Notes under the pieces: generated by a model
The model's database searches: none
What the model was told of the DNA's origin: nothing
Seen by the model: only the letters and a program-made list of their open reading frames with translations
DNA from: Thermoplasmata archaeon
Lineage (GTDB): Archaea > Thermoplasmatota > Thermoplasmata > Methanomassiliicoccales > Methanomethylophilaceae
DNA: 64,000 nucleotides
NCBI GenBank assembly: GCA_015063135.1
Contig: SUTA01000010.1
Coordinates: forward strand, 25,378 to 89,377
Direction: 5' to 3'
Shown: in pieces, positions 1 through 64,000 of the stretch
How the letters are laid out: each line of letters starts with the position of its first letter
Numbering within the stretch: position 1 is the stretch's first letter
Position numbers and translations under genes: made by a program

Positions 1-194
1 CTCAGCCCGAAATCGGCACAATGGGTGTGGCAGTCGACGAGGCCACGGATGATGATGGCGTCGGCGACCGGGCGGTCCGGCCTCCCCTCGCGGAAACCCG
101 CGACGAGGCCCCCCTCCAGCACCGCGTACCCCTCCCGGAGCCCGCGGCGGTCCAGCAGGTAGCCGCCTATCTCGCCGTCAGACATGCCGTCCAT
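1..194 (-). CDS. Amidohydrolase-family protein, N-terminal part (cut by window edge)
   Basis: About 64 codons are visible from ATG at 194; the gene runs off the left edge. After a glycine/arginine-rich start the protein reaches GLVDCHTH, the first metal-binding His-x-His strand of the amidohydrolase superfamily (TIM-barrel metal-dependent hydrolases). The preceding region is the small beta domain usual in these enzymes. The substrate cannot be told from this fragment. A TATA-like box lies 22-32 bp upstream, so the mRNA is probably near leaderless. An alternative ATG is at 185. Confidence 0.75.
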   Translation of the reverse strand, partial: MDGMSDGEIGGYLLDRRGLREGYAVLEGGLVAGFREGRPDRPVADAIIIRGLVDCHTHCADFGL

Positions 195-215
195 GGACGC
201 ACATCCCGCACGTGT

Positions 216-226
216 CTTTTAAAATA
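216..226 (-). promoter_or_regulatory. TATA box of the amidohydrolase gene
   Basis: Reads TATTTTAAAAG on the minus strand, about 25 bp before ATG 194. It lies just past the CGA codon ending the upstream reductase; under the standard code it would fall inside that coding region. Confidence 0.6.
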
Positions 227-271
227 TGCCTTCCGACAGGCGGACGTGGGCACGGGGCCGATGCCACAAAA

Positions 272-1207
272 TCGGGCCCAGTAGGGCTTCTTGCTGAACT
301 TGTACGCCATCAGGACGGCCGTGGTGGCCTCCCCCATCGCGGTGGTGATCTGCTTGAACTTCCCGGGGTAGCTGACCGCATCGCCGCAGGCGAAGATGCC
401 GGGGCGGTTGGTGGACATGTCGAAATCCACCTTGACGAGCCCCTCCTCGGTGATCTCAAGGCCCCACTTCTTGAGATCATCCAGATCCGCGGATATGCCG
501 ATGTTGATGACGACGAGGTCCGTGGGGATGAGCATCTCCTTCCCGTCCTGGCTCACGGTCACCGACTCCACATGGTCGGTCCCGTTGATCGAGACGAGGT
601 TGGCGCTCATGACGGTGTGGACGTTGCTCTTGGCGAGCTCCTTCAGCTGGATCTCGTCGGCGCGGAACTCCGCCCTGCGGTGCACGAGGGTGGTGTCGGT
701 GACGCTGTCGGCGACCAGTGCCATGTCGATCGCGGAGTTGCCGCCGCCGAACATGGTGATCCTCTTGCCGACGATGTCCTCCTTGGCGGGCAGGATGTAT
801 GAGACTCCCTTGCCCTCGAGCTCGTCCTCGCCGGGCACGCCCATCTTCTTGGGCTTGAAGCTGCCCATGCCGATGGCCACTATGACGGACTTGGCCTCGT
901 ACTCACCCTTGGTGGTCTTGATGAGCAGCACATCGTCGCCGTTGAGGATCTCCTCGACCTTCTCGTTCTCGTGGATCTCGCAACCTATGGACTCCGCCTG
1001 GGCGTAGAGCTTGTCCGAGAGCTTCCTGGCCTGGATGGTCTCGAATCCCGGGTAGTTGTGCACTCCCTTCTCGGGGTAGAGGCTGGTGAGCTGCCCCCCG
1101 ACGCGTCCCGAATCGAAGATGATAGTCTCCATCATCTTGGTCCTAGCGTAGATTCCGGCAGTAAGGCCGCCGGGGCCCGCACCTACAATGACGACGTCGT
1201 AGCACAT
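272..1207 (-). CDS. Ferredoxin-NADP reductase-like / thioredoxin-reductase-fold flavoprotein
   Basis: 311 residues. The N-terminus carries the FAD-binding GAGPGG motif (about residue 10), the centre an NADPH-binding GGGNSAID motif followed by HRR, and the C-terminus the second FAD motif with GDA. The CxxC redox pair of true thioredoxin reductases, expected just before the NADPH motif, is absent (SYILPAKED stands there), so it resembles YumC-type ferredoxin-NADP reductases or a TrxR-like protein of unknown partner. Start ATG 1207 is about 24 bp behind a TATA box (1229-1238). The protein ends KKPYWA at a CGA codon; standard reading would add 35 unrelated residues through the next gene's promoter to a TAG at 167. 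Confidence 0.8.
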
Positions 1208-1228
1208 CGGACGGGGGAGAGTTTCACC

Positions 1229-1238
1229 ATATAAAAAG
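1229..1238 (-). promoter_or_regulatory. TATA box of the reductase gene
   Basis: CTTTTTATAT on the minus strand, centred about 26 bp before ATG 1207; suggests a leaderless transcript. Confidence 0.6.
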
Positions 1239-1419
1239 ATGCCACACAAACGGACCGTTTTCCAGCATATATCCCGTCGTAAAACATCGAAAACCGCATT
1301 TTTTCTGCGGATTCCATCAATTCGGATACGACTATCGTAGATTGGATGCGGACCTGCCAGCCAGATGCCCTCGATAGGTATTTTACCGCTCACGCCAATC
1401 CGAACTCAGAGGCTTGGAA

Positions 1420-1788
1420 ATGGACCGCTCGGAAATCTACACGGAAAAGCTCATGAACATGATCATGGACGCCGTCGACGACATGATCATCATCCACGAT
1501 TCGGAGCACACCATCATCTGGATGAACCGCTCCGCCGAGAGGGCCTTCGCCGTCCATGTGGAGGAGATGATTGGGAGGAAGTGCTACTCCCTCTTTGGCC
1601 ACAGCAACCCCTGCATCGACTGCACCGTCAACAACTTCTCGCCCGGCGGCCCGAAGAGCGTCCTCCGCAGGACCATCCCGAAGACTGGGATCGAATGCGA
1701 CTGCACCACCATCCCCTACTACGAGGAGGGAAAGCTCAGGCTCGTGGTCCAGAAGCTGACGCCCGTCAAGCCCATCACGCCAGAATAA
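1420..1788 (+). CDS. Stand-alone PAS-domain protein with cysteine cluster
   Basis: 122 residues forming a single PAS fold: the DMIIIHD strand, IIWMN and GRKCYSLFGHS are typical PAS segments. A cysteine cluster (GRKC then CIDC, plus CDC further on) matches PAS domains that may bind metal or sense redox. There is no kinase, HTH or other output domain, so it would act by binding a partner. Start ATG at 1420 is chosen over an upstream TTG. Ends in TAA. It is divergent from the reductase across a 212-bp gap. The ligand and partner are unknown. Confidence 0.75.
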   Translation: MDRSEIYTEKLMNMIMDAVDDMIIIHDSEHTIIWMNRSAERAFAVHVEEMIGRKCYSLFGHSNPCIDCTVNNFSPGGPKSVLRRTIPKTGIECDCTTIPYYEEGKLRLVVQKLTPVKPITPE

Positions 1789-1819
1789 GTTTATTAGCGG
1801 GGAACTGCTGCGCGGTACC

Positions 1820-1924
1820 ATGGACATAGGATTCATCGAGGATTTCCTCGGACTCGTCGTCAGCGGTGCCATCGTCTTCATCGCGATGGCCATCGCCAAC
1901 AAGAAAGCCCCCAAGGACCAGTGA
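1820..1924 (+). CDS. 34-residue single-span membrane protein
   Basis: A short reading frame with one hydrophobic helix (FLGLVVSGAIVFIAMAIA) followed by a basic tail NKKAPKDQ and TGA. A TATA-like stretch (AAGTTTATTAG, about 1787-1797) lies about 25 bp before the ATG, which is the main support for translation. It precedes the FMN-binding protein gene by 6 bp and is probably cotranscribed with it. No family recognised. Confidence 0.55.
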   Translation: MDIGFIEDFLGLVVSGAIVFIAMAIANKKAPKDQ

Positions 1925-1930
1925 GGCCCC

Positions 1931-2329
1931 ATGGTCGACATGCCGGAGCCCGTCATCAGGATGATCAAGCATCCGGACACCTGCAAGGTGATGGTCACCA
2001 TAGGCGAGGACGGATTCCCGCACGCGATCGTCTGCGGCAGCCTCAGGGTCGTCGACAACGACACCATCGTGGTCGGCGACGCGCTGATGCGCAGGACCAG
2101 GGAGAACATCGACCGTTGCCCCAACGTCGAGTTCCTGGTCTGGCACCGCAAGGACGCCTACTCCATCAAAGCCAAGTTCAGGGTCCGCCTTGACACCGGC
2201 CCGCTCTACGACAGCATGGTGAAGGACCTGGAGAAGATCAACCTCTGGCCCAGCTCCGTGTGCATCTTCGACACCACCGAGGTCTGGGACGAGAGCGCCA
2301 GCCATACGGCGGGCGACAGAGTGGTCCGA
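1931..2329 (+). CDS. Pyridoxamine 5'-phosphate oxidase-like flavin-binding protein
   Basis: 132 residues with the split-barrel pattern of the PNPOx-like superfamily: CKVMVTIGEDGFPHAI, then a VVDNDTIVVGD strand, then an MRRTRENIDRCPNV helix. These proteins bind FMN or F420; which one, and the substrate, cannot be read here. It ends at CGA (2327-2329), and the A of that codon is the first base of the next gene's ATG (CGATG), the layout normally seen as TGATG coupling. I read all codons and found no internal CGA. Confidence 0.75.
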
Positions 2330-2556
2330 TGGACATCGAAGGGTGGCGCTCGCTCTCCAAGGTCGCGCTGCTGATCGGCGGGGTCATGGCCGTCCTCGGC
2401 CTGGTAGTTTTCATGAAGGCATCCGCCGTGGGCGGTGTCGTTCTCATCATAGCCGGGGTGGTCGTCGCCGTCATGGGCGGCGCCGTCTCCGGGTTCCTCT
2501 CCACGTACGACTTCCACGAGATGGTCGTGGACGCATCCAAGAGGAAGAAGGACTGA
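2329..2556 (+). CDS. Small two-span membrane protein
   Basis: 75 residues, MDIEGWRSLSK start, then two hydrophobic segments (ALLIGGVMAVLGLVVFM and GGVVLIIAGVVVAVMGGAV) and a charged KRKKD tail ending in TGA. It overlaps the preceding flavin protein by one base through CGATG, so the two are likely translationally coupled. The function is unknown; it may anchor or accompany the flavin protein. Confidence 0.6.
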   Translation: MDIEGWRSLSKVALLIGGVMAVLGLVVFMKASAVGGVVLIIAGVVVAVMGGAVSGFLSTYDFHEMVVDASKRKKD

Positions 2557-2606
2557 GAAATCAAGTGGTTTGGGAGGTAAGGGGTTTCCCTGATCCCTCG
2601 AAGGGC

Positions 2607-2798
2607 TCAGAACCTGCTCCTGTCCCTCTCCTCGGGCTTGTGCTTCCTGAAGCAGTCCCTGCAGTAGACCGGCCTTCCCTGGGTGGGCTTGAAGGGGACC
2701 TCGCACTCCGCCCCGCAGTCGGAGCATGTAGCTTTGAAGAATTCCCTAGGCCTGTCCCTGTCCCTGTTGTCCCTGTATCCGCCGTACATCGTCTGCAC
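2607..2798 (-). CDS. CxxC-x17-CxxC zinc-binding protein
   Basis: 63 residues. A basic N-terminal third (RDNRDRDRPRE) is followed by CSDC, exactly 17 residues, then CRDC, the spacing of the archaeal/CPR CxxC-x17-CxxC family of small zinc proteins, and a basic tail. It probably binds zinc and nucleic acid or protein; the role is not established for the family. Ends in TGA. Confidence 0.75.
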   Translation of the reverse strand: MQTMYGGYRDNRDRDRPREFFKATCSDCGAECEVPFKPTQGRPVYCRDCFRKHKPEERDRSRF

Positions 2799-2866
2799 TT
2801 TTCCTTTCGCCCCGATTAAGGGTTAGAGGGGGCATAGTATTCCGACTATATAACGATGGATAGGCG

Positions 2867-3763
2867 TCGGCACCCCTCGGGGCACACCCATCCGGACTTG
2901 GTCATGACCATCATCCCGCCGCATCTGGCACATACCATGGAGGTGGCCTCCGCGTTGCGGATCACCCTCTTGCCGGCGAGGTCCGCTGCGGCCCATGATA
3001 GGATGCCTGAGAGCTCCAGATGGCGGTCCTCCATGTCGGGGCCGTAGAACTGCAGGTTGTCCGCCTCGTTGTAGAGCCTCACCCGGATCTTGTTGATGGC
3101 CGTTGCGACGTTGTTGTAGGTCGTCAGGCCGACCGCCTCCAGGGGATGGACCTTCTCCCTGTAGCGGACGTCCAGGTACTCCTTGGAGCGGTCCAGGAAC
3201 CTGTCGAAGGCCGCCTCGTCGGGATAGACGGGGAGGGACATCACCAGGCTCCTCTGGCGCCTCAGCGGGGGGTTCCTCTCCAGGATCCCCTCGAGGATGG
3301 CGCGGGCGTCCTCGCGCATCGGGCCGTCCACTTGGCCGCAGACCTCCCTGACGGCATCCACATCCTCCGCCCTGGCTATCCTGGCCAGCGAGACGGCCGC
3401 GGAATGGTACTCCTCGCCCCTGGAGTGCTGGAGCGAATCCAGGAGCCCCGGGATCCTCTCATCGTCCTCCTCGAGGGCCTTCATGTAGCCCAGGCAGTGG
3501 TCGCGGACCCTTTGGGTATCCGTCCTCTGCATCCCGCGGATCTCGTCCTTGACGGACCTCTCGCGCACCTCGGCGAAGAGGTACACGACCTCGCAGCGCA
3601 CGCGCTCGTCGTCATCGTGCAGGAATGCGGCCATCACGGGAGCGTAGTCCGCCCTGTACGAGTTGCGGAGCCTCCTGTCCTCGGAGATCGCGCCGGCGCG
3701 TCCCGAGGACACTGCATCGGCGGCGTCGTAGAAGCGGTCCAGGTACTCCGTGCGCGGATCCAT
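2867..3763 (-). CDS. HEAT-like repeat protein with C-terminal zinc ribbon
   Basis: 298 residues. Residues 40-170 show helical HEAT-type repeats (FLHDDDERVRCEVVYLFAEV, then VRDHCLGYMKALEEDDE), a conserved central part follows, and the C-terminus carries a zinc ribbon, CARCG then VCPEGC. It ends in that last cysteine at a CGA codon (2867-2869); the standard code would add RRLSIVI-type residues to a TAG. The architecture suggests a scaffold binding protein or nucleic acid; no named family recognised. Confidence 0.65.
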
Positions 3764-3793
3764 GTGAATCGTAGAAAAGGAAGCGGTTTGAGG

Positions 3794-3811
3794 CCCCGGG
3801 CGGGCCCGGGG
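3794..3811 (-). terminator. GC hairpin after the PC4-like gene
   Basis: CCCCGGG and CCCGGGG with a 4-base loop, just downstream of the minus-strand gene ending at 3821. Possible terminator; no strong T-run. Confidence 0.4.
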
Positions 3812-3820
3812 GATGGAATC

Positions 3821-4042
3821 TCAGATGTCCCTGGTGTTGAGGGCCTTCTTGAGGATGGCGACCTCCTCATCGGAGAGGGTGACGCCCTTGCCCATCTTGC
3901 TGCCGTCGGGGGACCACTCGCGGATGTCGTACTTGGGCTCCCTGTCGTTCCAGCTGATGAGGTTGAGCTCCTTCGTCCAGCCCTTGGAGGACTCGGAGAG
4001 GACCGCAATCTTCTCAACTATCTCGTATTTGATCTCTACCAT
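3821..4042 (-). CDS. YdbC/PC4-like single-stranded nucleic acid-binding protein
   Basis: 73 residues with the YdbC-type pattern: a beta-rich N-terminus, WTKELNLISWNDREPKYDIREWSPD, then MGKGVTLSDEEVAILKKAL. YdbC is a prokaryotic relative of the transcription coactivator PC4 and binds single-stranded DNA; here that is by homology only. Start ATG 4042 is preferred over one 21 bp upstream. Ends in TGA. The upstream 160 bp are AT-rich and hold promoters for this gene and the divergent transporter. Confidence 0.75.
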   Translation of the reverse strand: MVEIKYEIVEKIAVLSESSKGWTKELNLISWNDREPKYDIREWSPDGSKMGKGVTLSDEEVAILKKALNTRDI

Positions 4043-4206
4043 ATTGGCACCTAAAGGTGGCATGGTCCGTTTAATATATAATTATAAGTAATAATAAGAA
4101 CGCGCGACTTAATAGGGGTTAACGTTTATATTTCCGTGCCACGTTGCACTGGCAACGGTTGGATTCACTTGAACGGGAAAATCGCCAGGAGCTGCTGAAC
4201 CGATCC

Positions 4207-5466
4207 ATGCTAGCTCCAATCTACATAGCCGCCATCGCGCTTCTGATAGTGTGCTCGAGCTTCTTCTCAATGACCGAGACCGCGTTCACCAGCGCGAACC
4301 AGATCCGCCTCAAGAAGATGGCCAACGAGGGCGATGCCAAGGCCGCGAAGACCCTGCGCATCCTCGAGGACTACGACAAGTTCCTCACGACCACCCTCAT
4401 AGGCAACAACCTGGTCAACATCGCCGGCACATCCATAGCGACCCTCCTGTTCGCCATCCTCCTGGGCGCCGAGACCGGCGCCGTGGCCTCCACCGTGGTC
4501 ATGACCATACTGGTCCTGATCTTCGGCGAGATCATCCCCAAGTCCTACGCCAAGCGCTACCCCGAGAAGGTCTGCATGAAGACCTGCGGCATCGTCCATG
4601 GGATAGAGGTGGCCCTGAGCCCGTTCTCCTGGCTCTTCACCCGCATCACGCGCCGCCTGAACAAGGGGGACATAGAGGACACCCTCACCGAGGACGAGCT
4701 CGAGGTCATGATCGACGAGGTCCAGAGCGAGGGGGTCATCGAGCAGGAGGAGGGCGAGCTCGTGAAATCCGCCCTCAGGTTCGACGACATCCAGGCGTCC
4801 GAGATATACGTCCCCCGCATGGACATCGTGGGCGTTGACTCCGAGATGCCCGTGGAGGAGCTGGGCAAGCTGATCTCGAGCACGCAGTTCTCAAGGTACC
4901 CCGTTTACGAGAAGAGCATCGACAACATCATCGGCGTGATCTACGCCAAGGAGTTCTACTCGGACTCCCTGATGGGCGTGAAGTTCACCATCCGCGACAT
5001 CATGAAGCCGGTGAAGTACGTGCCGGAGACCATGAGCATCGCCAAGATCATGAAGGACTTCCAGAAGTCCAAGATCCACATGGCGGTGGTCCTGGACTCC
5101 TACGGCGGGACCATGGGCATAATCACCATGGAAGACATCCTGGAGGAGCTCGTGGGCGACATATGGGACGAGAGCGACGAGGTGCAGCACGAGATCGTGA
5201 AGATCGACGACGGCACCTACCTCGCCAAGGGGGTTGCCAACATCTTCGACCTCACGGACATGATGTGCATCCGCTTCGACCCGGGCGATTACGAGGACTA
5301 CTCCGTCAACGGCTACATATTCTACAGGCTGGGCCGCGGGCCCGTCAGGGGCGACGTCGTCGACATGGAGGACGCCACCATCACCGTCAGGACCGTCAAG
5401 GGCCGCAGGGTGACGGAGGCCGTATTCAAGAAGAAGCCGGCTGAAGCCCAGCCAGAAACTCAGCGA
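4207..5466 (+). CDS. CNNM/CorC-type membrane transporter (DUF21, CBS pair, CorC_HlyC)
   Basis: 419 residues. Residues 1-140 form a DUF21 membrane domain with four hydrophobic helices (FFSMTETAFTS, then ILVLIFGEIIPKSYAKR near its end). A CBS pair follows (about 190-315, ending DSYGGTMGIITMEDILEELVGDI) and then a CorC_HlyC domain. The family includes Mg/Co exporters such as CNNM and MpfA. A frame extending upstream to 4144 contains a CGA just before the chosen ATG. The 3' end is CGA at 5464-5466 after QPETQ; a standard reading would continue 60 residues antisense to the next gene. The 41-bp convergent overlap with the RNA-binding gene remains. Confidence 0.85.
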
Positions 5467-5866
5467 GGACCTTCCTGGCCACATCGGGCTTGGCGGGATG
5501 CGCCTGTATCTTGCCTGTTATGGCGATCACGTCGCCGTGGTGCGCCACCTCGTAGATCCCCTGGACGGCCTTCTGCTTGTCCAGCCTCAGGTACAGGATG
5601 CAGTCCTCGTCCACCCTGTTGTCGATATCCTCGAGGATGTAATCTATGATCGCCTGCGGGAGCTTCGAGAACAGGTCGGCGAACTCCCTCTGCTTGGTGT
5701 AGCGCGCCTCTATGATGATCGTCTCGTTGCCGTGCTCCCCCTCGCAGATGTCCTCTGACATGGCCTCCGGGTCCACCAGGTTGCACATGGTCTCCTCGAT
5801 GAGCTCCCTGTCCTCGGTGGCGTAGACGAACGTCTGCACCCTCACCCAATGGAACGCGACCTGCAT
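5426..5866 (-). CDS. COG1325 RNA-binding domain protein
   Basis: 146 residues with the archaeal COG1325 pattern: VRVQTFVYATED, GEHGNETIIIEARY, a LEDIDNRVDED helix and LYLRLDKQKA, then a GDVIAITGKI strand. The family is found beside exosome and ribosome genes and is thought to bind RNA. Its ATG overlaps the stop of the upstream PH-domain gene as CGATG, so the pair is likely coupled. Ends in TGA, overlapping the 3' end of the convergent transporter gene. Confidence 0.8.
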   Translation of the reverse strand: MQVAFHWVRVQTFVYATEDRELIEETMCNLVDPEAMSEDICEGEHGNETIIIEARYTKQREFADLFSKLPQAIIDYILEDIDNRVDEDCILYLRLDKQKAVQGIYEVAHHGDVIAITGKIQAHPAKPDVARKVLAEFLAGLQPASS

Positions 5867-6351
5867 CGCTGGGCCTCCCTGGGGAGGTGCTTCGCCATGG
5901 CCTCGGGGTCCTGCACGGACACGACGACGACCCTCTTGCCGGTGAGCTTCATGGCCACGCCGAGGTCGTCCCCGACGGCCATGTACGCACGGTGCTTCAC
6001 GCCCTTGAGGTCCCAGTCGCTGTAGCTCCTGATGATGCCCAGCTCGCCGAACCTGCTGTCGAAGATCTCGGCCATGGGGATGGAGATCCTCCTGTAGCCC
6101 TGCACGATGGTCACCGCCTCCTCGGTCACCGATACGGCGTGCCTGAGCGTGAGCGACAGGACCATGACGATGACCAGCACTACGGCCAGGACGGGCAGGG
6201 CCCATGGGGTGAACTCGATGTCCGTGGCGAACTGCATCACCGCGGCGAACGCGAGCGTGGCCGCGAACACCCCGATGGCGATGTATGCGAGGTTGCGGGG
6301 CAGCAGCGGCCTGGCCTCGTAGAAGAGCGCTTCCATGTCTCTGGGATGCAT
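5866..6351 (-). CDS. PH-domain-like (bPH2) membrane protein
   Basis: 161 residues. Two hydrophobic helices near the N-terminus (NLAYIAIGVFAATLAFAAVM and LPVLAVVLVIVMVLSL) precede a bacterial PH-like domain (AVSVTEEAVTIVQGYRRISIPMAEI and onward). Function unknown; it may act as a membrane anchor. Two starts are possible, ATG 6351 (used) or 6336. It ends REAQ-CGA, where the CGA overlaps the next ATG as CGATG; a standard reading would add eight residues to a TGA. Confidence 0.7.
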
Positions 6352-6439
6352 CTTATTTCTAATAAACCGTGCGCACGCATCCAGGGGAACGGCGGCCAAT
6401 ACAAACCTTTATATCCGATTCATCTATCCTCGGTTCAAC

Positions 6440-6514
6440 GGTCCCATAGCTTAGCCTGGATGGAGCGTCCGGCTGATAACCGGAAGGTCGTGTGTTCGAA
6501 TCACATTGGGACCA
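6440..6514 (+). tRNA. tRNA-Ile (GAT)
   Basis: Cloverleaf by eye: acceptor GGTCCCA/TGGGACC, anticodon stem TCCGG/CCGGA with loop CTGATAA (anticodon GAT), T arm with TTCGAAT, discriminator A. CCA is not followed in full (ACTC after the stem). A TATA box (TTTATAT, 6408-6414) lies about 26 bp upstream. Confidence 0.95.
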
Positions 6515-6624
6515 CTCACTTCTCTTCATCTTCATTCCGATGTTTCTCTGCGCGTCCGTTCCCACGCGGTGATACCCTACCCCCCACCCGTATTGATTAT
6601 AAACCATAAGGCAATCTTCCTAGC

Positions 6625-6897
6625 ATGAGGCAATGCATGGACTCGGAGAATCTCCACGTCCGCATGAGGAAGATACAGGGCCAGCTCGCGGCCATCGACA
6701 GGATGATCGACGAGGACGTGCCCTGCGAGGATATCATCATCCAAGTCAACGCCGTGAAGAGCGCCCTGCAGAAGGTCGGGCACATCATCATGGAGGGTCA
6801 CATCCAGCACTGCGTGCGCGAAGGCATCGAGCACGGGGACGCCGACAAGACCATCCAGGAATTCACAAAGGCGTTGGAGCAGTTCTCCAGAATCTGA
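6625..6897 (+). CDS. CsoR/FrmR-family metal-sensing repressor
   Basis: 90 residues, all-helical DUF156 family. It has Cys in DVPCEDI, then His and Cys in GHIIMEGHIQHC, matching the Cys-His-Cys copper site of CsoR. These tetramers bind GC-rich palindromes and release DNA on Cu(I). The matching palindrome lies 27 bp downstream in front of a P1B ATPase, so it most likely controls that pump and perhaps itself. Ends in TGA. Confidence 0.9.
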   Translation: MRQCMDSENLHVRMRKIQGQLAAIDRMIDEDVPCEDIIIQVNAVKSALQKVGHIIMEGHIQHCVREGIEHGDADKTIQEFTKALEQFSRI

Positions 6898-6912
6898 ATG
6901 GTTGAGTCTAGC

Positions 6913-6919
6913 CTATATA
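6913..6919 (+). promoter_or_regulatory. TATA box of the metal ATPase
   Basis: CTATATA directly before the CsoR-type palindrome; a repressor bound there would cover the start site. Confidence 0.6.
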
Positions 6920-6923
6920 CCTG

Positions 6924-6938
6924 TACCCCGTAGGGGTA
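6924..6938 (+). promoter_or_regulatory. Probable CsoR operator
   Basis: Perfect inverted repeat TACCCC-GTA-GGGGTA between csoR and the ATPase, just downstream of the TATA box. The shape resembles operators of CsoR proteins with GC-rich arms, as upstream of copZA in Bacillus. Confidence 0.85.
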
Positions 6939-7064
6939 TATGGTGATCAGATAACCAAGGTAGCCGAAGCTCTTCGCAAGGAACTGCTGCCGATAGCGAC
7001 CGTTGCCATAAGCACGGCGTTCGCGGTACTGGCAGCGGCCGTCCGCTTCGACGCGTTCTATTCG

Positions 7065-8819
7065 GTGGCCATCGTCCTATGCGGCCTGCCGATCATCCTA
7101 GGAGCGGCGCTGGCACTTGTACGCGACCATGACGTGACAGCCGATCTCCTCGTATCCGTCGGCATAGCCGCCGCCATCTGCATCGGCGAGTACGCGGCCG
7201 CGGCCGAGGTCTCGATAATCATGCGCATAGGCGGCATCCTGGAGGAGGCCACCTGCGGCCACGCGGAATCCGGGATCGAAGAGCTCCTCCGCAGGAGACC
7301 CAGGACCGCGAGAATAGTCGAGGGTGCTTCGGTCAGAGAGGTTGACTTATCAGAAGTCCGGAAGGGGACTGTGGTGAGGATCCTCCCGGGGGAGCAGGTG
7401 CCAGTGGATGGCACGGTCATATCCGGGTCGTCCTCGGTGGATGCCTCGGCCATGACCGGGGAGTCCATCCCGGTCGACGTTTCCGTCGGCGACGCCGTCC
7501 GCGGAGGCACCGTGAACCTCTTCGGCTCCATAGACGTGGAGGCCTCCGGAACCTGGGAGGAGAGCGATTACGCTGAGATGGTCAGGCTCGTGCAGGACTC
7601 AGGCTCTGATACCAAGCTATCCCGCACAGTGGACCGCTGGGCGAGGTACATCGTCCTGATGGCCGCGATCGCCGCCGCATCCACCCTGCTGGTGACGGGC
7701 GACCCGGACAGGATGGTGACCGTCCTCGTCGTGTTCTGCCCGTGCGCCCTGGTACTGGCCACGCCCACGGCCGTCACCGCCGCCATAGGCAACATGGCGC
7801 GCAGGGGGATCCTCGTGAGGGACGGGTACGCCATCGAGGGGATGGCGGCTGTGGATACGGTGCTGATCGACAAGACTGGCACATTGACCGAGGGGAGGAT
7901 GGTCTGCACCGGTTACCGCGGCCTCGGCCCGAATCCGGAGAGGGCACGCGTCTACGCCGCGGCCGTGGAATCCATGTCGGAGCACCCGTTCGGGAGGGCA
8001 GTGGCGGCCTCCGTGGAAGGGGAGCTCCCCAAGGTGGAGGGCTTCGAGTACCGCCCCGGGAGAGGGGTCCTGGGCACCGTGGAGGGCCATTCTGTGGCCG
8101 TCGGGGGCCCTGGGCTCATGAGGGACCTGGGGATCGACTGCAGCGGCCTGGAATCGGGGGCCATGGTGGCCGTGGACGGCCGCCTGTGCGGGACATTCGA
8201 TCTCAGCGACGTGGTCAAGGGGGAGTCCAAGGCCACCGTCGACAGCCTCCGCTCCGACGGAGTGAGGACCATCATGCTCACCGGGGACAGGGAGGGGCCC
8301 GCCAAGGCCATAGCCTCGGAGACGGGCGTGGACGATGCCGTATGGGAGTGCCTGCCGGCCGACAAGCACCGCATAGCTAGCAAGATGAGCTCGGATGGCG
8401 CGGTGTGCATGGTCGGGGACGGGGTAAACGACTCCGCCGCGCTGAGGGCCGCCACAGTGGGGATCTCCATGGGCGGCGGCGACGGGCTCGTGGAAGGGTC
8501 CTCGGACATAGCGGTGGTCAGCGGATCCATATCGGACGTCGCCGGCATCAGGAAGCTGTCCAGGAGGACCCTGCTCACGATCAAGGCCGGGATCGGCATA
8601 TCCATAGCCCTGAACGTGGCCGCGACTGCGCTCGGCATGCTTGGCATGATGTCCCCGTCCACGGGCGCGCTGGTCCACAACGGGGGGTCCATCGCCGTGA
8701 TTGCGATGGCGGCCATGCTGGTGAGGTACGATGCCTGGAGCCTCGGTACTGGCCGCGGTACATCCTGGCATACCCGCCGCCAAGCGCCATCAGCTCCTCG
8801 TGGGTGCCGGTCTCGGCGA
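7065..8819 (+). CDS. P1B-type heavy-metal (probably copper) exporting ATPase
   Basis: From GTG 7065 the protein has 584 residues. It has the actuator loop AMTGES, the CPC metal motif in a membrane helix (FCPCALVLATPTA), DKTGTLTEG with the phosphorylated Asp, SEHPFG (HP motif) and GDGVNDSAAL. The last helix reads VHNGGSIAVI, not a canonical Cu or Zn signature, so metal choice rests on the CsoR neighbour. No N-terminal metal-binding domain is seen. Coding similarity clearly extends upstream to about 6942 (KVAEALRKELLPIATVAIS, the first helix), yet that stretch has no ATG, GTG or TTG in frame; an ATG at 6940 is one frame off. Ends at CGA 8817-8819, overlapping the convergent ABC gene by 77 bp. 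No internal CGA. Confidence 0.85.
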
Positions 8820-10497
8820 TCCTGCCTTCCTCCAGGTAGATGATGCGGTCCGCGTTGGATATGAGGTAGAGCTTGTGGGTGATGATCAGCAGGGTCCTGC
8901 CCTTGTAGAGCTCCCTGACCTTCTCCATCATCTGATAGGACGACCTGACGTCGATCCCCGCGGTGGCCTCGTCCATGATCAGGACCTCCTGGCCGGCGAC
9001 GATGGCGCGGGCCAGGGATATCAGCTTCTTCTCCCCCAGGGAGATCTGAAAGCGCTCCTCCCCGATCTGGGTCTCGTAGCCGTCGGGCATCAGCGCCACG
9101 TACTCGTCGAGGCCAGCGGTCTCGGAGGCGGCCCTGATCTCCTCCATGGAGCAGACCTCCTTGGGGAATCCGACGTTCTCCGCGACCGTGCCGTCGAATA
9201 TCCACGGGACCTGGCTTATCATGCCCAGGTGCCTGTGCAGGGAGACCCTCCTTACCTCCGAGAGGTCGTGCCCGTCGAACAGCACGCTCCCCGATGTGGG
9301 GCGGTAGAACCCCATGAGAAGGTTCGCTATGGTGGTCTTCCCGGATCCGGATGGCCCCACCAGCGCGGTTATCTTCCCCTCGGGGGCCTTGAAGGAGACC
9401 CCGTTCAGCACCTGGCGGTCGCCGTAGGAGAACGACACGTCCCTGAACTCCAGCTCTCCGCGCACATCATCTGGCAGCTCGGAGGCGTCCTCGGGCTCCG
9501 CGGGCTCCTCCTCCTCGTCGAGGAGGGCGCATATCCTCTCCAGGGCATGGAGCTCGTCCGCGATCTGGTTCATGTGGTAGCCGGTCTTGGTCACCGGGGA
9601 CTGGATCATCCTCACGAAGAACAGGCACGTGGTGAAGATCCCCATGGTGAGGTCCCCCTGTATGATCAGATAGGCGCCGAGGATGGCCGTGATGATGTAC
9701 CCGACGTTCATTATCGCGGTGCCCGCGGGCTCGACCAGCCCGGAGTACGTCCTGGACCTGCGGTAGGATGAGGCGTAAGCGGAGTTCCTCCTCCTGAAGC
9801 CCTCGGACATCCTGCCCTCGGTGGCGTAGGACTTGATCAGCGCGTGGTTCCTGACGGAATCGTCCAGGAACCCGTTCATGTCGCCCATGGCGGCGTAAGT
9901 CCCGACGTAATCCTTGTCCGAGGACCTGTCGATGAGATGCGTGACCAGCAGGGACGATGGCACCAGGACCAGGTACGCCAGGCCTATCGGGGGGCACTGG
10001 ATCAGCATGATGGCCAGCACCATGATGACCAGGACCTGCTGGGAGATGAATCCCAGGAGGTCGTTGGACATCAGCCTGCCGACGGCGTCGAAGTCGTTTG
10101 TGATGCGGGTGGATAGCTCCCCGGCGGGATGCTCGTCGAGGTACTCCACGGGCAGACGGTGGATCTTCTTCGCGAGGGACTCGCGCATCTCCGCTGTGGT
10201 GGTGCGGCTGACGAACAGCATCCTCTTCCCGGCTATTGCGGTGAGGGCGTACCACAGCACGATCAGCAGCGCCATGTAGCCGGTCATCTGCTCGATGTAC
10301 TCCGGCGTGATGACCGCGCCGGTGGACCAGTGCTCCACGAGGGCGTTGAAGAACAGTCCCCCGACCACCGGGGCGCTGACCGCGCAGACGGCACCGACCA
10401 GAAGCATCACTGCCGACAGTGCCGCATACCTGCAGCGGCCGCGGCCCATGATGGCCATCAGCCTCTTCAGCATCTGCCTGTAGAATCCCGTGTCCAT
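8743..10497 (-). CDS. ABC exporter half-transporter (membrane plus ATPase), second of pair
   Basis: 584 residues: six-helix ABC transmembrane domain (about 20-320) and ATPase with Walker A GPSGSGKTT, signature ISLGEKK in place of LSGGQ, Walker B VLIMDEATAG and switch His in ITHK. The signature is off consensus while Walker B keeps its Glu. It forms a likely heterodimer with the upstream half-transporter, whose CGA stop overlaps this ATG as CGATG. It ends YRGQY at CGA 8743-8745; standard reading adds over 50 residues antisense to the ATPase gene. All codons were checked: no internal CGA. The substrate is unknown. Confidence 0.85.
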
Positions 10498-12191
10498 CGG
10501 GCCCCCTCCTGGAGGCGGCGCATGGCCGCGTACTCGGGGCAGGTGCGGAGCAGCTCCTCATGGGTGCCGTCGCCGGCCAGCCTGCCGCCGTCGAAGAACA
10601 GGACCCTGTCGGCCAGGGATGCCTGGAGTATGTCGCCCGTGATGAACAATACCGTGTCGCCCTTGCAGCGGGCCATTATGTTGCCGACCAGCTTGGACTC
10701 CACCAGCGGGTCTATCGAATGGAAGCACTCGTCGAACACCCTTATGCCGGCAGGCTTGGCCAGGGACCTGGCGATGACCAGCCTCTGCCTCTGTCCGTCC
10801 GAGAACTCCAGGCCGCACGACGCGAAATCGGTGTCGAGGCCCTCGGGCAGCCCTGCGATCACATCGTCCATGCACGCATCGGAGCACACCGCGGCGATCT
10901 CCTCGTCGGATATGTCGCGGCCCATCGAGATGTTCTCCCTCATGGAGTCCCTGAGGATCATCACCCTGTCGGACACTATGCTGATGGACCCGCGGGCGTC
11001 CTCCGGGCCGTCGACTTCCAGGCCGTCCACCAGGACCCTGCCGGACGACGGTGGCCTGGTCCCGGCTATCGCGGCCACCATGGCCCTCCTCATGGGGCCC
11101 TTCAGCCCGACCATGACGGTGACCTCCCCCCGGCGGATCGCCAGGTCTACATCCCCGGCGACCGGCTTCCCGCCGATCCCAAGCGTTGCGGACTCGAACC
11201 TTATGGCATCGCTCGATTCGGCGCGTACCGGTTCGGAAGCCTCCTCCGCGGGCGCATCGAGTATCTCGAGGATCCTGCGCTTGCCCACGGCGTACTTGGG
11301 GGCCACGCCGGTGATGAACGGCACCACCGCCAGGCACCCTATCAGGCATCCCCAGAGCTGAACGATCAGGGACAGCTCCGCCACGCTCATGTCAAAGTCC
11401 CCGACGGTGATCCCGCCGCGGTTGTACACCATCACCAGAACGAAGTTGATGATCGCGATGGCGAGGATCGGGTAGAAGTATGTGTTGTTGTTGTACTTGG
11501 TGCCCTTCTTGACGAACACCGAGTGGTAATCGGAGAACCTCTTCATCTCCTGCTCCCCGCGGCCGTAGGCCCTGATGGCCCTGGCCCCCGAGGCGGAGTC
11601 CCTGAACATGCCCGTGACGCCGTCCATCAGAACCTGGACGTCGTCCACCATGCGGCGGATCCTCAGGCCCGAGTATATCATGAAGAGCACCACGGCGACG
11701 AACGACACCAGCATGGCCGCGCAGGCCCATGTGCTGATCTCGAACACCATCCACAGCATGAGGAACATCATGGGCGGCACGAACAGGACCGCCGTGACCA
11801 GCAGCCTCGTGTACTCCTGGACCGCGTTCACGTCGGTCGTCATCCTCACCATCGTGTCCGAGGTGTCGCGGGTGCACTTGTCGGGGGCCGGCATGGACAT
11901 GACCCGGTCGTACAGGTCCTGGCGGATCTCCGCGCCGACGCGGGAAGCCAGCCTCGCGGATATGACGGACACCGCGAACGACATCACCATTATGCCGCCG
12001 GCGAGCAGGATCATGACGAACGCGAACCCCAGCACCAGTTCGAAGTCCTTCGCGGCCACGCCCTGGTCGATGATGGGCTTGGTCAAGTAGAGCAAGTAGA
12101 TCTGCAGGAACGCAACGAATATCTGCAGGACGACCGCGCCAACGATCAGATACGGGCGGCGCTTCAGGTACCTCCATACCAATGACGCCAT
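10497..12191 (-). CDS. ABC exporter half-transporter, first of pair, with degenerate ATPase motifs
   Basis: 564 residues. The transmembrane domain includes the opening WRYLKRRPYLIVGAVVLQ. The ATPase half is unusual: Walker A reads VGLKGPMRRA instead of GxxGxGK(S/T), the signature is FSDGQRQR and Walker B reads GIRVFDECF. A degenerate site in one half is common in heterodimeric exporters, where only one site hydrolyses ATP, but here Walker A itself is lost. Both ends overlap neighbours through CGATG: the ATG with the CGA of the FNT gene, and its own CGA with the ATG of the second half. Confidence 0.8.
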
Positions 12192-12790
12192 CGGGCCGCG
12201 GTCTCCTCGTACATATACTTCCTCGCCGCGGGGATTATGATGCCGCCGACGGCGTTGCCCAGGATCACCACGATGATGAACGCCAGAGCCTCCAGCGTGA
12301 ACTGGCCGCCGGCGCAGAAGTAGAACATGTCGGCGATGGAGTGCTCGAAGCCGGCGAGTATGAACACCGGCACGCAGATGAACGTGGCCAGGTACTTCTT
12401 CCTGGTCTTGTAGTAGTCGGCGGCGATGAACATCAGCACGCCGCAGAACACTCCCTTGAAGAACACCCTGATGTAATCGGGGTCGTCCAGCTTCGCCTGG
12501 GCGAGCGCCTCGGCGGCGTCGGAGGGCAGCGCCAGGCCGAGAGCCAGGCACCCCACGAAGTTTCCGATAATCACCAGGATGAGGTACGGGATGTATGAGC
12601 GGTCGTTCTCAACGGAGTAGCCCACCTTGCCGGTGTAAAGGTCCAGGCCGAAGGTGAACACCGTGAACAGGCCGATCGAGAACAGCACGGCCCCTACCCA
12701 CCTCACTTCGCATCCCAGGTAGACGAATCCACCAATCCCGATGGCCATACCCGCCAGGATCGCTCTGATGAAAGCCTTCTTGTAGTCCAC
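12191..12790 (-). CDS. Formate/nitrite transporter (FNT) family channel
   Basis: 199 residues with six hydrophobic helices. FNT hallmarks are the KKAFIRAILAGMAIGIGG opening, SIGLFTVFTFGLDLYTGKVG and GFEHSIADMF. The conserved central His of the pore is in GFEHSIADM. FNT channels pass formate, nitrite, hydrosulfide or related monovalent acids; the substrate is not determined. It leads a three-gene operon with the two ABC half-exporters and ends EETAA at CGA (12191-12193), overlapping the next ATG. Confidence 0.85.
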
Positions 12791-12885
12791 GGCCGCGCCT
12801 CTGTCAAGGTTAAACCCGCTCTTATATATCTAATGAGCGCACGCGCACGGGCAATGATTTATCAGACCCAGGGGATACGGGGTGC

Positions 12886-13914
12886 ATGGGACTGTTCTCC
12901 AAGAAGCCGACCGGCCCGGTCATCAGGAAGAGCGTCTTCGAGATCCACTGGGACACCGAGGACCCGTTCACCTTCGCCTCGCACCACGAGGACGACTACC
13001 CCCACGGAAACCGCCAGCTCGCCCCTCCCTGGGAGGAGATCGGCGGCAGGGACCTGGGCAGGGACTACGACAAGAGGCTCGGGTTCAGGATGTACAACGG
13101 CAAGGTCGTGCCCGGGTTCCCCATGCACGCGCACTGGGGCTACGAGACCCTCACCTACCCTAGGATCGGCTACGTGGACCACTTCGACCACAAGGGGGCC
13201 CACGGCAGGTTCGGGTTCGGGGACGCCCAGTGGGTCATGGCCTCCTCCAGGTACAGCCACTGCGAGATGTACCCCCTGGTGGACCAGGAGGGAAGGAACC
13301 CCAACGACATAACCCAGATCATGATCAACATCCCGCTGGAGAGGAAGAACGGGGAGAACGCCGTCACCACGGTGTGGAGCGAGGACATCCCCATCGTCCG
13401 CGGAGAGGGCTGGGAGGCCACCGTCCTGTGCGGGTCCTTCGGCGGGGAATCTGCGGAGTCCCCATCGCCCGGCACATGGGCCCTGAGGGAGAACGGCGTG
13501 AGGATCGTCAGGTTCCAGCTGGAGCCCGGCGCCGTCATCAGAGTGGACCCGGCCGTGGAGGGCGCCAACCGCAACGTGTACATGACTTCCGGGAACGGGG
13601 CCGACCTCATGGGCACCCCGATCATGCACAACGACCGCGCGAAGGTCGAGGGCGGGGTCGAGATGACTATAACGAACGGGGAGACCCCTGCGGTCATCTG
13701 GCTGCTGGAGGGGAGGCCGATCGGCCAGAAGATGGCATCGTTCGGACCTGTCATCCTGGGCAGCACCAAGGAGGTCAGGACCGCCCTGGACGAGATCCGC
13801 AAGAACGAGTACGCCGAATGGCCGTTCGACGTGGTGGACAAGGTCCATCTGGAGGAGGGCACCGGCAGGTTCATCTCATATCCCGACGGTCGCGAGGAGC
13901 GCCCGCACAATCGA
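12886..13914 (+). CDS. Pirin-family cupin protein
   Basis: 342 residues, two cupin halves. The first has the pirin metal site pattern HAHWGYETLTY and HFDHKGAHGRFGFGDAQWVMA, then SHCEMYPL. Pirins are iron-binding cupins with quercetinase or regulatory roles; this one has a longer N-terminus than usual. It is divergent from the FNT operon across 95 bp. It ends ERPHN at CGA 13912-13914, and the TATA box of the next gene overlaps that stop. Confidence 0.8.
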
Positions 13915-13922
13915 AATATACC
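13914..13922 (+). promoter_or_regulatory. TATA box of dcd
   Basis: AAATATACC centred about 25 bp before ATG 13943; it begins at the last base of the CGA stop of the pirin gene. Confidence 0.6.
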
Positions 13923-13942
13923 AATCCGCGGATTCGGGGACC

Positions 13943-14431
13943 ATGGCAATCCTTTCCGACAGGGACATCGTGGAGAGCATGATGACCGGCTACATCGGCA
14001 TCAGCGACTACCACGAGAGGGGCCTCACCCCCAACGGCTACGACCTGCGCATCGCTGAGATACAGGTGCGCGGGGACCCGGAGGTCAAGAGGGAGGGCAC
14101 CGTCACCATCCCGCCCAGGACCATGTTCTACGTGTCCACCATCGAGAGGGTCAGGTTCCCCAGCGACATCTGCGCCCAGCTCTGGCTCAGGACCACCTGG
14201 ATAAGGAAGGGCATCATCGGAGCGTTCGGGAAGATCGACGCCGGCTTCGAGGGGACGCTCACCCTCGGCGCCTACAACGCCACCGACGACCCCGTGGAGA
14301 TACCCATCGGCGAGAGGTTCTGCCAGATGGTGTTCGAGTCCCTGAACTCCAAGTCCATGCAGGACTACGCGAAGCGGAGCGGGAACTACCAGGGACAGAC
14401 CGGGATCACGCTGACTCCGAAGAAGCAGCGA
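13943..14431 (+). CDS. dcd: dCTP deaminase
   Basis: 162 residues, typical length. It has GYDLRIAE, WLRTTWIRKGI, GKIDAGFEGTLTLGAYN with the catalytic Glu in GFEG, and IPIGERFCQMVFE, then the nucleotide-binding tail GNYQGQTGIT. Deaminates dCTP to dUTP (or on to dUMP in bifunctional forms) for dTTP supply. It ends TPKKQ at CGA 14429-14431; a TGA lies 12 codons further. Confidence 0.92.
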
Positions 14432-14506
14432 AAATGCCTAAGCATAATGCTCCCAGTGGTCCACTGAGGCGTAACGGCCGGTTATAACCCTTGGAGGAAT
14501 ACCTGT

Positions 14507-14584
14507 CCTGCCGGTTCCGGGCCTGTGGTCCGGAGTCAACGGACACAGGTCCTGTCAGGGCGACAGCCCCGGGAACCTGGCAGG
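14507..14584 (+). ncRNA. Candidate structured RNA leader, copy 1
   Basis: An outer stem (CCTGCC with GGCAGG, GGTTCC with GGAACC) encloses a hairpin CCTGTGGTCCG/CGGACACAGG and a short GGGC/GCCC hairpin, a three- or four-way junction. Its 3' strand sits 5-10 bp before the SD of the small ORF, as in translational riboswitch-like leaders. No known RNA family recognised by eye. Confidence 0.6.
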
Positions 14585-14595
14585 CAGGTGATAAG

Positions 14596-14688
14596 ATGTT
14601 TGGATACTCTCTCAGCCGCCGTCCGGAGGGCAGATTCCGGCTGACAATCACAATCGGTCTTTTGACCATCGTGCTCGAATGGTCGTAA
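14596..14688 (+). CDS. 30-residue conserved peptide, copy 1
   Basis: ATG start 6 bp after a GGTGAT Shine-Dalgarno, ending TAA. The peptide has basic SLSRRPEGRF followed by RLTITIGLLTIVLEW. The second copy (16754) shares 23 of 30 residues, and several codons differ only at the third base (ACA/ACG, GAA/GAG), indicating selection on the protein. No stretch is long enough for a clear membrane helix; it may form a beta hairpin. Function unknown. Confidence 0.6.
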   Translation: MFGYSLSRRPEGRFRLTITIGLLTIVLEWS

Positions 14689-14697
14689 GACCACCGA

Positions 14698-14715
14698 ACG
14701 GCGATCAATCGCCGT
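14698..14715 (+). terminator. Hairpin after the peptide, copy 1
   Basis: ACGGCGAT/ATCGCCGT. The corresponding hairpin in copy 2 is CGATGC/GCATCG, so pairing is kept with a different sequence. Confidence 0.5.
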
Positions 14716-14805
14716 ATTGGTTGAAAAACGTTGGCTCGGCCTGATCGGGCCGGGGGGATGGAGATGCTGCCACCCTTGCGGGGTCCCTACCCTCACCGCC
14801 CATCA

Positions 14806-15810
14806 TCACGACACGCGCTGGATATCGAGGGAATAGACGGACATCGTCGGTGAGTACGTCTTGAGCTCGGAGCTGGATATGCGGATGCCGAAGCCCCTCG
14901 ATGCCATATCCTCCACGAGCCCCCGCTCGAACCCCTCGAACTCGGACCTCTCCAGGATCTTGTACATGTGGACGGTGCCGCCGACCTTCAGCCTGTCCAT
15001 GGCGTAGCAGAGGAACCGATCCGCTATCTGCGGTAGGTTCATGATTATCCTGTCGGCCTCCGGGAGCGTGTATACGACCTTCGAGGAATCGCCCGTCAGA
15101 GGGTGCAGGACCTTGACCCTGTTCTTCCTGGCATTCCTGCATGCAAACTCCTCCGCCGCTGGATTGAGGTCGATAGAGTATATCGCGGACGGATGTGCCA
15201 GCTTGCCTATGACGGTGCCGAACGGGGCAACTCCCCCGAACATGTCGATGATGACCTCGCCATCCTCTACGAGCCCCGCTATCCTGCTCCTCTCGGATGA
15301 GAGCCTCGGATTGAAATAGACCTTGGACGGGTCGGTGAACAGCCTCACGCCGAACTCCTTGTGGACGGTCTCGGAGCCTCCTTCCCCTGCGATCTTCTCC
15401 AGGTCCCTGATCCTGAACTCGCCCTTGACGCCCGAGTCGCTGAAAGCCGCGCGGATGTTCCTATTGACCTCTATGAGGGCCTCCCCGATCTGCCTGGAAT
15501 ATGGCAGCAGCTCGTCGGGGATCCTGATCATGGCTATGTCGCCGACGACGTCGAACGACACTGGGAGAAGCTCCCTGAGCCCGTCCGGGACGTCCTTCAC
15601 GACCTCCCTGTACTCCTTGGGCCTCACGCCCTGCTCCGCGGCATCGGCTTCCTCCACGGGATAATCGCCGAATGAATCGCACAGGACCGGGATGAGCAGG
15701 TCCCCTCCGTCGGAGGAGATCCTGTGGGAGAGATCCAGGAGCCCCTGCGCCATGAGCTCGGAGCGCACGCTCTCCCCATCGCACTTCGGCACGCGCAGGC
15801 AGTTGACCAT
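14806..15810 (-). CDS. Trm5-like tRNA (guanine-N1)-methyltransferase
   Basis: 334 residues, Trm5/Tyw2 class I SAM methyltransferase. It has FRIRDLEKIAGEGGSETVHKE, FGVRLFTDPSKVYFNPRLSSER, IDMFGGVAPF (SAM motif I), IYSIDLNP and the motif IV-like IMNLPQIADRF. Archaeal Trm5 makes m1G37 (and wyosine intermediates) in tRNA. The N-terminal D1 domain is present (about residues 1-70). MNLPQ in place of NLP(x)SA is a small departure. Ends in TGA. Its 3' end faces the repeat cassette. Confidence 0.85.
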   Translation of the reverse strand: MVNCLRVPKCDGESVRSELMAQGLLDLSHRISSDGGDLLIPVLCDSFGDYPVEEADAAEQGVRPKEYREVVKDVPDGLRELLPVSFDVVGDIAMIRIPDELLPYSRQIGEALIEVNRNIRAAFSDSGVKGEFRIRDLEKIAGEGGSETVHKEFGVRLFTDPSKVYFNPRLSSERSRIAGLVEDGEVIIDMFGGVAPFGTVIGKLAHPSAIYSIDLNPAAEEFACRNARKNRVKVLHPLTGDSSKVVYTLPEADRIIMNLPQIADRFLCYAMDRLKVGGTVHMYKILERSEFEGFERGLVEDMASRGFGIRISSSELKTYSPTMSVYSLDIQRVS

Positions 15811-15910
15811 GCGACGATGATGCCGTCGTCAGATATCGTATTTGCGGATGGGATCGCCGGACTCCGATTCCCAGCTAGATACAAATACGAAGCCCGTCCA
15901 TTTCGAGCAT

Positions 15911-16402
15911 ATGAGCAGGACCATCGTCATATTGTTCGCCGCCGCAGCCGTGGTCATCGCAGGGGCCTGCCTGTACATCCTGATGTCCGACGGCAACGGG
16001 TCAGGCCACCACGACGATGACGACCCTGTCGACCCGGATGTGAGGGACATGGATCTCATGATGGCGGTGGACGGGAAGGCTGTCGAAGTCCAATGGGAGG
16101 ACAACCCATCCGTAGCGGCCATCAAGAAGCTCGCCCGCGACGGCCTAACCGTTGCAATGGAGAGGTACGGCGGATTCGAGCAGACGGGCAGCATACCCTC
16201 ATCCGTCGTCAAGGACGATTCCTGGATCGAGGTAGGCATCGGGGACATCGTGCTGTACAGAGGCGTGCAGATATGCTTGTACTTCGACGACAACGCCTAT
16301 GACTTCACTCGCCTAGGGAAGATATCTGGCATGTCGGATTCCGAGATAAGGGCCATGCTGGATAAGCCCTCCGTCACTGCCGTTTTCACCCTGCAGCGTT
16401 GA
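15911..16402 (+). CDS. Membrane-anchored cyclophilin-like fold protein
   Basis: 163 residues. An N-terminal hydrophobic segment (TIVILFAAAAVVIAGACLYI), possibly a lipoprotein signal with Cys, precedes an Asp-rich linker (HHDDDDPVDPD) and a cyclophilin-like domain with VQWEDNPSVAAIKKLA, MERYGGFEQTGSIP, GDIVLYRG and DFTRLGKI. The domain is widespread in anaerobes, with unknown role; proline isomerase residues are not evident. Located outside the cell. A TATA-like box lies 25-35 bp before ATG 15911. Ends in TGA. Confidence 0.75.
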   Translation: MSRTIVILFAAAAVVIAGACLYILMSDGNGSGHHDDDDPVDPDVRDMDLMMAVDGKAVEVQWEDNPSVAAIKKLARDGLTVAMERYGGFEQTGSIPSSVVKDDSWIEVGIGDIVLYRGVQICLYFDDNAYDFTRLGKISGMSDSEIRAMLDKPSVTAVFTLQR

Positions 16403-16635
16403 CTTCTCTTTCCATTAAAATGCTTGATCAGAACGTCCGGCGCGGATGCACGATGCACCCAGATCGAACGGGCGGCGGGAGATGGACTCGAGCATTCCGG
16501 CGATGATACCGGATTGGAAAATCGGCAAGGGCTATCCTGACTCCATTCCAAGCAAAGAATCTGACGACATGCCTCACGCCCAAAAGCGAGAAGAGATGGT
16601 GGTCTTCCCAAAGCATTTCACGGTGGCGTATGAGG
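16403..16635 (+). other. Non-coding or degenerate stretch
   Basis: No convincing gene on either strand. Frames present have atypical composition and lack recognisable motifs; base content is less GC-rich than the flanks. It could be a remnant of an inserted sequence, but no transposase motif or terminal repeat was seen. Confidence 0.4.
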
Positions 16636-16666
16636 TAGTTATCAATCCAGCGCGTATTGCACCTAG

Positions 16667-16743
16667 TTGCCGGTTCCGGACCTGTGGTCCGGAAGCAACG
16701 GACACAGGTCCTGTCAGGGCGACGGCCCCGGGAACCAGGCAGG
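16667..16743 (+). ncRNA. Candidate structured RNA leader, copy 2
   Basis: Same fold as copy 1: outer TGCC/GGCA and GGTTCC/GGAACC, hairpin CCTGTGGTCCG/CGGACACAGG, hairpin GGGC/GCCC. Most changes fall in loops (GAGTCAA to GAAGCAA) or are single positions. Confidence 0.6.
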
Positions 16744-16753
16744 AGGTGGTAAA

Positions 16754-16846
16754 GTGTTTGCTTCATCCCTCAGCCATCGTCCGCAAGGCGGATTCCGGCT
16801 GACAATCACGATCGGTCGTCTGACCATCGTGCTCGAGTGGCCGTAA
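16754..16846 (+). CDS. 30-residue conserved peptide, copy 2
   Basis: GTG start behind GGAGGTGG Shine-Dalgarno, stop TAA. The sequence keeps FRLTITIG and LTIVLEW of copy 1. No function known. The start codon differs from copy 1 (ATG). Confidence 0.55.
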   Translation: MFASSLSHRPQGGFRLTITIGRLTIVLEWP

Positions 16847-16913
16847 GACCACCGAACGATGCATAATCCGCATCGGAATTGAAAAAGGTTGACCCGCCCT
16901 CAGCGGGTCGGGC

Positions 16914-16948
16914 CGGCAGGGAGCCGTCTTCGGAAACGAACCCTGCCG
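16914..16948 (-). terminator. Hairpin downstream of the uptake ATPase gene
   Basis: CGGCAGGG pairs with CCCTGCCG around a 19-base loop, directly after the stop at 16959 of the minus-strand operon; a GACCCGC/GCGGGTC hairpin is adjacent. Confidence 0.5.
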
Positions 16949-16958
16949 TCCCTCCGCC

Positions 16959-17759
16959 TCACTGCTGCTCGATCTTCACCCTCTTGGGCAGGACGTACAG
17001 GTCGCCCTCGTTGTCGATGCCCACGGATGCCTCCACGCCGTAGACCTCCTTGATGAGCTCCGGCGTGATGATCTTCTTGGGCTCCCCGATGGCGACGAGC
17101 TCCCCCTTCTTCATGATGACGCAAAGGTCGCAGTACCTCGCCATCAGCGAGATGTCGTGCTCCGCGACCAGGATGGTCATGTCCTTCTTGACCATGGCCT
17201 TGAGGTACTCCATGACCTCCAGCTTGAACTTCATGTCCAGGTGGGAGGTGGGCTCGTCGACGAGCATGAGCCTGGGCTCCTGCACGTAGGCCTTGGCGAT
17301 CAGGACCCTCTGCTGCTCACCGGATGAGAGCATATTGAGGGCGCGGTCCTGCAGGTGGTGCACGCCGAACTTCTTCAGCGTCTCCTCCACGAGGGTCTCG
17401 TCCTCGTCGGTCTCCCACCACATGTTCTGCAGGTAGGGGTACCTCCCGAGCATGACGGTCTCGAACACCGTCAGCCCGAAGGACGCGGTCATCTCCGCCG
17501 GCACGTTGGACACCAGTTTGGCGACCTCGGTGGGCGTCTTGGGCAGCACGGACTCCCCGTCGATCAGGATGTCACCGCTGGTGAGCATGTGCATCTTGTT
17601 GATGCACCTCATCATGGTGGTCTTCCCGCAGCCGTTGGGCCCGATGAGCCCGACCAGCTTCCCCGAGGGGACCGAGAAGCTCACGTCCTTGTCGGCGTGA
17701 AAGCCGTTGTCATATATCTTGTCCAGATGGCGGATTTCCAATAGCGGTACTTCATCCAT
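16959..17759 (-). CDS. FecE/BtuD-type ABC ATPase
   Basis: 266 residues. Walker A GPNGCGKTT, Q-loop region SNVPAEM, signature LSSGEQQRV, Walker B LMLVDEPTSHLD and switch AEHD are all present. It energises uptake of iron-siderophore or corrinoid together with the two FecCD permeases encoded upstream; the substrate is not fixed. It starts inside the end of the second permease gene (ATGGATGA overlap). Ends in TGA. Confidence 0.9.
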   Translation of the reverse strand: MDEVPLLEIRHLDKIYDNGFHADKDVSFSVPSGKLVGLIGPNGCGKTTMMRCINKMHMLTSGDILIDGESVLPKTPTEVAKLVSNVPAEMTASFGLTVFETVMLGRYPYLQNMWWETDEDETLVEETLKKFGVHHLQDRALNMLSSGEQQRVLIAKAYVQEPRLMLVDEPTSHLDMKFKLEVMEYLKAMVKKDMTILVAEHDISLMARYCDLCVIMKKGELVAIGEPKKIITPELIKEVYGVEASVGIDNEGDLYVLPKRVKIEQQ

Positions 17760-18861
17760 TGTACATCTTCCCCCTAATGAAGAGGAGGTAGGCGAACACG
17801 GGGACGCCTATCAAAGTGGTTATGGCACCGACGGGCAGCTCGGTGCCGGGCTCTATCATCCTGGCGGCCAGGTCGGCCGCCATCATCAGCACCGCTCCCA
17901 GAGCGATGGAGGCGGGGAGCACCAGGCGGTGGTCCCCTCCGAACAGCATGCGGCACAGGTGGGGGACCACGAGTCCCACGAACCCTATGATCCCGCAGAA
18001 CGCGACGCAGAACGCGGTCAGTATGGAGGCGAGGGTGAGCATCATGGCGTTGAAGCGCCTGACGTTCAATCCCATCTGACGGGCCTGGCTCTCCCCCAGG
18101 AGGACCAGGTTCATCTCCTTGGCGTACCTCATTATGAATACAGAGATCACGACCACCGGGATCAGTATGAACAAGGCCTTCTCCATGGTTACGTTGGCGA
18201 AGGACCCGAACAGCCACAGCAGGACGTCGGAGACCTTGTTCCCTGAGAACACTATCATTATGGTCTGCATCGCGCCGAACACCAATCCGATCACCACTCC
18301 CGACAGGACGTAGGAGTTGGTCGTCCCGCCTGCGCGCTGGGCCAACGCCATGGTCAGGAAGAAGGCGATGAGGCCTCCGAGGATCGCGGCTATCGCCACG
18401 AGGTAGATCGAGTTGTGGTCCAGCAGCCCGAAGAACGTGAAGTCGAACGCGATGACCGCGATGGCCAGCGTCCCGGCTCCGGACGACACTCCCATGATGT
18501 ACGGGTCGACCAGGGGGTTGCGTATGACCGCCTGGTATGCGGATCCGGCCACCGATAGGCCTATTCCGACCGCCAGGGCGGCCAGGGCCCTCGGGAACCT
18601 GGAGCTGTACACCATGACCTGGTCCGGCGTCATCTCGCTCCCGTCCTTGCCGATGGCGGTGAACAGGTTGGACAGCGCAGAGATCGGGTCGAGGATCTTC
18701 GTCGGCCCGATGCAGAGCATGGCGATGAACACGATCGCGGCCAGCACCGTGCCGAAGGCAAGGATGAACTTCATCCTGTGCCTCTTGCGCTCCATGTGCG
18801 TGGCGCCGTTCCCGTCTATGAAGCGCCTGAGGGTCGCTCTTATCCCGCCTTCCTCGGACAT
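17752..18861 (-). CDS. FecCD-family ABC uptake permease
   Basis: 369 residues with about ten helices. Hallmarks are SRFPRALAALAVGIGLSVAG, AVIRNPLVDPYIMGVSSGAG, the LLGESQARQMGL coupling region, GIIGFVGLVVPHLCRM and LPVGAITTLIGVPVFAYLL. A charged N-terminal cytoplasmic tail of about 30 residues precedes helix 1. Its first codons (ATG TCC GAG) overlap the CGA that ends the upstream fused permease. Ends in TGA. Confidence 0.9.
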   Translation of the reverse strand: MSEEGGIRATLRRFIDGNGATHMERKRHRMKFILAFGTVLAAIVFIAMLCIGPTKILDPISALSNLFTAIGKDGSEMTPDQVMVYSSRFPRALAALAVGIGLSVAGSAYQAVIRNPLVDPYIMGVSSGAGTLAIAVIAFDFTFFGLLDHNSIYLVAIAAILGGLIAFFLTMALAQRAGGTTNSYVLSGVVIGLVFGAMQTIMIVFSGNKVSDVLLWLFGSFANVTMEKALFILIPVVVISVFIMRYAKEMNLVLLGESQARQMGLNVRRFNAMMLTLASILTAFCVAFCGIIGFVGLVVPHLCRMLFGGDHRLVLPASIALGAVLMMAADLAARMIEPGTELPVGAITTLIGVPVFAYLLFIRGKMYNG

Positions 18862-21793
18862 CGTAAGACCTCCCTCTGGTGATGAGCAGGTAGGCGAACA
18901 CCGGCACTCCTATGGCCGTGGTGATCGCCCCCACTGGTAGTTCGTATCCTGATAGCAATGTGCGCGCTAGCAGATCGGCGGCAACCATCAGGAATCCTCC
19001 GAACGCCATGGTGGCCGGGAGCATCAGGCGGTGGTCGCCTCCCAGGATCATCCTGCTCAGGTGCGGGATGACCAGTCCGACGAATCCTATGACTCCGCAG
19101 AACGCGACGCAGATGGATGTCAGCACGGATGCGATGATCAGCATCACGGCGTCGAAGCGCTTGGCGTTCAGGCCCATCTGCTTGGCCTGGTCCTCGCCCA
19201 GCAGGACCAGGTTGAACTCCTTGGCCCAGATGAGCGGTATCATGCATATGAAGAACGCCGGTATCAGCACCAGCCACAGCTTGTCCCACGTCATGCTGGC
19301 GAAGGAACCGTACAACCACGACAGGGCGCTTGCGACCTTGGTCCCCGCGCTCATCATCATCAGCGATTGCACCGCGGAGAACACCAGGCCTATGACGATA
19401 CCGGCCAGGACGTAGTTGATTGACTTGCCGCCCGTCTTCAATGCGAGCAGCATGGTGAGGCCGAAGGCCAGGAGACCACCGAAGATGGCGCAGAAGGCGA
19501 TGAGGTAGGGGGAGTTCAGAGCGAACAGCCCGAAGAACGTGAACCCGGACGTCAGGACCAGGACCGCGAAGGTTCCCGCTCCAGAGGACACTCCCATGAT
19601 GTAGGGCTCGACCAGCGGGTTCTTGATGACGGCCTGGTACATGGCACCGGCCACGGACAGGCCCATTCCCACAGCCATGGCGGCGAGCACGCGGGGCAGG
19701 CGCTGGTTGTAGATCAGCATCTCCTCGTAGGTCAGCCCGTTGCCACCCTTCTGTATGGCGGATATGGCGTTGGACAGCGCCTCGAGGGGGCCCATGGTGG
19801 TCTCCGATCCCAGGCACAGGGATGCTAGGGCCACAATCAGGGTGATGGAGACTCCGAATATCACGACCGCGCGCACCTTGCGCTTGCTCCTCTTGTTGTG
19901 GGTGAACTCGGTTCCGAAGAAGAAGTGGCGCACCTTGCGCTTCATCTCCCCGAAGGGGTTCTCCCACTTGAGGCCGAACCTCAGCACGACCCACAGGATG
20001 GCGAAGAACGCCGCGATCGCGATGAGCACGTAGGCGATGATCTGCCAGAGCGGAGTGGATGACTCGGGGGCCGGCGGGTTGGGGTTGTACTCCTCGAGCG
20101 TGCTGCCGAAGCAGATCATTCCGCTGTCGTCGCAGGGCAGGGCGAAGCCGTCGACGACCACAGGAGACACCATCGCGTACGTTCCGATATTGCGGAACAT
20201 CCCGGTGATCGTCCCGTCCAACGTGACGCTGACGATGTTGTGGGTCGAGTAGGTGGTGTAGTAGAACATGGAGCCGTTGACGAACACCGGCGCGTTGTGC
20301 GCGGCCTCGTAGCCCTGCTCCTTGGTGAATATCTGAGTGTAGTTCCCCTGGAAATCGATCTTGAAGAATCCTATGTCCGAGGCCAGGATGATGCCCTTGA
20401 AGCTGCCGTCGTCATAACGCGTCAGGTACGCGCCCACCGACCCGAAGCCCTGCTTGTAGTCCTTGACGACCGTTATCTCGGAGCCGTCGAAGTGGTAGAT
20501 CCCGAAGCCGCTGTACTTGGAATCCATGCCAAGCCCGTCGGAGCTGGTGATGAATATGGTGTAGCCGGTATCGTCCTTGAACACCTGGGGGACGTTAGCC
20601 GCTCCGGACTTGCCCTTGAATCCCTTCTCCTGCTGATAGATGATGGTCTTGGCTTCCAGCGCTCCAGTCTTCTGGTCGAGGATGTACAGGCATCCGTCGT
20701 AGAATCCCGCGAAGACGTGCCCGTCGAACACCGTCGAGGAGGAGTAGTACGCGTGGCCCTCGGACTGGAACGACCACAGGAGGTTGAGGTCCTGGTCGAA
20801 GCAGTACTGCATCCCGTTGTACGACTTCACGTAGATGGAACCAGAGTCCGCGACGATGGACGCGAACCTGTTGTTGAAGGATACGTACCAATCGATGTCG
20901 ATGGTCTCGGCGGGGACGACCGTCGGGTCGTCCCAGGGCAGGCCCCCGAAGGTGGTGACCTTGCTGTTGTCGACGCCGGGACCCTCCCTCCAGTCGATCC
21001 TGTAGATGTGCCCGTTAGTGCTCTGGATGTACACGTACTGCCCCATGACCGCCATAGACGAGGTGTCCATCTGCATGGGCTTAAAGTTAAATGACCATTC
21101 CTCCGCGCCGGTATTCAGATTGTAGCAGGTGACGGCGGCGAGGCCGGTGGCCTTCGATGCGTTGCCGTATTTGACGAGGACATGGTCGCGGACGACCAGG
21201 CAGCCCCCGTACAAGCCATTGGGATCGTCTCCCCCGTACTCGGGGACATGCTCCCACTTCTTCCCGATGTCGCTCTGAACGTCGGCGAGCTGATTGGCGG
21301 AGTTCCAGGAGTCGCCGTTTATGGCCGTCCACGAGGACTGGTGCTCGGGAGTCTCCACGGGGACTAGGCCCTCGGGATAGAATGCGACCGCCAGCTTCTG
21401 GAAGGTGTACGCATCCGATGGCGATACCTCCTCCCACTCGCTGGCTCCCCAGGCGAAGAAGCGCCATTGGGACGTTGTCGTGATGCCGGTGGTCCCGGGC
21501 TCGGTGAAGGAGCCGGATCCCGTTTTGGAACCGATGGTCACCGTGGCCTGGGAATCGATCTCGGTGAGGTCGTCATTGTGTGCCTTCCCGGCGGCATCCA
21601 AGGTCGCTTTCGCGGCATCCAGCACCGTGGACCCGGACGATATCGGGTACCACTCCGCCCATCCGTTCCCGTAATCCAGTAGAAAGTCGCCCTTCCCTGC
21701 GGATTCGTCCGCGTACGCCGCATCGGTCGCCAGGGGCACGGCGCACATGGCCGCCACAGCGACGGCCGCGATTATCAGTATCCTGCGATCCAT
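18854..21793 (-). CDS. Extracellular beta-propeller fused to FecCD-type permease
   Basis: 979 residues in one uninterrupted frame. Residues 1-30 are a signal peptide (RRILIIAAVAVAAMCAVPLA); about 35-150 resemble a DUF4430 domain (WRFFAWG); 160-560 hold PQQ/WD-like propeller blades (GGCLVVRDHVLVKYG, NGHIYRIDWR, GCLYILDQKTGALEAK). Then comes a membrane helix (IIAYVLIAIAAFFAILWVV), a basic linker and a complete FecCD permease with NPLVEPYIMGVSSGAG and GFVGLVIPHLSRM. No stop or CGA separates the two parts. It ends SYDV at CGA 18854-18856; standard reading would continue 360 residues out of frame through the next permease. The propeller could capture ligand or dock the binding protein. Confidence 0.85.
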
Positions 21794-21794
21794 C

Positions 21795-23207
21795 TCAATC
21801 CCCCAGGTTCTTCGTGATATCGAGATAATCGAGGTAGTCGTTGCCGACGGATTTCGGCAGGGGCTTTTCGGTATGGCTGTCAGGATCCACAATCATGGAG
21901 ATGATCTCCATGAGCTGGATGGTCCTGGGGCCGGCGCGGCTCCCCAGATCGCCCAGCCCGTCGCACAGCAGGTATATCTTCCCGTTCTTATACGCGTCCG
22001 TGGACTTCCACTCATGGGACAGGATGGAGATCATCTTGTCGTACTCGTTCTGATGGTACCTCGAGCTGTCGATGATTATGATGCACTCGGGATTGGTGTC
22101 GAGGACCTTCTCGGCAGTGGTGTTGAACCATCCGGGGGTGCTGGCGAACACGTTGACGGCCTGCAGCTGATCGAGGATGTCGTTGGCGTAGGTATGGCCT
22201 CCTGACACCCAGGGGGACGGGTCGTTGCTCAACGCGATCATGGTCCTCATCCCGGTCCTTGAGACGAGCCCCTCGAGCTCGCTGAGCGCGTAAACGTACT
22301 TCATGATGTACGCCTGGGCACCCAGGCCGTAGCTCACAGCGTTCCCCACTATGAATATGTTCTTTATGACGGTGTCCAGGTCCTCGCCGTTGTAGAGGAC
22401 GACGGAGTTGACGTTGGATGACCTGAGGATCCCGGCGATCTGGACGTCGTTGTAGGTGGACGCATCGCACAGGACGAGGTCCGGGGACGTGTTCATCACC
22501 GCCTCGTAGCTCGGGTCGGTGTACGTGCCCACGATGGCCACCTTGCCATCCTTGTGGCCTTTGTCGATGTACTCAGGGTAGTTGCTGTATGAATCCGTAC
22601 CGACTACCTTCTGGATGCCCCCGACCGAGTTCAGCGTCTCGGTGCAGACCGGGGACAAGGATACGATCCTCTTCGGCTCGGCGTAGCCGTAGATGGACGT
22701 CGCGGTGGCGTCGACCGCGGGCATGGGGGTCCCGTCCGCGGTCGTGTAGGCCCAGATCACCACCGTGTAATCGGATACGCTGATGTCGTACGATTCGGCC
22801 CTTTGGGCATCGAATTCCCCATCGGCGATGTACCAGAGGTCCCATGAATGGGTATCCGAATTCGCATAGGTTTTCCCGGAATACGTCACGGACGCGAGCT
22901 TTCCTCCGTCCATCTCGTACTCGAACCCGTCTGCCGCCTTCTGCTCCACTGTCTCCAGGAGCTCCACCGGATCGTCCTCCACAGACAGGTCTGCATCGGT
23001 CCACAGCGTCAGATATTCCCCGAAGTCCACCAGGATACCCTCTGAGCGGTACTGGGTCGCGTTGGACCCCACCCCGTTCATCGCTATCGTGACAAGGGCG
23101 CCCGCGACTAGCAGGGCGACTGTTATCAGGACCTTCCTTCTTATGGCCTTCGACTGATGGGAACCGTCGGCTGCCGAGTCCGACTTTATCCATGAATTAT
23201 CGACCAT
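21795..23207 (-). CDS. BtuF/FepB-like substrate-binding protein with DUF4430-like N-terminal domain
   Basis: 470 residues. It has an N-terminal membrane anchor (VLITVALLVAGALVTIAM), a DUF4430-like domain (about 50-165, WDLWYIADGE), then a periplasmic-binding-protein-like fold starting RIVSLSPVCTETLNSVGG, with LVLCDASTYNDVQIAGIL and IIDSSRYHQNEYD. This class binds corrinoids, siderophores or haem. The shared N-terminal domain with the adjacent fused permease suggests the two act on one ligand. GGTGAAAGG precedes ATG 23207 as Shine-Dalgarno. Ends in TGA two bases before the next ATG. Confidence 0.85.
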   Translation of the reverse strand: MVDNSWIKSDSAADGSHQSKAIRRKVLITVALLVAGALVTIAMNGVGSNATQYRSEGILVDFGEYLTLWTDADLSVEDDPVELLETVEQKAADGFEYEMDGGKLASVTYSGKTYANSDTHSWDLWYIADGEFDAQRAESYDISVSDYTVVIWAYTTADGTPMPAVDATATSIYGYAEPKRIVSLSPVCTETLNSVGGIQKVVGTDSYSNYPEYIDKGHKDGKVAIVGTYTDPSYEAVMNTSPDLVLCDASTYNDVQIAGILRSSNVNSVVLYNGEDLDTVIKNIFIVGNAVSYGLGAQAYIMKYVYALSELEGLVSRTGMRTMIALSNDPSPWVSGGHTYANDILDQLQAVNVFASTPGWFNTTAEKVLDTNPECIIIIDSSRYHQNEYDKMISILSHEWKSTDAYKNGKIYLLCDGLGDLGSRAGPRTIQLMEIISMIVDPDSHTEKPLPKSVGNDYLDYLDITKNLGD

Positions 23208-23511
23208 TTTCCTTTCACCAGCCAATTGGCTATATGGTCCATCAATGTGGAGCGACATACTTAATCATTGGGCGCACAGGCACCGCCTTTGAATCCTATA
23301 ACTCAATAAAATGTACCTAGCTGCACAGTAGTCAAGGGTCGCGTTACGGCGAGTCTTTGGCCGCTATTGGAAGTTTGTGTCCGATATTATCCCCCATCCT
23401 CGAATGCTGGCTATATTTTGGCTCAATTATCCATCCAATGTCCAAAAAATTACAATTACTATATAGGGCAAGATTATATTGTCGGTAGCATCCAGAGGTG
23501 ATATCTTGGAT
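23208..23511 (+). promoter_or_regulatory. Divergent intergenic region with AT-rich promoters
   Basis: 304 bp without a gene. It has TATA-like runs at about 23459-23480 (ACTATATAGG, GATTATATTG) for the surface protein and AATCATT-type sequences for the binding-protein operon. GGTGAT at about 23497 precedes the surface-protein ATG. No clear palindrome was found. Confidence 0.5.
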
Positions 23512-24561
23512 ATGAGCAAAAAAATAATCGTCGCGGCGGTTGTAGCACTTTTCTGCGCTACTGCCTTCGCCAGCCTCGCTGGTGGAGCCGACGCTGCGAA
23601 AAACAACTACGTAATCTATGGAGAGGTCATCGACGACGATCTCGAAGTCTCTGACTACTTCTACGTTTACTTCAGCAGCGAAGCTGACAACGAGAAATAC
23701 ATTGAGGCAGCCAATGCCGCGTTCAAGGCAGCTGGCGTCCCCGCTACATTCGAGATGGGCAAGTACGGCCCCAGCTGCAAATACGATGGAGATGGCAACA
23801 CCTCTTGCTTCGTCTCCGATGGAAAGACTGTCGTCCCCGTCGCCAAGAGCTCCGAGGATTACATCAACAACCCCAAGGCAGCATTCTCCTTCGTCAACGG
23901 ATGGATCTCCACCGAGGAGTATGAGGCACTCGACCCCGTCGAGCAGCTGAACTGGATGGTGGACGCCTACGGAATGGGAGCCCAGAAGATCCCCGAGTGC
24001 GGAGCCTCTGCCACCGTCAAGGACTACATCGCCTACCTGACCCTCATCAAAGACGATCTCGTCAGCTGGGAGGCCACCGCCATTACCTTCTCCGCCGCCC
24101 AGGAGCCCGTCGCATGGTGCTACGCATTCAACCAGGCCACCAAGGCCCTGGGCAACGACATCTTCGCCGACTGCAAGGTCTATTACGAAGCTTCTACCAA
24201 CTACATCGGAGTCGACTTCGATGGAATGACCGCCACCTGGGTGAAGGATGGAAAGGACTGGAAGAAGACCACCGTCACCGGCACCGAGTACATCAACGCC
24301 AAGGAGGTCGACTTCGAGCTGAAGAACGGCTGGATCAGCGAGGCCCAGTACAAGACCCTCTCCGAGAAGGAGCAGAAGAACTGGACCACCGATGCCATGC
24401 TGGGTGGCTACTACATGAGGAACGCCACCGGAGAGGTCGTCGAGGAAGCCATCAGCATGATGCTGATCATCGGCGTCATCGGAGCCCTCATCCTGGCCGT
24501 CATCATCGCCATCGTGCTCATCACGGTTGTCCGCAAGAAGAGCGGCAACAAGGCGGCTTGA
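23512..24561 (+). CDS. Membrane-anchored surface protein with internal duplication
   Basis: 349 residues: signal peptide (IIVAAVVALFCATAFA), a large extracellular region and a C-terminal helix (LIIGVIGALILAVIIAIVLI) with basic tail RKKSGNKAA. The extracellular part is two related units: FVNGWISTEEYEALDPVEQL and LKNGWISEAQYKTLSEKEQK, each ending in a W-x-x-D-A motif and preceded by similar DGK...DYIN or EYIN stretches. Codons are strongly biased to C-ending forms, suggesting high expression. It faces away from the uptake operon and could be a surface or ligand-handling partner. Ends in TGA. Confidence 0.7.
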   Translation: MSKKIIVAAVVALFCATAFASLAGGADAAKNNYVIYGEVIDDDLEVSDYFYVYFSSEADNEKYIEAANAAFKAAGVPATFEMGKYGPSCKYDGDGNTSCFVSDGKTVVPVAKSSEDYINNPKAAFSFVNGWISTEEYEALDPVEQLNWMVDAYGMGAQKIPECGASATVKDYIAYLTLIKDDLVSWEATAITFSAAQEPVAWCYAFNQATKALGNDIFADCKVYYEASTNYIGVDFDGMTATWVKDGKDWKKTTVTGTEYINAKEVDFELKNGWISEAQYKTLSEKEQKNWTTDAMLGGYYMRNATGEVVEEAISMMLIIGVIGALILAVIIAIVLITVVRKKSGNKAA

Positions 24562-24648
24562 TGCTTGAAACGGGACGGAGGTAACCCCGCCCCACCTTTT
24601 CCTTTTCAATCCTTACTAAAATAATGAAGATATTTGACGGGGACGATC

Positions 24649-25446
24649 TCATTCGTCCTCGATGATCTCCTCGGGAGCTCCGGCAAACCTTACCAGCGCG
24701 AACTGCTCCATGAAGTGGAGCTTCCCGGGGAGGACCAGGGTCTGCAGGGGCTCTCCGAGATCCATCTTCATGAGGTCCTGAGGGTACCCGGCGAACACCT
24801 TCTCATCGGGAGACCCGGCGCGGGACACGACGCACAGGAGGGTCCTGTCGTCTATCAGGCCCTCGCCCCACTTCTCCTCGCCCTTCATCAGCCACTCGAT
24901 GGCCTGGTGGGCGTTCATATAGCGCATCTCGTCGGCGCGGATGTCCAGGAGGATCATCGTATGCAGGCCCATCCTCTTGTTCTCCATGATGTGGTCGTAG
25001 GGGGACTTGGGGTGCCAATCGTCCTCCAGGAACGGGAGGGTGACCGCCCTGCCGAACTTGTAGTGCTGCAGTCCGAGCGACGTGGGGCAGGCGGAGAATA
25101 TGGAGATGCCGTGGAACATCCTCACGGGGATGCCGGCCTCGGCGGCCTGGATCCTGAGGTCCACGTGCGTGGTCGCCGACATGGTGTCTCCGGCGGTGAC
25201 GAACCCGACGCGCATCTCCAGCGCGTCCTTGATGATGTCGTCGGTCTCCTCGACCTGGGACCTGTACAGGACCTTGATCTTCTTGCCGATCACCTTCTCC
25301 AGGTCCTCGGGCTTGGTGCCGATGAGCATGGAGGTGTAGAACTCGGCGTAGATCTTGTCGCACTGCTTCAGGGCCTCCAGCGCCTTGACGGTCATGCCGT
25401 CGGTACCGCTGAGCCCCAATCCCACGAAGATGAGCTCTGATGTCAT
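24649..25446 (-). CDS. dphB: Diphthine synthase
   Basis: 265 residues, usual length. It has the IFVGLGLSGTDGMTVKALE opening of the tetrapyrrole-methylase fold, VGFVTAGDTMSATTHVDL, GISIFSACPTSLGLQHYKFG and ILLDIRADEMRYM. Methylates the histidine-derived intermediate in elongation factor 2 on the way to diphthamide. The companion dph2 is 9 kb downstream in this window. Ends in TGA; a TATA-like GGATAAATACGG lies upstream. Confidence 0.93.
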   Translation of the reverse strand: MTSELIFVGLGLSGTDGMTVKALEALKQCDKIYAEFYTSMLIGTKPEDLEKVIGKKIKVLYRSQVEETDDIIKDALEMRVGFVTAGDTMSATTHVDLRIQAAEAGIPVRMFHGISIFSACPTSLGLQHYKFGRAVTLPFLEDDWHPKSPYDHIMENKRMGLHTMILLDIRADEMRYMNAHQAIEWLMKGEEKWGEGLIDDRTLLCVVSRAGSPDEKVFAGYPQDLMKMDLGEPLQTLVLPGKLHFMEQFALVRFAGAPEEIIEDE

Positions 25447-25519
25447 CGGCGGGTGGACGCGGTAGCCGTATTTATCCTATGCTGGGAACGGCGCAGAATG
25501 GGGCGTATAAAAAATATAA

Positions 25520-25559
25520 GAATTTTTTCACATGCATGGCCGAACGTGTAAAAAAATTC
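25520..25559 (-). terminator. AT-rich inverted repeat after the Fic gene
   Basis: GAATTTTTTCACA pairs with TGTAAAAAAATTC (12 of 13), loop of 14. Its position just past the Fic stop (25569) and the T-run fit a terminator; an operator for dphB is possible. Confidence 0.5.
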
Positions 25560-25568
25560 TGATTTCTT

Positions 25569-26654
25569 TTATTCAGCTCTTGAGAACTCCTCGATCAACG
25601 GATTGTTGACGTAAACCAATCCCTTTCCAGTCCTGACGGAGCGGAGCATGTCTACGGATTCCAGAGCTTTGAGGTATTTCGATGCGCTGGGGCGGCTGCA
25701 GCCCAGACTGTCCATCATGTTACCTATCGTGCAGTACGGATTGGAGAAGACGGCATCGATACATGCCTCCGGTACACCGAGGGACTTTGCACCGGTCTTG
25801 CAGTCTTTGATGAGGGATGTGATCCTCCCGATCCTGGAGACGGTTCTGCGCGATACGATATCGACCGCTTCCAACATGAACAGGATCCAGGACTCCCAGT
25901 CGCCCTCCTTCGTGACGTTTCCCAGGAGCTCGTAGTATCTCGCCTTGTTCTCGATGATGTAATCGCTGATGAACAGCAGCGGATCCGTGATTAGCTTGCT
26001 ATATTGGAGATAGATGATGTTCAGAATCCTCCCCGTTCTTCCGTTGCCATCGAAGAACGGATGGATGGCCTCGAACTGGTAGTGGATCACTGCCATCTTG
26101 ATGAGTGGGTCTACGTCATCGTCTGTGAATATGTACTCCATTAAGTTCTTCATGAGGCCATTGACGGATGCCCCTGATGGCGGGGTGTAAACAGCGACCC
26201 TGGAACCGGCGCTGAAGAGTCCCACCTGCTCATCCCCAGGATTGCGGTAATCCATCGCTTCGCCCTTGATGGACGAGCAGATGTTTCTGATGGTTTCCAA
26301 ATCGGGAATCCTGCCTGAAGATGTGAGCAAGGCCTTGTTATACCCCAATATCTCGCGCGTGGAACGGTCGGCCTTCTCCGGATCGCCGGATACCGCCATG
26401 AAGAGCCTCTTCTTCGATGACACTATGTTCTCAATGGCCGAACTGGATTCCGATTCCTGCAATGGCAGCAGTTCTAGAAGGATTCTCTTATCCGGGATGG
26501 TTGAAACAAGCCCTTGCAACTCGGCGAGCGATCTGGATGCCTTGATGCATGCCCTCATGATGTCGACCGACTCGATATCCGCCCGCGGAGGGAGCCTCGG
26601 CAGGTCGTCATACGGTGAATTACGGTCGAAATCGGGCATAGAATCTGGATGCAA
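25569..26654 (-). CDS. Fic-family AMP-transferase-like protein with C-terminal winged helix
   Basis: 361 residues. N-terminal inhibitory helix (ESSSAIENI), Fic core with complete active site HPFFDGNGRTGR preceded by FEAIHP, and a C-terminal winged-helix region (CTIGNMMDSLGCSRPSASKYLKALESVDM). This matches class II Fic proteins often annotated as regulators or adenylylators; no antitoxin gene is adjacent, and the inhibitory helix is internal. Base composition is less GC-biased than neighbours, hinting at transfer. Ends in TAA. All codons checked: no CGA. Confidence 0.88.
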   Translation of the reverse strand: MHPDSMPDFDRNSPYDDLPRLPPRADIESVDIMRACIKASRSLAELQGLVSTIPDKRILLELLPLQESESSSAIENIVSSKKRLFMAVSGDPEKADRSTREILGYNKALLTSSGRIPDLETIRNICSSIKGEAMDYRNPGDEQVGLFSAGSRVAVYTPPSGASVNGLMKNLMEYIFTDDDVDPLIKMAVIHYQFEAIHPFFDGNGRTGRILNIIYLQYSKLITDPLLFISDYIIENKARYYELLGNVTKEGDWESWILFMLEAVDIVSRRTVSRIGRITSLIKDCKTGAKSLGVPEACIDAVFSNPYCTIGNMMDSLGCSRPSASKYLKALESVDMLRSVRTGKGLVYVNNPLIEEFSRAE

Positions 26655-26710
26655 CCCAGCAATAAATACCCATTCATCGACGAAAACCGCTATCGAATTT
26701 GGATATGGTC

Positions 26711-26730
26711 CCCGCCCCTCACGGGGCGGG
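26711..26730 (-). terminator. GC hairpin after the acyl-CoA synthetase gene
   Basis: CCCGCCCC/GGGGCGGG with loop TCAC, 9 bp past the TAA at 26739. Confidence 0.55.
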
Positions 26731-26738
26731 AATGGGTT

Positions 26739-28856
26739 TTAAAATGGATCGTTTCGCTGCTTGACCAGGGTGACCAGGGCATCGACGGCGTAGGCGCCCT
26801 TGCCCTCGACCTGGACGATGACAGGGTTGATCTCGAGCTCGTGGATCTCGGGGTTCTCGACGGCGATGAGGGCGATCCTCTTGATGGCCTCCTTCATCGC
26901 GGGGATGTCGGACTTGGCGAGTCCCCTGGCGCCGGACATGAGCTTGTACGCCTTGGTGGAGGTGATCATCTCGTCGAGCTGCTCCTCGGTCATGGGCACG
27001 TGGGCCTGGGAGATCTCCCTGAGGATCTCCACGTAGATGCCGCCGAGTCCGAAGGACACGACGGGCCCGAACTGGACGTCGCGGATCATGGACAGGATGA
27101 CCTCCTGGCCGGAGACCATCTGCTGGATGGAGACCCCGTCGATCTTGGCTCCGGGCACGTTCTTGGTACAGGAGTCCATGATCTTGTTGTAGGCCGCCTT
27201 GGCCGCCTCGGCGTCCTTGACGCCGACGACGACTCCGCCCACATCGGTCTTGTGCTTGATGTCGGGGGAGACGATCTTCATGACGACGGGGTAGCCGATC
27301 CTGTTGCACTCCTTGACGGCCTCGTCTGCGGAGTTGACGGTTGCCTCGCCGGGGGTGGGCACGCCGTACGCCTTGAGGATCTCCTTACCCTCGGCCTCGG
27401 AGAGGGAGTCCCTTCCCTCGGCCTTCGCGGCGTCGATGACCTTCTTCGCGGCGGCCCTTCCGCCTCCGGTGGCCTTGGGGTAGGCCATGTGGGTGTGCTT
27501 CTTCTCCTTGTTGATGGTGTATGTCCTGAGGACATCCAGGGCGTGGATGGCCCTGTCGGGGGTGGGGTAGGTCGGGATGCCGGCCTCCTTGAGGTAGGCG
27601 TTGGCCTTGTCGCACTTGTGGCCTCCGGCGAAGCAGACGACGAAGGGCACGGGGATCTGGTCCTTGATCTCGACGATGGACTGCGCGACCGCTTCCAGGT
27701 CGGCGGTGTCGAGGGGGGATCCCATGATGACGAGCGCCCCGACCTCGGGGTCATGGGACAGGATGTCGATGACCTCCTTGAAGTACTCGGGCTTGGCGTC
27801 CCCGCGGATGTCGATGGGGTTGGTGACTCCGGCGACTGTGGGGACCCTCCTCCTGATCTCGGAGATGGTCTCGTCGGAGAACTTGACGGCGTGGACGTTC
27901 TTGGCGTCGAAGGCGGCATCGGCGGACATGACCCCGAGGCCTCCGGCGTTGGTGATGATCCCCAGGCCGCCCTTCTTCATCTCGTCGCAGCCGCTGAACA
28001 CGTTCAGGACGTCGAACATGTCGTCCAGGCTGCTGGCCCTGTAGACGTTGAGCTTCTTGAAGATGACGTTGTTGACCGCATCGGCCCCGGCGAGGGACCC
28101 GGTGTGGGAGGACGCGGCGGCTGCGCCGGCCTGGGTCCTTCCGGACTTGTATACGACAATCGGCTTCTCGATGGGCATGTTCTCGATGGCGGACACGAAC
28201 CTGTGCCCGTTGGAGATGCCCTCGCAGTACATTCCGATGACCTTGGTATTGGGGTCCTCAGAGATCTCGGGGATGATGTCTGCCTCGTCGAGGTCGGCCT
28301 TGTTGCCGAAGGTGACGAAGTTGGCGATCCCGATCTTGTTGAAGTAGGCCCAGTCGATGATCGAGGAACCGACCGCTCCTGACTGGGAGAAGATGGAGAT
28401 GTGTCCCTGGCGGGGCAGGAGGTGGGCGAACGTGGCGTTCACTCCGGCCCAGGGGTTCATGTTGCCGAAGCAGTTGGGTCCGAAGAACCTGACGTTGTTC
28501 CTGGCGGCGGCCTCCTTGAGCTTCTTCTCGAGCTCGGCACCGGCGGGGCTGTCCTCCTTGAATCCGGCGGTGAGGATGGTCGCGTGCCTGACGCCGGCCT
28601 TCCCGAGGTCGTCCATGAGGGCGGGGACGAGCTCGGCCTTGATGGCGACGACCGCGAGGTCGACGGGCTCGCCGATCTCCGTGATGCTCGTGTATGCCTT
28701 GAGGCCCTGGACCTCTCCGCCCTTGGGGTTGATGGGGTAGAGCTTGCCGGGGTACTTGGCGTTGATCATGTTGACGAGAAGCATCCCTCCGAGCTTGGTC
28801 AGGTCGTTGGAAGCGCCGACGATAGCTACGGATTTAGGAGTCAGGTAGTCTGTCAT
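26739..28856 (-). CDS. ADP-forming acetyl/acyl-CoA synthetase (fused alpha-beta)
   Basis: 705 residues. CoA-binding domain (SVAIVGASND, about 10), succinyl-CoA-ligase-like domains with FSQSGAVGSS and the phosphohistidine segment SSHTGSLAG, then an ATP-grasp beta part (EAEGKEILKAYGVPTP, GYPVVMKIVSPDIKHKTD, ELEINPV). It converts acyl-CoA, ADP and phosphate to acid, CoA and ATP; substrate range is unknown. Codon bias suggests good expression. Ends in TAA. The promoter lies in the AT-rich gap above 28856. Confidence 0.92.
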   Translation of the reverse strand: MTDYLTPKSVAIVGASNDLTKLGGMLLVNMINAKYPGKLYPINPKGGEVQGLKAYTSITEIGEPVDLAVVAIKAELVPALMDDLGKAGVRHATILTAGFKEDSPAGAELEKKLKEAAARNNVRFFGPNCFGNMNPWAGVNATFAHLLPRQGHISIFSQSGAVGSSIIDWAYFNKIGIANFVTFGNKADLDEADIIPEISEDPNTKVIGMYCEGISNGHRFVSAIENMPIEKPIVVYKSGRTQAGAAAASSHTGSLAGADAVNNVIFKKLNVYRASSLDDMFDVLNVFSGCDEMKKGGLGIITNAGGLGVMSADAAFDAKNVHAVKFSDETISEIRRRVPTVAGVTNPIDIRGDAKPEYFKEVIDILSHDPEVGALVIMGSPLDTADLEAVAQSIVEIKDQIPVPFVVCFAGGHKCDKANAYLKEAGIPTYPTPDRAIHALDVLRTYTINKEKKHTHMAYPKATGGGRAAAKKVIDAAKAEGRDSLSEAEGKEILKAYGVPTPGEATVNSADEAVKECNRIGYPVVMKIVSPDIKHKTDVGGVVVGVKDAEAAKAAYNKIMDSCTKNVPGAKIDGVSIQQMVSGQEVILSMIRDVQFGPVVSFGLGGIYVEILREISQAHVPMTEEQLDEMITSTKAYKLMSGARGLAKSDIPAMKEAIKRIALIAVENPEIHELEINPVIVQVEGKGAYAVDALVTLVKQRNDPF

Positions 28857-29051
28857 GAGACGTCGTATCTACTGTCTATTAAAAAGGTTATTGCTCACTT
28901 TTAACGACGAGTTATTGTTTTCGTGGAAATAGCTACGAAATCCGTAGAAATTTCACGAAAAACTGATTAAAACCGTAAAAAATCGGCAATTAACGTGAGA
29001 AAAACACGGATTTAGTTGTTCGACGTGGATAATATTCGTCGATTGACGTAT
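28857..29051 (-). promoter_or_regulatory. AT-rich intergenic region with imperfect inverted repeats
   Basis: 195 bp, far lower GC than the surroundings. It holds the TATA of the acyl-CoA synthetase (CTTTTTAATAG, about 28880), an imperfect palindrome CGTGGAAATAGCTACG...CGTAGAAATTTCACG (about 28920-28960) and CGACG...CGTCG (about 29020-29040). It may be operator plus terminator of the que operon. Confidence 0.5.
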
Positions 29052-29678
29052 TCAAACCCCTTTGCGGTCGCCCCAGATGATCTTGTGGAGCTGCGGCAGG
29101 ACCCTCGCCTCGATGCCGTCCTCCAGCACCCTGGCCACGAGCCACTCGAGCCTCTCGGTGCCGCCGACCGGCGTGAATATGACGCTGGCCTCCGGGGAGT
29201 GCGACCTGAGGTGGGCGACGGCGAACTCGTAGTCGGCATCGTCGGCGATGACGTACTTCAGCTGGTCCTTCGCCCTGATGATGCGCATGTTGGATTCCAG
29301 CATGCGGTCGGTCATGCCCGACGAGGGGCACTTGACGTCCATGCTGATCATCACCATCGGGCTGTCTGGCACAAATGAGATGTCGGTGGCGCCGTTGGTC
29401 TCGACGACGACCCTCTTCCCCGCGTCCAGGAGCCTCCCGATGAGCTCGGGCATGTCGGGCTGGAGCAGCGGCTCCCCGCCCGTGACGCACACGGTGCGGG
29501 CGTCCCCCACGACTTCCATTATCTCGTCGAGGGACATCTCCTCGCCCCCCTCCATGGAGTACTGGGTGTCGCACCAGCTGCACCTGAGGTTGCACCCGAC
29601 CGTCCTGACGAAGGTGGTCGGCAGGCCCATGGTGAGGCCCTCCCCCTGGATGGAGCGGAAGATCTCGCATATCCTCAT
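29052..29678 (-). CDS. queE: 7-carboxy-7-deazaguanine synthase (radical SAM)
   Basis: 208 residues. The radical SAM cysteines are in GCNLRCSWC; FRSIQGEG and VTGGEPLLQPD are classic QueE segments. It makes 7-carboxy-7-deazaguanine from the QueD product on the route to preQ0 and, in archaea, archaeosine in tRNA. It overlaps queC by 14 bp. Ends in TGA. Confidence 0.93.
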   Translation of the reverse strand: MRICEIFRSIQGEGLTMGLPTTFVRTVGCNLRCSWCDTQYSMEGGEEMSLDEIMEVVGDARTVCVTGGEPLLQPDMPELIGRLLDAGKRVVVETNGATDISFVPDSPMVMISMDVKCPSSGMTDRMLESNMRIIRAKDQLKYVIADDADYEFAVAHLRSHSPEASVIFTPVGGTERLEWLVARVLEDGIEARVLPQLHKIIWGDRKGV

Positions 29679-30357
29679 AGTCGATCTCGTCCTCGTAGCC
29701 GGCCTCCTTGAAGCCGGCGAGCCTGAGCCTGCAGGAATCGCAGTGCCCGCATGCCTTCTCCCCGCCGTTGTAGCAAGACCAGGTCAGCTGCAGCGGGGCC
29801 CCCAGCCTCTTGCCCCTGCGGACGATGTCCGCCTTGGAGTCGCGGAGAATCGGGGTCATTATCCTGATGGGGTTCCCCTCGACGCCGGCCTTGGTCCCCC
29901 TCCTGAGGGTCTCCTCGAAGGCCTCGAAGAACTCGGGCCTGCAGTCGGGGTACCCGGAGTAGTCGACGACGTTGGCGCCGATGTATATCCTGTCTGCGTC
30001 GACGGACTCGCAGAGCCCGGCGGCGATGCTCAGGAAGATGATGTTCCTAGCGGGGACGTAGGTTATCGGGATGTCCCCGCCGATCTCCTCCCTGTCCTCC
30101 GGCACGTCTATGTCGGAACGGGTGAGCGCGGACCTGAACGAGCTGAGGTTCAGGTCGATGATGGCATGGTCTATGCCGTAGAACTTGCAGACCGCGGCCG
30201 CCGAATCCAGCTCCCTGGTGTGCCTCTGGCCGTAGCGGAAGCTTATCGCGGTAACGTCGCAGCCGTCGTCGATGGCCTGGGCCAGCGTGGTCGTGGAATC
30301 CAGTCCGCCCGAGAGCAGGACGACCGCCCTGGGCTTCAAAGGACCACCGTGTACCAT
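29665..30357 (-). CDS. queC: 7-cyano-7-deazaguanine (preQ0) synthase
   Basis: 230 residues. N-terminal ATP-pyrophosphatase loop LLSGGLDSTT, ISFRYGQRHTREL, VPARNIIFLSIAAG and the zinc-cysteine cluster TWSCYNGGEKACGHCDSCRLR. It ends DEIDYEDM at CGA 29665-29667 inside the queE start; standard reading adds over 200 residues out of frame through queE. Start is ATG 30357 or a TTG at 30339 that overlaps the queD stop. Confidence 0.93.
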
Positions 30358-30809
30358 GCCGTCTGTCCCCTCTCCTCGTCCAATCCTATCGAGAGCGAGG
30401 AGACGTTGTCCGGGATGTCGATCTCGGCGACCATCCTCTCTGCCATCATCTTGGACATCTCCTCGGCGGTGGTGGTGGGGATGTCCAGCAGCGTGACGTC
30501 CATCCTGGGGAAGACGTACCTCTTGCCGCAGCTGACGGCCTCGACGGAATCGCCATCCATGGTCAGCTTAACGTCGTCTGACCTGGTGGGCAGCAGGGTC
30601 TTGTGGTCGAGCTCGTCGATGATCTCCCTGAGCTTCTTCTTCAGTACGACGAAGTCCATGATCATGCCCTCCGCGCCGATCTCTCCCTCTAGCCTCAGCC
30701 TGACGATGTAGGAGTGGCCGTGGAGCCTGGAGCACTTCTCGTGCCTGGGTATGAAGTGGCATGCGGAGAACCTTATGCCGGAGTAGCCGCCGTCGATTTC
30801 CAGTATCAT
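30336..30809 (-). CDS. queD: QueD-like 6-carboxytetrahydropterin synthase
   Basis: 157 residues. It has FSACHFIPRHEKCSRLHGHSY with the zinc histidines, MDFVVLKKKLREIIDELDHKTLL and PTTTAEEMSKMM. First committed step from dihydroneopterin triphosphate to preQ0. Ends in TGA inside the queC start; its ATG overlaps the mtxX stop (ATGA), so mtxX, queD, queC and queE form one operon. Confidence 0.9.
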   Translation of the reverse strand: MILEIDGGYSGIRFSACHFIPRHEKCSRLHGHSYIVRLRLEGEIGAEGMIMDFVVLKKKLREIIDELDHKTLLPTRSDDVKLTMDGDSVEAVSCGKRYVFPRMDVTLLDIPTTTAEEMSKMMAERMVAEIDIPDNVSSLSIGLDEERGQTAWYTVVL

Positions 30810-31555
30810 TTCCTCAACTCCGTTAGAAGCATGGCAAGGGCCAGCGAGTCCCTGTAATCCGTTTTGACGCGGGACGTGTCTACGAACACCTTGTCGGCGT
30901 TCACGACCGGCGCGCCCAGCGCCGCGGCGCCGCCGATGAAGTGCAGCGTCCTGAATATGATGTTGCCCGTGATGCCCTCGGGCGCGATGAGGATGTCCGC
31001 CTCGTTGACGGCGTCCTCGATGAGGATCTGCGAGTGGTACGCGTCGTAGCCGTCCTCGGTGAGCTTCTTGACGATGTACCTCGCGGCCTCGATGGAGTGG
31101 TCCACGGCCTTGCAGCGGCCGTAGTCCTCGCAGCGCCCGCCGGACATGACCGCGATGCGGGTGCCCAAGCCGACGGCCTTTGCCAGGTCCACAGACTTCT
31201 TGGCGAGCTCGTACCTCTGGTCCTCGGTCCACCCCTCGTCGATTCCCACCGGGGCCATCAGGAACATCTTGCCGCTGATGGGCTCCAAGAACACGACCCT
31301 CTCGAGCTTCTTCAGGCCGAGGGATCCCTTCAGGATCGGGAGCAGCTTGGACGAGGACATGTCCCCGCGGGCGGCCGCGTCGAGCGTGCCGTTGGCGAGA
31401 TCGTCCGCCAGAGCCTGCGGGTCGTCGTATATGCGGATGTCATGGCCCTTCATTGCGGCCACGCTCCTCTCGACGTTCCCGGCGTCAGAACCGCGCCCTA
31501 TGCCGACGACTACGTCCGGGAGCTCGCGGGAGAGGAGCCCCTCCGTGTTGAACAT
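30806..31555 (-). CDS. mtxX: Methanogenesis marker protein, MtxX type (phosphotransacetylase-like)
   Basis: 249 residues. VVGIGRGSDAGNVERSV, GTLDAAARGDMSSSKLLPILK, FLMAPVGIDEGWT and IAPEGITGNIIFRTLHF match the methanogen marker family related to phosphate acyltransferases. Its role is unresolved, but its distribution is largely restricted to methanogens, supporting the identification of the organism. First gene of the que operon. Ends in TGA (ATGA overlap with queD). Confidence 0.8.
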   Translation of the reverse strand: MFNTEGLLSRELPDVVVGIGRGSDAGNVERSVAAMKGHDIRIYDDPQALADDLANGTLDAAARGDMSSSKLLPILKGSLGLKKLERVVFLEPISGKMFLMAPVGIDEGWTEDQRYELAKKSVDLAKAVGLGTRIAVMSGGRCEDYGRCKAVDHSIEAARYIVKKLTEDGYDAYHSQILIEDAVNEADILIAPEGITGNIIFRTLHFIGGAAALGAPVVNADKVFVDTSRVKTDYRDSLALAMLLTELRK

Positions 31556-31575
31556 GAGCCGCGCTATATTTTAGG

Positions 31576-31586
31576 GATATAAATAA
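31576..31586 (-). promoter_or_regulatory. TATA box of the mtxX-que operon
   Basis: CTTATTTATATCC on the minus strand, about 25 bp before ATG 31555 and 13 bp beyond the CGA stop of the transporter gene. Confidence 0.65.
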
Positions 31587-31598
31587 GGGTCGAACGGC

Positions 31599-32600
31599 TC
31601 GGTCCCTCTCCCAGACCTGCTTTATGCCCGACTCCTTATCCGAGGCCAGCTCCTTCTCCATCCTCTTCTTGGAGAACAGCACCGAATCCATGAACGCCAC
31701 CCATATGACCTCGACGACGATGCTCGCGGCTATTGCGACCATCGCATCGCCTATGGCGGGCCCCACCAGGACGGAGGTGCACAGCGCGATGGCGATGCCC
31801 TTGTTCTTATAGGATATCATCAGGATGTCCGTCACGCGGGAGGACCACGGGATGCCGAGCTTCTTCTCGGTGACCTCCGCGGTCAGCCCGAGGCCTATGT
31901 CCCTCAGGGCGGCGATGACCATGAACACCGCCAGGACCACGAAGCCCGCGGTCTTGAAGTTAGTGGAGCTCACGGAGAGCCAGACGAGGAAAGCGATGGT
32001 GCAGTTGAGGACCACGGCCATGAGAGTCTTGTCGAGCTTGACCTTGGTCAGCGCCCTGGAGAGGACCAGCGGCACGCCGATGAGCTCTATGACGGTGATG
32101 ACCACCTTGGTCATGTCCACGACCTCCCCCAGCGTGATCCATACGACGAACGGGATCCACAGGAGGGAAACCGCGTACACGACGATGGTGGACCTGAGCG
32201 CATGCTCCAGGTCGCCCCTCAGGATGAGGGACAGGGGGCCGACCGACCCGGCGAACGGCGTCGCCGCCAGGAAGACGAGCCCGACTGCATACTGGCTGTA
32301 GCCGTCCACGTCCTTCAGCAGGAAGTAGGCGATCAGCGGGACGGTGGATGCGACGACGAGCCCCAGGAATATGGCCCTGGAGACCGACTTGTAGTTCTTG
32401 ACCGGGTCCAGGTCCCTGTAGGGGATGCGGGACATGGTCAGCGTCAGCATCGCCGCGAGGAGGATGATCGTCACGTTGCTGCGGATGTCCGGAGTGAGGA
32501 CGTCGCCTGGGAAGAGGTCAAGGAAGTTGGTCGCGGACGACACTACCAGCGCGAGCATCATCATGAACGCCGTGCTGCAGACGAGATCGATTGCCTTCAT
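31599..32600 (-). CDS. Bile acid:sodium symporter (BASS)-family transporter
   Basis: 333 residues, about nine to ten helices; AVGLVFLAATPFAGSVGPLSLI and a second crossing region near MISYKNKGIAIALCTSVLVGPA fit the BASS fold. The natural substrates of archaeal members are unknown (bile acids unlikely; organic anions such as pantoate or pyruvate occur in relatives). It ends GIKQVWERD at CGA 31599-31601, followed by a second in-frame CGA three codons on. Confidence 0.82.
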
Positions 32601-32633
32601 GCTAACGAGTTATCATATAACGATTAGTATTTA

Positions 32634-32855
32634 TCGTTTATCGATAACATCATCATCCTCGACGTACTCCAGGATGTCCCCGGGCTGGCAATCCAGCGCC
32701 CTGCATATCCCGTTGAGGGTGGAGAACCTTATGGCGCTGATCTTCCCGGTCTTGATGTTGGAGAGGTTCACGTTGGTGATCCCGACCCTCTCCGCCAGCT
32801 CGTTCAAGGTCATCTTCCTGTCGGCCATCACCCTGTCCAGCCTGAGCACGATCAT
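32634..32855 (-). CDS. Cro/XRE-type HTH regulator
   Basis: 73 residues, single HTH: RKMTLNELAERVGITNVNLSNIKTGK and CQPGDILEYVED, as in the YozG family. It ends with tandem CGA-TAA (IDK, CGA, TAA). It is 4 bp from the DUF2975 membrane protein, a common pair, and likely regulates it or is sequestered by it. Confidence 0.85.
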
Positions 32856-32859
32856 GGTA

Positions 32860-33372
32860 TCACAGGGTGTGATCGGACTCGTCCTGGAGGACGGAGCCGT
32901 AGCGGACGGTCAGGGCGTAGCAGTAGAGGGTGACGCTCGCCAGTATGCAGCCGAAGAACATGAACAGGGTCTCCGCGACGGATCCGGAGGCGACGGCGGC
33001 CAGGACCCCCAGGGCCAAGGCGCAGACGAAGTATATCTTCGACAGACGGATGATGGCCCGGGTGTTCTCCTCGGTGAAGGGGCTGTGCTCGTCGCGGATG
33101 GAGACCATGAGCCTGTAGACGGTCCATACCGTCACCAGTGCCAGCGCGAGGATCAGGACTATCTCCGCGACCCTTGCCGCCGATGCGACGTCATCCGGCA
33201 CTCCGACCCCGAATACGGCGTCTAGCGCGTCCGCGAGGATGTCCGATGCGAAGGATCCGAAAGCCATGATCACGGCCGCCAGCAGGACTATGCCTATGAC
33301 CGCCTCTCCGATCAGCATGGCCTTCGAGCCGTACTCGCAGACTCTCTTCAGGGTGTGCAGGTCCCCTTTCAT
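32860..33372 (-). CDS. DUF2975 four-helix membrane protein
   Basis: 170 residues with four hydrophobic helices (AVIGIVLLAAVIMAFGSF, VLILALALVTVWTVYRLM, VCALALGVLAAVA, LFMFFGCILASVTLYCY) and the typical EHSPFTEENTRAIIRLSKI between helices 2 and 3. DUF2975 proteins are regularly encoded with a YozG-type HTH, as here; function unknown. Ends in TGA. Confidence 0.8.
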   Translation of the reverse strand: MKGDLHTLKRVCEYGSKAMLIGEAVIGIVLLAAVIMAFGSFASDILADALDAVFGVGVPDDVASAARVAEIVLILALALVTVWTVYRLMVSIRDEHSPFTEENTRAIIRLSKIYFVCALALGVLAAVASGSVAETLFMFFGCILASVTLYCYALTVRYGSVLQDESDHTL

Positions 33373-33474
33373 GCACCCTCCATGCACTGATTCGGATTAA
33401 TGATTAACGATAACCCTACGGTTCCGTAACCGCATCCTTTTATCCAAGTTGGACTATACATCCAATTGATAGCC

Positions 33475-33933
33475 ATGGTAGACAAGCAGACTGTCATCGG
33501 TGCGTTGCAGATAATCGTCACTAACCTGTCCCAGCAGGCGGACGGGCACGACATCCAGGCCAAGGTCTTCGAATCCAAGGGATACTCAAAGCTCGCCAAG
33601 GTGTACGCCGACCACGCTGCCGAGGAGAGGGGATTCACCATGAAGATGGTCGAGAGGGTACTCGACATCGGCGGATTCCTCACCAACGGCGCGAAGATCG
33701 AGACCCCCATCCTCGACGACCCCGTCGAGTGCCTCAAGTACGACCTCGCGACCTCCGTCCAGGGGCTCGCCGAGCTCGATAGGGTTCTCCCCCTCGTCCA
33801 CGACGACGTCACCACCTACGAGATCCTCAAGGACTACTACATGGACGAGGAGCAGGACATGTACTGGACCGAGACCCAGCTCGCCCTCATCAACGAAATC
33901 GGGCTCCAGAACTGGCTCGTCGCCCAGCTCCGA
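33475..33933 (+). CDS. Ferritin/bacterioferritin-like protein
   Basis: 152 residues, four-helix bundle. It has metal-site type residues in FESKGYSKLAKVYADHAAEE (E-x-x-H) and YYMDEEQDMYWTETQLALINEIG (E-x-x-x-x-E). Probably iron storage or oxidative-stress defence. A TATA-like AACCGCATCCTTTTATCC region lies upstream. It ends NWLVAQL at CGA 33931-33933, directly before a terminator hairpin; standard reading runs 46 residues through that terminator into the convergent gene. Confidence 0.8.
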
Positions 33934-33947
33934 TCGTCAAACTCCAC

Positions 33948-33967
33948 AGGCGCCCTCCGGGGCGCCT
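33948..33967 (+). terminator. Hairpin between the convergent ferritin-like and dph2 genes
   Basis: AGGCGCCC/GGGCGCCT with loop TCCG, 15 bp after the CGA stop. Confidence 0.6.
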
Positions 33968-33985
33968 CCCCTTATACTAATAATA

Positions 33986-34987
33986 TCAAGATAGGCGGAC
34001 GGGGGCCGGGCGTATCTGGTCGAACTCGTAATCCGCCCATTCCCTCAGGCCCAGGGCGATCTCCAGCTCGGTGACCGTCAGCATCGGCTTCCCGTAGCGC
34101 GCGGAGTCGTCCATGGCTATGCGGGGGCACGCAGTGTTCACGTAGGCGTCGACCCGGTAGGCGGCCAGCGCATCCGGGTTGATCTCGTCGAGCAGCACCC
34201 TGCAGGCGCTGCGACCGGATTCCCTGATGGCGGCGCATATCCTGTCGGCCTCCTCCCTGCGGTTCTGCCCGATCTTCCTGCTCTCGACCACCAGGAAGCT
34301 ATTGGCCAACCTGGCGGACTCGATGGCTGCGAACCTGCGCCTGAGCATGCGGTCGCGCGTCTGCGACATATCCCTGAGCTCAGTAGTTATGGGGTTGAGG
34401 ACATACACTGGCTTCCCCACGCCCAGGGCCACGGCGAGCGGGTGGAAGTCGCCCTCCCCGATGTACAGGAAGGCATCCACGTCCCCGAGGACGGCCTCGG
34501 CCGCGGAGCAGTTGCATCCCAGGACCTGCCCGGGATGGCATATGCGGTCGTCCCCCTCCCCCACCAGGGCGGTGCGGCCGGTGGATTCCAGGATGACGAC
34601 CATGTCAGGGATCAGCCCGAGGTACTGGACGGTTGCGAGCACCCCGATCCTCTGCGGGATGCCCGAGATAGCGTCCTCGACGTCCCCGCCCAACCCGACA
34701 TCGGACCTGGACTCGATGTAGAGGACCGTAGGGTCGTCCCCCTGGGACGGTATGGGCGAATGGCCGAAGTGCACGAGGGCGTCGAAGCGGCCTTTATGAT
34801 CGTAGAGGTCACAGGCCCCGTAACAGGGGAGGCCTATGACCGCAACGGAAGCACCGGTGCGCTCAGAAATCTCGTCGGATAGCTCCGCAGCCCGGACCTT
34901 CAGGCCCTCGGGCAATTGGAGGGCGACGGAGGCATAGCCTCCGTCGCGAATCCACGCAACGATGCGGTCCTGTTCGAAATCGAACAT
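33986..34987 (-). CDS. dph2: Diphthamide biosynthesis radical enzyme Dph2
   Basis: 333 residues. The three cluster cysteines of the Dph1/Dph2 family are in LPCYGACDLY, LGCNCSAAEAV and NTACPRIAMDD. Archaeal Dph2 homodimer transfers 3-amino-3-carboxypropyl from SAM to EF2 histidine by a noncanonical radical route. Ends in TGA. Works with dphB in this window. Confidence 0.93.
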   Translation of the reverse strand: MFDFEQDRIVAWIRDGGYASVALQLPEGLKVRAAELSDEISERTGASVAVIGLPCYGACDLYDHKGRFDALVHFGHSPIPSQGDDPTVLYIESRSDVGLGGDVEDAISGIPQRIGVLATVQYLGLIPDMVVILESTGRTALVGEGDDRICHPGQVLGCNCSAAEAVLGDVDAFLYIGEGDFHPLAVALGVGKPVYVLNPITTELRDMSQTRDRMLRRRFAAIESARLANSFLVVESRKIGQNRREEADRICAAIRESGRSACRVLLDEINPDALAAYRVDAYVNTACPRIAMDDSARYGKPMLTVTELEIALGLREWADYEFDQIRPAPVRLS

Positions 34988-34995
34988 TTATGGTT

Positions 34996-35514
34996 TCACT
35001 GGATGAGCTCGGCTCCCTTCTCTATGTCGATATAGCAGGGGGAGGGGAACTTCATGGATGCCCTCCAGAGGGCGTCCTTGGCGATGACCGCCTTCTCGGC
35101 GGGGACGCGGACGGTCAGGATGGCCTGGTTCCTCTCGAGCCTGGCTGCGGTCCCGACGGTCTTGCCGAATCCCTGGCGCATTCCGCTGGACACACGGTCC
35201 GCTCCTGCGCCGGTAGCGAGCTTGTTCTCCCTGAGGACGACGTGGGGGTACGCCCTGACGGTCATGTGGTAGTTGGCGACTCCGGCCTGACCGTTGAGGA
35301 CCTTGTTGGCGGCGATACGGCCTGCCTCGATGGAGGTGTGCCTGATCTGCACGCGGTTCTTGACCCTGAGGGTGAGCACGACGGGGAACTCCTCCTTGAG
35401 GTTACCCATCTCATACTGGCTGACCCTGCTCGCGGGGACTCCTCCCATGTATTCGCGGCGGGTGTACGCCTGTCCTTTGATCTGTCTGTACATCGATGCG
35501 GGCTTTCTTACCAT
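34996..35514 (-). CDS. 50S ribosomal protein uL16 (archaeal L10e)
   Basis: 172 residues. MVRKPASMYRQIKGQAYTRRE, NRVQIRHTSIEAGRIAANK, YHMTVRAYPHVVLRENK and SSGMRQGFGKTVGTAAR are diagnostic of L16/L10e. A frame extending upstream is not part of the family. Ends in TGA, 8 bp before the dph2 start; the two may be cotranscribed. Confidence 0.95.
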   Translation of the reverse strand: MVRKPASMYRQIKGQAYTRREYMGGVPASRVSQYEMGNLKEEFPVVLTLRVKNRVQIRHTSIEAGRIAANKVLNGQAGVANYHMTVRAYPHVVLRENKLATGAGADRVSSGMRQGFGKTVGTAARLERNQAILTVRVPAEKAVIAKDALWRASMKFPSPCYIDIEKGAELIQ

Positions 35515-35700
35515 TTGCACCACCTGATTGGTTGGAACGTGATAGGGACCCACGCCACACGGCGTACGGTCGCCTGGTTCTACGATAAGCGACCCAATGA
35601 CAACTCGCATATAAACATTGCGAACAGGAACGCACCCGCGTTTATAATATAGGGTCTGAACGGGCGAATAATAATTAAGCCGTTCGGCCATACTGGCGTC

Positions 35701-36702
35701 ATGCGCCAGTACGGATTCAAGGTCGTCCCCGCGGAGGACGACGCAGCAGTACCCGTCGCCGTGGCCGGCCAGGCCATGGTGGACATCCAGAAGCTCCTCA
35801 CAGACATAGGCACCATGCTGGTGAAGGTCGAGCTCAGGGTGCAGGGGGACCTTGATCCCAGGCTGAAGGCCAAGTTCGACCTCAAGATCGGCGGATCATC
35901 CGGCTCCGGGATCGGCTCCGACCCGGACAAGGGCAGCGAGGACCTGATGGAGGAATCCATGAAGATGCTCTGCTCGACCCTCGACTTCCTCGGGAAGGGC
36001 GTCGTGGGCGACTGGTTCGACGACTACTTCCCGGACCCGTACGGCAGGAGGGAGGTCGCCAGGGATGTGCTGGCATTGTGCGACCACCTCGACGGCTTCG
36101 TCCTCGAGTACGGCCCCGCGGACGCCCAGAGGAGGTTCGGCAGGATCGACCGCGAGAAGGTCGCCGCCGTCGCCGACAGGGACGTCTCCAGGATACCCGC
36201 AGTGGTCATCGGAGTCATCTACAGGGACCCCGTGAAGGTCAACCACTGGCACATTTCCAACGGGAGCGACGATCTGGAGATCACCTTCGCCGACAACATA
36301 GCGAAGAACGACATCCCCGAGTTCGCGAAGGCGGGCCCGGTCATAGTCTCCGGCAGCGTCCGCCTGGACGAGGATGGCAGGCGCACCGCGGTCACCGACG
36401 TCAGCGGCTGCTACACATTCCCCATGGTGAAGTTCCAGAGGATCATCACCCCGCAGAGGGACATACCCCTCCTGAACCCTGCCATCGGCACGCCCGGCTA
36501 CGACGCGGATAAGGGGCTCTGGCACCTTTCCTGCGAGCTCCTCGGCATAGACGAATCGAAGCCCTCCTGGGACGAGTGCGTCCTGGCCTTCCACGACTAC
36601 TTCGAGTTCCTGTGGGAGACCTACTGCGACACAGAGGAGACCTTCGAGGGCGAGGAGGCCGAGGTCCAGGAGTACCTGCGCTCCCTGATGCCCGTCGCGC
36701 GA
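35701..36702 (+). CDS. Hypothetical cytosolic protein
   Basis: 333 residues, no signal or membrane segments. It is acidic with a Gly/Ser/Asp linker (about 66-80, GGSSGSGIGSDPDKGSED). The N-terminus VAVAGQAMVDIQKLLTDIG and C-terminal CVLAFHDYFEFLWETYCD are helical; the middle (about 150-260) is beta-rich with VIVSGSVRLDEDGRRTAVTDVSG. No family recognised. It ends LMPVA at CGA 36700-36702; the next gene is in the same frame, so standard reading would fuse the two. Confidence 0.65.
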
Positions 36703-36721
36703 TTGCGAGCTTCCGCGCACG

Positions 36722-36732
36722 TTTCTTATAGG
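36722..36732 (+). promoter_or_regulatory. TATA box of the RNase P component gene
   Basis: TTTCTTATAGG about 30 bp before ATG 36760, in the gap behind the CGA stop of the hypothetical gene. Confidence 0.55.
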
Positions 36733-36759
36733 ACTTCCGCAGTCGAGTCGCCGAGCACA

Positions 36760-37074
36760 ATGTCGAGGAGGCGCATATCCCACTCGGAGGTGGCCCGCAT
36801 AGGCGAGCAACGCATCTCCAGGCTGCTCGACCTCTCGGTCGAGGCCCTCAGGGCCGGAAGGGCCGACAGGGCGCGCAGGTACGTGGATATAGCAAGGAGA
36901 ATCGGCATGAAGACCCGCGTCGGCATGCCCAAGGACAGGCGCTACTGCAAGAGGTGCCTGGCGCCGCTCGTGCCCGGGCTCAGCTGCACGATCAGGCTGA
37001 ACAACGGGACCAGGAGTGTCACATGCGGGCTGTGCGGGAAGGTATGGCGCATGCCGTACGACGGAAGGGAGCGA
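36760..37074 (+). CDS. RNase P protein component Rpr2/Rpp21
   Basis: 104 residues. The two N-terminal helices (EQRISRLLDLSVEALRAGRADRARRYVDIARRIG) and the zinc ribbon YCKRCLAPLVPG...VTCGLCGKVWRMPY are diagnostic of archaeal Rpr2. It ends YDGRE at CGA 37072-37074, and the next ATG starts at 37077. Clustering with a YhbY-type protein and serS gives an RNA-processing and translation operon. Confidence 0.9.
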
Positions 37075-37076
37075 AC

Positions 37077-37370
37077 ATGACAGAGAGGGAAGCCAAGAAG
37101 GAGCTCATGAGGAGGGCCAACGAGATCAGCCCCACGGTCCATGTGGGCAAGGACGGCCTTGACGAGGGGCTCTACGCCGAGATCACTGCGCAGCTGAAGA
37201 AGAACCGCCTGATCAAGGTGAAGGTGCTGTCCAACTCCGACAGCGGGGCCAGAGACGCCGCGGACGCCATCGAGGCCGAGACCGGTGCGGTCGTGGTGGA
37301 CGTGCGCGGAGGGGTCATAGTGCTGACCGACAAGCGCACCTGGACGTCGCTCTCCCAGAAGAAATTCCGA
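37077..37370 (+). CDS. YhbY/CRM-domain RNA-binding protein
   Basis: 97 residues. CRM domain: KKELMRRANEISPTVHVGKDGLDEGLYAEI, then LKKNRLIKVKVL; the GxxG loop appears as VGKDG. Bacterial YhbY binds pre-50S; archaeal members are thought to act in ribosome or tRNA maturation. It ends QKKF at CGA 37368-37370, with a further in-frame CGA four codons on, 11 bp before serS. Confidence 0.85.
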
Positions 37371-37381
37371 GTTGATTCACG

Positions 37382-38653
37382 ATGCTGGACGTTAACGTTA
37401 TCAGGGAGGATCCCGAGAGGATCAGGACGATGCTGAGGAACAGGAACAAGGACGAGGCCATCCTCGACAGGTTCCTCGAGGCCGATGCGGAGTGGAGGTC
37501 CCTCACCAACGAGAACAACCGCCTCAGGAAGGTCAGGAACACCGTCTCCCAGGAGATCTCCAAGATGCCCAAGGGCGAGGAGAAGGATGCCAAGATCGCC
37601 GAGATGCGCGAGGTGGCGGACAAGGTCAAGGCCAACGACGAGAGGATGGCCGAGCTCGATGACATCAGGAACGACTGCATCCTCAACATCCCCAACATCC
37701 CCCACGAGTCCGTGCCCATCGGCAAGGACGAGAACGACAACGTCGTCGTGTACGAGAAGGGCGAGAAGCGCAAGTTCGACTTCAAGCCCAAGGAGCACTG
37801 GGAGATAGCCGAGGACCTGGACATCATCGACTTCCAGAGGGGTACCAAGGTCGCCGGCAGCGGGTTCTACTGCCTCAAGGGCGACGGCGCCAGGCTCGAG
37901 AGGGCCATCATCAACTACTTCCTGGACATGCACCAGGACCAGGGCTACACCGAGCTGTTCCCCCCGGTGGTCGTCAACAAGGCCGCCGTCATAGGCACCG
38001 GGCAGTACCCCAACCTGAAGGACGACATGTACTACCTCGAGAGGGACGACATGTTCCTCAACCCCACCGCGGAGGTCCCCATCACAAACCTCCTGCAGGA
38101 CGAGATCCTGGAGAAGGAGCAGCTCCCGATCTACTACACCGCGTACCTGCCCTCGTTCAGGAGGGAGGTCGGTAAGCACGCCGACACCAGGGGCATCATC
38201 AGGGTCCACGAGTTCAACAAGGTGGAGATGGTCAACTTCGTCCTGCCCGAGAACTCCTACGCCAGGCTCGAGGAGCTGCGCCAGAACGCGGAGGACCTCA
38301 TCACCGGCCTCGGCCTGCCCTACAGGGTCCTCCTGCTGTGCACCGGCGACATGAGCTTCTCCTGCTCCAAGTGCTACGACCTCGAGCTGTACGCCCCCGG
38401 AGCGGACAGGTGGCTCGAGGCTTCCTCGTGCTCCAACTTCACCGACTTCCAGGCCAGGAGGGCCAGGATAAAGTACAGGCCCGAGCCGCACCTCAAGAGC
38501 GAGTTTGTGCACACCCTCAACGGCTCCGGACTGGCCCTGCCCAGGACGATGGTCGCCATCCTCGAGAACTACCAGAACAAGGACGGCACCGTCACCATCC
38601 CCGAGGTCCTAAGGCCCTACATGAGGGGACAGGAGATCATCGGCAGGCGCCGA
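37382..38653 (+). CDS. serS: Seryl-tRNA synthetase (canonical bacterial/eukaryal type)
   Basis: 423 residues, usual length. Long antiparallel coiled-coil arm (about 30-105), motif 1 around ELFPPVVVN, motif 2 FRREVGKHADTRGIIRVHEFNKVE, motif 3 LNGSGLALPRTMVAILENYQ, then VLRPYMRGQEIIG. It is the common SerRS rather than the rare methanogen type. It ends IIGRR at CGA 38651-38653, followed by a terminator hairpin. Standard reading continues to 39907, adding 418 residues antisense to a whole HD-domain gene. Every codon checked: no internal CGA. Confidence 0.95.
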
Positions 38654-38663
38654 TGGCGAAACA

Positions 38664-38677
38664 GGGGCCACGGCCCC
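38664..38677 (+). terminator. Terminator hairpin after serS
   Basis: GGGGCC-AC-GGCCCC followed by TTTCCC, 11 bp past the CGA that ends serS. Confidence 0.6.
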
Positions 38678-38698
38678 TTTCCCTTCTCATATCATCGA

Positions 38699-39853
38699 TT
38701 AAAAAAATCGGATGCGCATCTTGTCGAGGCGGTCCACCAGCGCCATGGCGTCGATGCCCTTGCCCTTCTCGACGAGCTTGTCCCTTATGCCCTGGCAGCC
38801 CTCCCTGAGGGCGCTGGAGCTGACCCCGTACCTGACGGAGATGAACGCCTCCATGTAGGCGGCGAACAGGTCGCAGGCCTTCACGTCGGAGCCCCTCCTG
38901 ATGCCGTACTCCGGGTGCTCCTCGTCCGAGAACGGATCGTACACCAGGAACCTGAACCTGTCCTTCCAGACATCGTCGATCAGCGGCATGATGGTCGACT
39001 CGATCAGGTCGTGCTCGAAGTCCTCGAGCAATGCGGCGAGGCCGTCCACGTTCACCTTGATCGGGGTGATCACATCCTTGGTCAGGACCTCCGGCAGGTC
39101 GTGGAACAATCCCGTGTAGTAATCGTTGTAGATGCTCCTGTCGTCGGCCGAGATGTCGCAGTCGTGGAGGTACATCATGTTGGCCACCATCAGCGAGTGC
39201 CCGAGGACGGACGTCTTCGGGATCCTGGGCGTCCTTGCCCAGCGCTGCTGGAACCTGAGCTGGCCGAACAGGTCGATCAGCGAGAAAGTGCCGGAGCCGG
39301 GGGACATGGCGTCCTTCATGCCGACCAGGTCCAGATGCTGGTTGATCTGCTCGTCGATCTCCTCCCTCGTGCGGTCGATGCCGTAGATGGAGCGGTTGGA
39401 ATCGTAGATGAGGTTGAACTCCCACCTGGTGGCGAGGTAGTGCGCCGCCCTGAGGACCGCGTCCTCCTTGGTGCGGGGCTCGTCGTAGAGGTACTCCCTG
39501 AAGCGGGAGCGGAGCGCGGGATCGGCGTCCGGCACCAGCCTGTCGAATTCGGATATGACGTAATCGGCCACCTGCCCGCGCCTCTCGGCGACGATCCTGT
39601 GGAACACCTGGGGCTTCAGGTCGGTGAGGACCGCCCTCTGGATGAAGGAGAACATCCCATGCTCGATGAGCCTGGTCCAGTCGACATGGTTGCCGGCGGC
39701 CTCCTCGTAGCTGGCGAGGACCCAGGAGATCATCGCCTTGTGGGCCTGCTTGTCTATCTCGGTCAGGTCCACCGGGCGGAGGTGGTCGTTCCACCTGTGC
39801 ATGTTGGCCGAGTCGAAGAACAGGTAGAGGATGTCCGCGTTGAGGCAGGGCAC
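38699..39853 (-). CDS. HD-domain phosphohydrolase-like protein
   Basis: 384 residues. An HD metal site is formed by LGHSLMVANMMYLHD, then FHDLPEVLTKDVITPIK, and the downstream AAYMEAFISVRYG helix, close to YfbR-type nucleotidases. GTG start at 39853 with AGGGAGGAG as Shine-Dalgarno, 3 bp past the CGA of the upstream gene. Ends in TAA. The substrate is unknown. Confidence 0.8.
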   Translation of the reverse strand: MPCLNADILYLFFDSANMHRWNDHLRPVDLTEIDKQAHKAMISWVLASYEEAAGNHVDWTRLIEHGMFSFIQRAVLTDLKPQVFHRIVAERRGQVADYVISEFDRLVPDADPALRSRFREYLYDEPRTKEDAVLRAAHYLATRWEFNLIYDSNRSIYGIDRTREEIDEQINQHLDLVGMKDAMSPGSGTFSLIDLFGQLRFQQRWARTPRIPKTSVLGHSLMVANMMYLHDCDISADDRSIYNDYYTGLFHDLPEVLTKDVITPIKVNVDGLAALLEDFEHDLIESTIMPLIDDVWKDRFRFLVYDPFSDEEHPEYGIRRGSDVKACDLFAAYMEAFISVRYGVSSSALREGCQGIRDKLVEKGKGIDAMALVDRLDKMRIRFF

Positions 39854-39855
39854 CT

Positions 39856-40167
39856 TCGCTCCTCCCTGAGATCGGTGATGGTGGCGGGGTTGTCGTACGG
39901 GACGTAGGTGCTGTCGAGGCTGACAATCAGCCCGCTCTGCTCCTCCTCCTCGGCCGCCTCCTTGTACCTCGCGATTGTGCCGCGGTGGCCCATGAATGCC
40001 ATAGCGTAGCCGACGGCGAGGATCGCCATGCCGGCGACGAAGGAGTATGTCAGGATGTTCGACGGCGAGAGGACGTACGCTATGAACGATGCTGCTGCGA
40101 TCAGGATACCCACTACGGATAGAGCCAAAGGCACGCGGCCGCCGATGTTCATGCCCCTCTGTATCAT
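39856..40167 (-). CDS. Small two-helix membrane protein
   Basis: 103 residues. Two hydrophobic helices (LALSVVGILIAAASFIAYVL and YSFVAGMAILAVGYAMAFMG) and an acidic cytoplasmic-type tail (EAAEEEEQSG). It ends TITDLREE at CGA 39856-39858, within the Shine-Dalgarno region of the HD gene, so likely coupled with it. No family recognised. Confidence 0.65.
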
Positions 40168-40195
40168 CGTATGAACCTTAAACCCATCGAGGTCT

Positions 40196-41752
40196 TCAGA
40201 CGGATGCCTGGATGAGCCTGTTGATGACGAACTTCTTGTCCATGCTGGCCAGGAACGGCCCGAGGCGCGGACCGGCGTTCTTGCCGATGAGGATCTTGTA
40301 CAGCGCCTTGTAGGCTCCCTTGGGTCCGATGGGCTGCTCCTTGGCGACGCCGGAGACGATGTCATTGATGGTCTCCGCATCCCAGTTGCAGTCGTTCATC
40401 CTGGTGACCAGGGCCTGGAAGTACGCCTTCTCGGTCATGGACAGCTCTATGCCCATGGGGACGGACGGCTGGATCGAGAACTTGACCATGTCGGGAGCGA
40501 AGCCGTTGAGCCAATATCTGACGCAGTCGCACCTCCTCCTGAGCCTCTCGAGGTCCTCCTCGGTGGCCCCGTCCATGTCCTCGGTCCTCCCGAGGATCTC
40601 CATGACGCCGTCGAAGTCGGGCGCCATCTGGACCACGTTGACCAGGTGCCTGTAGGGGATCTGCAGGGGGAGCTTGGAGGGGATGTGGTTGTGCTGCGCG
40701 AGCTTGTACGCCTGGACGGAGTTCTCCTCGGACTCGGACCACTCGCCGCCGAAGTAGAGCCTCTCCATCCTGTCGTACTCGTCGGCCATGTCCAGGGTGC
40801 CGATGCCGTAGTCGTAGTCGATGGCCCTGGAGGGATTGACCCTGAGAAACAGGTAGTTGAGGACCTCCGGAGGGGTCATGCCGATGGCGTCCAGGCCGGT
40901 GACGGAGCATCCCAGGGACTTGTGCATCTGGGTGGTGACGCCCCCGGACTTGAGCTGGACGAACTCGTAGGGGATGGGGTAGGGGGCCTTGCCTCCGTAG
41001 ATCTCGGAGACGATCCTTTTCCCGGAATCGTAGGAGCCGCCGGCGGCCGCATGGTCCTTGCCGAAGGGCTCGGCGGAGGTGCCGAAGATCATCCACTTGG
41101 CGGGCCACTCGAGCCTCCATGTGAGCTTTCCCTCGCCGGAGCGGATGTCGGTCTTCCCGCAGTGCCCGCAGTGGTCGCAGCTGTACCACATGTAGGGGAA
41201 CTCGTAGTTGTCGAACTGGGGCTTGGCGAACCTCCCGCAGTTCTCGCACACGGGGTTGTAAGGCGCGTAGTCGGGGTTGGCCTCCTTACCAGTGACCTCC
41301 GAGAGGATCTGGATGACCTGCTCCCTCTTCTTCATGGCCATGTCGACGCACTCAGCGAACTTGCCCTGGGCGTAGAGCTCGTGGGTCCAGATGACCTCGC
41401 AGTGGACCCCGAGGGAATCCACGGCGTCGAGGAACGGCTGGACGAAGTGGTGGGCGTAGTTCTTGTGCTGGCCGCAGGGGCAGGGTATCCTGGATATGGG
41501 CATCCCGACGTACTTCTCGTACTCCGGGGGGAGGAAGTCGTAGCATTTCCTGAGGGGGTCGAAGGAATCGATCAGGTAGATCAGCTTGACCTCTTTGCCG
41601 AGGGCCTCCACCGCGCTCCTCACGGACTCGCCGGTGATGGCCTCCCTCAGACTTCCAACGTGGATGATACCGGTAGGGCTGATCCCCGTCGCGATTAGCG
41701 GATGGTCGCAGGTGTCGGCGACCTCCTTGGCTACAACTTCTGCCCAGTGCAT
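40196..41752 (-). CDS. lysS: Class I lysyl-tRNA synthetase
   Basis: 518 residues. HIGH-type TGIIHVGSLRE, paired zinc-finger-like cysteines (CENCGRF, CDHCGHCGK) and KMSKS-type SGGVTTQMHKSLG mark the archaeal class I enzyme. Ends in TGA. All codons checked: no CGA in the gene. Standalone, minus strand. Confidence 0.95.
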   Translation of the reverse strand: MHWAEVVAKEVADTCDHPLIATGISPTGIIHVGSLREAITGESVRSAVEALGKEVKLIYLIDSFDPLRKCYDFLPPEYEKYVGMPISRIPCPCGQHKNYAHHFVQPFLDAVDSLGVHCEVIWTHELYAQGKFAECVDMAMKKREQVIQILSEVTGKEANPDYAPYNPVCENCGRFAKPQFDNYEFPYMWYSCDHCGHCGKTDIRSGEGKLTWRLEWPAKWMIFGTSAEPFGKDHAAAGGSYDSGKRIVSEIYGGKAPYPIPYEFVQLKSGGVTTQMHKSLGCSVTGLDAIGMTPPEVLNYLFLRVNPSRAIDYDYGIGTLDMADEYDRMERLYFGGEWSESEENSVQAYKLAQHNHIPSKLPLQIPYRHLVNVVQMAPDFDGVMEILGRTEDMDGATEEDLERLRRRCDCVRYWLNGFAPDMVKFSIQPSVPMGIELSMTEKAYFQALVTRMNDCNWDAETINDIVSGVAKEQPIGPKGAYKALYKILIGKNAGPRLGPFLASMDKKFVINRLIQASV

Positions 41753-42132
41753 GTTAACCGAGGGCTGGTATCGGCCATCGTTTAAAAAAGGTTCGCACGG
41801 TTTCTTTTATAATGTTATGCTCGCGCGAGGTGCCGGCCCCCGAGATTGCCCCGAACCGCGCGCCCGCCGTGGAAAGTATATAAGCGCCCTGGCGGATGGA
41901 GGTCCGCCGGGGTGGCGAAGGGGCGCGATCCGTGAACGCCATGTGCACGCAACGGCATACAGCGGCCCGATCCCCTTATCAAGGGGCTCCTGCGGGAGCG
42001 TGCGTCGTGTCGACGCAGCGATGACCGGAGGCCAACGCCGGGCCCGATACACACCCCGGGCGTAAGTCAGTACCCAGAGAGCGGCGTCATCGCCGTACCA
42101 TGAAGAGGCGTGTTAGCGCCCCGGGGACACCT
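41753..42132 (+). other. Non-coding region with a strong TATA box and serial hairpins
   Basis: 380 bp without a believable gene between lysS and the next minus-strand gene. It contains AAGTATATAAG (41874-41884) and the structured segment listed next. Confidence 0.6.
41903..42065 (+). ncRNA. Candidate structured non-coding RNA
   Basis: Starts about 25 bp behind a TATA box. Successive hairpins: CCCCTT/AAGGGG (41972-41986), GCTCC/GGAGC (41986-41999), TGCGTC/GACGCA (42001-42017), and a 3' GC stem around CCGGGCCC and CCCCGGG. A further GGCGGA/TCCGCC hairpin (41891-41908) spans the predicted start. I could not match SRP RNA, RNase P RNA or an H/ACA guide by eye. Ends and strand are uncertain. Confidence 0.45.
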
Positions 42133-42825
42133 TCGGTACTCCAGGTTCATGGTGCTCATCCGCTTCTCGAGTTCCCTCCTGCCCGGGTACTTCCTCAGCA
42201 GGTCGTCGTACTCAGCGCCCCTGTACCCGTTGTCCGGATTGAAGCCCATCGACATATGAGCCAGATGCCTGTAAACCACATAGTCCAGGATATCCTCGGG
42301 GAAGGCCTCGTCGTCCATGTAGCCTGGGATCGTGACCACCTTCATCAGGGCGCTGCATGAGCCGGTCTTCCTGGTGCGGTACCTGGGCTCCCACCCTATC
42401 AGGAGCGCCGAATCATGCTCGACCAGCCCCTCCTCCTCCAGCTTCCTCACCGTGTCTGCCAGGTCCCTGGCGGAGCCGGCGGTCCCCTTGCTGAGGCCCC
42501 TGCACCTGGCGGCGTACCTCGGCTGGTTCTCCCTCCTGAAGTCGTCGGAGCACAGCCACTCGCTCACCTTGTCCGAGTATGCTGAGCCCTCGTTCCCCTT
42601 GATCTTCTGGAACAGCGTATCCATTATCGAGATCAAGATGTCGCTCGGGGCGGTGTTGAGGTAGTCCGAGACCTCCATGCTGATCCACGTGTACGTCCTG
42701 GACCACCTGATCCTGAACTCCTTGAACGCCTGGAACTCCGCCTGGACGTCGTTGTAGCCGTAGACGCCAGCCACCTTCTTAACCGCAGCCGTAAGCTCTT
42801 CGTCTGTCATGCACATATTTGTCAT
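42133..42825 (-). CDS. YgjP/SprT-like protein with altered metal motif
   Basis: 230 residues. The C-terminal part LDYVVYRHLAHMSMGFNPDNGYRGAEYDDLLRKYPGR has the layout of the YgjP/WLM metallopeptidase-like family, but the usual HExxH reads RHLAH, so the first His is Arg and the Glu is replaced. The N-terminal 120 residues are helical and unrecognised. Start ATG 42825 or 42816. It ends TMNLEY at CGA 42133-42135; standard reading adds 22 residues. Confidence 0.6.
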
Positions 42826-42934
42826 CCTGCGCCTTCGCGGCGCCGGATGCAATCACTCCGCGTCATGGGTATAAAGACGGGACCGTGCGGTTCCCTTCAA
42901 AACCATTATAAAAAGGGTCCCCCGTGTTTCGCTC

Positions 42935-43321
42935 ATGGAAGAAGACCCCCAGCTGCGCCAGCAGACAGACAAGATACTCGAAGCCATCCGCAACATGTAC
43001 GGGTTCGTGCCCGTCGTGAACCAGGTCCTCAGCGAGAGGCCAGACCTGTTCGTCCCTAGCGCCGCGTACTCCCGCGCCGTGCTCGAGGCCGAAGGCGATC
43101 TCGACAGGAAGACCAGGTACCTATGCGCGATTTCCGCTGCTACCGCCGCGGGCGGCGAGTACTGCGTCGCCGTGCAGATGAAGCACGCCAGGGAGGTGGG
43201 CGCCACCAAGGACGAGATCCTCGAGAGCATCGTCATCGGATCGATGATGGCCATGACCCGCGCCCAGTCCTATGCGTTCAGGAAATTCGCCGAGGAGTTC
43301 GACGTCAAATTGGACCAATGA
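42935..43321 (+). CDS. Carboxymuconolactone decarboxylase-family protein (AhpD-like)
   Basis: 128 residues. NMYGFVPVVNQVLSERPDLF, KTRYLCAISAATAAGGEYC then VQMKHAREVGATKDEILE is the CMD fold with conserved Cys and His; the usual CxxC of AhpD is a single Cys here (EYCVAV). Likely redox or peroxide-related. Ends in TGA. Confidence 0.85.
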   Translation: MEEDPQLRQQTDKILEAIRNMYGFVPVVNQVLSERPDLFVPSAAYSRAVLEAEGDLDRKTRYLCAISAATAAGGEYCVAVQMKHAREVGATKDEILESIVIGSMMAMTRAQSYAFRKFAEEFDVKLDQ

Positions 43322-43363
43322 TAGTCCTTTATATAGAAGAACAATATAACCAAAAGTGATAGC

Positions 43364-43690
43364 ATGGTTACCATCACACCCGATGCGGAGAAGTTCATCA
43401 ACGACCTGCTCGAGAAGAACAACAAGGTCGGCCACGGCATCAAGATCTACCTCAGCGGAGAGGCCTGCTCCGGACCCCAGTTCGGAATGTCCTTCAAGGA
43501 GGCCCCCGGCGAGGACGAGATCGTGGACAAGTCCGCCAACGGATTCGACATGTACTACGACGAGGAGACCAAGGAGAAGCTGGACCCCTGCGTCATCGAG
43601 TTCATCGACGACCCCAACCTCGGTACCGGCCTCATGATTCGCGACCCCAACTGGAAGGGCTGCAGCTCCTGCGGCGGCGGTTGCCACTAA
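43364..43690 (+). CDS. HesB/IscA-like Fe-S carrier protein
   Basis: 108 residues. Begins MVTITPDAEKFINDLL and has the C-terminal cysteine cluster GCSSCGGGCH plus EACSGPQFG, a HesB-like variant with more cysteines than standard IscA (which has C-x-C at the end). Probably Fe-S assembly or carriage. Ends in TAA. A TATA-like TATATAGAAG lies about 30 bp upstream. Confidence 0.88.
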   Translation: MVTITPDAEKFINDLLEKNNKVGHGIKIYLSGEACSGPQFGMSFKEAPGEDEIVDKSANGFDMYYDEETKEKLDPCVIEFIDDPNLGTGLMIRDPNWKGCSSCGGGCH

Positions 43691-43701
43691 ACGTTCAATG
43701 C

Positions 43702-43719
43702 GGGCCCCTCCGGGGGCCC
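43702..43719 (+). terminator. Bidirectional hairpin between convergent genes
   Basis: GGGCCCC/GGGGCCC between hesB-like and yigZ-like 3' ends. Confidence 0.6.
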
Positions 43720-43737
43720 GATCACCCCTTCCCATTC

Positions 43738-44358
43738 TCAGAAATAAGAATCGCCCTCGTCGGCGATGTACTGGAGCCAGTTCTTCCCCGAGAGCTTGCC
43801 CTCGAACTCGGAGCACCTTCCGACCTCTATGCGGAACCTGGCCTTCACACGGTCGGTGAACTCCTTCTCCGGCTGGCCGCGGGCGTACTGCATCATCAGC
43901 CTCTCGAAGCCGCTGAACGTGGAGTAGTCCATCGCGGCGGAGTACGTCCTGCACCTGACCTTCTCGCCCCTCGGAGCGGCGGATACCGCATCGTGCGCCG
44001 TACCCGAATAGGCGCGCACCAGGCCGCCGGTCCCGAGCAGCGTCCCGCCGAAGTAGCGGATGACCACGCACATGGAGTCCGTGAGCCCCTCGCCGAGCAG
44101 GACGTCGAGGATCGGCTTCCCGGCGGTGCCCGAGGGCTCCCCCGCATCGCTGGACCTCGTCTCGGACGCGGGCCCGCATACCGCCGCGTAGCAGTAATGG
44201 GTCGCATCGGGATATTCCGACATCAGGGCGGTGACCGCGGGCTTGACGTCGTCCATGGACGCGCATGGCATCGCGACGGCTATGAACCTGGAACCCTTGA
44301 TCCTCTCCTCCGCCTCGGTCCGGGCGGTGATGAAGCGGTACGAATCGGGGAGCTGCAT
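43738..44358 (-). CDS. YigZ/IMPACT-family protein
   Basis: 206 residues. N-terminal UPF0029 domain: IKGSRFIAVAMPC, YPDATHYCYAAVCG, SSDAGEPSGTAGKPIL, VVIRYFGGTLLGTGGLVRAYS. C-terminal ferredoxin-like DUF1949 region. Linked to translation regulation in eukaryotic IMPACT; the role in archaea is unknown. Ends in TGA. Confidence 0.9.
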   Translation of the reverse strand: MQLPDSYRFITARTEAEERIKGSRFIAVAMPCASMDDVKPAVTALMSEYPDATHYCYAAVCGPASETRSSDAGEPSGTAGKPILDVLLGEGLTDSMCVVIRYFGGTLLGTGGLVRAYSGTAHDAVSAAPRGEKVRCRTYSAAMDYSTFSGFERLMMQYARGQPEKEFTDRVKARFRIEVGRCSEFEGKLSGKNWLQYIADEGDSYF

Positions 44359-44400
44359 GAGAAATTGGAAATGGCCCCCGGGTCCCCCCGGGGGTCGGTT

Positions 44401-45897
44401 TCACTCGGCGCCGGCCGGCTCCATCGGGAGCTGTGCCTGGTCAAACTCCTTCTGGATCTCCTCGGACGGGGGCTCCGTGAGCAGCGAGACGACGATGCCC
44501 GCGATGAGCGAGAGGATGAACCCGGGCAGCAGCTCGTAGATGCCGGTAGGCCCTGCGAGGTAGGTGTTCCACAGGATGACGGTGGCGAATCCCACGAGCA
44601 TCGCGGCGATGGCGCCGTAGAGGTTGGCCCTCTTCCAGTACAGGGACAGGATCATCAGCGGTCCGAACGCCGCTCCGAACCCGGCCCACGCATAGGACAC
44701 GAGGCTCATGATGTTGCTGCCTCCGAACAGCGCGAGGATGAGCGCGAACACTGCGACGGCGACGACGATTCCGCGGGAGATCCACATCAGGGCCTTGGGG
44801 TCCCAGCGGCGTCCCTTCGTCTTGCTGAGGAGGTCGTTGGTTATCGCCGATGAGGCGACCAGCAGCTGCGAGTCCGCGGTGGACATCGTCGCTGCCATGA
44901 CCGCCGCGAACAGCAGTCCGGCGATGATCGGGACGAACAGGTCCCCGGCGAGGAAGATGAAGATGTGCTCCGGGTCGAATCCCTCCGGGATCCCTCCCTG
45001 CGCCTCCATGTAGGCCCTTCCGACGATACCGATCATGATCGCCGCTGCGAGGGCGATGACGATCCATACGAGGGAGACCCTCCTGGCGACCTTGACCTGC
45101 TCGGGATCCTTGATGGACATGTACCTCACGACGATGTGGGGCATGCCGAAGTATCCGAAGGCCCAGGCCATGAGGGACATGATGGCGATGAAGGACAGAG
45201 GCTTGCCGTTGTCCCAGAAGATGTCCATGAAGTTCTCGACGCCGACGTTGTCGAGGGCGGCCATGGCCTCGCTCCATCCGCCGAGGTGCCCCACCGCGGC
45301 CAGAGGCACGACCACGACGGCCAGGAGCATCAGGAACCCCTGGACGAAGTCGGTCCAGCAGACCGCCTTGAACCCTCCGAGGAAGGTGTAGATGATGATG
45401 ATCGCCGCACCGATGCCCATGGCGATGTTCATGCCGAGCTCGGGGAAGATGGTGGTGAGGACCACCCCGCACCCCTTGAATCCGGATGCGACGTAGATGA
45501 CGAAGAAGAACAGGATGATGACACTCGCGATGATCCTGAGGTAGCCCTTCTCGTCCTTGAAGCGGTTGGAGAAGAACTCGGGTACGGTGAGCGAGTTCCC
45601 GGCGACGACCGAGTGCTTCCTCAGCCTCTTGGCGACGAAGCGCCAGGAGAGATAGGATCCGATTGCGAGACCGATGCCGATCCAGGCCTCCCCGAGACCC
45701 ATCAGCATCACCGCTCCCGGCAGGCCCATGAGCAGCCAGCTGCTCATATCCGAGGCCTGCGCCGAGAGCGCGGCGACGTAGGGATTCATGCTGCGCCCGC
45801 CGAGGATGTAGTCACCCAAGCTGTTGGACCTGCCGTAGAAGTAGAACCCTATCAGCAGGACGATGGCGAAGTACAGGATGAATGCGATCAATACCAT
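44401..45897 (-). CDS. putP: Sodium/proline-type symporter (SSS family)
   Basis: 498 residues, about 13 helices. GGRSMNPYVAALSAQASDMSSWLLMGLPGA, the sodium-site helix MAATMSTADSQLLVASSAI and WISRGIVV are typical of PutP. Imports proline or a related solute with Na+. ATG 45897 is used because the upstream frame begins with TTG. Ends in TGA. Confidence 0.88.
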   Translation of the reverse strand: MVLIAFILYFAIVLLIGFYFYGRSNSLGDYILGGRSMNPYVAALSAQASDMSSWLLMGLPGAVMLMGLGEAWIGIGLAIGSYLSWRFVAKRLRKHSVVAGNSLTVPEFFSNRFKDEKGYLRIIASVIILFFFVIYVASGFKGCGVVLTTIFPELGMNIAMGIGAAIIIIYTFLGGFKAVCWTDFVQGFLMLLAVVVVPLAAVGHLGGWSEAMAALDNVGVENFMDIFWDNGKPLSFIAIMSLMAWAFGYFGMPHIVVRYMSIKDPEQVKVARRVSLVWIVIALAAAIMIGIVGRAYMEAQGGIPEGFDPEHIFIFLAGDLFVPIIAGLLFAAVMAATMSTADSQLLVASSAITNDLLSKTKGRRWDPKALMWISRGIVVAVAVFALILALFGGSNIMSLVSYAWAGFGAAFGPLMILSLYWKRANLYGAIAAMLVGFATVILWNTYLAGPTGIYELLPGFILSLIAGIVVSLLTEPPSEEIQKEFDQAQLPMEPAGAE

Positions 45898-45979
45898 TGC
45901 GTCCAATATAGCACCAGGCAATGGAACTTTCGGGATAGTTAAAAGAGTTATCCCTGCCCCTTATATAAGTAAGGGGGCG

Positions 45980-45999
45980 GGGAGGGGTCTCCCCCTCCC
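45980..45999 (-). terminator. Hairpin after the MMPL gene
   Basis: GGGAGGGG/CCCCTCCC just past the TGA at 46002. Confidence 0.5.
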
Positions 46000-46001
46000 G
46001 G

Positions 46002-48566
46002 TCATTCGGCCTTCCTGGCGACCTTGGAGCCCGGGCCCTTCCAGTTCCAGTCCCCTAGCAGGTGCATGATCGCCGGGACGATGTACGTCCTGACGACTAG
46101 CGCATCGATCAGGATGGCGAAGCACAGGGCGAACCCGAACTGCTGCATCATGACCATTCCGGACAGCATGAGGGTGCCGAAGGCGCCTCCCATGATCAGC
46201 CCGCAGACGGTGATGACCGAGCCCGTATGGGTGACGGCGTGGTAGATGGCGTCGTCGTTGCTCATGCCGTGGGCCTTGACGTTCTCCTTGATGCGTGTGG
46301 TCAGCAGGATGTCGTAATCCATTCCCAATCCGAGGCATATGACCAGCAGGATCAGCGGGATGAGCCACATGACCTCGCCGCCCAGCACATTGACGAACAG
46401 GAAGTGCGTTGCGGTCAGCGTCCATGCGATGGACATCAGGATGGTGAAGATCGACCTGAACGGGATGGTGTACGACCTCATCACCACGAACAGCAGGATG
46501 ATGATCAGGATGACCACGAGGATCTCTATGTGAGTGAACTCGCCTCCGATAACCTCGGAGATCTCGTACATGACGACTGCGGTCCCCGTGACCCACTTCG
46601 CGACGACGTCCGGATGGTCCTCGGCGTATTCGGACACGATGGCCTCGACGCCTGAGATCGAGTCCATGGACACGGGGGCCATGGATGGCTCGACCGTGGC
46701 GATGGAGATGCGGACGAAGACCACGCTGTTGCCGCCCTGGGTGAAGTCGCCGCCGACATGGTTGCCGACGACGTTCGCGTAGTAGTCGATGAAGCCCCCC
46801 ATGTCGTTGAGAATCGTCCCGTAGACGGCTCTCTCGACCTGCTCCCTCGTGTACTCCGGGTGCTCCCTCGGGATGTAGATGCCGAGCAGCGCGGATGCCT
46901 GCCTAACGGCTCCGCTGATGTACTGCATATCGCCGCCGGGCGAGTTGTAGATGAGGTACTCCACCGCCTCCCTCGGCTTCTCGGGATCGATGGCACCCGA
47001 GTCTATCGCGGCCTGCCTCTCCTGTTCCCACATGTAGGGCACGTCCACGGTATCGATGTTCGGGTCCTCGACGATCTCCGCCGTCAGGGAGCGCAATCCT
47101 TCCAGCTTGCTATCCCACCCTTCGCTCCATATTATCGCGGGCATGCCTATCGGCACCGGGCTGTACTTGACGGAGGCCGTCATGGCGATGGGCTCGCCGT
47201 ACTGCAGGACAACGTAGTCGGGCATCAGCATGCCCGCGCTCGCATACTCGCCGATGTAGTCCAGGCCTTCGGCGGACTCACCCGTCTCCATGGAGCTGAT
47301 CATGTCGTAGGAGGTCTCGCTGGTGAGCGCCACGTATGCCGCGGGCACCGACACCAGGACGGTGACGATAGCGATAGCCTTCGCGTGCTTGAGCGAGAAC
47401 CTTGCGGAGTGGTCGAAGTACTTCTGACCGAACCTGCCGCATGCGGCATACCATCCGCGGGTGGACTTCCCGCCCTCCTGGAAGCTGTCCATCTTTGAGG
47501 GCCAGAAGACCCTGTCGCCGACGACCGCCAGGATGGCAGGGATTAGGGTGAGGGCGGCCAGAAGGGCCACTAGGATGCCCAGCGCCAGGCATATGCCCAT
47601 GGTGGACACCAGGCTGAAGGAGCAGACGGACATGGCACCGAATCCGATGATGACCGACGCGCCCGATGTGGCGATGGACTCACCGGCCCATGTCACCGCG
47701 CAATGGAGCGCATCCCTGTGCTCCTTGCCCGCGCGCAGCTCCTCCCTGTAGCGTGCGATGATGAAGATGCAGTAATCGCAGCCGGCCCCCATCATCGAGA
47801 CCAGCAGCATCATCTCCGTGATGAAGAAGATGTTCATGACCTGCCCGAGCAGGAATATCAGGCCCAGGACCACGACGAACGCGAACCCGATCGTCAACGG
47901 CGGGGTGGCCGAGGTGACGAAGGACCTGAAGAAGAGGCCCACCAGAAGAAGGATGAGGAGGACGGTGAAGGGATCGATGCGGGAGATGTCCTCCATGGAG
48001 CCCTTCTCCATGTCGTAGGAGATGGCCGGGGTGCCGGTGACGTACGTCTTCACGACCACATCATGGGTCTCGGCGTACTGGGCCACGGCATCCGCGACGA
48101 AGCCCCTCAGGTTGGGCGTGTCATCGCGGACATAGGACGACGAATAGTTCGTCTTGTAATAGGGGACGACCATGAGGATCCCGGCGCCGTCGTCGCCCGT
48201 CATGGGATCGAAGGCGATGACCATCAAGAGCTTCTCCTTCCCGCTCTCATCCCTGAAATCGCCCTTGGATTCTTCCAGGAGCTTGTAGATCTCCCGGGAT
48301 TGCTGCATCCCAGCCGCATCGTCGAAATGGATTACTATTATCGGCGATGAGCTCGAGTCGCCGATGGAGTGGTCGAAGTACACGTCGAGGACAGCCAGCC
48401 CCTTGACCGATTCGGAGTCGGGGTCCGCCATGTCGTTGGTGTCGTAACTCATGACCTCCCCGGCCTTGAGGGCCAGCGGAGTGCACGCTATCAGGATCAC
48501 CACCCATATGGCGATTATCAATTTGGCATGGCCGATGATGGCGTCCGCCAACCTGTCGAATATCAT
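46002..48566 (-). CDS. RND-superfamily (MMPL-type) membrane transporter
   Basis: 854 residues: two repeats, each with a first helix, a large external domain and a bundle of five or six helices. The first bundle has MLLVSMMGAGCDYCIFIIARYREEL and the second ICLGLGMDYDILLTTRIKEN, the two GxxxDY motifs of MMPL/HpnN proteins carrying proton-relay Asp. May export lipids or act as an SecDF-like pump; substrate unknown. Ends in TGA. Confidence 0.88.
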   Translation of the reverse strand: MIFDRLADAIIGHAKLIIAIWVVILIACTPLALKAGEVMSYDTNDMADPDSESVKGLAVLDVYFDHSIGDSSSSPIIVIHFDDAAGMQQSREIYKLLEESKGDFRDESGKEKLLMVIAFDPMTGDDGAGILMVVPYYKTNYSSSYVRDDTPNLRGFVADAVAQYAETHDVVVKTYVTGTPAISYDMEKGSMEDISRIDPFTVLLILLLVGLFFRSFVTSATPPLTIGFAFVVVLGLIFLLGQVMNIFFITEMMLLVSMMGAGCDYCIFIIARYREELRAGKEHRDALHCAVTWAGESIATSGASVIIGFGAMSVCSFSLVSTMGICLALGILVALLAALTLIPAILAVVGDRVFWPSKMDSFQEGGKSTRGWYAACGRFGQKYFDHSARFSLKHAKAIAIVTVLVSVPAAYVALTSETSYDMISSMETGESAEGLDYIGEYASAGMLMPDYVVLQYGEPIAMTASVKYSPVPIGMPAIIWSEGWDSKLEGLRSLTAEIVEDPNIDTVDVPYMWEQERQAAIDSGAIDPEKPREAVEYLIYNSPGGDMQYISGAVRQASALLGIYIPREHPEYTREQVERAVYGTILNDMGGFIDYYANVVGNHVGGDFTQGGNSVVFVRISIATVEPSMAPVSMDSISGVEAIVSEYAEDHPDVVAKWVTGTAVVMYEISEVIGGEFTHIEILVVILIIILLFVVMRSYTIPFRSIFTILMSIAWTLTATHFLFVNVLGGEVMWLIPLILLVICLGLGMDYDILLTTRIKENVKAHGMSNDDAIYHAVTHTGSVITVCGLIMGGAFGTLMLSGMVMMQQFGFALCFAILIDALVVRTYIVPAIMHLLGDWNWKGPGSKVARKAE

Positions 48567-48605
48567 TGCGGGCGCGTACGGTAATTACGTAAAAAAGGGT
48601 TATCG

Positions 48606-48630
48606 CCCAGGAGGAGAATCGCCTCCTGGG
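48606..48630 (-). terminator. Hairpin after the UspA gene
   Basis: CCCAGGAGG/CCTCCTGGG, 14 bp past the TGA at 48644. Confidence 0.6.
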
Positions 48631-48643
48631 CCGTAGTTGGTGT

Positions 48644-49069
48644 TCACTCCCCGGCGCTGCGGACGACCAGGACCGGGCAGGCGGAGGCCCTGACGATCTT
48701 CTCGGCGACCGATCCGATCATGGCGCGCTGAAGGCCCGTGCGGCCGTGGGTGCCGCAGATGACGAGCTCGTGGTTGGCGGTCTCGGTGATGAGGGACTCG
48801 GCGGGCTTGCCGATCGCGACCTTGGTGACGAGCTCGACCCCGGCCGCCTTGGCCTCGGCCATGACGTACTGGAGCGCCTCGTCGGCGAGCTCCATCATGT
48901 GGTCCTTCTCCTCGGCGAGCTCGTACGTGAGAGCCGCGTAGCTCCCGATGTCGAACACGCACATGGCGCAGAGCACGGCGCCCTGGTCCTTGGCGAGCTT
49001 GACGGCCGTGTCCACAGCGGGCTTGTTCTCTTCGCTGCCATCCACTGCAACGAGAATCTTGGAATACAT
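48644..49069 (-). CDS. Universal stress protein (UspA family)
   Basis: 141 residues. KILVAVDGSEENKPAVDTAVKLA at the start and the ATP-binding GTHGRTGLQRAMIGSVAEKIVRASACPVLVVR at the end, close to the G-2x-G-9x-G(S/T) motif. Stress-related nucleotide binding. Ends in TGA. Confidence 0.92.
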   Translation of the reverse strand: MYSKILVAVDGSEENKPAVDTAVKLAKDQGAVLCAMCVFDIGSYAALTYELAEEKDHMMELADEALQYVMAEAKAAGVELVTKVAIGKPAESLITETANHELVICGTHGRTGLQRAMIGSVAEKIVRASACPVLVVRSAGE

Positions 49070-49246
49070 GTGGATGAAAACTGAATACAGCCTTAAACGG
49101 TTTTCCATATCCAACAGCGCTGGCTGTACATACCGTCCAGTAAAGCCACGGCTGGAACGGGACGCGGATGCCCAGATACAAGGGTGTTCAGGGGGCCGTC
49201 GCCGGCGCCCCTGCGGAGGATTGAAATGAGTTTCCGTATGGATGGA

Positions 49247-49651
49247 TCGCTCTTCCTTGGCCTCTTCCTTCCCGCCCTCGTCCCTCTTCTCGTCCAGGTA
49301 CTCGACAGGCGTGGCCTTCAACCCGACCACCCCGGCGATGACGATGACCATGAAGAGAGCGGAGAGCCAGGTGAGGCTGTCCAGCCCGAGTATGGCGGAT
49401 ACAATCACCGTGAGACTCACTCCGACTCCGATCCAGACGGCGTAAGCCGTCGTGAACGCGATGCCGTGCCTCATGGGCCATTCCATGCAGACCATGCTGA
49501 GCGCGAGGAAGAAGATGGTTATCAGGTCCCAGTACCAGACGGTGAACTTCTCGGTGTAGTCGACTCCGATCGACCACCCGATCTGGAACACGCCCCCCAG
49601 TATCAGGACTATCCATGCCAGCGTGAGCTCGCTCTTGACCTCGAACTTCAT
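49247..49651 (-). CDS. SMR-family transporter subunit with Glu-to-Gln change
   Basis: 134 residues, four helices. In the first helix the SMR essential Glu position reads WIVLILGGVFQIGWSIGV, Gln where Gdx/EmrE-type proteins have Glu (GxxEIGW). It has a long charged C-terminal tail (EYLDEKRDEGGKEEAKEE), ending at CGA 49247-49249. It directly follows the other SMR gene with TGA-C-ATG, so a heterodimer with that partner is likely. Confidence 0.8.
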
Positions 49652-49652
49652 G

Positions 49653-50012
49653 TCAGAGGCCTCCCGCGAGCCTTACGCCGATGATGCCCACGACGATCAT
49701 GGCGACGAACGCCATCCTCCTGGGCGTCAGCTTCTCCCTGTACAGAACACGGCCGATGAGCACGATTCCCGTGGCGCCTATTCCGGCTAGCACGGCGTAG
49801 GCCACACCGGGTCCGATATACTCCACGCCGTTCTCGTCCCTCATCCCGACGCAGTACGCCAGGAGGTAGAGGCAGAGGAGGACCAGGACGACCGCTGCGA
49901 TCCCCCAGCCCTTCTTCTTGAAATTCTCGGATTTGTCAAGGCATGTTACCCAGATCGGCTCGATGCAACTGGCAACGATGAGCACGACCCATGCCATTAT
50001 CGCTCCATCCAT
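49653..50012 (-). CDS. SMR-family transporter subunit
   Basis: 119 residues, four helices. First helix AWVVLIVASCIEPIWVTCLD keeps the membrane Glu that binds proton and substrate. PGVAYAVLAGIGATGIVLIG is the usual third helix. Works with the second SMR subunit; substrates may be guanidinium, cations or drugs. Ends in TGA. Confidence 0.82.
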   Translation of the reverse strand: MDGAIMAWVVLIVASCIEPIWVTCLDKSENFKKKGWGIAAVVLVLLCLYLLAYCVGMRDENGVEYIGPGVAYAVLAGIGATGIVLIGRVLYREKLTPRRMAFVAMIVVGIIGVRLAGGL

Positions 50013-50226
50013 GTAGAACGGATGCCCCAGGACGGTATATTTAAGATGTTCCAGAAACGCCGGATAGAATGTTGTTTCGTCCTCATAGTAGTTAAAACTT
50101 ACGCAAATAATGATGCATCAATATAAACTGTGGATAATTCTCGATAGAAATAAATACCGCGACTGCTGCGGAACCGGTGCCCCCGACATCCTTTATTAAT
50201 AGGTGGCCGATTGCGAGCCGATAACA

Positions 50227-51450
50227 ATGATCGACGAGAAGGCAATCAAAGAGGCGCAGGAGAAGTACGGCGCCCTTCTCAGGAAGCAGCTGGAGAGGGT
50301 CGAGAGGCTCAAGAACGAACCCGACTGGACCGACTACTCCAAGCTCGACAAGCTCATAATCGGCGTCTGCGGGGGAGACGGCATCGGGCCGTACATCTGC
50401 GCATCCGCCCAGAAGGTCATGGAGTTCCTCCTGGCCGACAAGATCAAGGCCGGCAAGGTCGAGATCAGGCAGATCAACGGCCTCACCATCGAGCGCCGCG
50501 CCGAGGTCATGAAGGCCATCCCCGACGACACCCTCGCAGAGCTCAAGCAGTGCCACGTCATCCTCAAGGGGCCGACCACCACCCCCGCCAAGGGAGACCC
50601 CTGGCCGAACATCGAGAGCGCCAACGTCGCGATGAGGAAGGAGCTCGACCTGTTCGCCAACGTCCGCCCCGTCTCCGTCCCGGAGCTCGGCATCGACTGG
50701 GTCTTCTACAGGGAGAACACCGAGGGGTCCTACGCCCTGGGCTCCGACGGCTTCTTCGTCACCGAGGACCTCGCCATGGACTACTGCGTCGCTACCAGGC
50801 AGGGAACCGAGAGGATCATCCGCGCCGGGTTCGAGCACGCGAAGAGGACCGGCAAGAACTACGTGTCCATCATCGTCAAGGCGAACATCATCAAGACCAC
50901 CGACGGCCTGTTCGTCGACCTGGCCGACCAGATCGGCAAGGAGTACCCCGAGGTCAAACACGACGTATGGTTCATCGACATAACCACCGCCAAGCTCATC
51001 GACCCCGCCCGCAGGTCCGACTTCAAGGTCTTCGTCCTGCCCAACCTCTACGGCGACATCATCACCGACGAGGCCGCCCAGATCCAGGGTGGCGTCGGGA
51101 CCGCCGGCTCCGCCAACATCGGCAAGAAGTACGCCATGTTCGAGGCCATCCACGGCTCCGCGCCCAGGATGGTGGCCGAGGGCAGGGCCCAGTACGCAGA
51201 CCCGTGCAGCATGATCAAGGCCGTCGCCATGATGATGAACCACATCGGCGAGGCCGAGAAGGGGAGGAAGCTCGAGATGGCCCTGGACGTCTGCACCCAG
51301 TTCGAGAAGAAGCTGGTCATGACCGGAAGGGACACCGGCGCCACCGGCGACGAGTTCGCCCAGTACGTCCTCGACACCATGCAGAGGGCCGACCTGGAGA
51401 AGGTCTGGCAGGGCTACGTGGACAAGGCCATCGCCGCCGCCAAGAACTGA
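50227..51450 (+). CDS. Isocitrate/isopropylmalate dehydrogenase family protein
   Basis: 407 residues. GVCGGDGIGPYI, FYRENTEGSYALGSDGFFVTEDLAM, IIVKANIIKTTDGLF, LPNLYGDIITDEAAQIQGGVGTAGSANIG and FEAIHGSAPR are family hallmarks with metal-binding Asp residues. Substrate (isocitrate, isopropylmalate or homoisocitrate) is uncertain from sequence alone. TATA-like CTTTATTAATAGG about 30 bp before ATG. Ends in TGA; codon bias suggests high expression. Confidence 0.9.
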   Translation: MIDEKAIKEAQEKYGALLRKQLERVERLKNEPDWTDYSKLDKLIIGVCGGDGIGPYICASAQKVMEFLLADKIKAGKVEIRQINGLTIERRAEVMKAIPDDTLAELKQCHVILKGPTTTPAKGDPWPNIESANVAMRKELDLFANVRPVSVPELGIDWVFYRENTEGSYALGSDGFFVTEDLAMDYCVATRQGTERIIRAGFEHAKRTGKNYVSIIVKANIIKTTDGLFVDLADQIGKEYPEVKHDVWFIDITTAKLIDPARRSDFKVFVLPNLYGDIITDEAAQIQGGVGTAGSANIGKKYAMFEAIHGSAPRMVAEGRAQYADPCSMIKAVAMMMNHIGEAEKGRKLEMALDVCTQFEKKLVMTGRDTGATGDEFAQYVLDTMQRADLEKVWQGYVDKAIAAAKN

Positions 51451-51459
51451 AACCCACTT

Positions 51460-51479
51460 CCCCCTCCGCGAGGAGGGGG
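51460..51479 (+). terminator. Terminator hairpin after the dehydrogenase
   Basis: CCCCCTCC/GGAGGGGG with loop GCGA, followed by a CAATTCTT stretch. Confidence 0.65.
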
Positions 51480-51527
51480 CAATTCTTCCAACAAGGTTAA
51501 TTTGAACGTAGGCCATCGGGAGCGCCG

Positions 51528-53078
51528 ATGGCGTACGTAACGCACCCCCGCATCAAGCCCGACTCCGTAGAGGAGCGCCGCTACCAGACCAGCGTGGTCG
51601 AGGGGTGCGTCGCCAGGAACTCGCTGGTGATCCTGCCCACGGGGCTCGGGAAGACCATCGTCGCCCTCAGGACCGTGGCCGAGTTCATCGACAGCGGGAA
51701 GGTCCTAATCCTCGCCCCGACGAAGCCGCTGGTGGACCAGCACAGGTCCACGTTCGAGGAGCTCATGCCCTCCGCCAGGGTCGGCATGCTCAACGGGATG
51801 ATGAAGCCCGAGAAGAGGGCGGTCGTCGTCTCCGACTCCGATATCGTCATCTCCACCCCGCAGTGCGTCGCCAACGACCTGGAGTCCAGGCTCTACGACC
51901 TCCGCGACTTCTCGCTGTGCATATTCGACGAGGCCCACCGCGCCACCGGCAACTACGCGTACGTCGCCGTGGCCCCGTACTGCCCCGTCAGGTGCAGGAT
52001 GATCGGGATGACCGCGTCCCCGGGAAGCGACCTGAAGAGGATCGAGGAGGTCTGCGACAACCTGGACCTCAGGAGGATCGACGTCAGGTCGGACGACGAC
52101 CCCGACGTGGCCCCGTACGTGTTCGACACCTATGTCAACAGGATAGAGGTCAACCTGCCGAAGGACCTGCAGGACGCGGTCCAGCTCCTGAGGGAGATGC
52201 TCGACAGGTACGTCGCCGAGCTTTCCAGCCTCGGCCTCCTGCCCAGGGGGCAGATGGTGTCCAAGGGCTCCATCAACAGGCTGCAGGAGAACCTCCAGGT
52301 CAGGCTGGCCCGTGGCGAGAAGACCGCCATCGTCTTCAGGGGCATGACCCTGGCGGCGATATGCATGAAGCTGCTCCATGCCATAGAGTACGCGGAGTGC
52401 CAGGGGATGACCACCCTGAGGCAGTACCTGTCCAGGCTGGAGGCCGAGTCCCTGCAGGAGAAGGGCGGCAAGGGCGCCAGGGAGATAATGGCCCGCCCGG
52501 AGTACCCGAAGCTCAGGTTCATCCTGGACACCACTCGCGTGGAGCACCCCAAGGTCTCCAGGGTCATGAGCATCGTCAGCCAGGTGCTGGAATCCAAACC
52601 CGGCACCAAGGTTCTCGTCTTCGCCCAGTTCAGGGACACCTGCGACATGCTCGTGGACAAGATATCCGGGATCCCCCATGCCGATCCGGGGCTCCTGATT
52701 GGCCATTCCAACGGCGGGATGAACCAGAAGGACCAGATAGGCCTGCTGGACAGGTTCCGCTCCGGGGAGCTGAACGTCCTCGTGTCCACATCGGTCGGCG
52801 AGGAGGGGCTGGATGTCGCCAGCACGGACGCCGTGATATTCTACGAGCCCATCCCCTCGGACATCAGGACCATCCAGAGGAGGGGCAGGACCGGCAGGAA
52901 GAACGACGGGGAGGTCTACGTCCTCGTCGGCAAAGGCACCCTCGACGAGGTGTACGAGAAGGCCGCCAAGGACAAGGAGAGGGCCATGAGGGAGCGCCTG
53001 CAGAGGCTCAGCGACCAGCTCGGGAGCGGCCAGTCCAAGATCGTCAGGAAGACCCAGACGAACCTCGACGGATACCGA
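51528..53078 (+). CDS. Hef/Mph1-type SF2 DNA helicase (no nuclease domain)
   Basis: 516 residues. Motif I LPTGLGKTIVAL, motif II FDEAHRATGNYAY, motif III MIGMTASPG, motif V STSVGEEGLDVAS, motif VI QRRGRTGRK. The insert between lobes matches Hef thumb regions. Archaeal Hef often carries a C-terminal XPF nuclease; here the protein stops after the helicase (NLDGY) at CGA 53076-53078, so that part is absent or separate. The DNA ligase gene downstream is in the same frame, and standard reading produces a false 1,143-residue fusion. Confidence 0.88.
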
Positions 53079-53131
53079 ATAGCCAGACGTCCGTTTTCCT
53101 ACCTTCTCCGGGGGGTGATCCGCACCCCAAC

Positions 53132-53141
53132 TGATATTATC
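53132..53141 (+). promoter_or_regulatory. TATA box of the DNA ligase gene
   Basis: TGATATTATC centred about 26 bp before ATG 53163, inside what standard decoding would call coding sequence. Confidence 0.6.
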
Positions 53142-53162
53142 AACGTAGCCGATGACCCCGGC

Positions 53163-54926
53163 ATGCTCTACTCCGAACTGGCCGAGACGTTCGACCGCCT
53201 GGAATCCACCACCAGCCGCCTGGAGATGGCCACCATCATGGCCGGGTTCTTCCGCACCGTGGATCCCAAGGAGCTCAGGGGCATCGTCTATCTGTCGCAG
53301 GGCAAGCTGCACCCGGACTTCTTCCCGCAGGTCCTGGGGATGTCGGACAAGCTCGTCCTCAAGGCGATCGCCATCGCGAGCGGCCACTCCGAGAAGGAGA
53401 TAGAGGGGATGTGGATCAAGACCGGGGACCCCGGCGAGGTCGCCGAGAAGATGATGGCCACGAAGAAGCAGATGGCCCTCTTCTCCGAGGAGCTGACCGT
53501 CTCCAGGCTCATCGCCGGCCTGACATCCATCGAGAACGCGTCCGGGAAGGACTCCCAGGACAAGAAGATGAAGACCCTCGCCAACCTCCTGCACGACTCC
53601 GGGCCCCTCGAGGCCAGGTACCTCTGCAGGATCGTCACGGGCAGGATGAGGGTCGGCGCCGGGGACATGACCATACTGGATGCCCTGGCCGAGGCGTTCG
53701 CGACCAAGGAGGGCCGCCCCGCCATAGAGAGGGCGTTCAACGTCACCTGCGACATCGGGCTCGTGGCCGAAACCGTGGCCGTCGGCGGGATGGAGGCCAT
53801 CTCGAAGGTGGGCGTGACCGTCGGCAGCCCGGTCAAGGTCATGCTCGCGGAGAGGCTCCAGTCGATCTCCGAAGTGGTGGAGAAGATGGGCGGCCGCTGC
53901 GCCATGGAGTACAAGTACGACGGGATCAGGGTGCAGGCCCACATCGGGAAGGACGGCGTGAAGCTGTACTCCCGCAGGCTCGAGGACCTGACCTCCAACT
54001 TCCCCGACATCGCCGACGAGCTGCGCGCCAAATGCAAGTGCCAGGAGTGCATAGTCGAGGGCGAGTGCGTCGCCATCGACCCCGAGACCGGGTACATGCT
54101 CCCGTTCCAGAACGTCACCCACCGCAGGAGGAAGAACGACATGGACTCCGCCGTGAAGGAGGTCCCAGTGAGGATTTTCCTCTTCGACATCCTGTACGAC
54201 GGCGAGGACCGCACCGGGATGGCCTATCCCGACAGGAGGTCCCTGCTCGAGTCCACCTTCGCTATGGGCGGCATGATACAGACCACGACCATGAGGGTCG
54301 TGGAATCGCCCGAGGAAGGGGAGGACTTCTTCGCCGGCGCCATCGCCAACAGGTGCGAGGGTATAATGGCGAAGTCGCTGTCCCCCGAATCCGTCTACCG
54401 CGCCGGGTCCAGGGGATTCCTCTGGATAAAGTACAAGAAGGACTACCAGCAGGCCCTAACCGACTCATTCGACCTGGCCGTCGTGGGGGCGTTCTACGGC
54501 ATGGGCAAACGCGCCGGCAAGTACGGGGCGCTCCTGATGGCCGCCTACGACCCCGACTCCGGCAGGTTCCAGACAGTCTGCAAGCTCGGCACCGGGTTCG
54601 ACGACGCGTTCCTGGACGGCATGCCCGAGCTGCTGAACGGCACGCTCTCCGAGGGGAGGCCCAGGCTCGTGGACGCCGAGATGATCCCGGACGTGTGGTT
54701 CGACCCGGCCGTCGTGCTGGAGGTCGTCGCCGCTGAGATCACCCTCAGCCCCATACACACCGCCGCGTGGGACGTCATCAAGGAGGGGGCGGGGCTCGGG
54801 ATAAGGTTCCCCAGGTTCACCGGCCGCGTGAGGGACGACAAGGACCCCGAGCAGTGCACCACCGTGGGGGAGATCGTGGAGATGTACGGCATGCAGGCCC
54901 ACGACTCGGACGGCCTGTCCGAGCGA
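53163..54926 (+). CDS. lig: ATP-dependent DNA ligase
   Basis: 587 residues, usual archaeal length. N-terminal DNA-binding domain (MLYSELAETFDRLESTTSRLE), adenylation site EYKYDGIRVQAH with the catalytic Lys, SRRLEDLTSNFPD, ECIVEGECVAIDPETG, DSFDLAVVGAFYGMGKRAGKYG, GLGIRFPRFTGRVRDDK. Seals nicks in replication and repair. It ends DSDGLSE at CGA 54924-54926; TAG would be 11 codons later. Confidence 0.95.
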
Positions 54927-54936
54927 GGTTATTTGT
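54927..54936 (+). promoter_or_regulatory. TATA box of the MFS gene
   Basis: GGTTATTTGT immediately after the CGA stop of the ligase gene and 25-34 bp before ATG 54961. Confidence 0.6.
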
Positions 54937-54960
54937 ACAGCCTGCCCGAAACACGGTAGC

Positions 54961-56139
54961 ATGCAGAGCGACCGCATCCTGACCAGGGACTTCGTGCTGG
55001 TCACGTTCACGTCGCTCTTCTGCATCCTGAACTACTTCTTCCTGCTGATCATAATCGTGGATTTCGCCGAGACCCTCGGCGGATCCCCGTTCATGGGCGG
55101 TCTGGCCGCTGGGGTCTACGTCATCAGCGGCTTGGCATCCAGGCTCTTCTTCGGGAAATACATCGAAATGGTCGGGAGGAAGAGGATGCTCCTCATCGGC
55201 CTGGCCTCGGCGGTCGCCGTCAGCTTCCTGTACCCCTTCGCATCGTCCATGGCGCTCCTTATCGCCGTCAGACTGGTCCACGGGGTCACCTACGGGATAT
55301 CCAGCACCTGCTCCAACGACATAGTGGCCAAGCTGGTCCCCCCGAAGAGGAGGGGCGAGGCGATGGGGTACTACTTCCTCAACGCCACCGCGGCCATGGC
55401 CATCGGCCCGCTGATCGGCATGGTCCTGGCGGATTCCGACAGCTTCACGCTGGTATTCAACCTGGGGACCCTGATGTACATCTCGGCCCTCCTCTGCGCC
55501 CTGTTCATCCGCGTGCCCGAGGAAGACCTCACACACGAGCAGAGGAGCGAGGCCAAGGGCTTCGGCATCAGGAGCGTCCTGCAGCTCTCCGCCGTGCCTC
55601 TGGCACTCACCTCGATGGTGTTCTACCTATCCTACTCCGGGGTGCTGTCGTTCATCAGCTCCTACACGGAAGGGACCCCCATGGAGGGCCCGGCGACGTT
55701 CTTCTTCCTGTCCGTGGCCGCTGGCACGCTGATCTCCAGATTCTATACCGGGCGCCTGTACGACAGCAGGGGGCCGAACGTCGTGCTGATCCCGGCCATG
55801 ACCCTTTTCATCATCGGGCTGGCGGTCTACGCGGTCACGTCCAATCCCTACGCGTTCCTTTGCAGCGGGTTCCTGATCGGGTACGGGATCTCCAACGTAT
55901 TCGCGATATGCCAGACCATCGTGATCGCTACCGCTCCGCCGCACCGCTACGGGGTAACCACTGCGACGTTCAACTCCATCAACGACCTGGGCTCCGGCCT
56001 CGGTCCGTCGATCATGGGGATACTCGTCATCGCCCTGGGATACAGCGAGATGTACCTCGTCTGCGTGCTGATAGCCATCGGCAGCCTGGCCCTCTACTGG
56101 TTCGCCCACGGGCGCGCCGTACATGCGGGCGCGGCGCGA
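54961..56139 (+). CDS. Major facilitator superfamily transporter
   Basis: 392 residues, 12 helices. GxxxD-type loop KYIEMVGRKRMLLIGLASAV between helices 2 and 3, and VRLVHGVTYGISSTCSNDIVAKLVPPKRRGEAMG in helix 4-5. Resembles multidrug or unspecified MFS exporters; no substrate prediction. It ends HAGAA at CGA 56137-56139, 3 bp before the rpoL TATA box. Confidence 0.85.
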
Positions 56140-56141
56140 AA

Positions 56142-56155
56142 CCTTTATTATAAAG
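56142..56155 (+). promoter_or_regulatory. TATA box of rpoL
   Basis: CCTTTATTATAAAG centred about 25 bp before ATG 56174. Confidence 0.7.
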
Positions 56156-56173
56156 AAGGCATAGCCGACGGCC

Positions 56174-56419
56174 ATGGAGACCTACCTCGTCGAGAAGACC
56201 TCAGACACCACGACCATCGGTTTCAAGGACGCGAACCTCACGCTCATCACCCCCCTGATGAAGGCGCTCGAGGACGATGAGAACGTCGTGCTCGTCAGGT
56301 ACCTGGACGAGCACCCCGAACTCGTCGACAGGAAGCTCATGATCCAGGTGAAGGACGGCGACCCCATGAAGGCTTTCGAGAAGGCCGCCGATTCCCTGGT
56401 CAAGTACTTCAAGAGCTGA
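56174..56419 (+). CDS. rpoL: DNA-directed RNA polymerase subunit L
   Basis: 81 residues. The Rpb11-like LITPLMKALEDDENVVLVRYLDEHPELVDR with DGDPMKAFEKAADSL; pairs with subunit D in polymerase assembly. The first part is a little divergent (GFKDANLTLITPL against the common GEDHTFLNLL). Ends in TGA. Four bases precede the truD start. Confidence 0.9.
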   Translation: METYLVEKTSDTTTIGFKDANLTLITPLMKALEDDENVVLVRYLDEHPELVDRKLMIQVKDGDPMKAFEKAADSLVKYFKS

Positions 56420-56423
56420 TTTC

Positions 56424-57725
56424 TTGTACAGGACATGCACGACCGCGGAAGCGGGCGTGGGCATGCGCAAGTACCTCTGCGACACCGACGGCACCGGAGG
56501 CCATCTTAAGACCGAGCCCGAGGATTTCAGGGTCACGGAGATATCCGACCTCCCGAGGGCCAAGGTCGACGGGGATTACACCGTCGCAACCGTCACCTGC
56601 CGCAACTGGGAGACCAACAGGCTCGTCAGGATGATGTCCAGGGACCTTGGCGTCTCCAGGGAGGCCATCGGCTTCGCCGGCACCAAGGACAAGAGGGCCG
56701 TCACGAAGCAGCTATTCTCGTTCAAGTGCACCGAGGAGGACCTGAAGAAGATCTACCTTGCGGACGTCACCATCGAGGATCCCTACAGGGCCGCCAGAGC
56801 CCTGCAGATCGGCGACCTCATCGGCAACGAGTTCGAGATCAGGGTGAGGAAATGCACCGTCCCAGAATCGGAGCTCCCCGGGATCATATCCGAGGACGTC
56901 TCGATCATCAAGAAGACCGGCGGGTTCCCCAACTATTTCGGGGTCCAGAGGTTCGGCGCCGTCAGGCCGGTCACCCACCTCGTGGGCGAGAGGATCGTCC
57001 GCGGCGACATAGAGGGCGCCGCAAGGCTGTACATCACATACACCACCCCCGAGGAGGACTCCGAGACCGCGGAGGTCAGGAGGTCCCTCGAGGGATGCAC
57101 GGACTGGAAGGCCGCCATCAAGAGGATGCCGCCGTCCATGTCCTTTGAGAAGGTCGTCGCCGGGGAGCTGATCTCCCATCCCGACGACTACGCCGGCGCG
57201 ATCGGCGCCCTGCCGAAGAACCTGCAAATGATGTTCGTCCACGCATACCAGAGCATGCTCTTCAACGAGATGCTCAGCAGGAGGATGGACGCCGGGATGC
57301 CGCTGAACATGCCCGTCGAGGGGGACATCGTCATCCCCACGGACGCCAACGGGATCCCCGACCACGAGCAGCTCGTGAGGGTCACGTCCAAGAACATAGA
57401 CCTCGTGGCGAGGCAGGTCCGCGCCAAGAGGGCGTTCGTCACCATAGCGCTGTTCGGCTCCGACGGCATTTTGGCCGAGGGCGAGATGGGCGAGATCGAG
57501 AGGGCTGTCGTCGAGGAGAACAGGCTGTCCCCCGAGGACTTCATCGTCCCCGAGCTCAACAAGTGCAACTCGAAGGGCGGCAGGAGGGAGATCCTCTGCC
57601 CGCTGAAGGACCTCGGCGCCGAGACGCACGAGGACGGCTACACGCTTAGATTCTCGCTCCCCAAGGGCAACTACGCAACGTGCCTCCTGAGGGAGTTTAT
57701 GAAGTCCGAGATGAGGGATTACCGA
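56424..57725 (+). CDS. truD: tRNA pseudouridine(13) synthase TruD
   Basis: 433 residues. GHLKTEPEDFRVTEI, GFAGTKDKRAVTKQLFSF (catalytic Asp in GTKDK), GFPNYFGVQRFGAVRPVTHLVG, FVHAYQSMLFNEMLSRR and FSLPKGNYATCLLREFMK are family signatures. TTG start at 56424 fits the family N-terminus (an ATG lies at 56463). It ends SEMRDY at CGA 57723-57725; next codon TCG is the antisense of the CGA that ends the convergent TPR gene. Confidence 0.93.
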
Positions 57726-60700
57726 TCGGACGATCAGGGTGAGGACGGCCCTTGCCTCGTAGACCCCGAGCCCGCAGTCGCGGATGACGTCGTAAACGGT
57801 CATGCCCTTGGGGAGCCCCATGGAGATGGATGACAGCCGGGAATCCGTGGACCTGCCGACGTCCACGCGCATCGCCTTGAAGATGTAGGCCACCGCTTCC
57901 TTCGCATCGTCAGCGTCCTTGAACCCGCACTTGGCGAAGACCTTCTCCAGTGGCAGGCGGGAATCGGATTCCAGGTCCCTCCACTCGAGCTTGACCACCA
58001 CATCATGAGAGACCTTCTCCATCCTGGCGAACTCGTCGGTCCCCGGGGTGATCCTGCCGTAGTCGGGCTTCTCCGATATGTAGTCGATCACCTTCGACGT
58101 CATCGAATCGTCCAGGCCCAGGAACGCCATGATGTCCGGGTCGGTGGGGTCCGATTTCATGGTGTACGCGCGCCTGAGGGCCTTCTCGGCGTTCCTCTTG
58201 ACGTTAACATCCACGGACTCCGATTTGGGACCGCGGCCCATCATGCCCATGGCGTCGTCGTTCATGCCGACCGCCTCCATTATCTTGACCATCTGGACCG
58301 TGCTCTCCGCCCCGGGGGACGGGAGCATCTTGAACATGTTGGAGGCCTCCCTCACGCCCTCGCGGTTCCCGAAGGAGGCGCACATCTCGGCATACCTGAC
58401 CACGACCCTGGCGTCGGGGTGCTCGGCGGCGATCCTCTCCATGCTCTGCATGGATGCGGGGTCCCCAGCATCGAACTGCATCTCCGCCAGCTTGTTGAGG
58501 ATGTCCATGTCCTCCGGCGCGGCCCTGTGCGCGCCCTCCATGTCGGCGAGCGCGGAGTCCGTCTCGCCCATGGCCTCGTACGACTCGGAGCGCTTGACCA
58601 GCAGGCGGACCGGCTGGCCGCCGCATCCCAGGGCGGTGGAGTACTCCATTACCGCCGACTTGTGGTTCTTGGTGGCCGCCATGCAATCCCCGACCACCTC
58701 GTGGAGGCCGGGGTGGTCCGGATCGGATGCCAGCAGCGGCTGGGCCATCTCCAGAGCCCCCTGGACGTCGCCCAATGCGAGGACCAGACGGGCCTTGACG
58801 AACACGAGGTCAGAATCATGGGGATCGATCTCCAGGGCGCGGTCTATGGTGCGCATCGCGCCCTTGCGGTCGCCGGCCGATTCCAGCGAGAGCGCCATCT
58901 TGGCCAGGGCCATCAGGTCCTCCGTTTCCTCTTCCGGCTCCTCCGGCGCGGGCTCCTCCCTGGCCGCCACAGCCACGCATGCAGTCTTCCTGACTATGTC
59001 CGGCTCATCCGGATGGAGGTTCCTCATCGCCCTGACGATGCTCTCGGCCTCCTCGTCCATTCCCAAATTCGCCAGGGCCGCAGCCTTCATCCTCAGCAGT
59101 TCCATGTTGGCGGGATCGGCTTCGAGGGCCGGATCGATCACCGATATCGATTCCTCTGGATGCCCGGCATCGAGGCAGCACCTCGCCATCTCAAGGGCGA
59201 TCTCTGGATCATCCCTGCCCGGGAGGTTCCTGATTATGGACATGGCCTCGTCGTAGCGCCCTGCGCGGAGCATTATGAGCACCCTGCCGCTCGCTATCCT
59301 CGGGTCATCCGAAGACGCCATGGCGATGCCCATCAGCGATATTGCCTCGTCGTAGCGGTCCAGGTGCGCCAGCAGCATGGCCTTCCTCACGAGGGCGTAC
59401 GGCGAGGACGAGTCCACCTCTATGGCGCGGTTGAGCGAGTTGACGGCCCCCTCGAAGTCGCCGGAGACCTCCTGCATCCTGGCTCTGGAGACCCAGTACT
59501 CGGCCTCCTTCGGATCGAGGGACACGGCCCTGTCGTAGGCTTCCGAGGCGGAGTCCCAATCGCCCCTCCTCTCATCGGCCATCCCCTTGGAATGCCAGAT
59601 GATCGGATTCGAGGGATCGGCCTGGGCCGCCGAGACGTATGCGACGGAGGCCTGCATGTAATCCCCCATGGAATAGTGGGCGTTGCCCTTGACCAGGCGG
59701 ACCATGTAATCGCCGGGGTACGCCCTCTCCAGGTCGGCGCACAGCCTTATGGCGTCCCTGGGGAGCCCCAGCTCCACGTACAGCCCTGCGACGTCCACGG
59801 CGTTATCCCTGCCCTTGTCCAGGCGGTAGGCGCTGTCAAGGAGGTTCTGGGCCTCCATCATGTCGCCCTCCTGGACCTGCAGGCGGGCCATGGCCTTCAT
59901 GGCCCCGATGTCGTCGGTGTTGGTCTCCAGCAGGCGGCCGTAGGCGTCTATGGCCGCTGCGCGGTCGCCCCTGAGGTCGGCCAGCTCGGCCTTGATGTGC
60001 AGAGCCCCGGCATGCCCGGGATCGGCGGCCAGTATCCTGTCGCATATCTTCTCGGCAACGGCGTCCCTTCCGGAGAGCCTGTTGTTCCTGGCCCTCTGCG
60101 CCAGCGCGTCCGCGTTCCCGCGGTCCGCAGCCAGGGCCCTGGCCACATCGGCCATCGATCCCTGGATGTCCCCGCGGTGCGCCTTCAGCACGGAGGACCT
60201 CGTGAGCACTCCGGCATCGCGGGGGTACGTCAGCAGGACGCTCCCCAGGAGCTCCTCCGCCTCCGCCTCCATCGATGCGGATATGAGTATGTCGATCAGG
60301 CCGAGGTAGTCCTCCTTCCCGGAGAACTCGCTGTCCAGGTACATCCTGATGGACTCGGCGAGCCCCTCCTTGCGGCCTATGGTGTCGTAGATGACGACCC
60401 TGTCCCTGGCCGCCCTGCGGCTTATCGGGACTATCGGGTACAGAAGCTCCAGCGCGGCCTCTGTCTCCCCGGCGCCCATCAGCGCCTCCGCGGCCTCCTG
60501 GCGCACGAATACGGGGGAGCCGCCCAGGAGCTCGCGGTACATCTTCACCGCGGAGATCCAGTCCTTCTCGGACGCCGACATCCTTGCGGACGCCAGCTTG
60601 AAGTCCCTGTCCCCATCCTTGTAGTAAGGGGACTCAATCAGCATGTGCGTGGCCCTGTCCCTGCTGCCGAAGAACCACTCGGTGTAAATCGAATAAAGGT

Positions 60701-61286
60701 CGGCCATCCTGCCCGAGGGGTGGATCTCGGCCGGCCTCGCCCCGTTGAGGATGACCGCTATGGCCTGGCGGACCCTCCAGCCCCCGGAGGGGTCGGTCTC
60801 ATCGAGGATCCTGTGGGCCGCATCGCTGGTCGGGTCCACGCCGTAAGCCCTCAAGGCGGCCTCCTTCGCCCCATCGTGGTCCCCCATCGCGAGCCTTATC
60901 CTGGCCTCGGTGACCGAGCGCAAAAGGACCTCCCCGCTCTTATCGGACATCGAGAGCATCTCGAGGGCTCCTTCTGGGTCCTCCCTGGAGAGCATGATCT
61001 CCGCCGCCCTGACCGACGGGGTGCAATCGGAGACCCTGGACTTGGAAACGAGCTCGGCGAGCTTCTCGCGGGGGTACTCGTGCGCCTCCATGACGGCTAT
61101 CAGCGCATCGGGATGGATGGTCCCCTCATGATGCCTGGAGGTGTTGTGCAGGTACTCGTCCGGCCTGACGATGAAATCCTGCATGAAGTACACCTTCGAC
61201 CCGCGCGCGTGCTTCCAGAGCTTCAGCTCCCATTGCGTGCGGAAAACGGGCGAACTTACCATGTCCAGGGGTAATGACGCGCGCAT
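57726..61286 (-). CDS. Large TPR-repeat protein
   Basis: 1,186 residues. From about 90 to 1,050 it is made of helical TPR-type repeats with the W/L-G-Y-A-like pattern (for example WHSKGMADERRGDWDSASEAYDRAVSLDP, YWVSRARMQEVSGDFEGAVNSLNRAIEVD). An acidic EEPAPEEPEEETED linker lies near 770-785. The N-terminal 80 residues (VYFMQDFIVRPDEYLHNTSRHHEG) and the C-terminal 100 are not TPR. No signal peptide. It may scaffold a complex. It ends VLTLIV at CGA 57726-57728; standard reading adds 337 residues antisense to truD. Confidence 0.8.
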
Positions 61287-61352
61287 ATCTTAGATTTGCG
61301 GGCTGGCGACATACGTCATCGTTAAATAGGGCAATCGAATAAGGCGGTTCAA

Positions 61353-61424
61353 GCAGTCGTGATCTAGGGGCTAGGATTCAAGCCTTCCAAGCTTGTTGCC
61401 CGGGTTCGATTCCCGGCGGCTGCA
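61353..61424 (+). tRNA. tRNA-Gly (TCC)
   Basis: Acceptor GCAGTCG/CGGCTGC, anticodon stem CAAGC/GCTTG with loop CTTCCAA (anticodon TCC), T arm CCGGG-TTCGATT-CCCGG, discriminator A, no encoded CCA. Confidence 0.95.
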
Positions 61425-61573
61425 CTCATTTTTTACTCTCTGACATTGGATTGCCGTCTCTGCGCATTCGAAGCGCGCCCCGGTCGACATGGATTCTGAC
61501 CTTCTGCAGCGGCTTTGGGACTGCCACATATCCCTGGTCCGCCTTATCAGACCTATTATATTGAGAATGGCGG

Positions 61574-61608
61574 CCCCGCCCCTCCTGCCGGTGCCGGCCG
61601 GGGCGGGG
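61574..61608 (-). terminator. GC hairpin after the esterase gene
   Basis: CCCCGCCCC/GGGGCGGGG around a 17-base loop that itself can pair (GCCGG/CCGGC). It lies in the otherwise featureless gap 61425-61663. Confidence 0.5.
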
Positions 61609-61663
61609 TCCGCTCCGATGAAATCGTTTGCGCAGAGGCCGATGGGGCGGGATGACCCGGACC

Positions 61664-63271
61664 TCACACCACGTAGTACTTGGACAGGAAGTACGTCCTC
61701 TCCCAGTCGACTATCCCCACCTCGGATTCCTTCGCGGGATGGATGTCGAACTCGTCGAAGACCATCACGTACTTGTTCTCGGTATCGTACAGCGGCCACA
61801 TCTTCGCCTTCCCGTCGGGGGAGATGTCCGAGGTCAGGGAGGGGTCCCCGGTCTTCGCGAACTGGGCCCACATCTTGCGCATGGTCTTCGAGAACGTCTC
61901 GTCGAACGCCCTGGTCATGTAGGAGGCGGTGTGCTGGTGGTCGAACAGCGGGGCCAGCTCCACGGAGTGCCCGCATCTCATCAGGGGTATGTCGGATTCC
62001 GGCGTGAAGTAGTAGGTGAAGCACCTGCCCCCTGCCTTCGCCTGGTCCTCCGACTGTCTGATGAGGGGGATGTTGAACCAGATCTGGTCGAGGATGCGGC
62101 TGCTCTTCTCGAAGTCCTCGCCCTTCACGTCAGCGATGAAGCTCTCGACCAGCGCCCTCTCCTCGTCGGTCTCCAGCTCGGCCATCTTCTCCTCCAGGCG
62201 CTGCGAGCCCCACGCCATGTATGCATCCACGCCGAGGCCGGAGACGAAGTAGTGCATCTCATCCTTGTTGCATCCCTGGAGGACGTCGATGTCCCTGGCG
62301 GCTCCGTCGGCGTATGCGGCGATGGTGTCTAGCGGCAGGAGCTTTCCATCCCTCTCCGGGGTCGTGCGCATGGCGACCACGCCGGTCGCTCCCACCAGCT
62401 CCTCCGGGGTGAGCTTCTGCAGGTCGGCGACTGTCTTGCAGCCCAGGGCATCCATGATCCAGCCCGTGCATTCGATGGCCTGCTCCGTGGACCTCGAGAA
62501 GGGCGATGCGCCGCTCTGTGCGATGAACCTCTTGAAGTACTCCTGTGCGCCGTCCACCAGGGGCAGGAGCGATACGCTCCCGGCTCCGGCGGATTCGCCG
62601 TAGATGGTCACATTGCCCGGGTCGCCGCCGAACGCGGCGATGTTCTCGTGGACCCACTTCAATCCCATCAGCTGGTCCAGGAGCCCGAGGTTCTGCGCAT
62701 CGGGGTAGTCCTTCCCGTCGGGCAGATGGGACAGGTGGAGGAACCCGAATATGCCTATCCTGTACTCGACGGACACGCAGATGATGTCCGGGTTCTCCCT
62801 GACGAAGTTGCTGCATTCGTACAGGGGGTCCACGGTGCCGCCCATCTCGTAGGCCCCTCCGTGGAACCAGACCATGACCGCCTTCTTCTTGGCCGATCCG
62901 TCATCCGCCCTCCATACATCCAGGTAGAGGCAGTCCTCGCTCTGCTTGTAAAGCGATGCGCTCTCGGAGACGGCCACGCCCTGGCGCGGGCTGCATCCGT
63001 TGTAGTATGCTTCGTACACCCCGTCGTCCGGGACGTACTCCACCGGCGCCTTCCAGCGGAGCTCCCCGACCGGGGGCTTGCCCGTGAACGGGATGCCCTT
63101 GTACGCGATGATACCGTCATTCCTCTTGCCGACGAACGTGCCGTTGACGCACTTGACGGCCAGCGACCTGTCGTAGTCCCCGTCCGTGATCTCCTTGTTC
63201 TATCCGTAGAGGGCCTTGATCTTGCTCTTTATCTCGTCGATGAGTTTCATCCTTTCTTCGGATTCCTGCAT
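61664..63271 (-). CDS. Carboxylesterase (type B) with in-frame TAG, probable pyrrolysine
   Basis: 535 codons. The start ATG at 63271 gives MQESEERMKLIDEIKSK..., codon 24 is TAG (63200-63202), and the frame continues NKEITDGDYDRSL, GTFVGKRNDGIIAYKGIPFT, PPVGELRWKAP, the obligatory N-terminal strands of type B esterases. The catalytic GESAGAGS, the oxyanion HGG in VWFHGGAYEMGG and the late His (CGHSVEL) follow. After the TAG there is no start codon until GTG 63043, which would remove those strands. So TAG is most simply read as pyrrolysine. Ends in TGA. A sequencing error or pseudogene is the alternative. Confidence 0.85.
63200..63202 (-). other. In-frame TAG codon, candidate pyrrolysine residue 24
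   Basis: Reads TAG on the minus strand between ALYG and NKEI of the esterase. No other gene in the window uses TAG as its stop. Confidence 0.65.
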
Positions 63272-63438
63272 GTTCCCACATCCTCTATCGATGGCGGCTG
63301 ATGACCGCCTGTACCCATAGTAGACAGTAGTGTCATAAAAAGGAGCCGAGACGCGGAAGCCGTGTTCCTGAGGGGGCCGAGAGGACCATCGGAAGAGGGC
63401 CGCTGGCCAGCATCAGCGGGAAGGAGCTGCGCGACTAC

Positions 63439-63744
63439 ATGGTGGGCGAAATGGATACGTCCCTGTGGGGAGAGATACTGGAGTTCTCCGATAACGTCCG
63501 CGTGTACACGGACTGGTCCGGCGTGGAGGTCAGTAGCATCACGGTGGACGGCGGCGAGTTGGAGGATTCGAGGATGTACGAGATGATCACCAGCACATTC
63601 GCAGCCACCAAATTGCTGAAGCTCCCCCAGGAAAGGATTGTCAGGGTCATAGGAGATATGATGCAGCTCCTGGTCGGCACGTTCGTTTCTAACGACCCCA
63701 TCGAAGAGGACATGCTCGGAGGGGACAGGTACGTGAGGGAATGA
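63439..63744 (+). CDS. Hypothetical small protein
   Basis: 101 residues, acidic, no signal or membrane helix: DTSLWGEILEFSDNVRVYTD, ITVDGGELEDSRMYEMITS, then ERIVRVIGDMMQLLVG. No family recognised. ATG 63439 has GGAG 13-18 bp upstream; a TATA-like CATAAAAAGG lies at about 63330. Ends in TGA. Confidence 0.55.
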   Translation: MVGEMDTSLWGEILEFSDNVRVYTDWSGVEVSSITVDGGELEDSRMYEMITSTFAATKLLKLPQERIVRVIGDMMQLLVGTFVSNDPIEEDMLGGDRYVRE

Positions 63745-63873
63745 CGGTCCCCGATCCTCTTCGTGTATAGCGGTGCTTGCGTCTCTATACCCAAACTGGA
63801 GGGTCGCGACCCCCATCGTGGCGACGGTATCGTGTCCTGAAAATGGAGACCGGCCAGTCCATTTGGGCAAATC

Positions 63874-63883
63874 GTTATATACC
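63874..63883 (+). promoter_or_regulatory. TATA box of the 5S rRNA gene
   Basis: GTTATATACC about 25 bp before the RNA start. Confidence 0.7.
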
Positions 63884-63901
63884 AGCCCGATATGGAGAGG
63901 T

Positions 63902-64000
63902 CTGGTAAGACGGCCATAGCGGCGGGGTCACACCCGGTCCCATCCCGAACCCGGAAGTAAAGTCCGCCCGCGTACCTGTCTGTACTGTATTGCGCAAGCG
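63902..64000 (+). rRNA. 5S ribosomal RNA, 5' part (cut by window edge)
   Basis: GACGGCCATAGCGGC, then GTCCCATCCCGAACCCGGAAG and TAAGTCCGCCCGCG are the universal loop A-B-C segments of 5S rRNA. About 99 nt are present; the 3' end is outside. The exact 5' end is estimated. Confidence 0.9.

What the first reader, a model, noticed from the sequence alone, without database searches (positions are those of the whole stretch)
1..64000. CGA appears to be used as a translation stop codon
In 28 of about 65 complete genes the protein reaches its expected C-terminus at CGA, with no TAA/TAG/TGA at that place. Clear cases: serS (IIGRR-CGA), truD (SEMRDY-CGA), dcd (TPKKQ-CGA), lig (DGLSE-CGA), queC, Rpr2, helicase, both ABC half-exporters, FNT, SMR. 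Tally by my annotation: TGA 30, CGA 28, TAA 7, TAG 0. Read codon by codon, the PNPOx-like, P1B ATPase, second ABC, Fic, serS and lysS genes (about 2,600 codons) have no internal CGA; Arg is AGG, CGC, CGG, CGT, AGA. Contexts of CGA and TGA stops look alike (CAG-CGA-GGA against CAG-TGA-GGC), so a sequence-context artefact is unlikely. Code tables I know of contain no CGA stop; CGA/CGG reassignment to Trp is known in Absconditabacteria. Possible mechanisms: a release factor aRF1 accepting C at position 1 with loss of tRNA-Arg(UCG), or C-to-U mRNA editing of CGA to UGA.
Basis: partly seen in the sequence, partly recalled or inferred. Interest (0 to 1): 0.98.

Follow-up and report, generated by a model that had tools for sequence, protein, structure and literature searches.

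The report
Arginine codon CGA became a stop
In an archaeon many of whose relatives live in animal guts, the codon CGA, which normally means arginine, sits at the end of nearly half of the genes examined, is missing from the conserved parts inside them and has lost its transfer RNA gene, so it is likely read as a stop signal, which would be, as far as could be found, the first such change in a cell's own genome rather than an organelle's.

Summary
In 706 kb of this 1.86-Mb archaeal genome (family Methanomethylophilaceae by its relatives) resolved gene ends are CGA 219, TGA 236, TAA 19, TAG 7; well-supported interior CGA is absent. Full-length profiles (SerS, TruD, QueC, DNA ligase, ABC exporters) stop just before CGA; under the standard code helicase and ligase would fuse. 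tRNA-Arg(UCG), read in 12 of 13 relatives queried, is gone here; its site is intact and empty in mid-contig. Relatives that keep this tRNA end 0-31% of genes with CGA. Likely cause: aRF1 residue 68 is Met or Leu throughout the family, Arg in four outgroup families, Asn/Gln in a fifth; published simulations of eRF1 say that losing Arg68 nearly removes rejection of CGA (PMC5681627). CGA is almost purged from genes family-wide, but most relatives keep one in the aRF1 gene itself, predicted to be a self-regulating sensor and absent here. The stop reading is strongly supported; aRF1 as reader and the sensor are inferred. Papers seen report sense-to-stop change only from organelles.

The parts
5464..5466 (+). 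CGA stop of CNNM/CBS/CorC_HlyC-domain protein gene (about 4207-5466); next standard stop 61 codons on
   Evidence: Pfam CorC_HlyC ends at aa 409 of the read-through ORF, CGA is codon 420
8743..8745 (-). CGA stop of ABC half-exporter (8743-10497)
   Evidence: NCBIfam MsbA_rel profile 575/576 ends at aa 583, CGA is codon 585 of a 638-aa read-through ORF
10497..10499 (-). CGA stop of second ABC half-exporter (10497-12191), overlapping the ATG of the next gene as CGATG
   Evidence: MsbA_rel profile 575/576 at aa 561, CGA codon 565; overlap from coordinates
12191..12193 (-). CGA stop of formate/nitrite transporter family gene (12191-12790)
   Evidence: TIGR00790 to 234/239 at aa 192, CGA codon 200
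18854..18856 (-). CGA stop of gene with beta-propeller and FecCD permease domains (18854-21793); ORF stays open 360 codons more
   Evidence: PF01032 310/311 at aa 971, CGA codon 980 of 1339
26754..26756 (-). CGA stop of ADP-forming acyl-CoA ligase type gene (26754-28856)
   Evidence: NF045493 697/698 at aa 696, CGA codon 701
29665..29667 (-). CGA stop of queC (29665-30357); ORF open 225 codons more
   Evidence: PF06508 209/210 at aa 219, CGA codon 231 of 455
36700..36702 (+). CGA stop of an unnamed gene (35701-36702), in frame with the downstream Rpr2 gene
   Evidence: Rpr2 domain begins at aa 371 of the same standard-code ORF, this CGA is codon 334
37072..37074 (+). CGA stop of RNase P component 4 (Rpr2) gene (36760-37074)
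   Evidence: PF04032 90/90 at aa 446 of the 459-aa ORF, CGA codon 458
37368..37370 (+). CGA stop of YhbY/CRM-domain gene (37077-37370)
   Evidence: PF01985 82/84 at aa 83, CGA codon 98
38651..38653 (+). CGA stop of serS (37382-38653); ORF open 418 codons more
   Evidence: TIGR00414 418/418 at aa 414, CGA codon 424 of 841
49247..49249 (-). CGA stop of SMR-family gene (49247-49651); the standard code would fuse it to a downstream Usp gene
   Evidence: PF00893 at aa 12-103 and PF00582 at aa 195-331 of one ORF, CGA codon 135
53076..53078 (+). CGA stop of Hef-like helicase gene (51528-53078), in frame with the DNA ligase gene
   Evidence: helicase aa 2-510 and ligase aa 546-1120 in one 1143-aa ORF, CGA codon 517
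54924..54926 (+). CGA stop of ATP-dependent DNA ligase gene (ends 54926)
   Evidence: TIGR00574 526/527 at aa 1120, CGA codon 1133
56137..56139 (+). CGA stop of MFS transporter gene (54961-56139); ORF open 47 codons more
   Evidence: NF003477 395/404 at aa 387, CGA codon 393
57723..57725 (+). CGA stop of truD (about 56424-57725); ORF open 36 codons more
   Evidence: PF01142 412/412 at aa 425, CGA codon 434
57726..57728 (-). CGA stop of TPR-repeat protein gene (57726-61286); ORF open 338 codons more
   Evidence: orthologs in G020, G028, G014 align over query residues 8-1186, 5-1186, 9-1186 of 1187
31599..31601 (-). CGA stop of SBF-domain gene (31599-32600)
33931..33933 (+). CGA stop of ferritin-like gene (ends 33933)
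   Evidence: PF00210 141/142 at aa 144, CGA codon 156
2867..2869 (-). CGA stop of a gene with a weak HEAT-repeat match (2867-3763)
   Evidence: (below the Pfam cut-off)
42133..42135 (-). CGA stop of unnamed gene (about 42133-42774)

Best explanation
In this genome CGA stands at gene ends about as often as TGA, is absent from the conserved interiors of genes, and has lost its tRNA-Arg(UCG) gene, so CGA is likely a dedicated stop codon that the single archaeal release factor aRF1 is predicted to read. Shown: the position of CGA at gene ends, its absence inside conserved genes, the empty tRNA site, and the replacement of aRF1 residue 68 across the family (Arg in four outgroup families, Met or Leu here). 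Inferred: losing Arg68 loosened the NIKS loop, so that aRF1 accepts C as well as U at the first codon position; CGA (and perhaps CAA) then became hazardous inside genes throughout the family and was purged, while CGA at gene ends became nearly equivalent to TGA and spread by T-to-C transitions. In most of the family tRNA-Arg(UCG) probably persists and CGA stays ambiguous; there the aRF1 gene itself keeps one CGA, predicted to be a brake by which aRF1 limits its own synthesis. In the window's lineage the tRNA was lost, aRF1 has CGC at that codon, and the reassignment looks complete.
For: End position. Homology: 32 of 68 resolved gene ends are CGA, 24 of them with no standard stop near, in a set of 30,249 core codons; relatives end those 32 genes with TGA 242, TAA 33, CGA 25, TAG 11, unclear 6. 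Profiles. tRNA: Arg anticodons found in this genome are TCT, CCT, GCG, CCG, while every other four-codon box has its U34 tRNA; TCG read in 12 of 13 relatives queried; empty site with both flanking genes at C25 near 95.4 kb. Graded use in relatives. aRF1: M68 in 26 of 26 readable genus sequences (this genome included) and in 5 of 5 other-genus genomes of the family; R in 15 of 15 readable genomes of families f2-f5; Arg68Ala lowers the computed penalty for C at position 1, CGA included, from about 6 to 1-2 kcal/mol (PMC5681627, passages). CGA is 39/6606 of Arg codons in genus relatives and 9/1835 in Methanomethylophilus-type contigs against 38/588 in outgroups. Weaker support: CAA is 83/2768 and 14/838 of Gln codons there against 24/282 in outgroups, while AAA shows no such drop.
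Against: No experiment shows release at CGA. The complete state (no tRNA, no CGA in aRF1) is seen in one MAG only, 87% complete. Family f6 has Asn/Gln at position 68 and still uses CGA (12 of 153 Arg codons in aRF1), so loss of Arg68 alone does not suffice; the Arg at position 66 there may compensate (my conjecture). The Arg68 calculation is for human eRF1. Several relatives with M68 show no CGA stops, three of lower GC (G030 0/29, G019 0/27, G003 0/18) and one of high GC (G016 0/24). The end measure is noisy where CGA is a sense codon (outgroup contig L247, 2/13), so single values near 10-15% from small samples prove little; G029 shows 13/81 there but none of 21 by homology. One interior CGA (ORF o945, single hit, weak coding score) is unresolved, and 5 of 63 CGA inside HMM segments show no drop in coding score.
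Confidence: 0.82

Rival explanations
1. CGA is merely unassigned: no tRNA reads it, the ribosome stalls, and rescue factors or very slow near-cognate release free the peptide, with no adaptation of aRF1 (CGG in Mycoplasma capricolum is described as unassigned or nonsense).
For: tRNA-Arg(UCG) is absent here; CGA is almost unused inside genes of the genus.
Against: CGA is positively used at 219 of 481 resolved ends, including genes such as serS and aRF1 itself; relatives with tRNA-Arg(UCG), above all G001 (45/153) and G027 (21/68), already end genes at CGA; the position-68 pattern is unexplained.
Confidence: 0.12
2. C-to-U editing of mRNA turns CGA at gene ends into UGA, as in plant organelles (recalled).
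For: CGA and TGA interchange between orthologs at the same position; editing would give the same DNA pattern.
Against: It would need hundreds of edited sites in one genome and does not explain loss of tRNA-Arg(UCG) or the family-wide CGA depletion; I recall no mRNA editing of this kind in archaea and made no search for it.
Confidence: 0.04
3. CGA is still arginine; the genes have C-terminal extensions after stop-loss mutations, or the assembly is wrong.
For: In low-CGA relatives a few CGA ends could be ordinary stop-loss.
Against: The sequence after CGA has no coding signature; extensions would reach hundreds of residues or fuse unrelated genes; interior CGA is absent; relatives G001, G026, G027 and L225, separate assemblies, show CGA ends both by homology and by HMM; one gene ends at CGA at the same place in G000 and G001.
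Confidence: 0.01

Closest known systems
Sense-to-stop reassignments in organelles: UCA/UCG in Sphaeropleales mitochondria (PMC6821328, passages), UUA/UCA in peDinoflagellate plastids (PMC12574857, passages)
   Same: Codon leaves gene interiors, appears at gene ends where homologs end, cognate tRNA lacking (stated in a mitochondrial passage), release factor changed in its codon-reading domain.
   Different: Those are organelle genomes with RF1/RF2-type factors. Here it is a cellular archaeal genome with nearly half of its resolved gene ends at CGA, an eRF1-type factor, and a change at the first codon base.
[quoted passage not shown] seen only as a citation and a phrase in PMC8629427)
   Same: A CGN arginine codon that is not read as an amino acid.
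   Different: Here CGA is used at hundreds of gene ends.
CGA/CGG to Trp in Absconditabacteria (PMC8629427, passages)
   Same: CGA leaves its Arg meaning.
   Different: Sense-to-sense in low-GC bacteria; here sense-to-stop at 60% GC.
Autoregulated release factor genes: bacterial prfB with in-frame UGA (recalled) and the Mimivirus class-I RF gene with internal stops (PMC3521657, abstract)
   Same: A release-factor gene carries an in-frame codon that its own product would recognise.
   Different: In the relatives here the codon is a nominal sense codon (CGA) read in frame, with no frameshift; this genome itself lacks it.

Membership tests
Sense-to-stop codon reassignment (kind known from organelles) | Codon absent from conserved gene interiors | tested here: met
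   Only CGA in 3,967 codons supported by five or more genomes is the junction of two tandem SEL1-type genes. Of 7 in 30,249 codons: that one, 5 in a wrong frame behind a gene that itself ends at CGA (o695), 1 unresolved with a single hit (o945)
Sense-to-stop codon reassignment (kind known from organelles) | Codon at gene ends where homologs and full-length profiles end | tested here: met
   32 of 68 homology-resolved ends; profiles
Sense-to-stop codon reassignment (kind known from organelles) | No cognate tRNA | tested here: met
   no tRNA-Arg(UCG) by covariance models R1 and R2 over the whole held genome (87% complete) nor by ARAGORN on the loci read; empty syntenic site
Sense-to-stop codon reassignment (kind known from organelles) | Release factor altered in codon-reading region | tested here: met
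   M68 family-wide, K69N and N70H only here; functional effect not shown
Sense-to-stop codon reassignment (kind known from organelles) | Peptide release at the codon | not testable with these tools
   needs biochemistry or proteomics
Unassigned codon | Codon avoided everywhere, gene ends included | tested here: not met
   219 of 481 resolved gene ends are CGA
Autoregulated release-factor gene (prfB-like) | In-frame recognised codon inside the release factor ORF | tested here: not met
   not met in this genome (CGC at codon 81); present in 25 of 25 readable genus relatives at codon 81 and in 10 of 10 Methanomethylophilus-type contigs read at codon 28
Autoregulated release-factor gene (prfB-like) | Expression falls as release factor rises | not testable with these tools
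   needs reporter or in vitro translation
C-to-U edited stop codons | U in mRNA at the site | not testable with these tools
   no RNA reads available

The most novel reading that the evidence does not exclude
A whole archaeal family lives with a leaky border between sense and stop: loss of the residue that braces the NIKS loop lets aRF1 read CGA, so CGA was purged from genes except aRF1's own, where one CGA works as a thermostat for aRF1 level; in the window's lineage the tRNA was then discarded and CGA became a full stop, making this the first sense-to-stop reassignment in a cellular genome, caught with its intermediates alive.
Probability: 0.55. Interest if true: 0.98.

Novelty: new variant of a known kind. 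Interest (0 to 1): 0.96.

Why it matters
[quoted passage not shown] The family holds graded states (0, 3, 16, 30, 49% CGA at resolved ends), so the route from sense codon to ambiguous codon to stop can be tested directly. It also gives a natural test of how eRF1/aRF1 discriminates the first base of stop codons. A member of the family, Methanomethylophilus alvus, is a source of pyrrolysine tools for genetic code expansion (title).

Tried and rejected
One search read minus-strand loci in the wrong orientation and was replaced. In one search the per-genome HMM converged on a wrong frame for G021, G008 and G016, seeded with the G000 model, replace it. One search counted shadow ORFs as spanning hits and was replaced. 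In one search genomes under 50% GC were skipped, loci under 9 kb left out, eight named duplicates dropped, and L214 gave no segments; of 343 G000 segments 37 had their first stop-type codon outside the tight window (17 of them CGA) and 33 had none. In one search stretch L304 overlaps L087 by 5 kb, so a few genes may count twice. The control is weak: taking CGA as a stop gives the best total coding score (7140 against 5597 without), but CGG gives 6873. Synteny from the tRNA-Arg(GCG) side breaks towards the UCG site; the other flank settled it. G033's tRNA-Arg(UCG) status is undetermined because not all its hits became loci. The Rfam tRNA search of G000 missed at least tRNA-Pro(GGG), so absence of tRNA-Arg(UCG) rests on models R1 and R2 and the empty site. 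CAA depletion looked like a clean test of a relaxed first position, but CTA and CCA fall about as much, so it is kept only as weak support. G000-specific aRF1 changes outside the N domain were not interpreted. The first genome-contig scan found nothing. Literature searches: (Methanomassiliicoccales, CGA, stop codon) found 0 papers, (CGA stop codon) two plant mitochondrial papers seen in the listing only. Only open-licence PMC papers are searched, so absence from print is not proven.
Full report
Setting. The window is contig C36, bases 25378-89377, of a 1,860,562-base archaeal genome in 40 contigs, 87% complete, 0.05% contaminated. The 61 named loci found through aRF1 are mostly titled Methanomethylophilaceae, Methanomassiliicoccaceae or Thermoplasmata, many from rumen, colon, omasum or faeces of animals by their titles, a few from fens. 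On an aRF1 tree G000 is sister to the 25 other members of its genus that were included (support 90/89). PylS is present (G000:C18:72418-73092, 267.8 bits, over the cut-off), so TAG is probably pyrrolysine (inference).

The observation. In the window 62 gene models end with CGA 30, TGA 29, TAA 3, TAG 0. To avoid circularity I used a codon-usage HMM in which CGA and the three stops score zero. Over 405,856 bases it coding codons; 102 of 140 in-frame CGA lie within the last 10 codons of a coding segment, 64 of 86 TGA do, 15 of 32 TAA, 9 of 23 TAG, and 15 other rare codons range from 4 to 27% (304 of 2,951 together). With 15 further stretches (705,856 bases) resolved ends are CGA 219, TGA 236, TAA 19, TAG 7. 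Of the TGA ends 73 are ATGA, which can overlap the next start and which CGA cannot make; 28 CGA ends are CGATG and 16 TGA ends TGATG. CGA inside HMM segments (63 in 188,693 core codons) is about as frequent as TGA (53): 32 of the 63 lie within 30 codons of a segment end, 5 within 30 of a start, 21 deeper ones at a drop in coding score, as where two genes share a frame, and 5 show no drop.

Homology. Among stretches of relatives, 68 G000 gene ends resolve as CGA 32, TGA 31, TAA 4, TAG 1, nine more not resolving. Relatives stop at those 32 places with TGA 242, TAA 33, CGA 25, TAG 11, unclear 6. Seven CGA lay in 30,249 supported codons: one is the junction of two tandem SEL1-type genes; five lie in ORF o695 in a wrong frame behind a gene whose homology ends at residue 391 with CGA at codon 393; one, in ORF o945, has a single hit and a weak coding score and stays open. 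At the outgroup rate about 130 would be expected. Profiles end at the CGA: SerS 418/418 at residue 414 with CGA at codon 424 of an 841-codon ORF; TruD 412/412 at 425, CGA 434; QueC 209/210 at 219, CGA 231; DNA ligase 526/527 at 1120, CGA 1133; ABC exporter 575/576 at 583, CGA 585. The standard code would fuse helicase to ligase and an SMR protein to a Usp protein (20 read-through ORFs given to each library, 5 without an NCBIfam and 2 without a Pfam match). aRF1 itself ends at CGA, with no standard stop for 62 further codons.

tRNA. The Rfam tRNA model found 43 tRNA genes in G000; ARAGORN read 42, and the remaining one (L070) shows a CAT anticodon and a probable intron by eye. Two covariance models added Pro(GGG) but no Arg(UCG). 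Arg anticodons are UCU, CCU, GCG, CCG. Every other four-codon box has its U34 tRNA (Ala, Val, Thr, Pro, Gly, Ser, Leu). tRNA-Arg(UCG) was read in 12 of 13 relatives queried (G001, G002, G006, G007, G014, G018, G026, G027, G029, G030, G032, G047; G033 undetermined). In the seven genus members whose site was compared (G001, G002, G014, G018, G026, G027, G029) it lies directly upstream of a gene whose product begins, in G001, MPKVIMNHGAGGEL (HypE-like; name recalled); in G000 this gene and the gene on the other side are both present in mid-contig and the tRNA is gone. The left neighbour ends KKES-CGA in G001 and KKQS-CGA in G000.

Relatives. First stop-type codon at HMM ends, CGA of all resolved: G000 133/273, G001 45/153, G027 21/68, G026 10/62, G029 13/81, G021 6/39, G008 2/11, G006 4/30, L225 5/17, L233 2/16, L240 2/16, G009 3/27, G005 2/19, G014 4/60, G018 2/65, G030 0/29, G019 0/27, G016 0/24, G003 0/18; the other rows are. 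Outgroup L247, where CGA is sense (30 core CGA), gives 2/13, so small values are within noise. By homology CGA ends occur in G001 (7 of 25), G026 (3 of 22), G027 (6, two overlapping loci, of 31), G008, G021 and L225 (3 of 12), among others, and in none of 21 for G029 or 28 for G018. So CGA termination very likely precedes tRNA loss. In G001, G002, G014, G018, G026 and G027 the D-loop of tRNA-Arg(UCG) is 1-2 bases shorter than in G007, G029 and G030 (by eye), possibly a weakened tRNA (inference).

The aRF1 codon. In genus relatives 30 CGA occur in 97,073 homology-supported codons, and 22 of these are one aRF1 codon (overlapping loci of one genome counted apart). It is codon 81 in human eRF1 numbering (SIA[A/S]-R-LKT; numbering checked on the alignment to human eRF1), CGA in 25 of 25 relatives with a readable N domain, always after GCT or TCT and before CTN AAR. 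In nine contigs that go with Methanomethylophilus (six of the set placed by tree; the rest by the shared codon) the only CGA in 28,976 homology-supported codons is again in aRF1, but at codon 28 (a tenth contig, L226, has it by direct reading). HMM segments in these contigs hold 1-4 core CGA each, aRF1's included. G000 has CGC at codon 81. The base after the aRF1 CGA-81 is C, the least used base after CGA stops in G000 (T 99, G 57, A 41, C 22). Binomial odds are 2e-17 and 6e-9, ignoring shared ancestry. Methanoplasma-type aRF1 genes hold 1-4 CGA at varied sites, and G032 none. I infer an autoregulatory, readthrough-prone codon; G000, lacking the tRNA, could not keep it.

Mechanism. Published simulations of human eRF1 find that CGA, CAA and CAG are rejected by about 6 kcal/mol, largely through Lys63, that Arg68 holds the NIKS loop, and that Arg68Ala lowers the penalty for C at position 1 to 1-2 kcal/mol (PMC5681627, passages). 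In families f2-f5 residue 68 is Arg in 15 of 15 readable genomes; in the window's family it is Met (26 of 26 in the genus, 5 of 5 genomes of other genera, 33 of 35 named family contigs) or Leu (2 of 35); family f6 has Asn (6) or Gln (1) at 68 and still uses CGA. CGA is 38/588 of Arg codons in outgroup contigs, 17/864 in Methanoplasma-type, 39/6606 in the genus, 9/1835 in Methanomethylophilus-type. CAA, the UAA counterpart, is lower too (83/2768 and 14/838 of Gln codons, and 12/272 in Methanoplasma-type, against 24/282 in outgroups) while AAA is not; but CTA and CCA fall about as much as CAA in the genus, so this is weak support. G000 alone has N69 and H70 next to the loop (40 of 40 others K69, 39 of 40 N70); G001 and G006 have NIRS, and K63R is the one substitution there said to keep activity.

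Comparison. Sense-to-stop changes are reported from mitochondria (UCA, UCG; PMC6821328, passages) and once from plastids (UUA, UCA), described in October 2025 as the first outside mitochondria (PMC12574857, passages). Codetta states that it cannot detect them (PMC9825746, passage). My searches found no report for CGA or for these archaea. Works like: organellar sense-to-stop codes. Differs: a cellular genome, an eRF1-type factor, the first codon base, relatives in intermediate states, and a release-factor gene that holds the conserved CGA.

Limits. The complete state rests on one MAG; release at CGA, absence of editing, and the regulatory role of the aRF1 CGA are untested.

Noticed in passing
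aRF1 genes of relatives, e.g. L031, L102, L225, L240: One in-frame CGA is conserved in aRF1: codon 81 in the window's genus, codon 28 in Methanomethylophilus-type relatives, with conserved neighbouring bases; Methanoplasma-type relatives have 1-4 at several sites. Likely an autoregulatory codon.
   Followed up: partly
family-wide, homology-supported codons: CAA (Gln) is lower relative to AAA and GAA in the family than in outgroups, as a relaxed first stop position would predict; but CTA and CCA fall too.
   Followed up: partly
L256, L255, L259, L261, L267, L190: tRNA-Arg(UCG) of several relatives has a D-loop 1-2 bases shorter than in G007, G029 and G030 (by eye).
   Followed up: no
L102, L117 (aRF1 of G001 and G006): The NIKS motif is NIRS in two relatives with CGA at some gene ends.
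   Followed up: no
L109 and L223 (aRF1 of G031, horse faeces MAG): aRF1 ends ...KV-CGA-TAG, a tandem CGA and TAG.
   Followed up: no
aRF1 of family f6 (G040, G043, G046, G049, G055, G057, G059): Position 68 is Asn or Gln with an Arg at position 66, and CGA is still used: a natural test of compensation for Arg68.
   Followed up: no
G000:C18:72418-73092: Pyrrolysyl-tRNA synthetase gene present, so TAG is probably sense and the working stops would be TGA, CGA and rare TAA.
   Followed up: partly
63906-64000: 5S rRNA cut by the window end; also tRNA-Ile(GAT) at 6440-6515 and tRNA-Gly(TCC) at 61353-61425.
   Followed up: no
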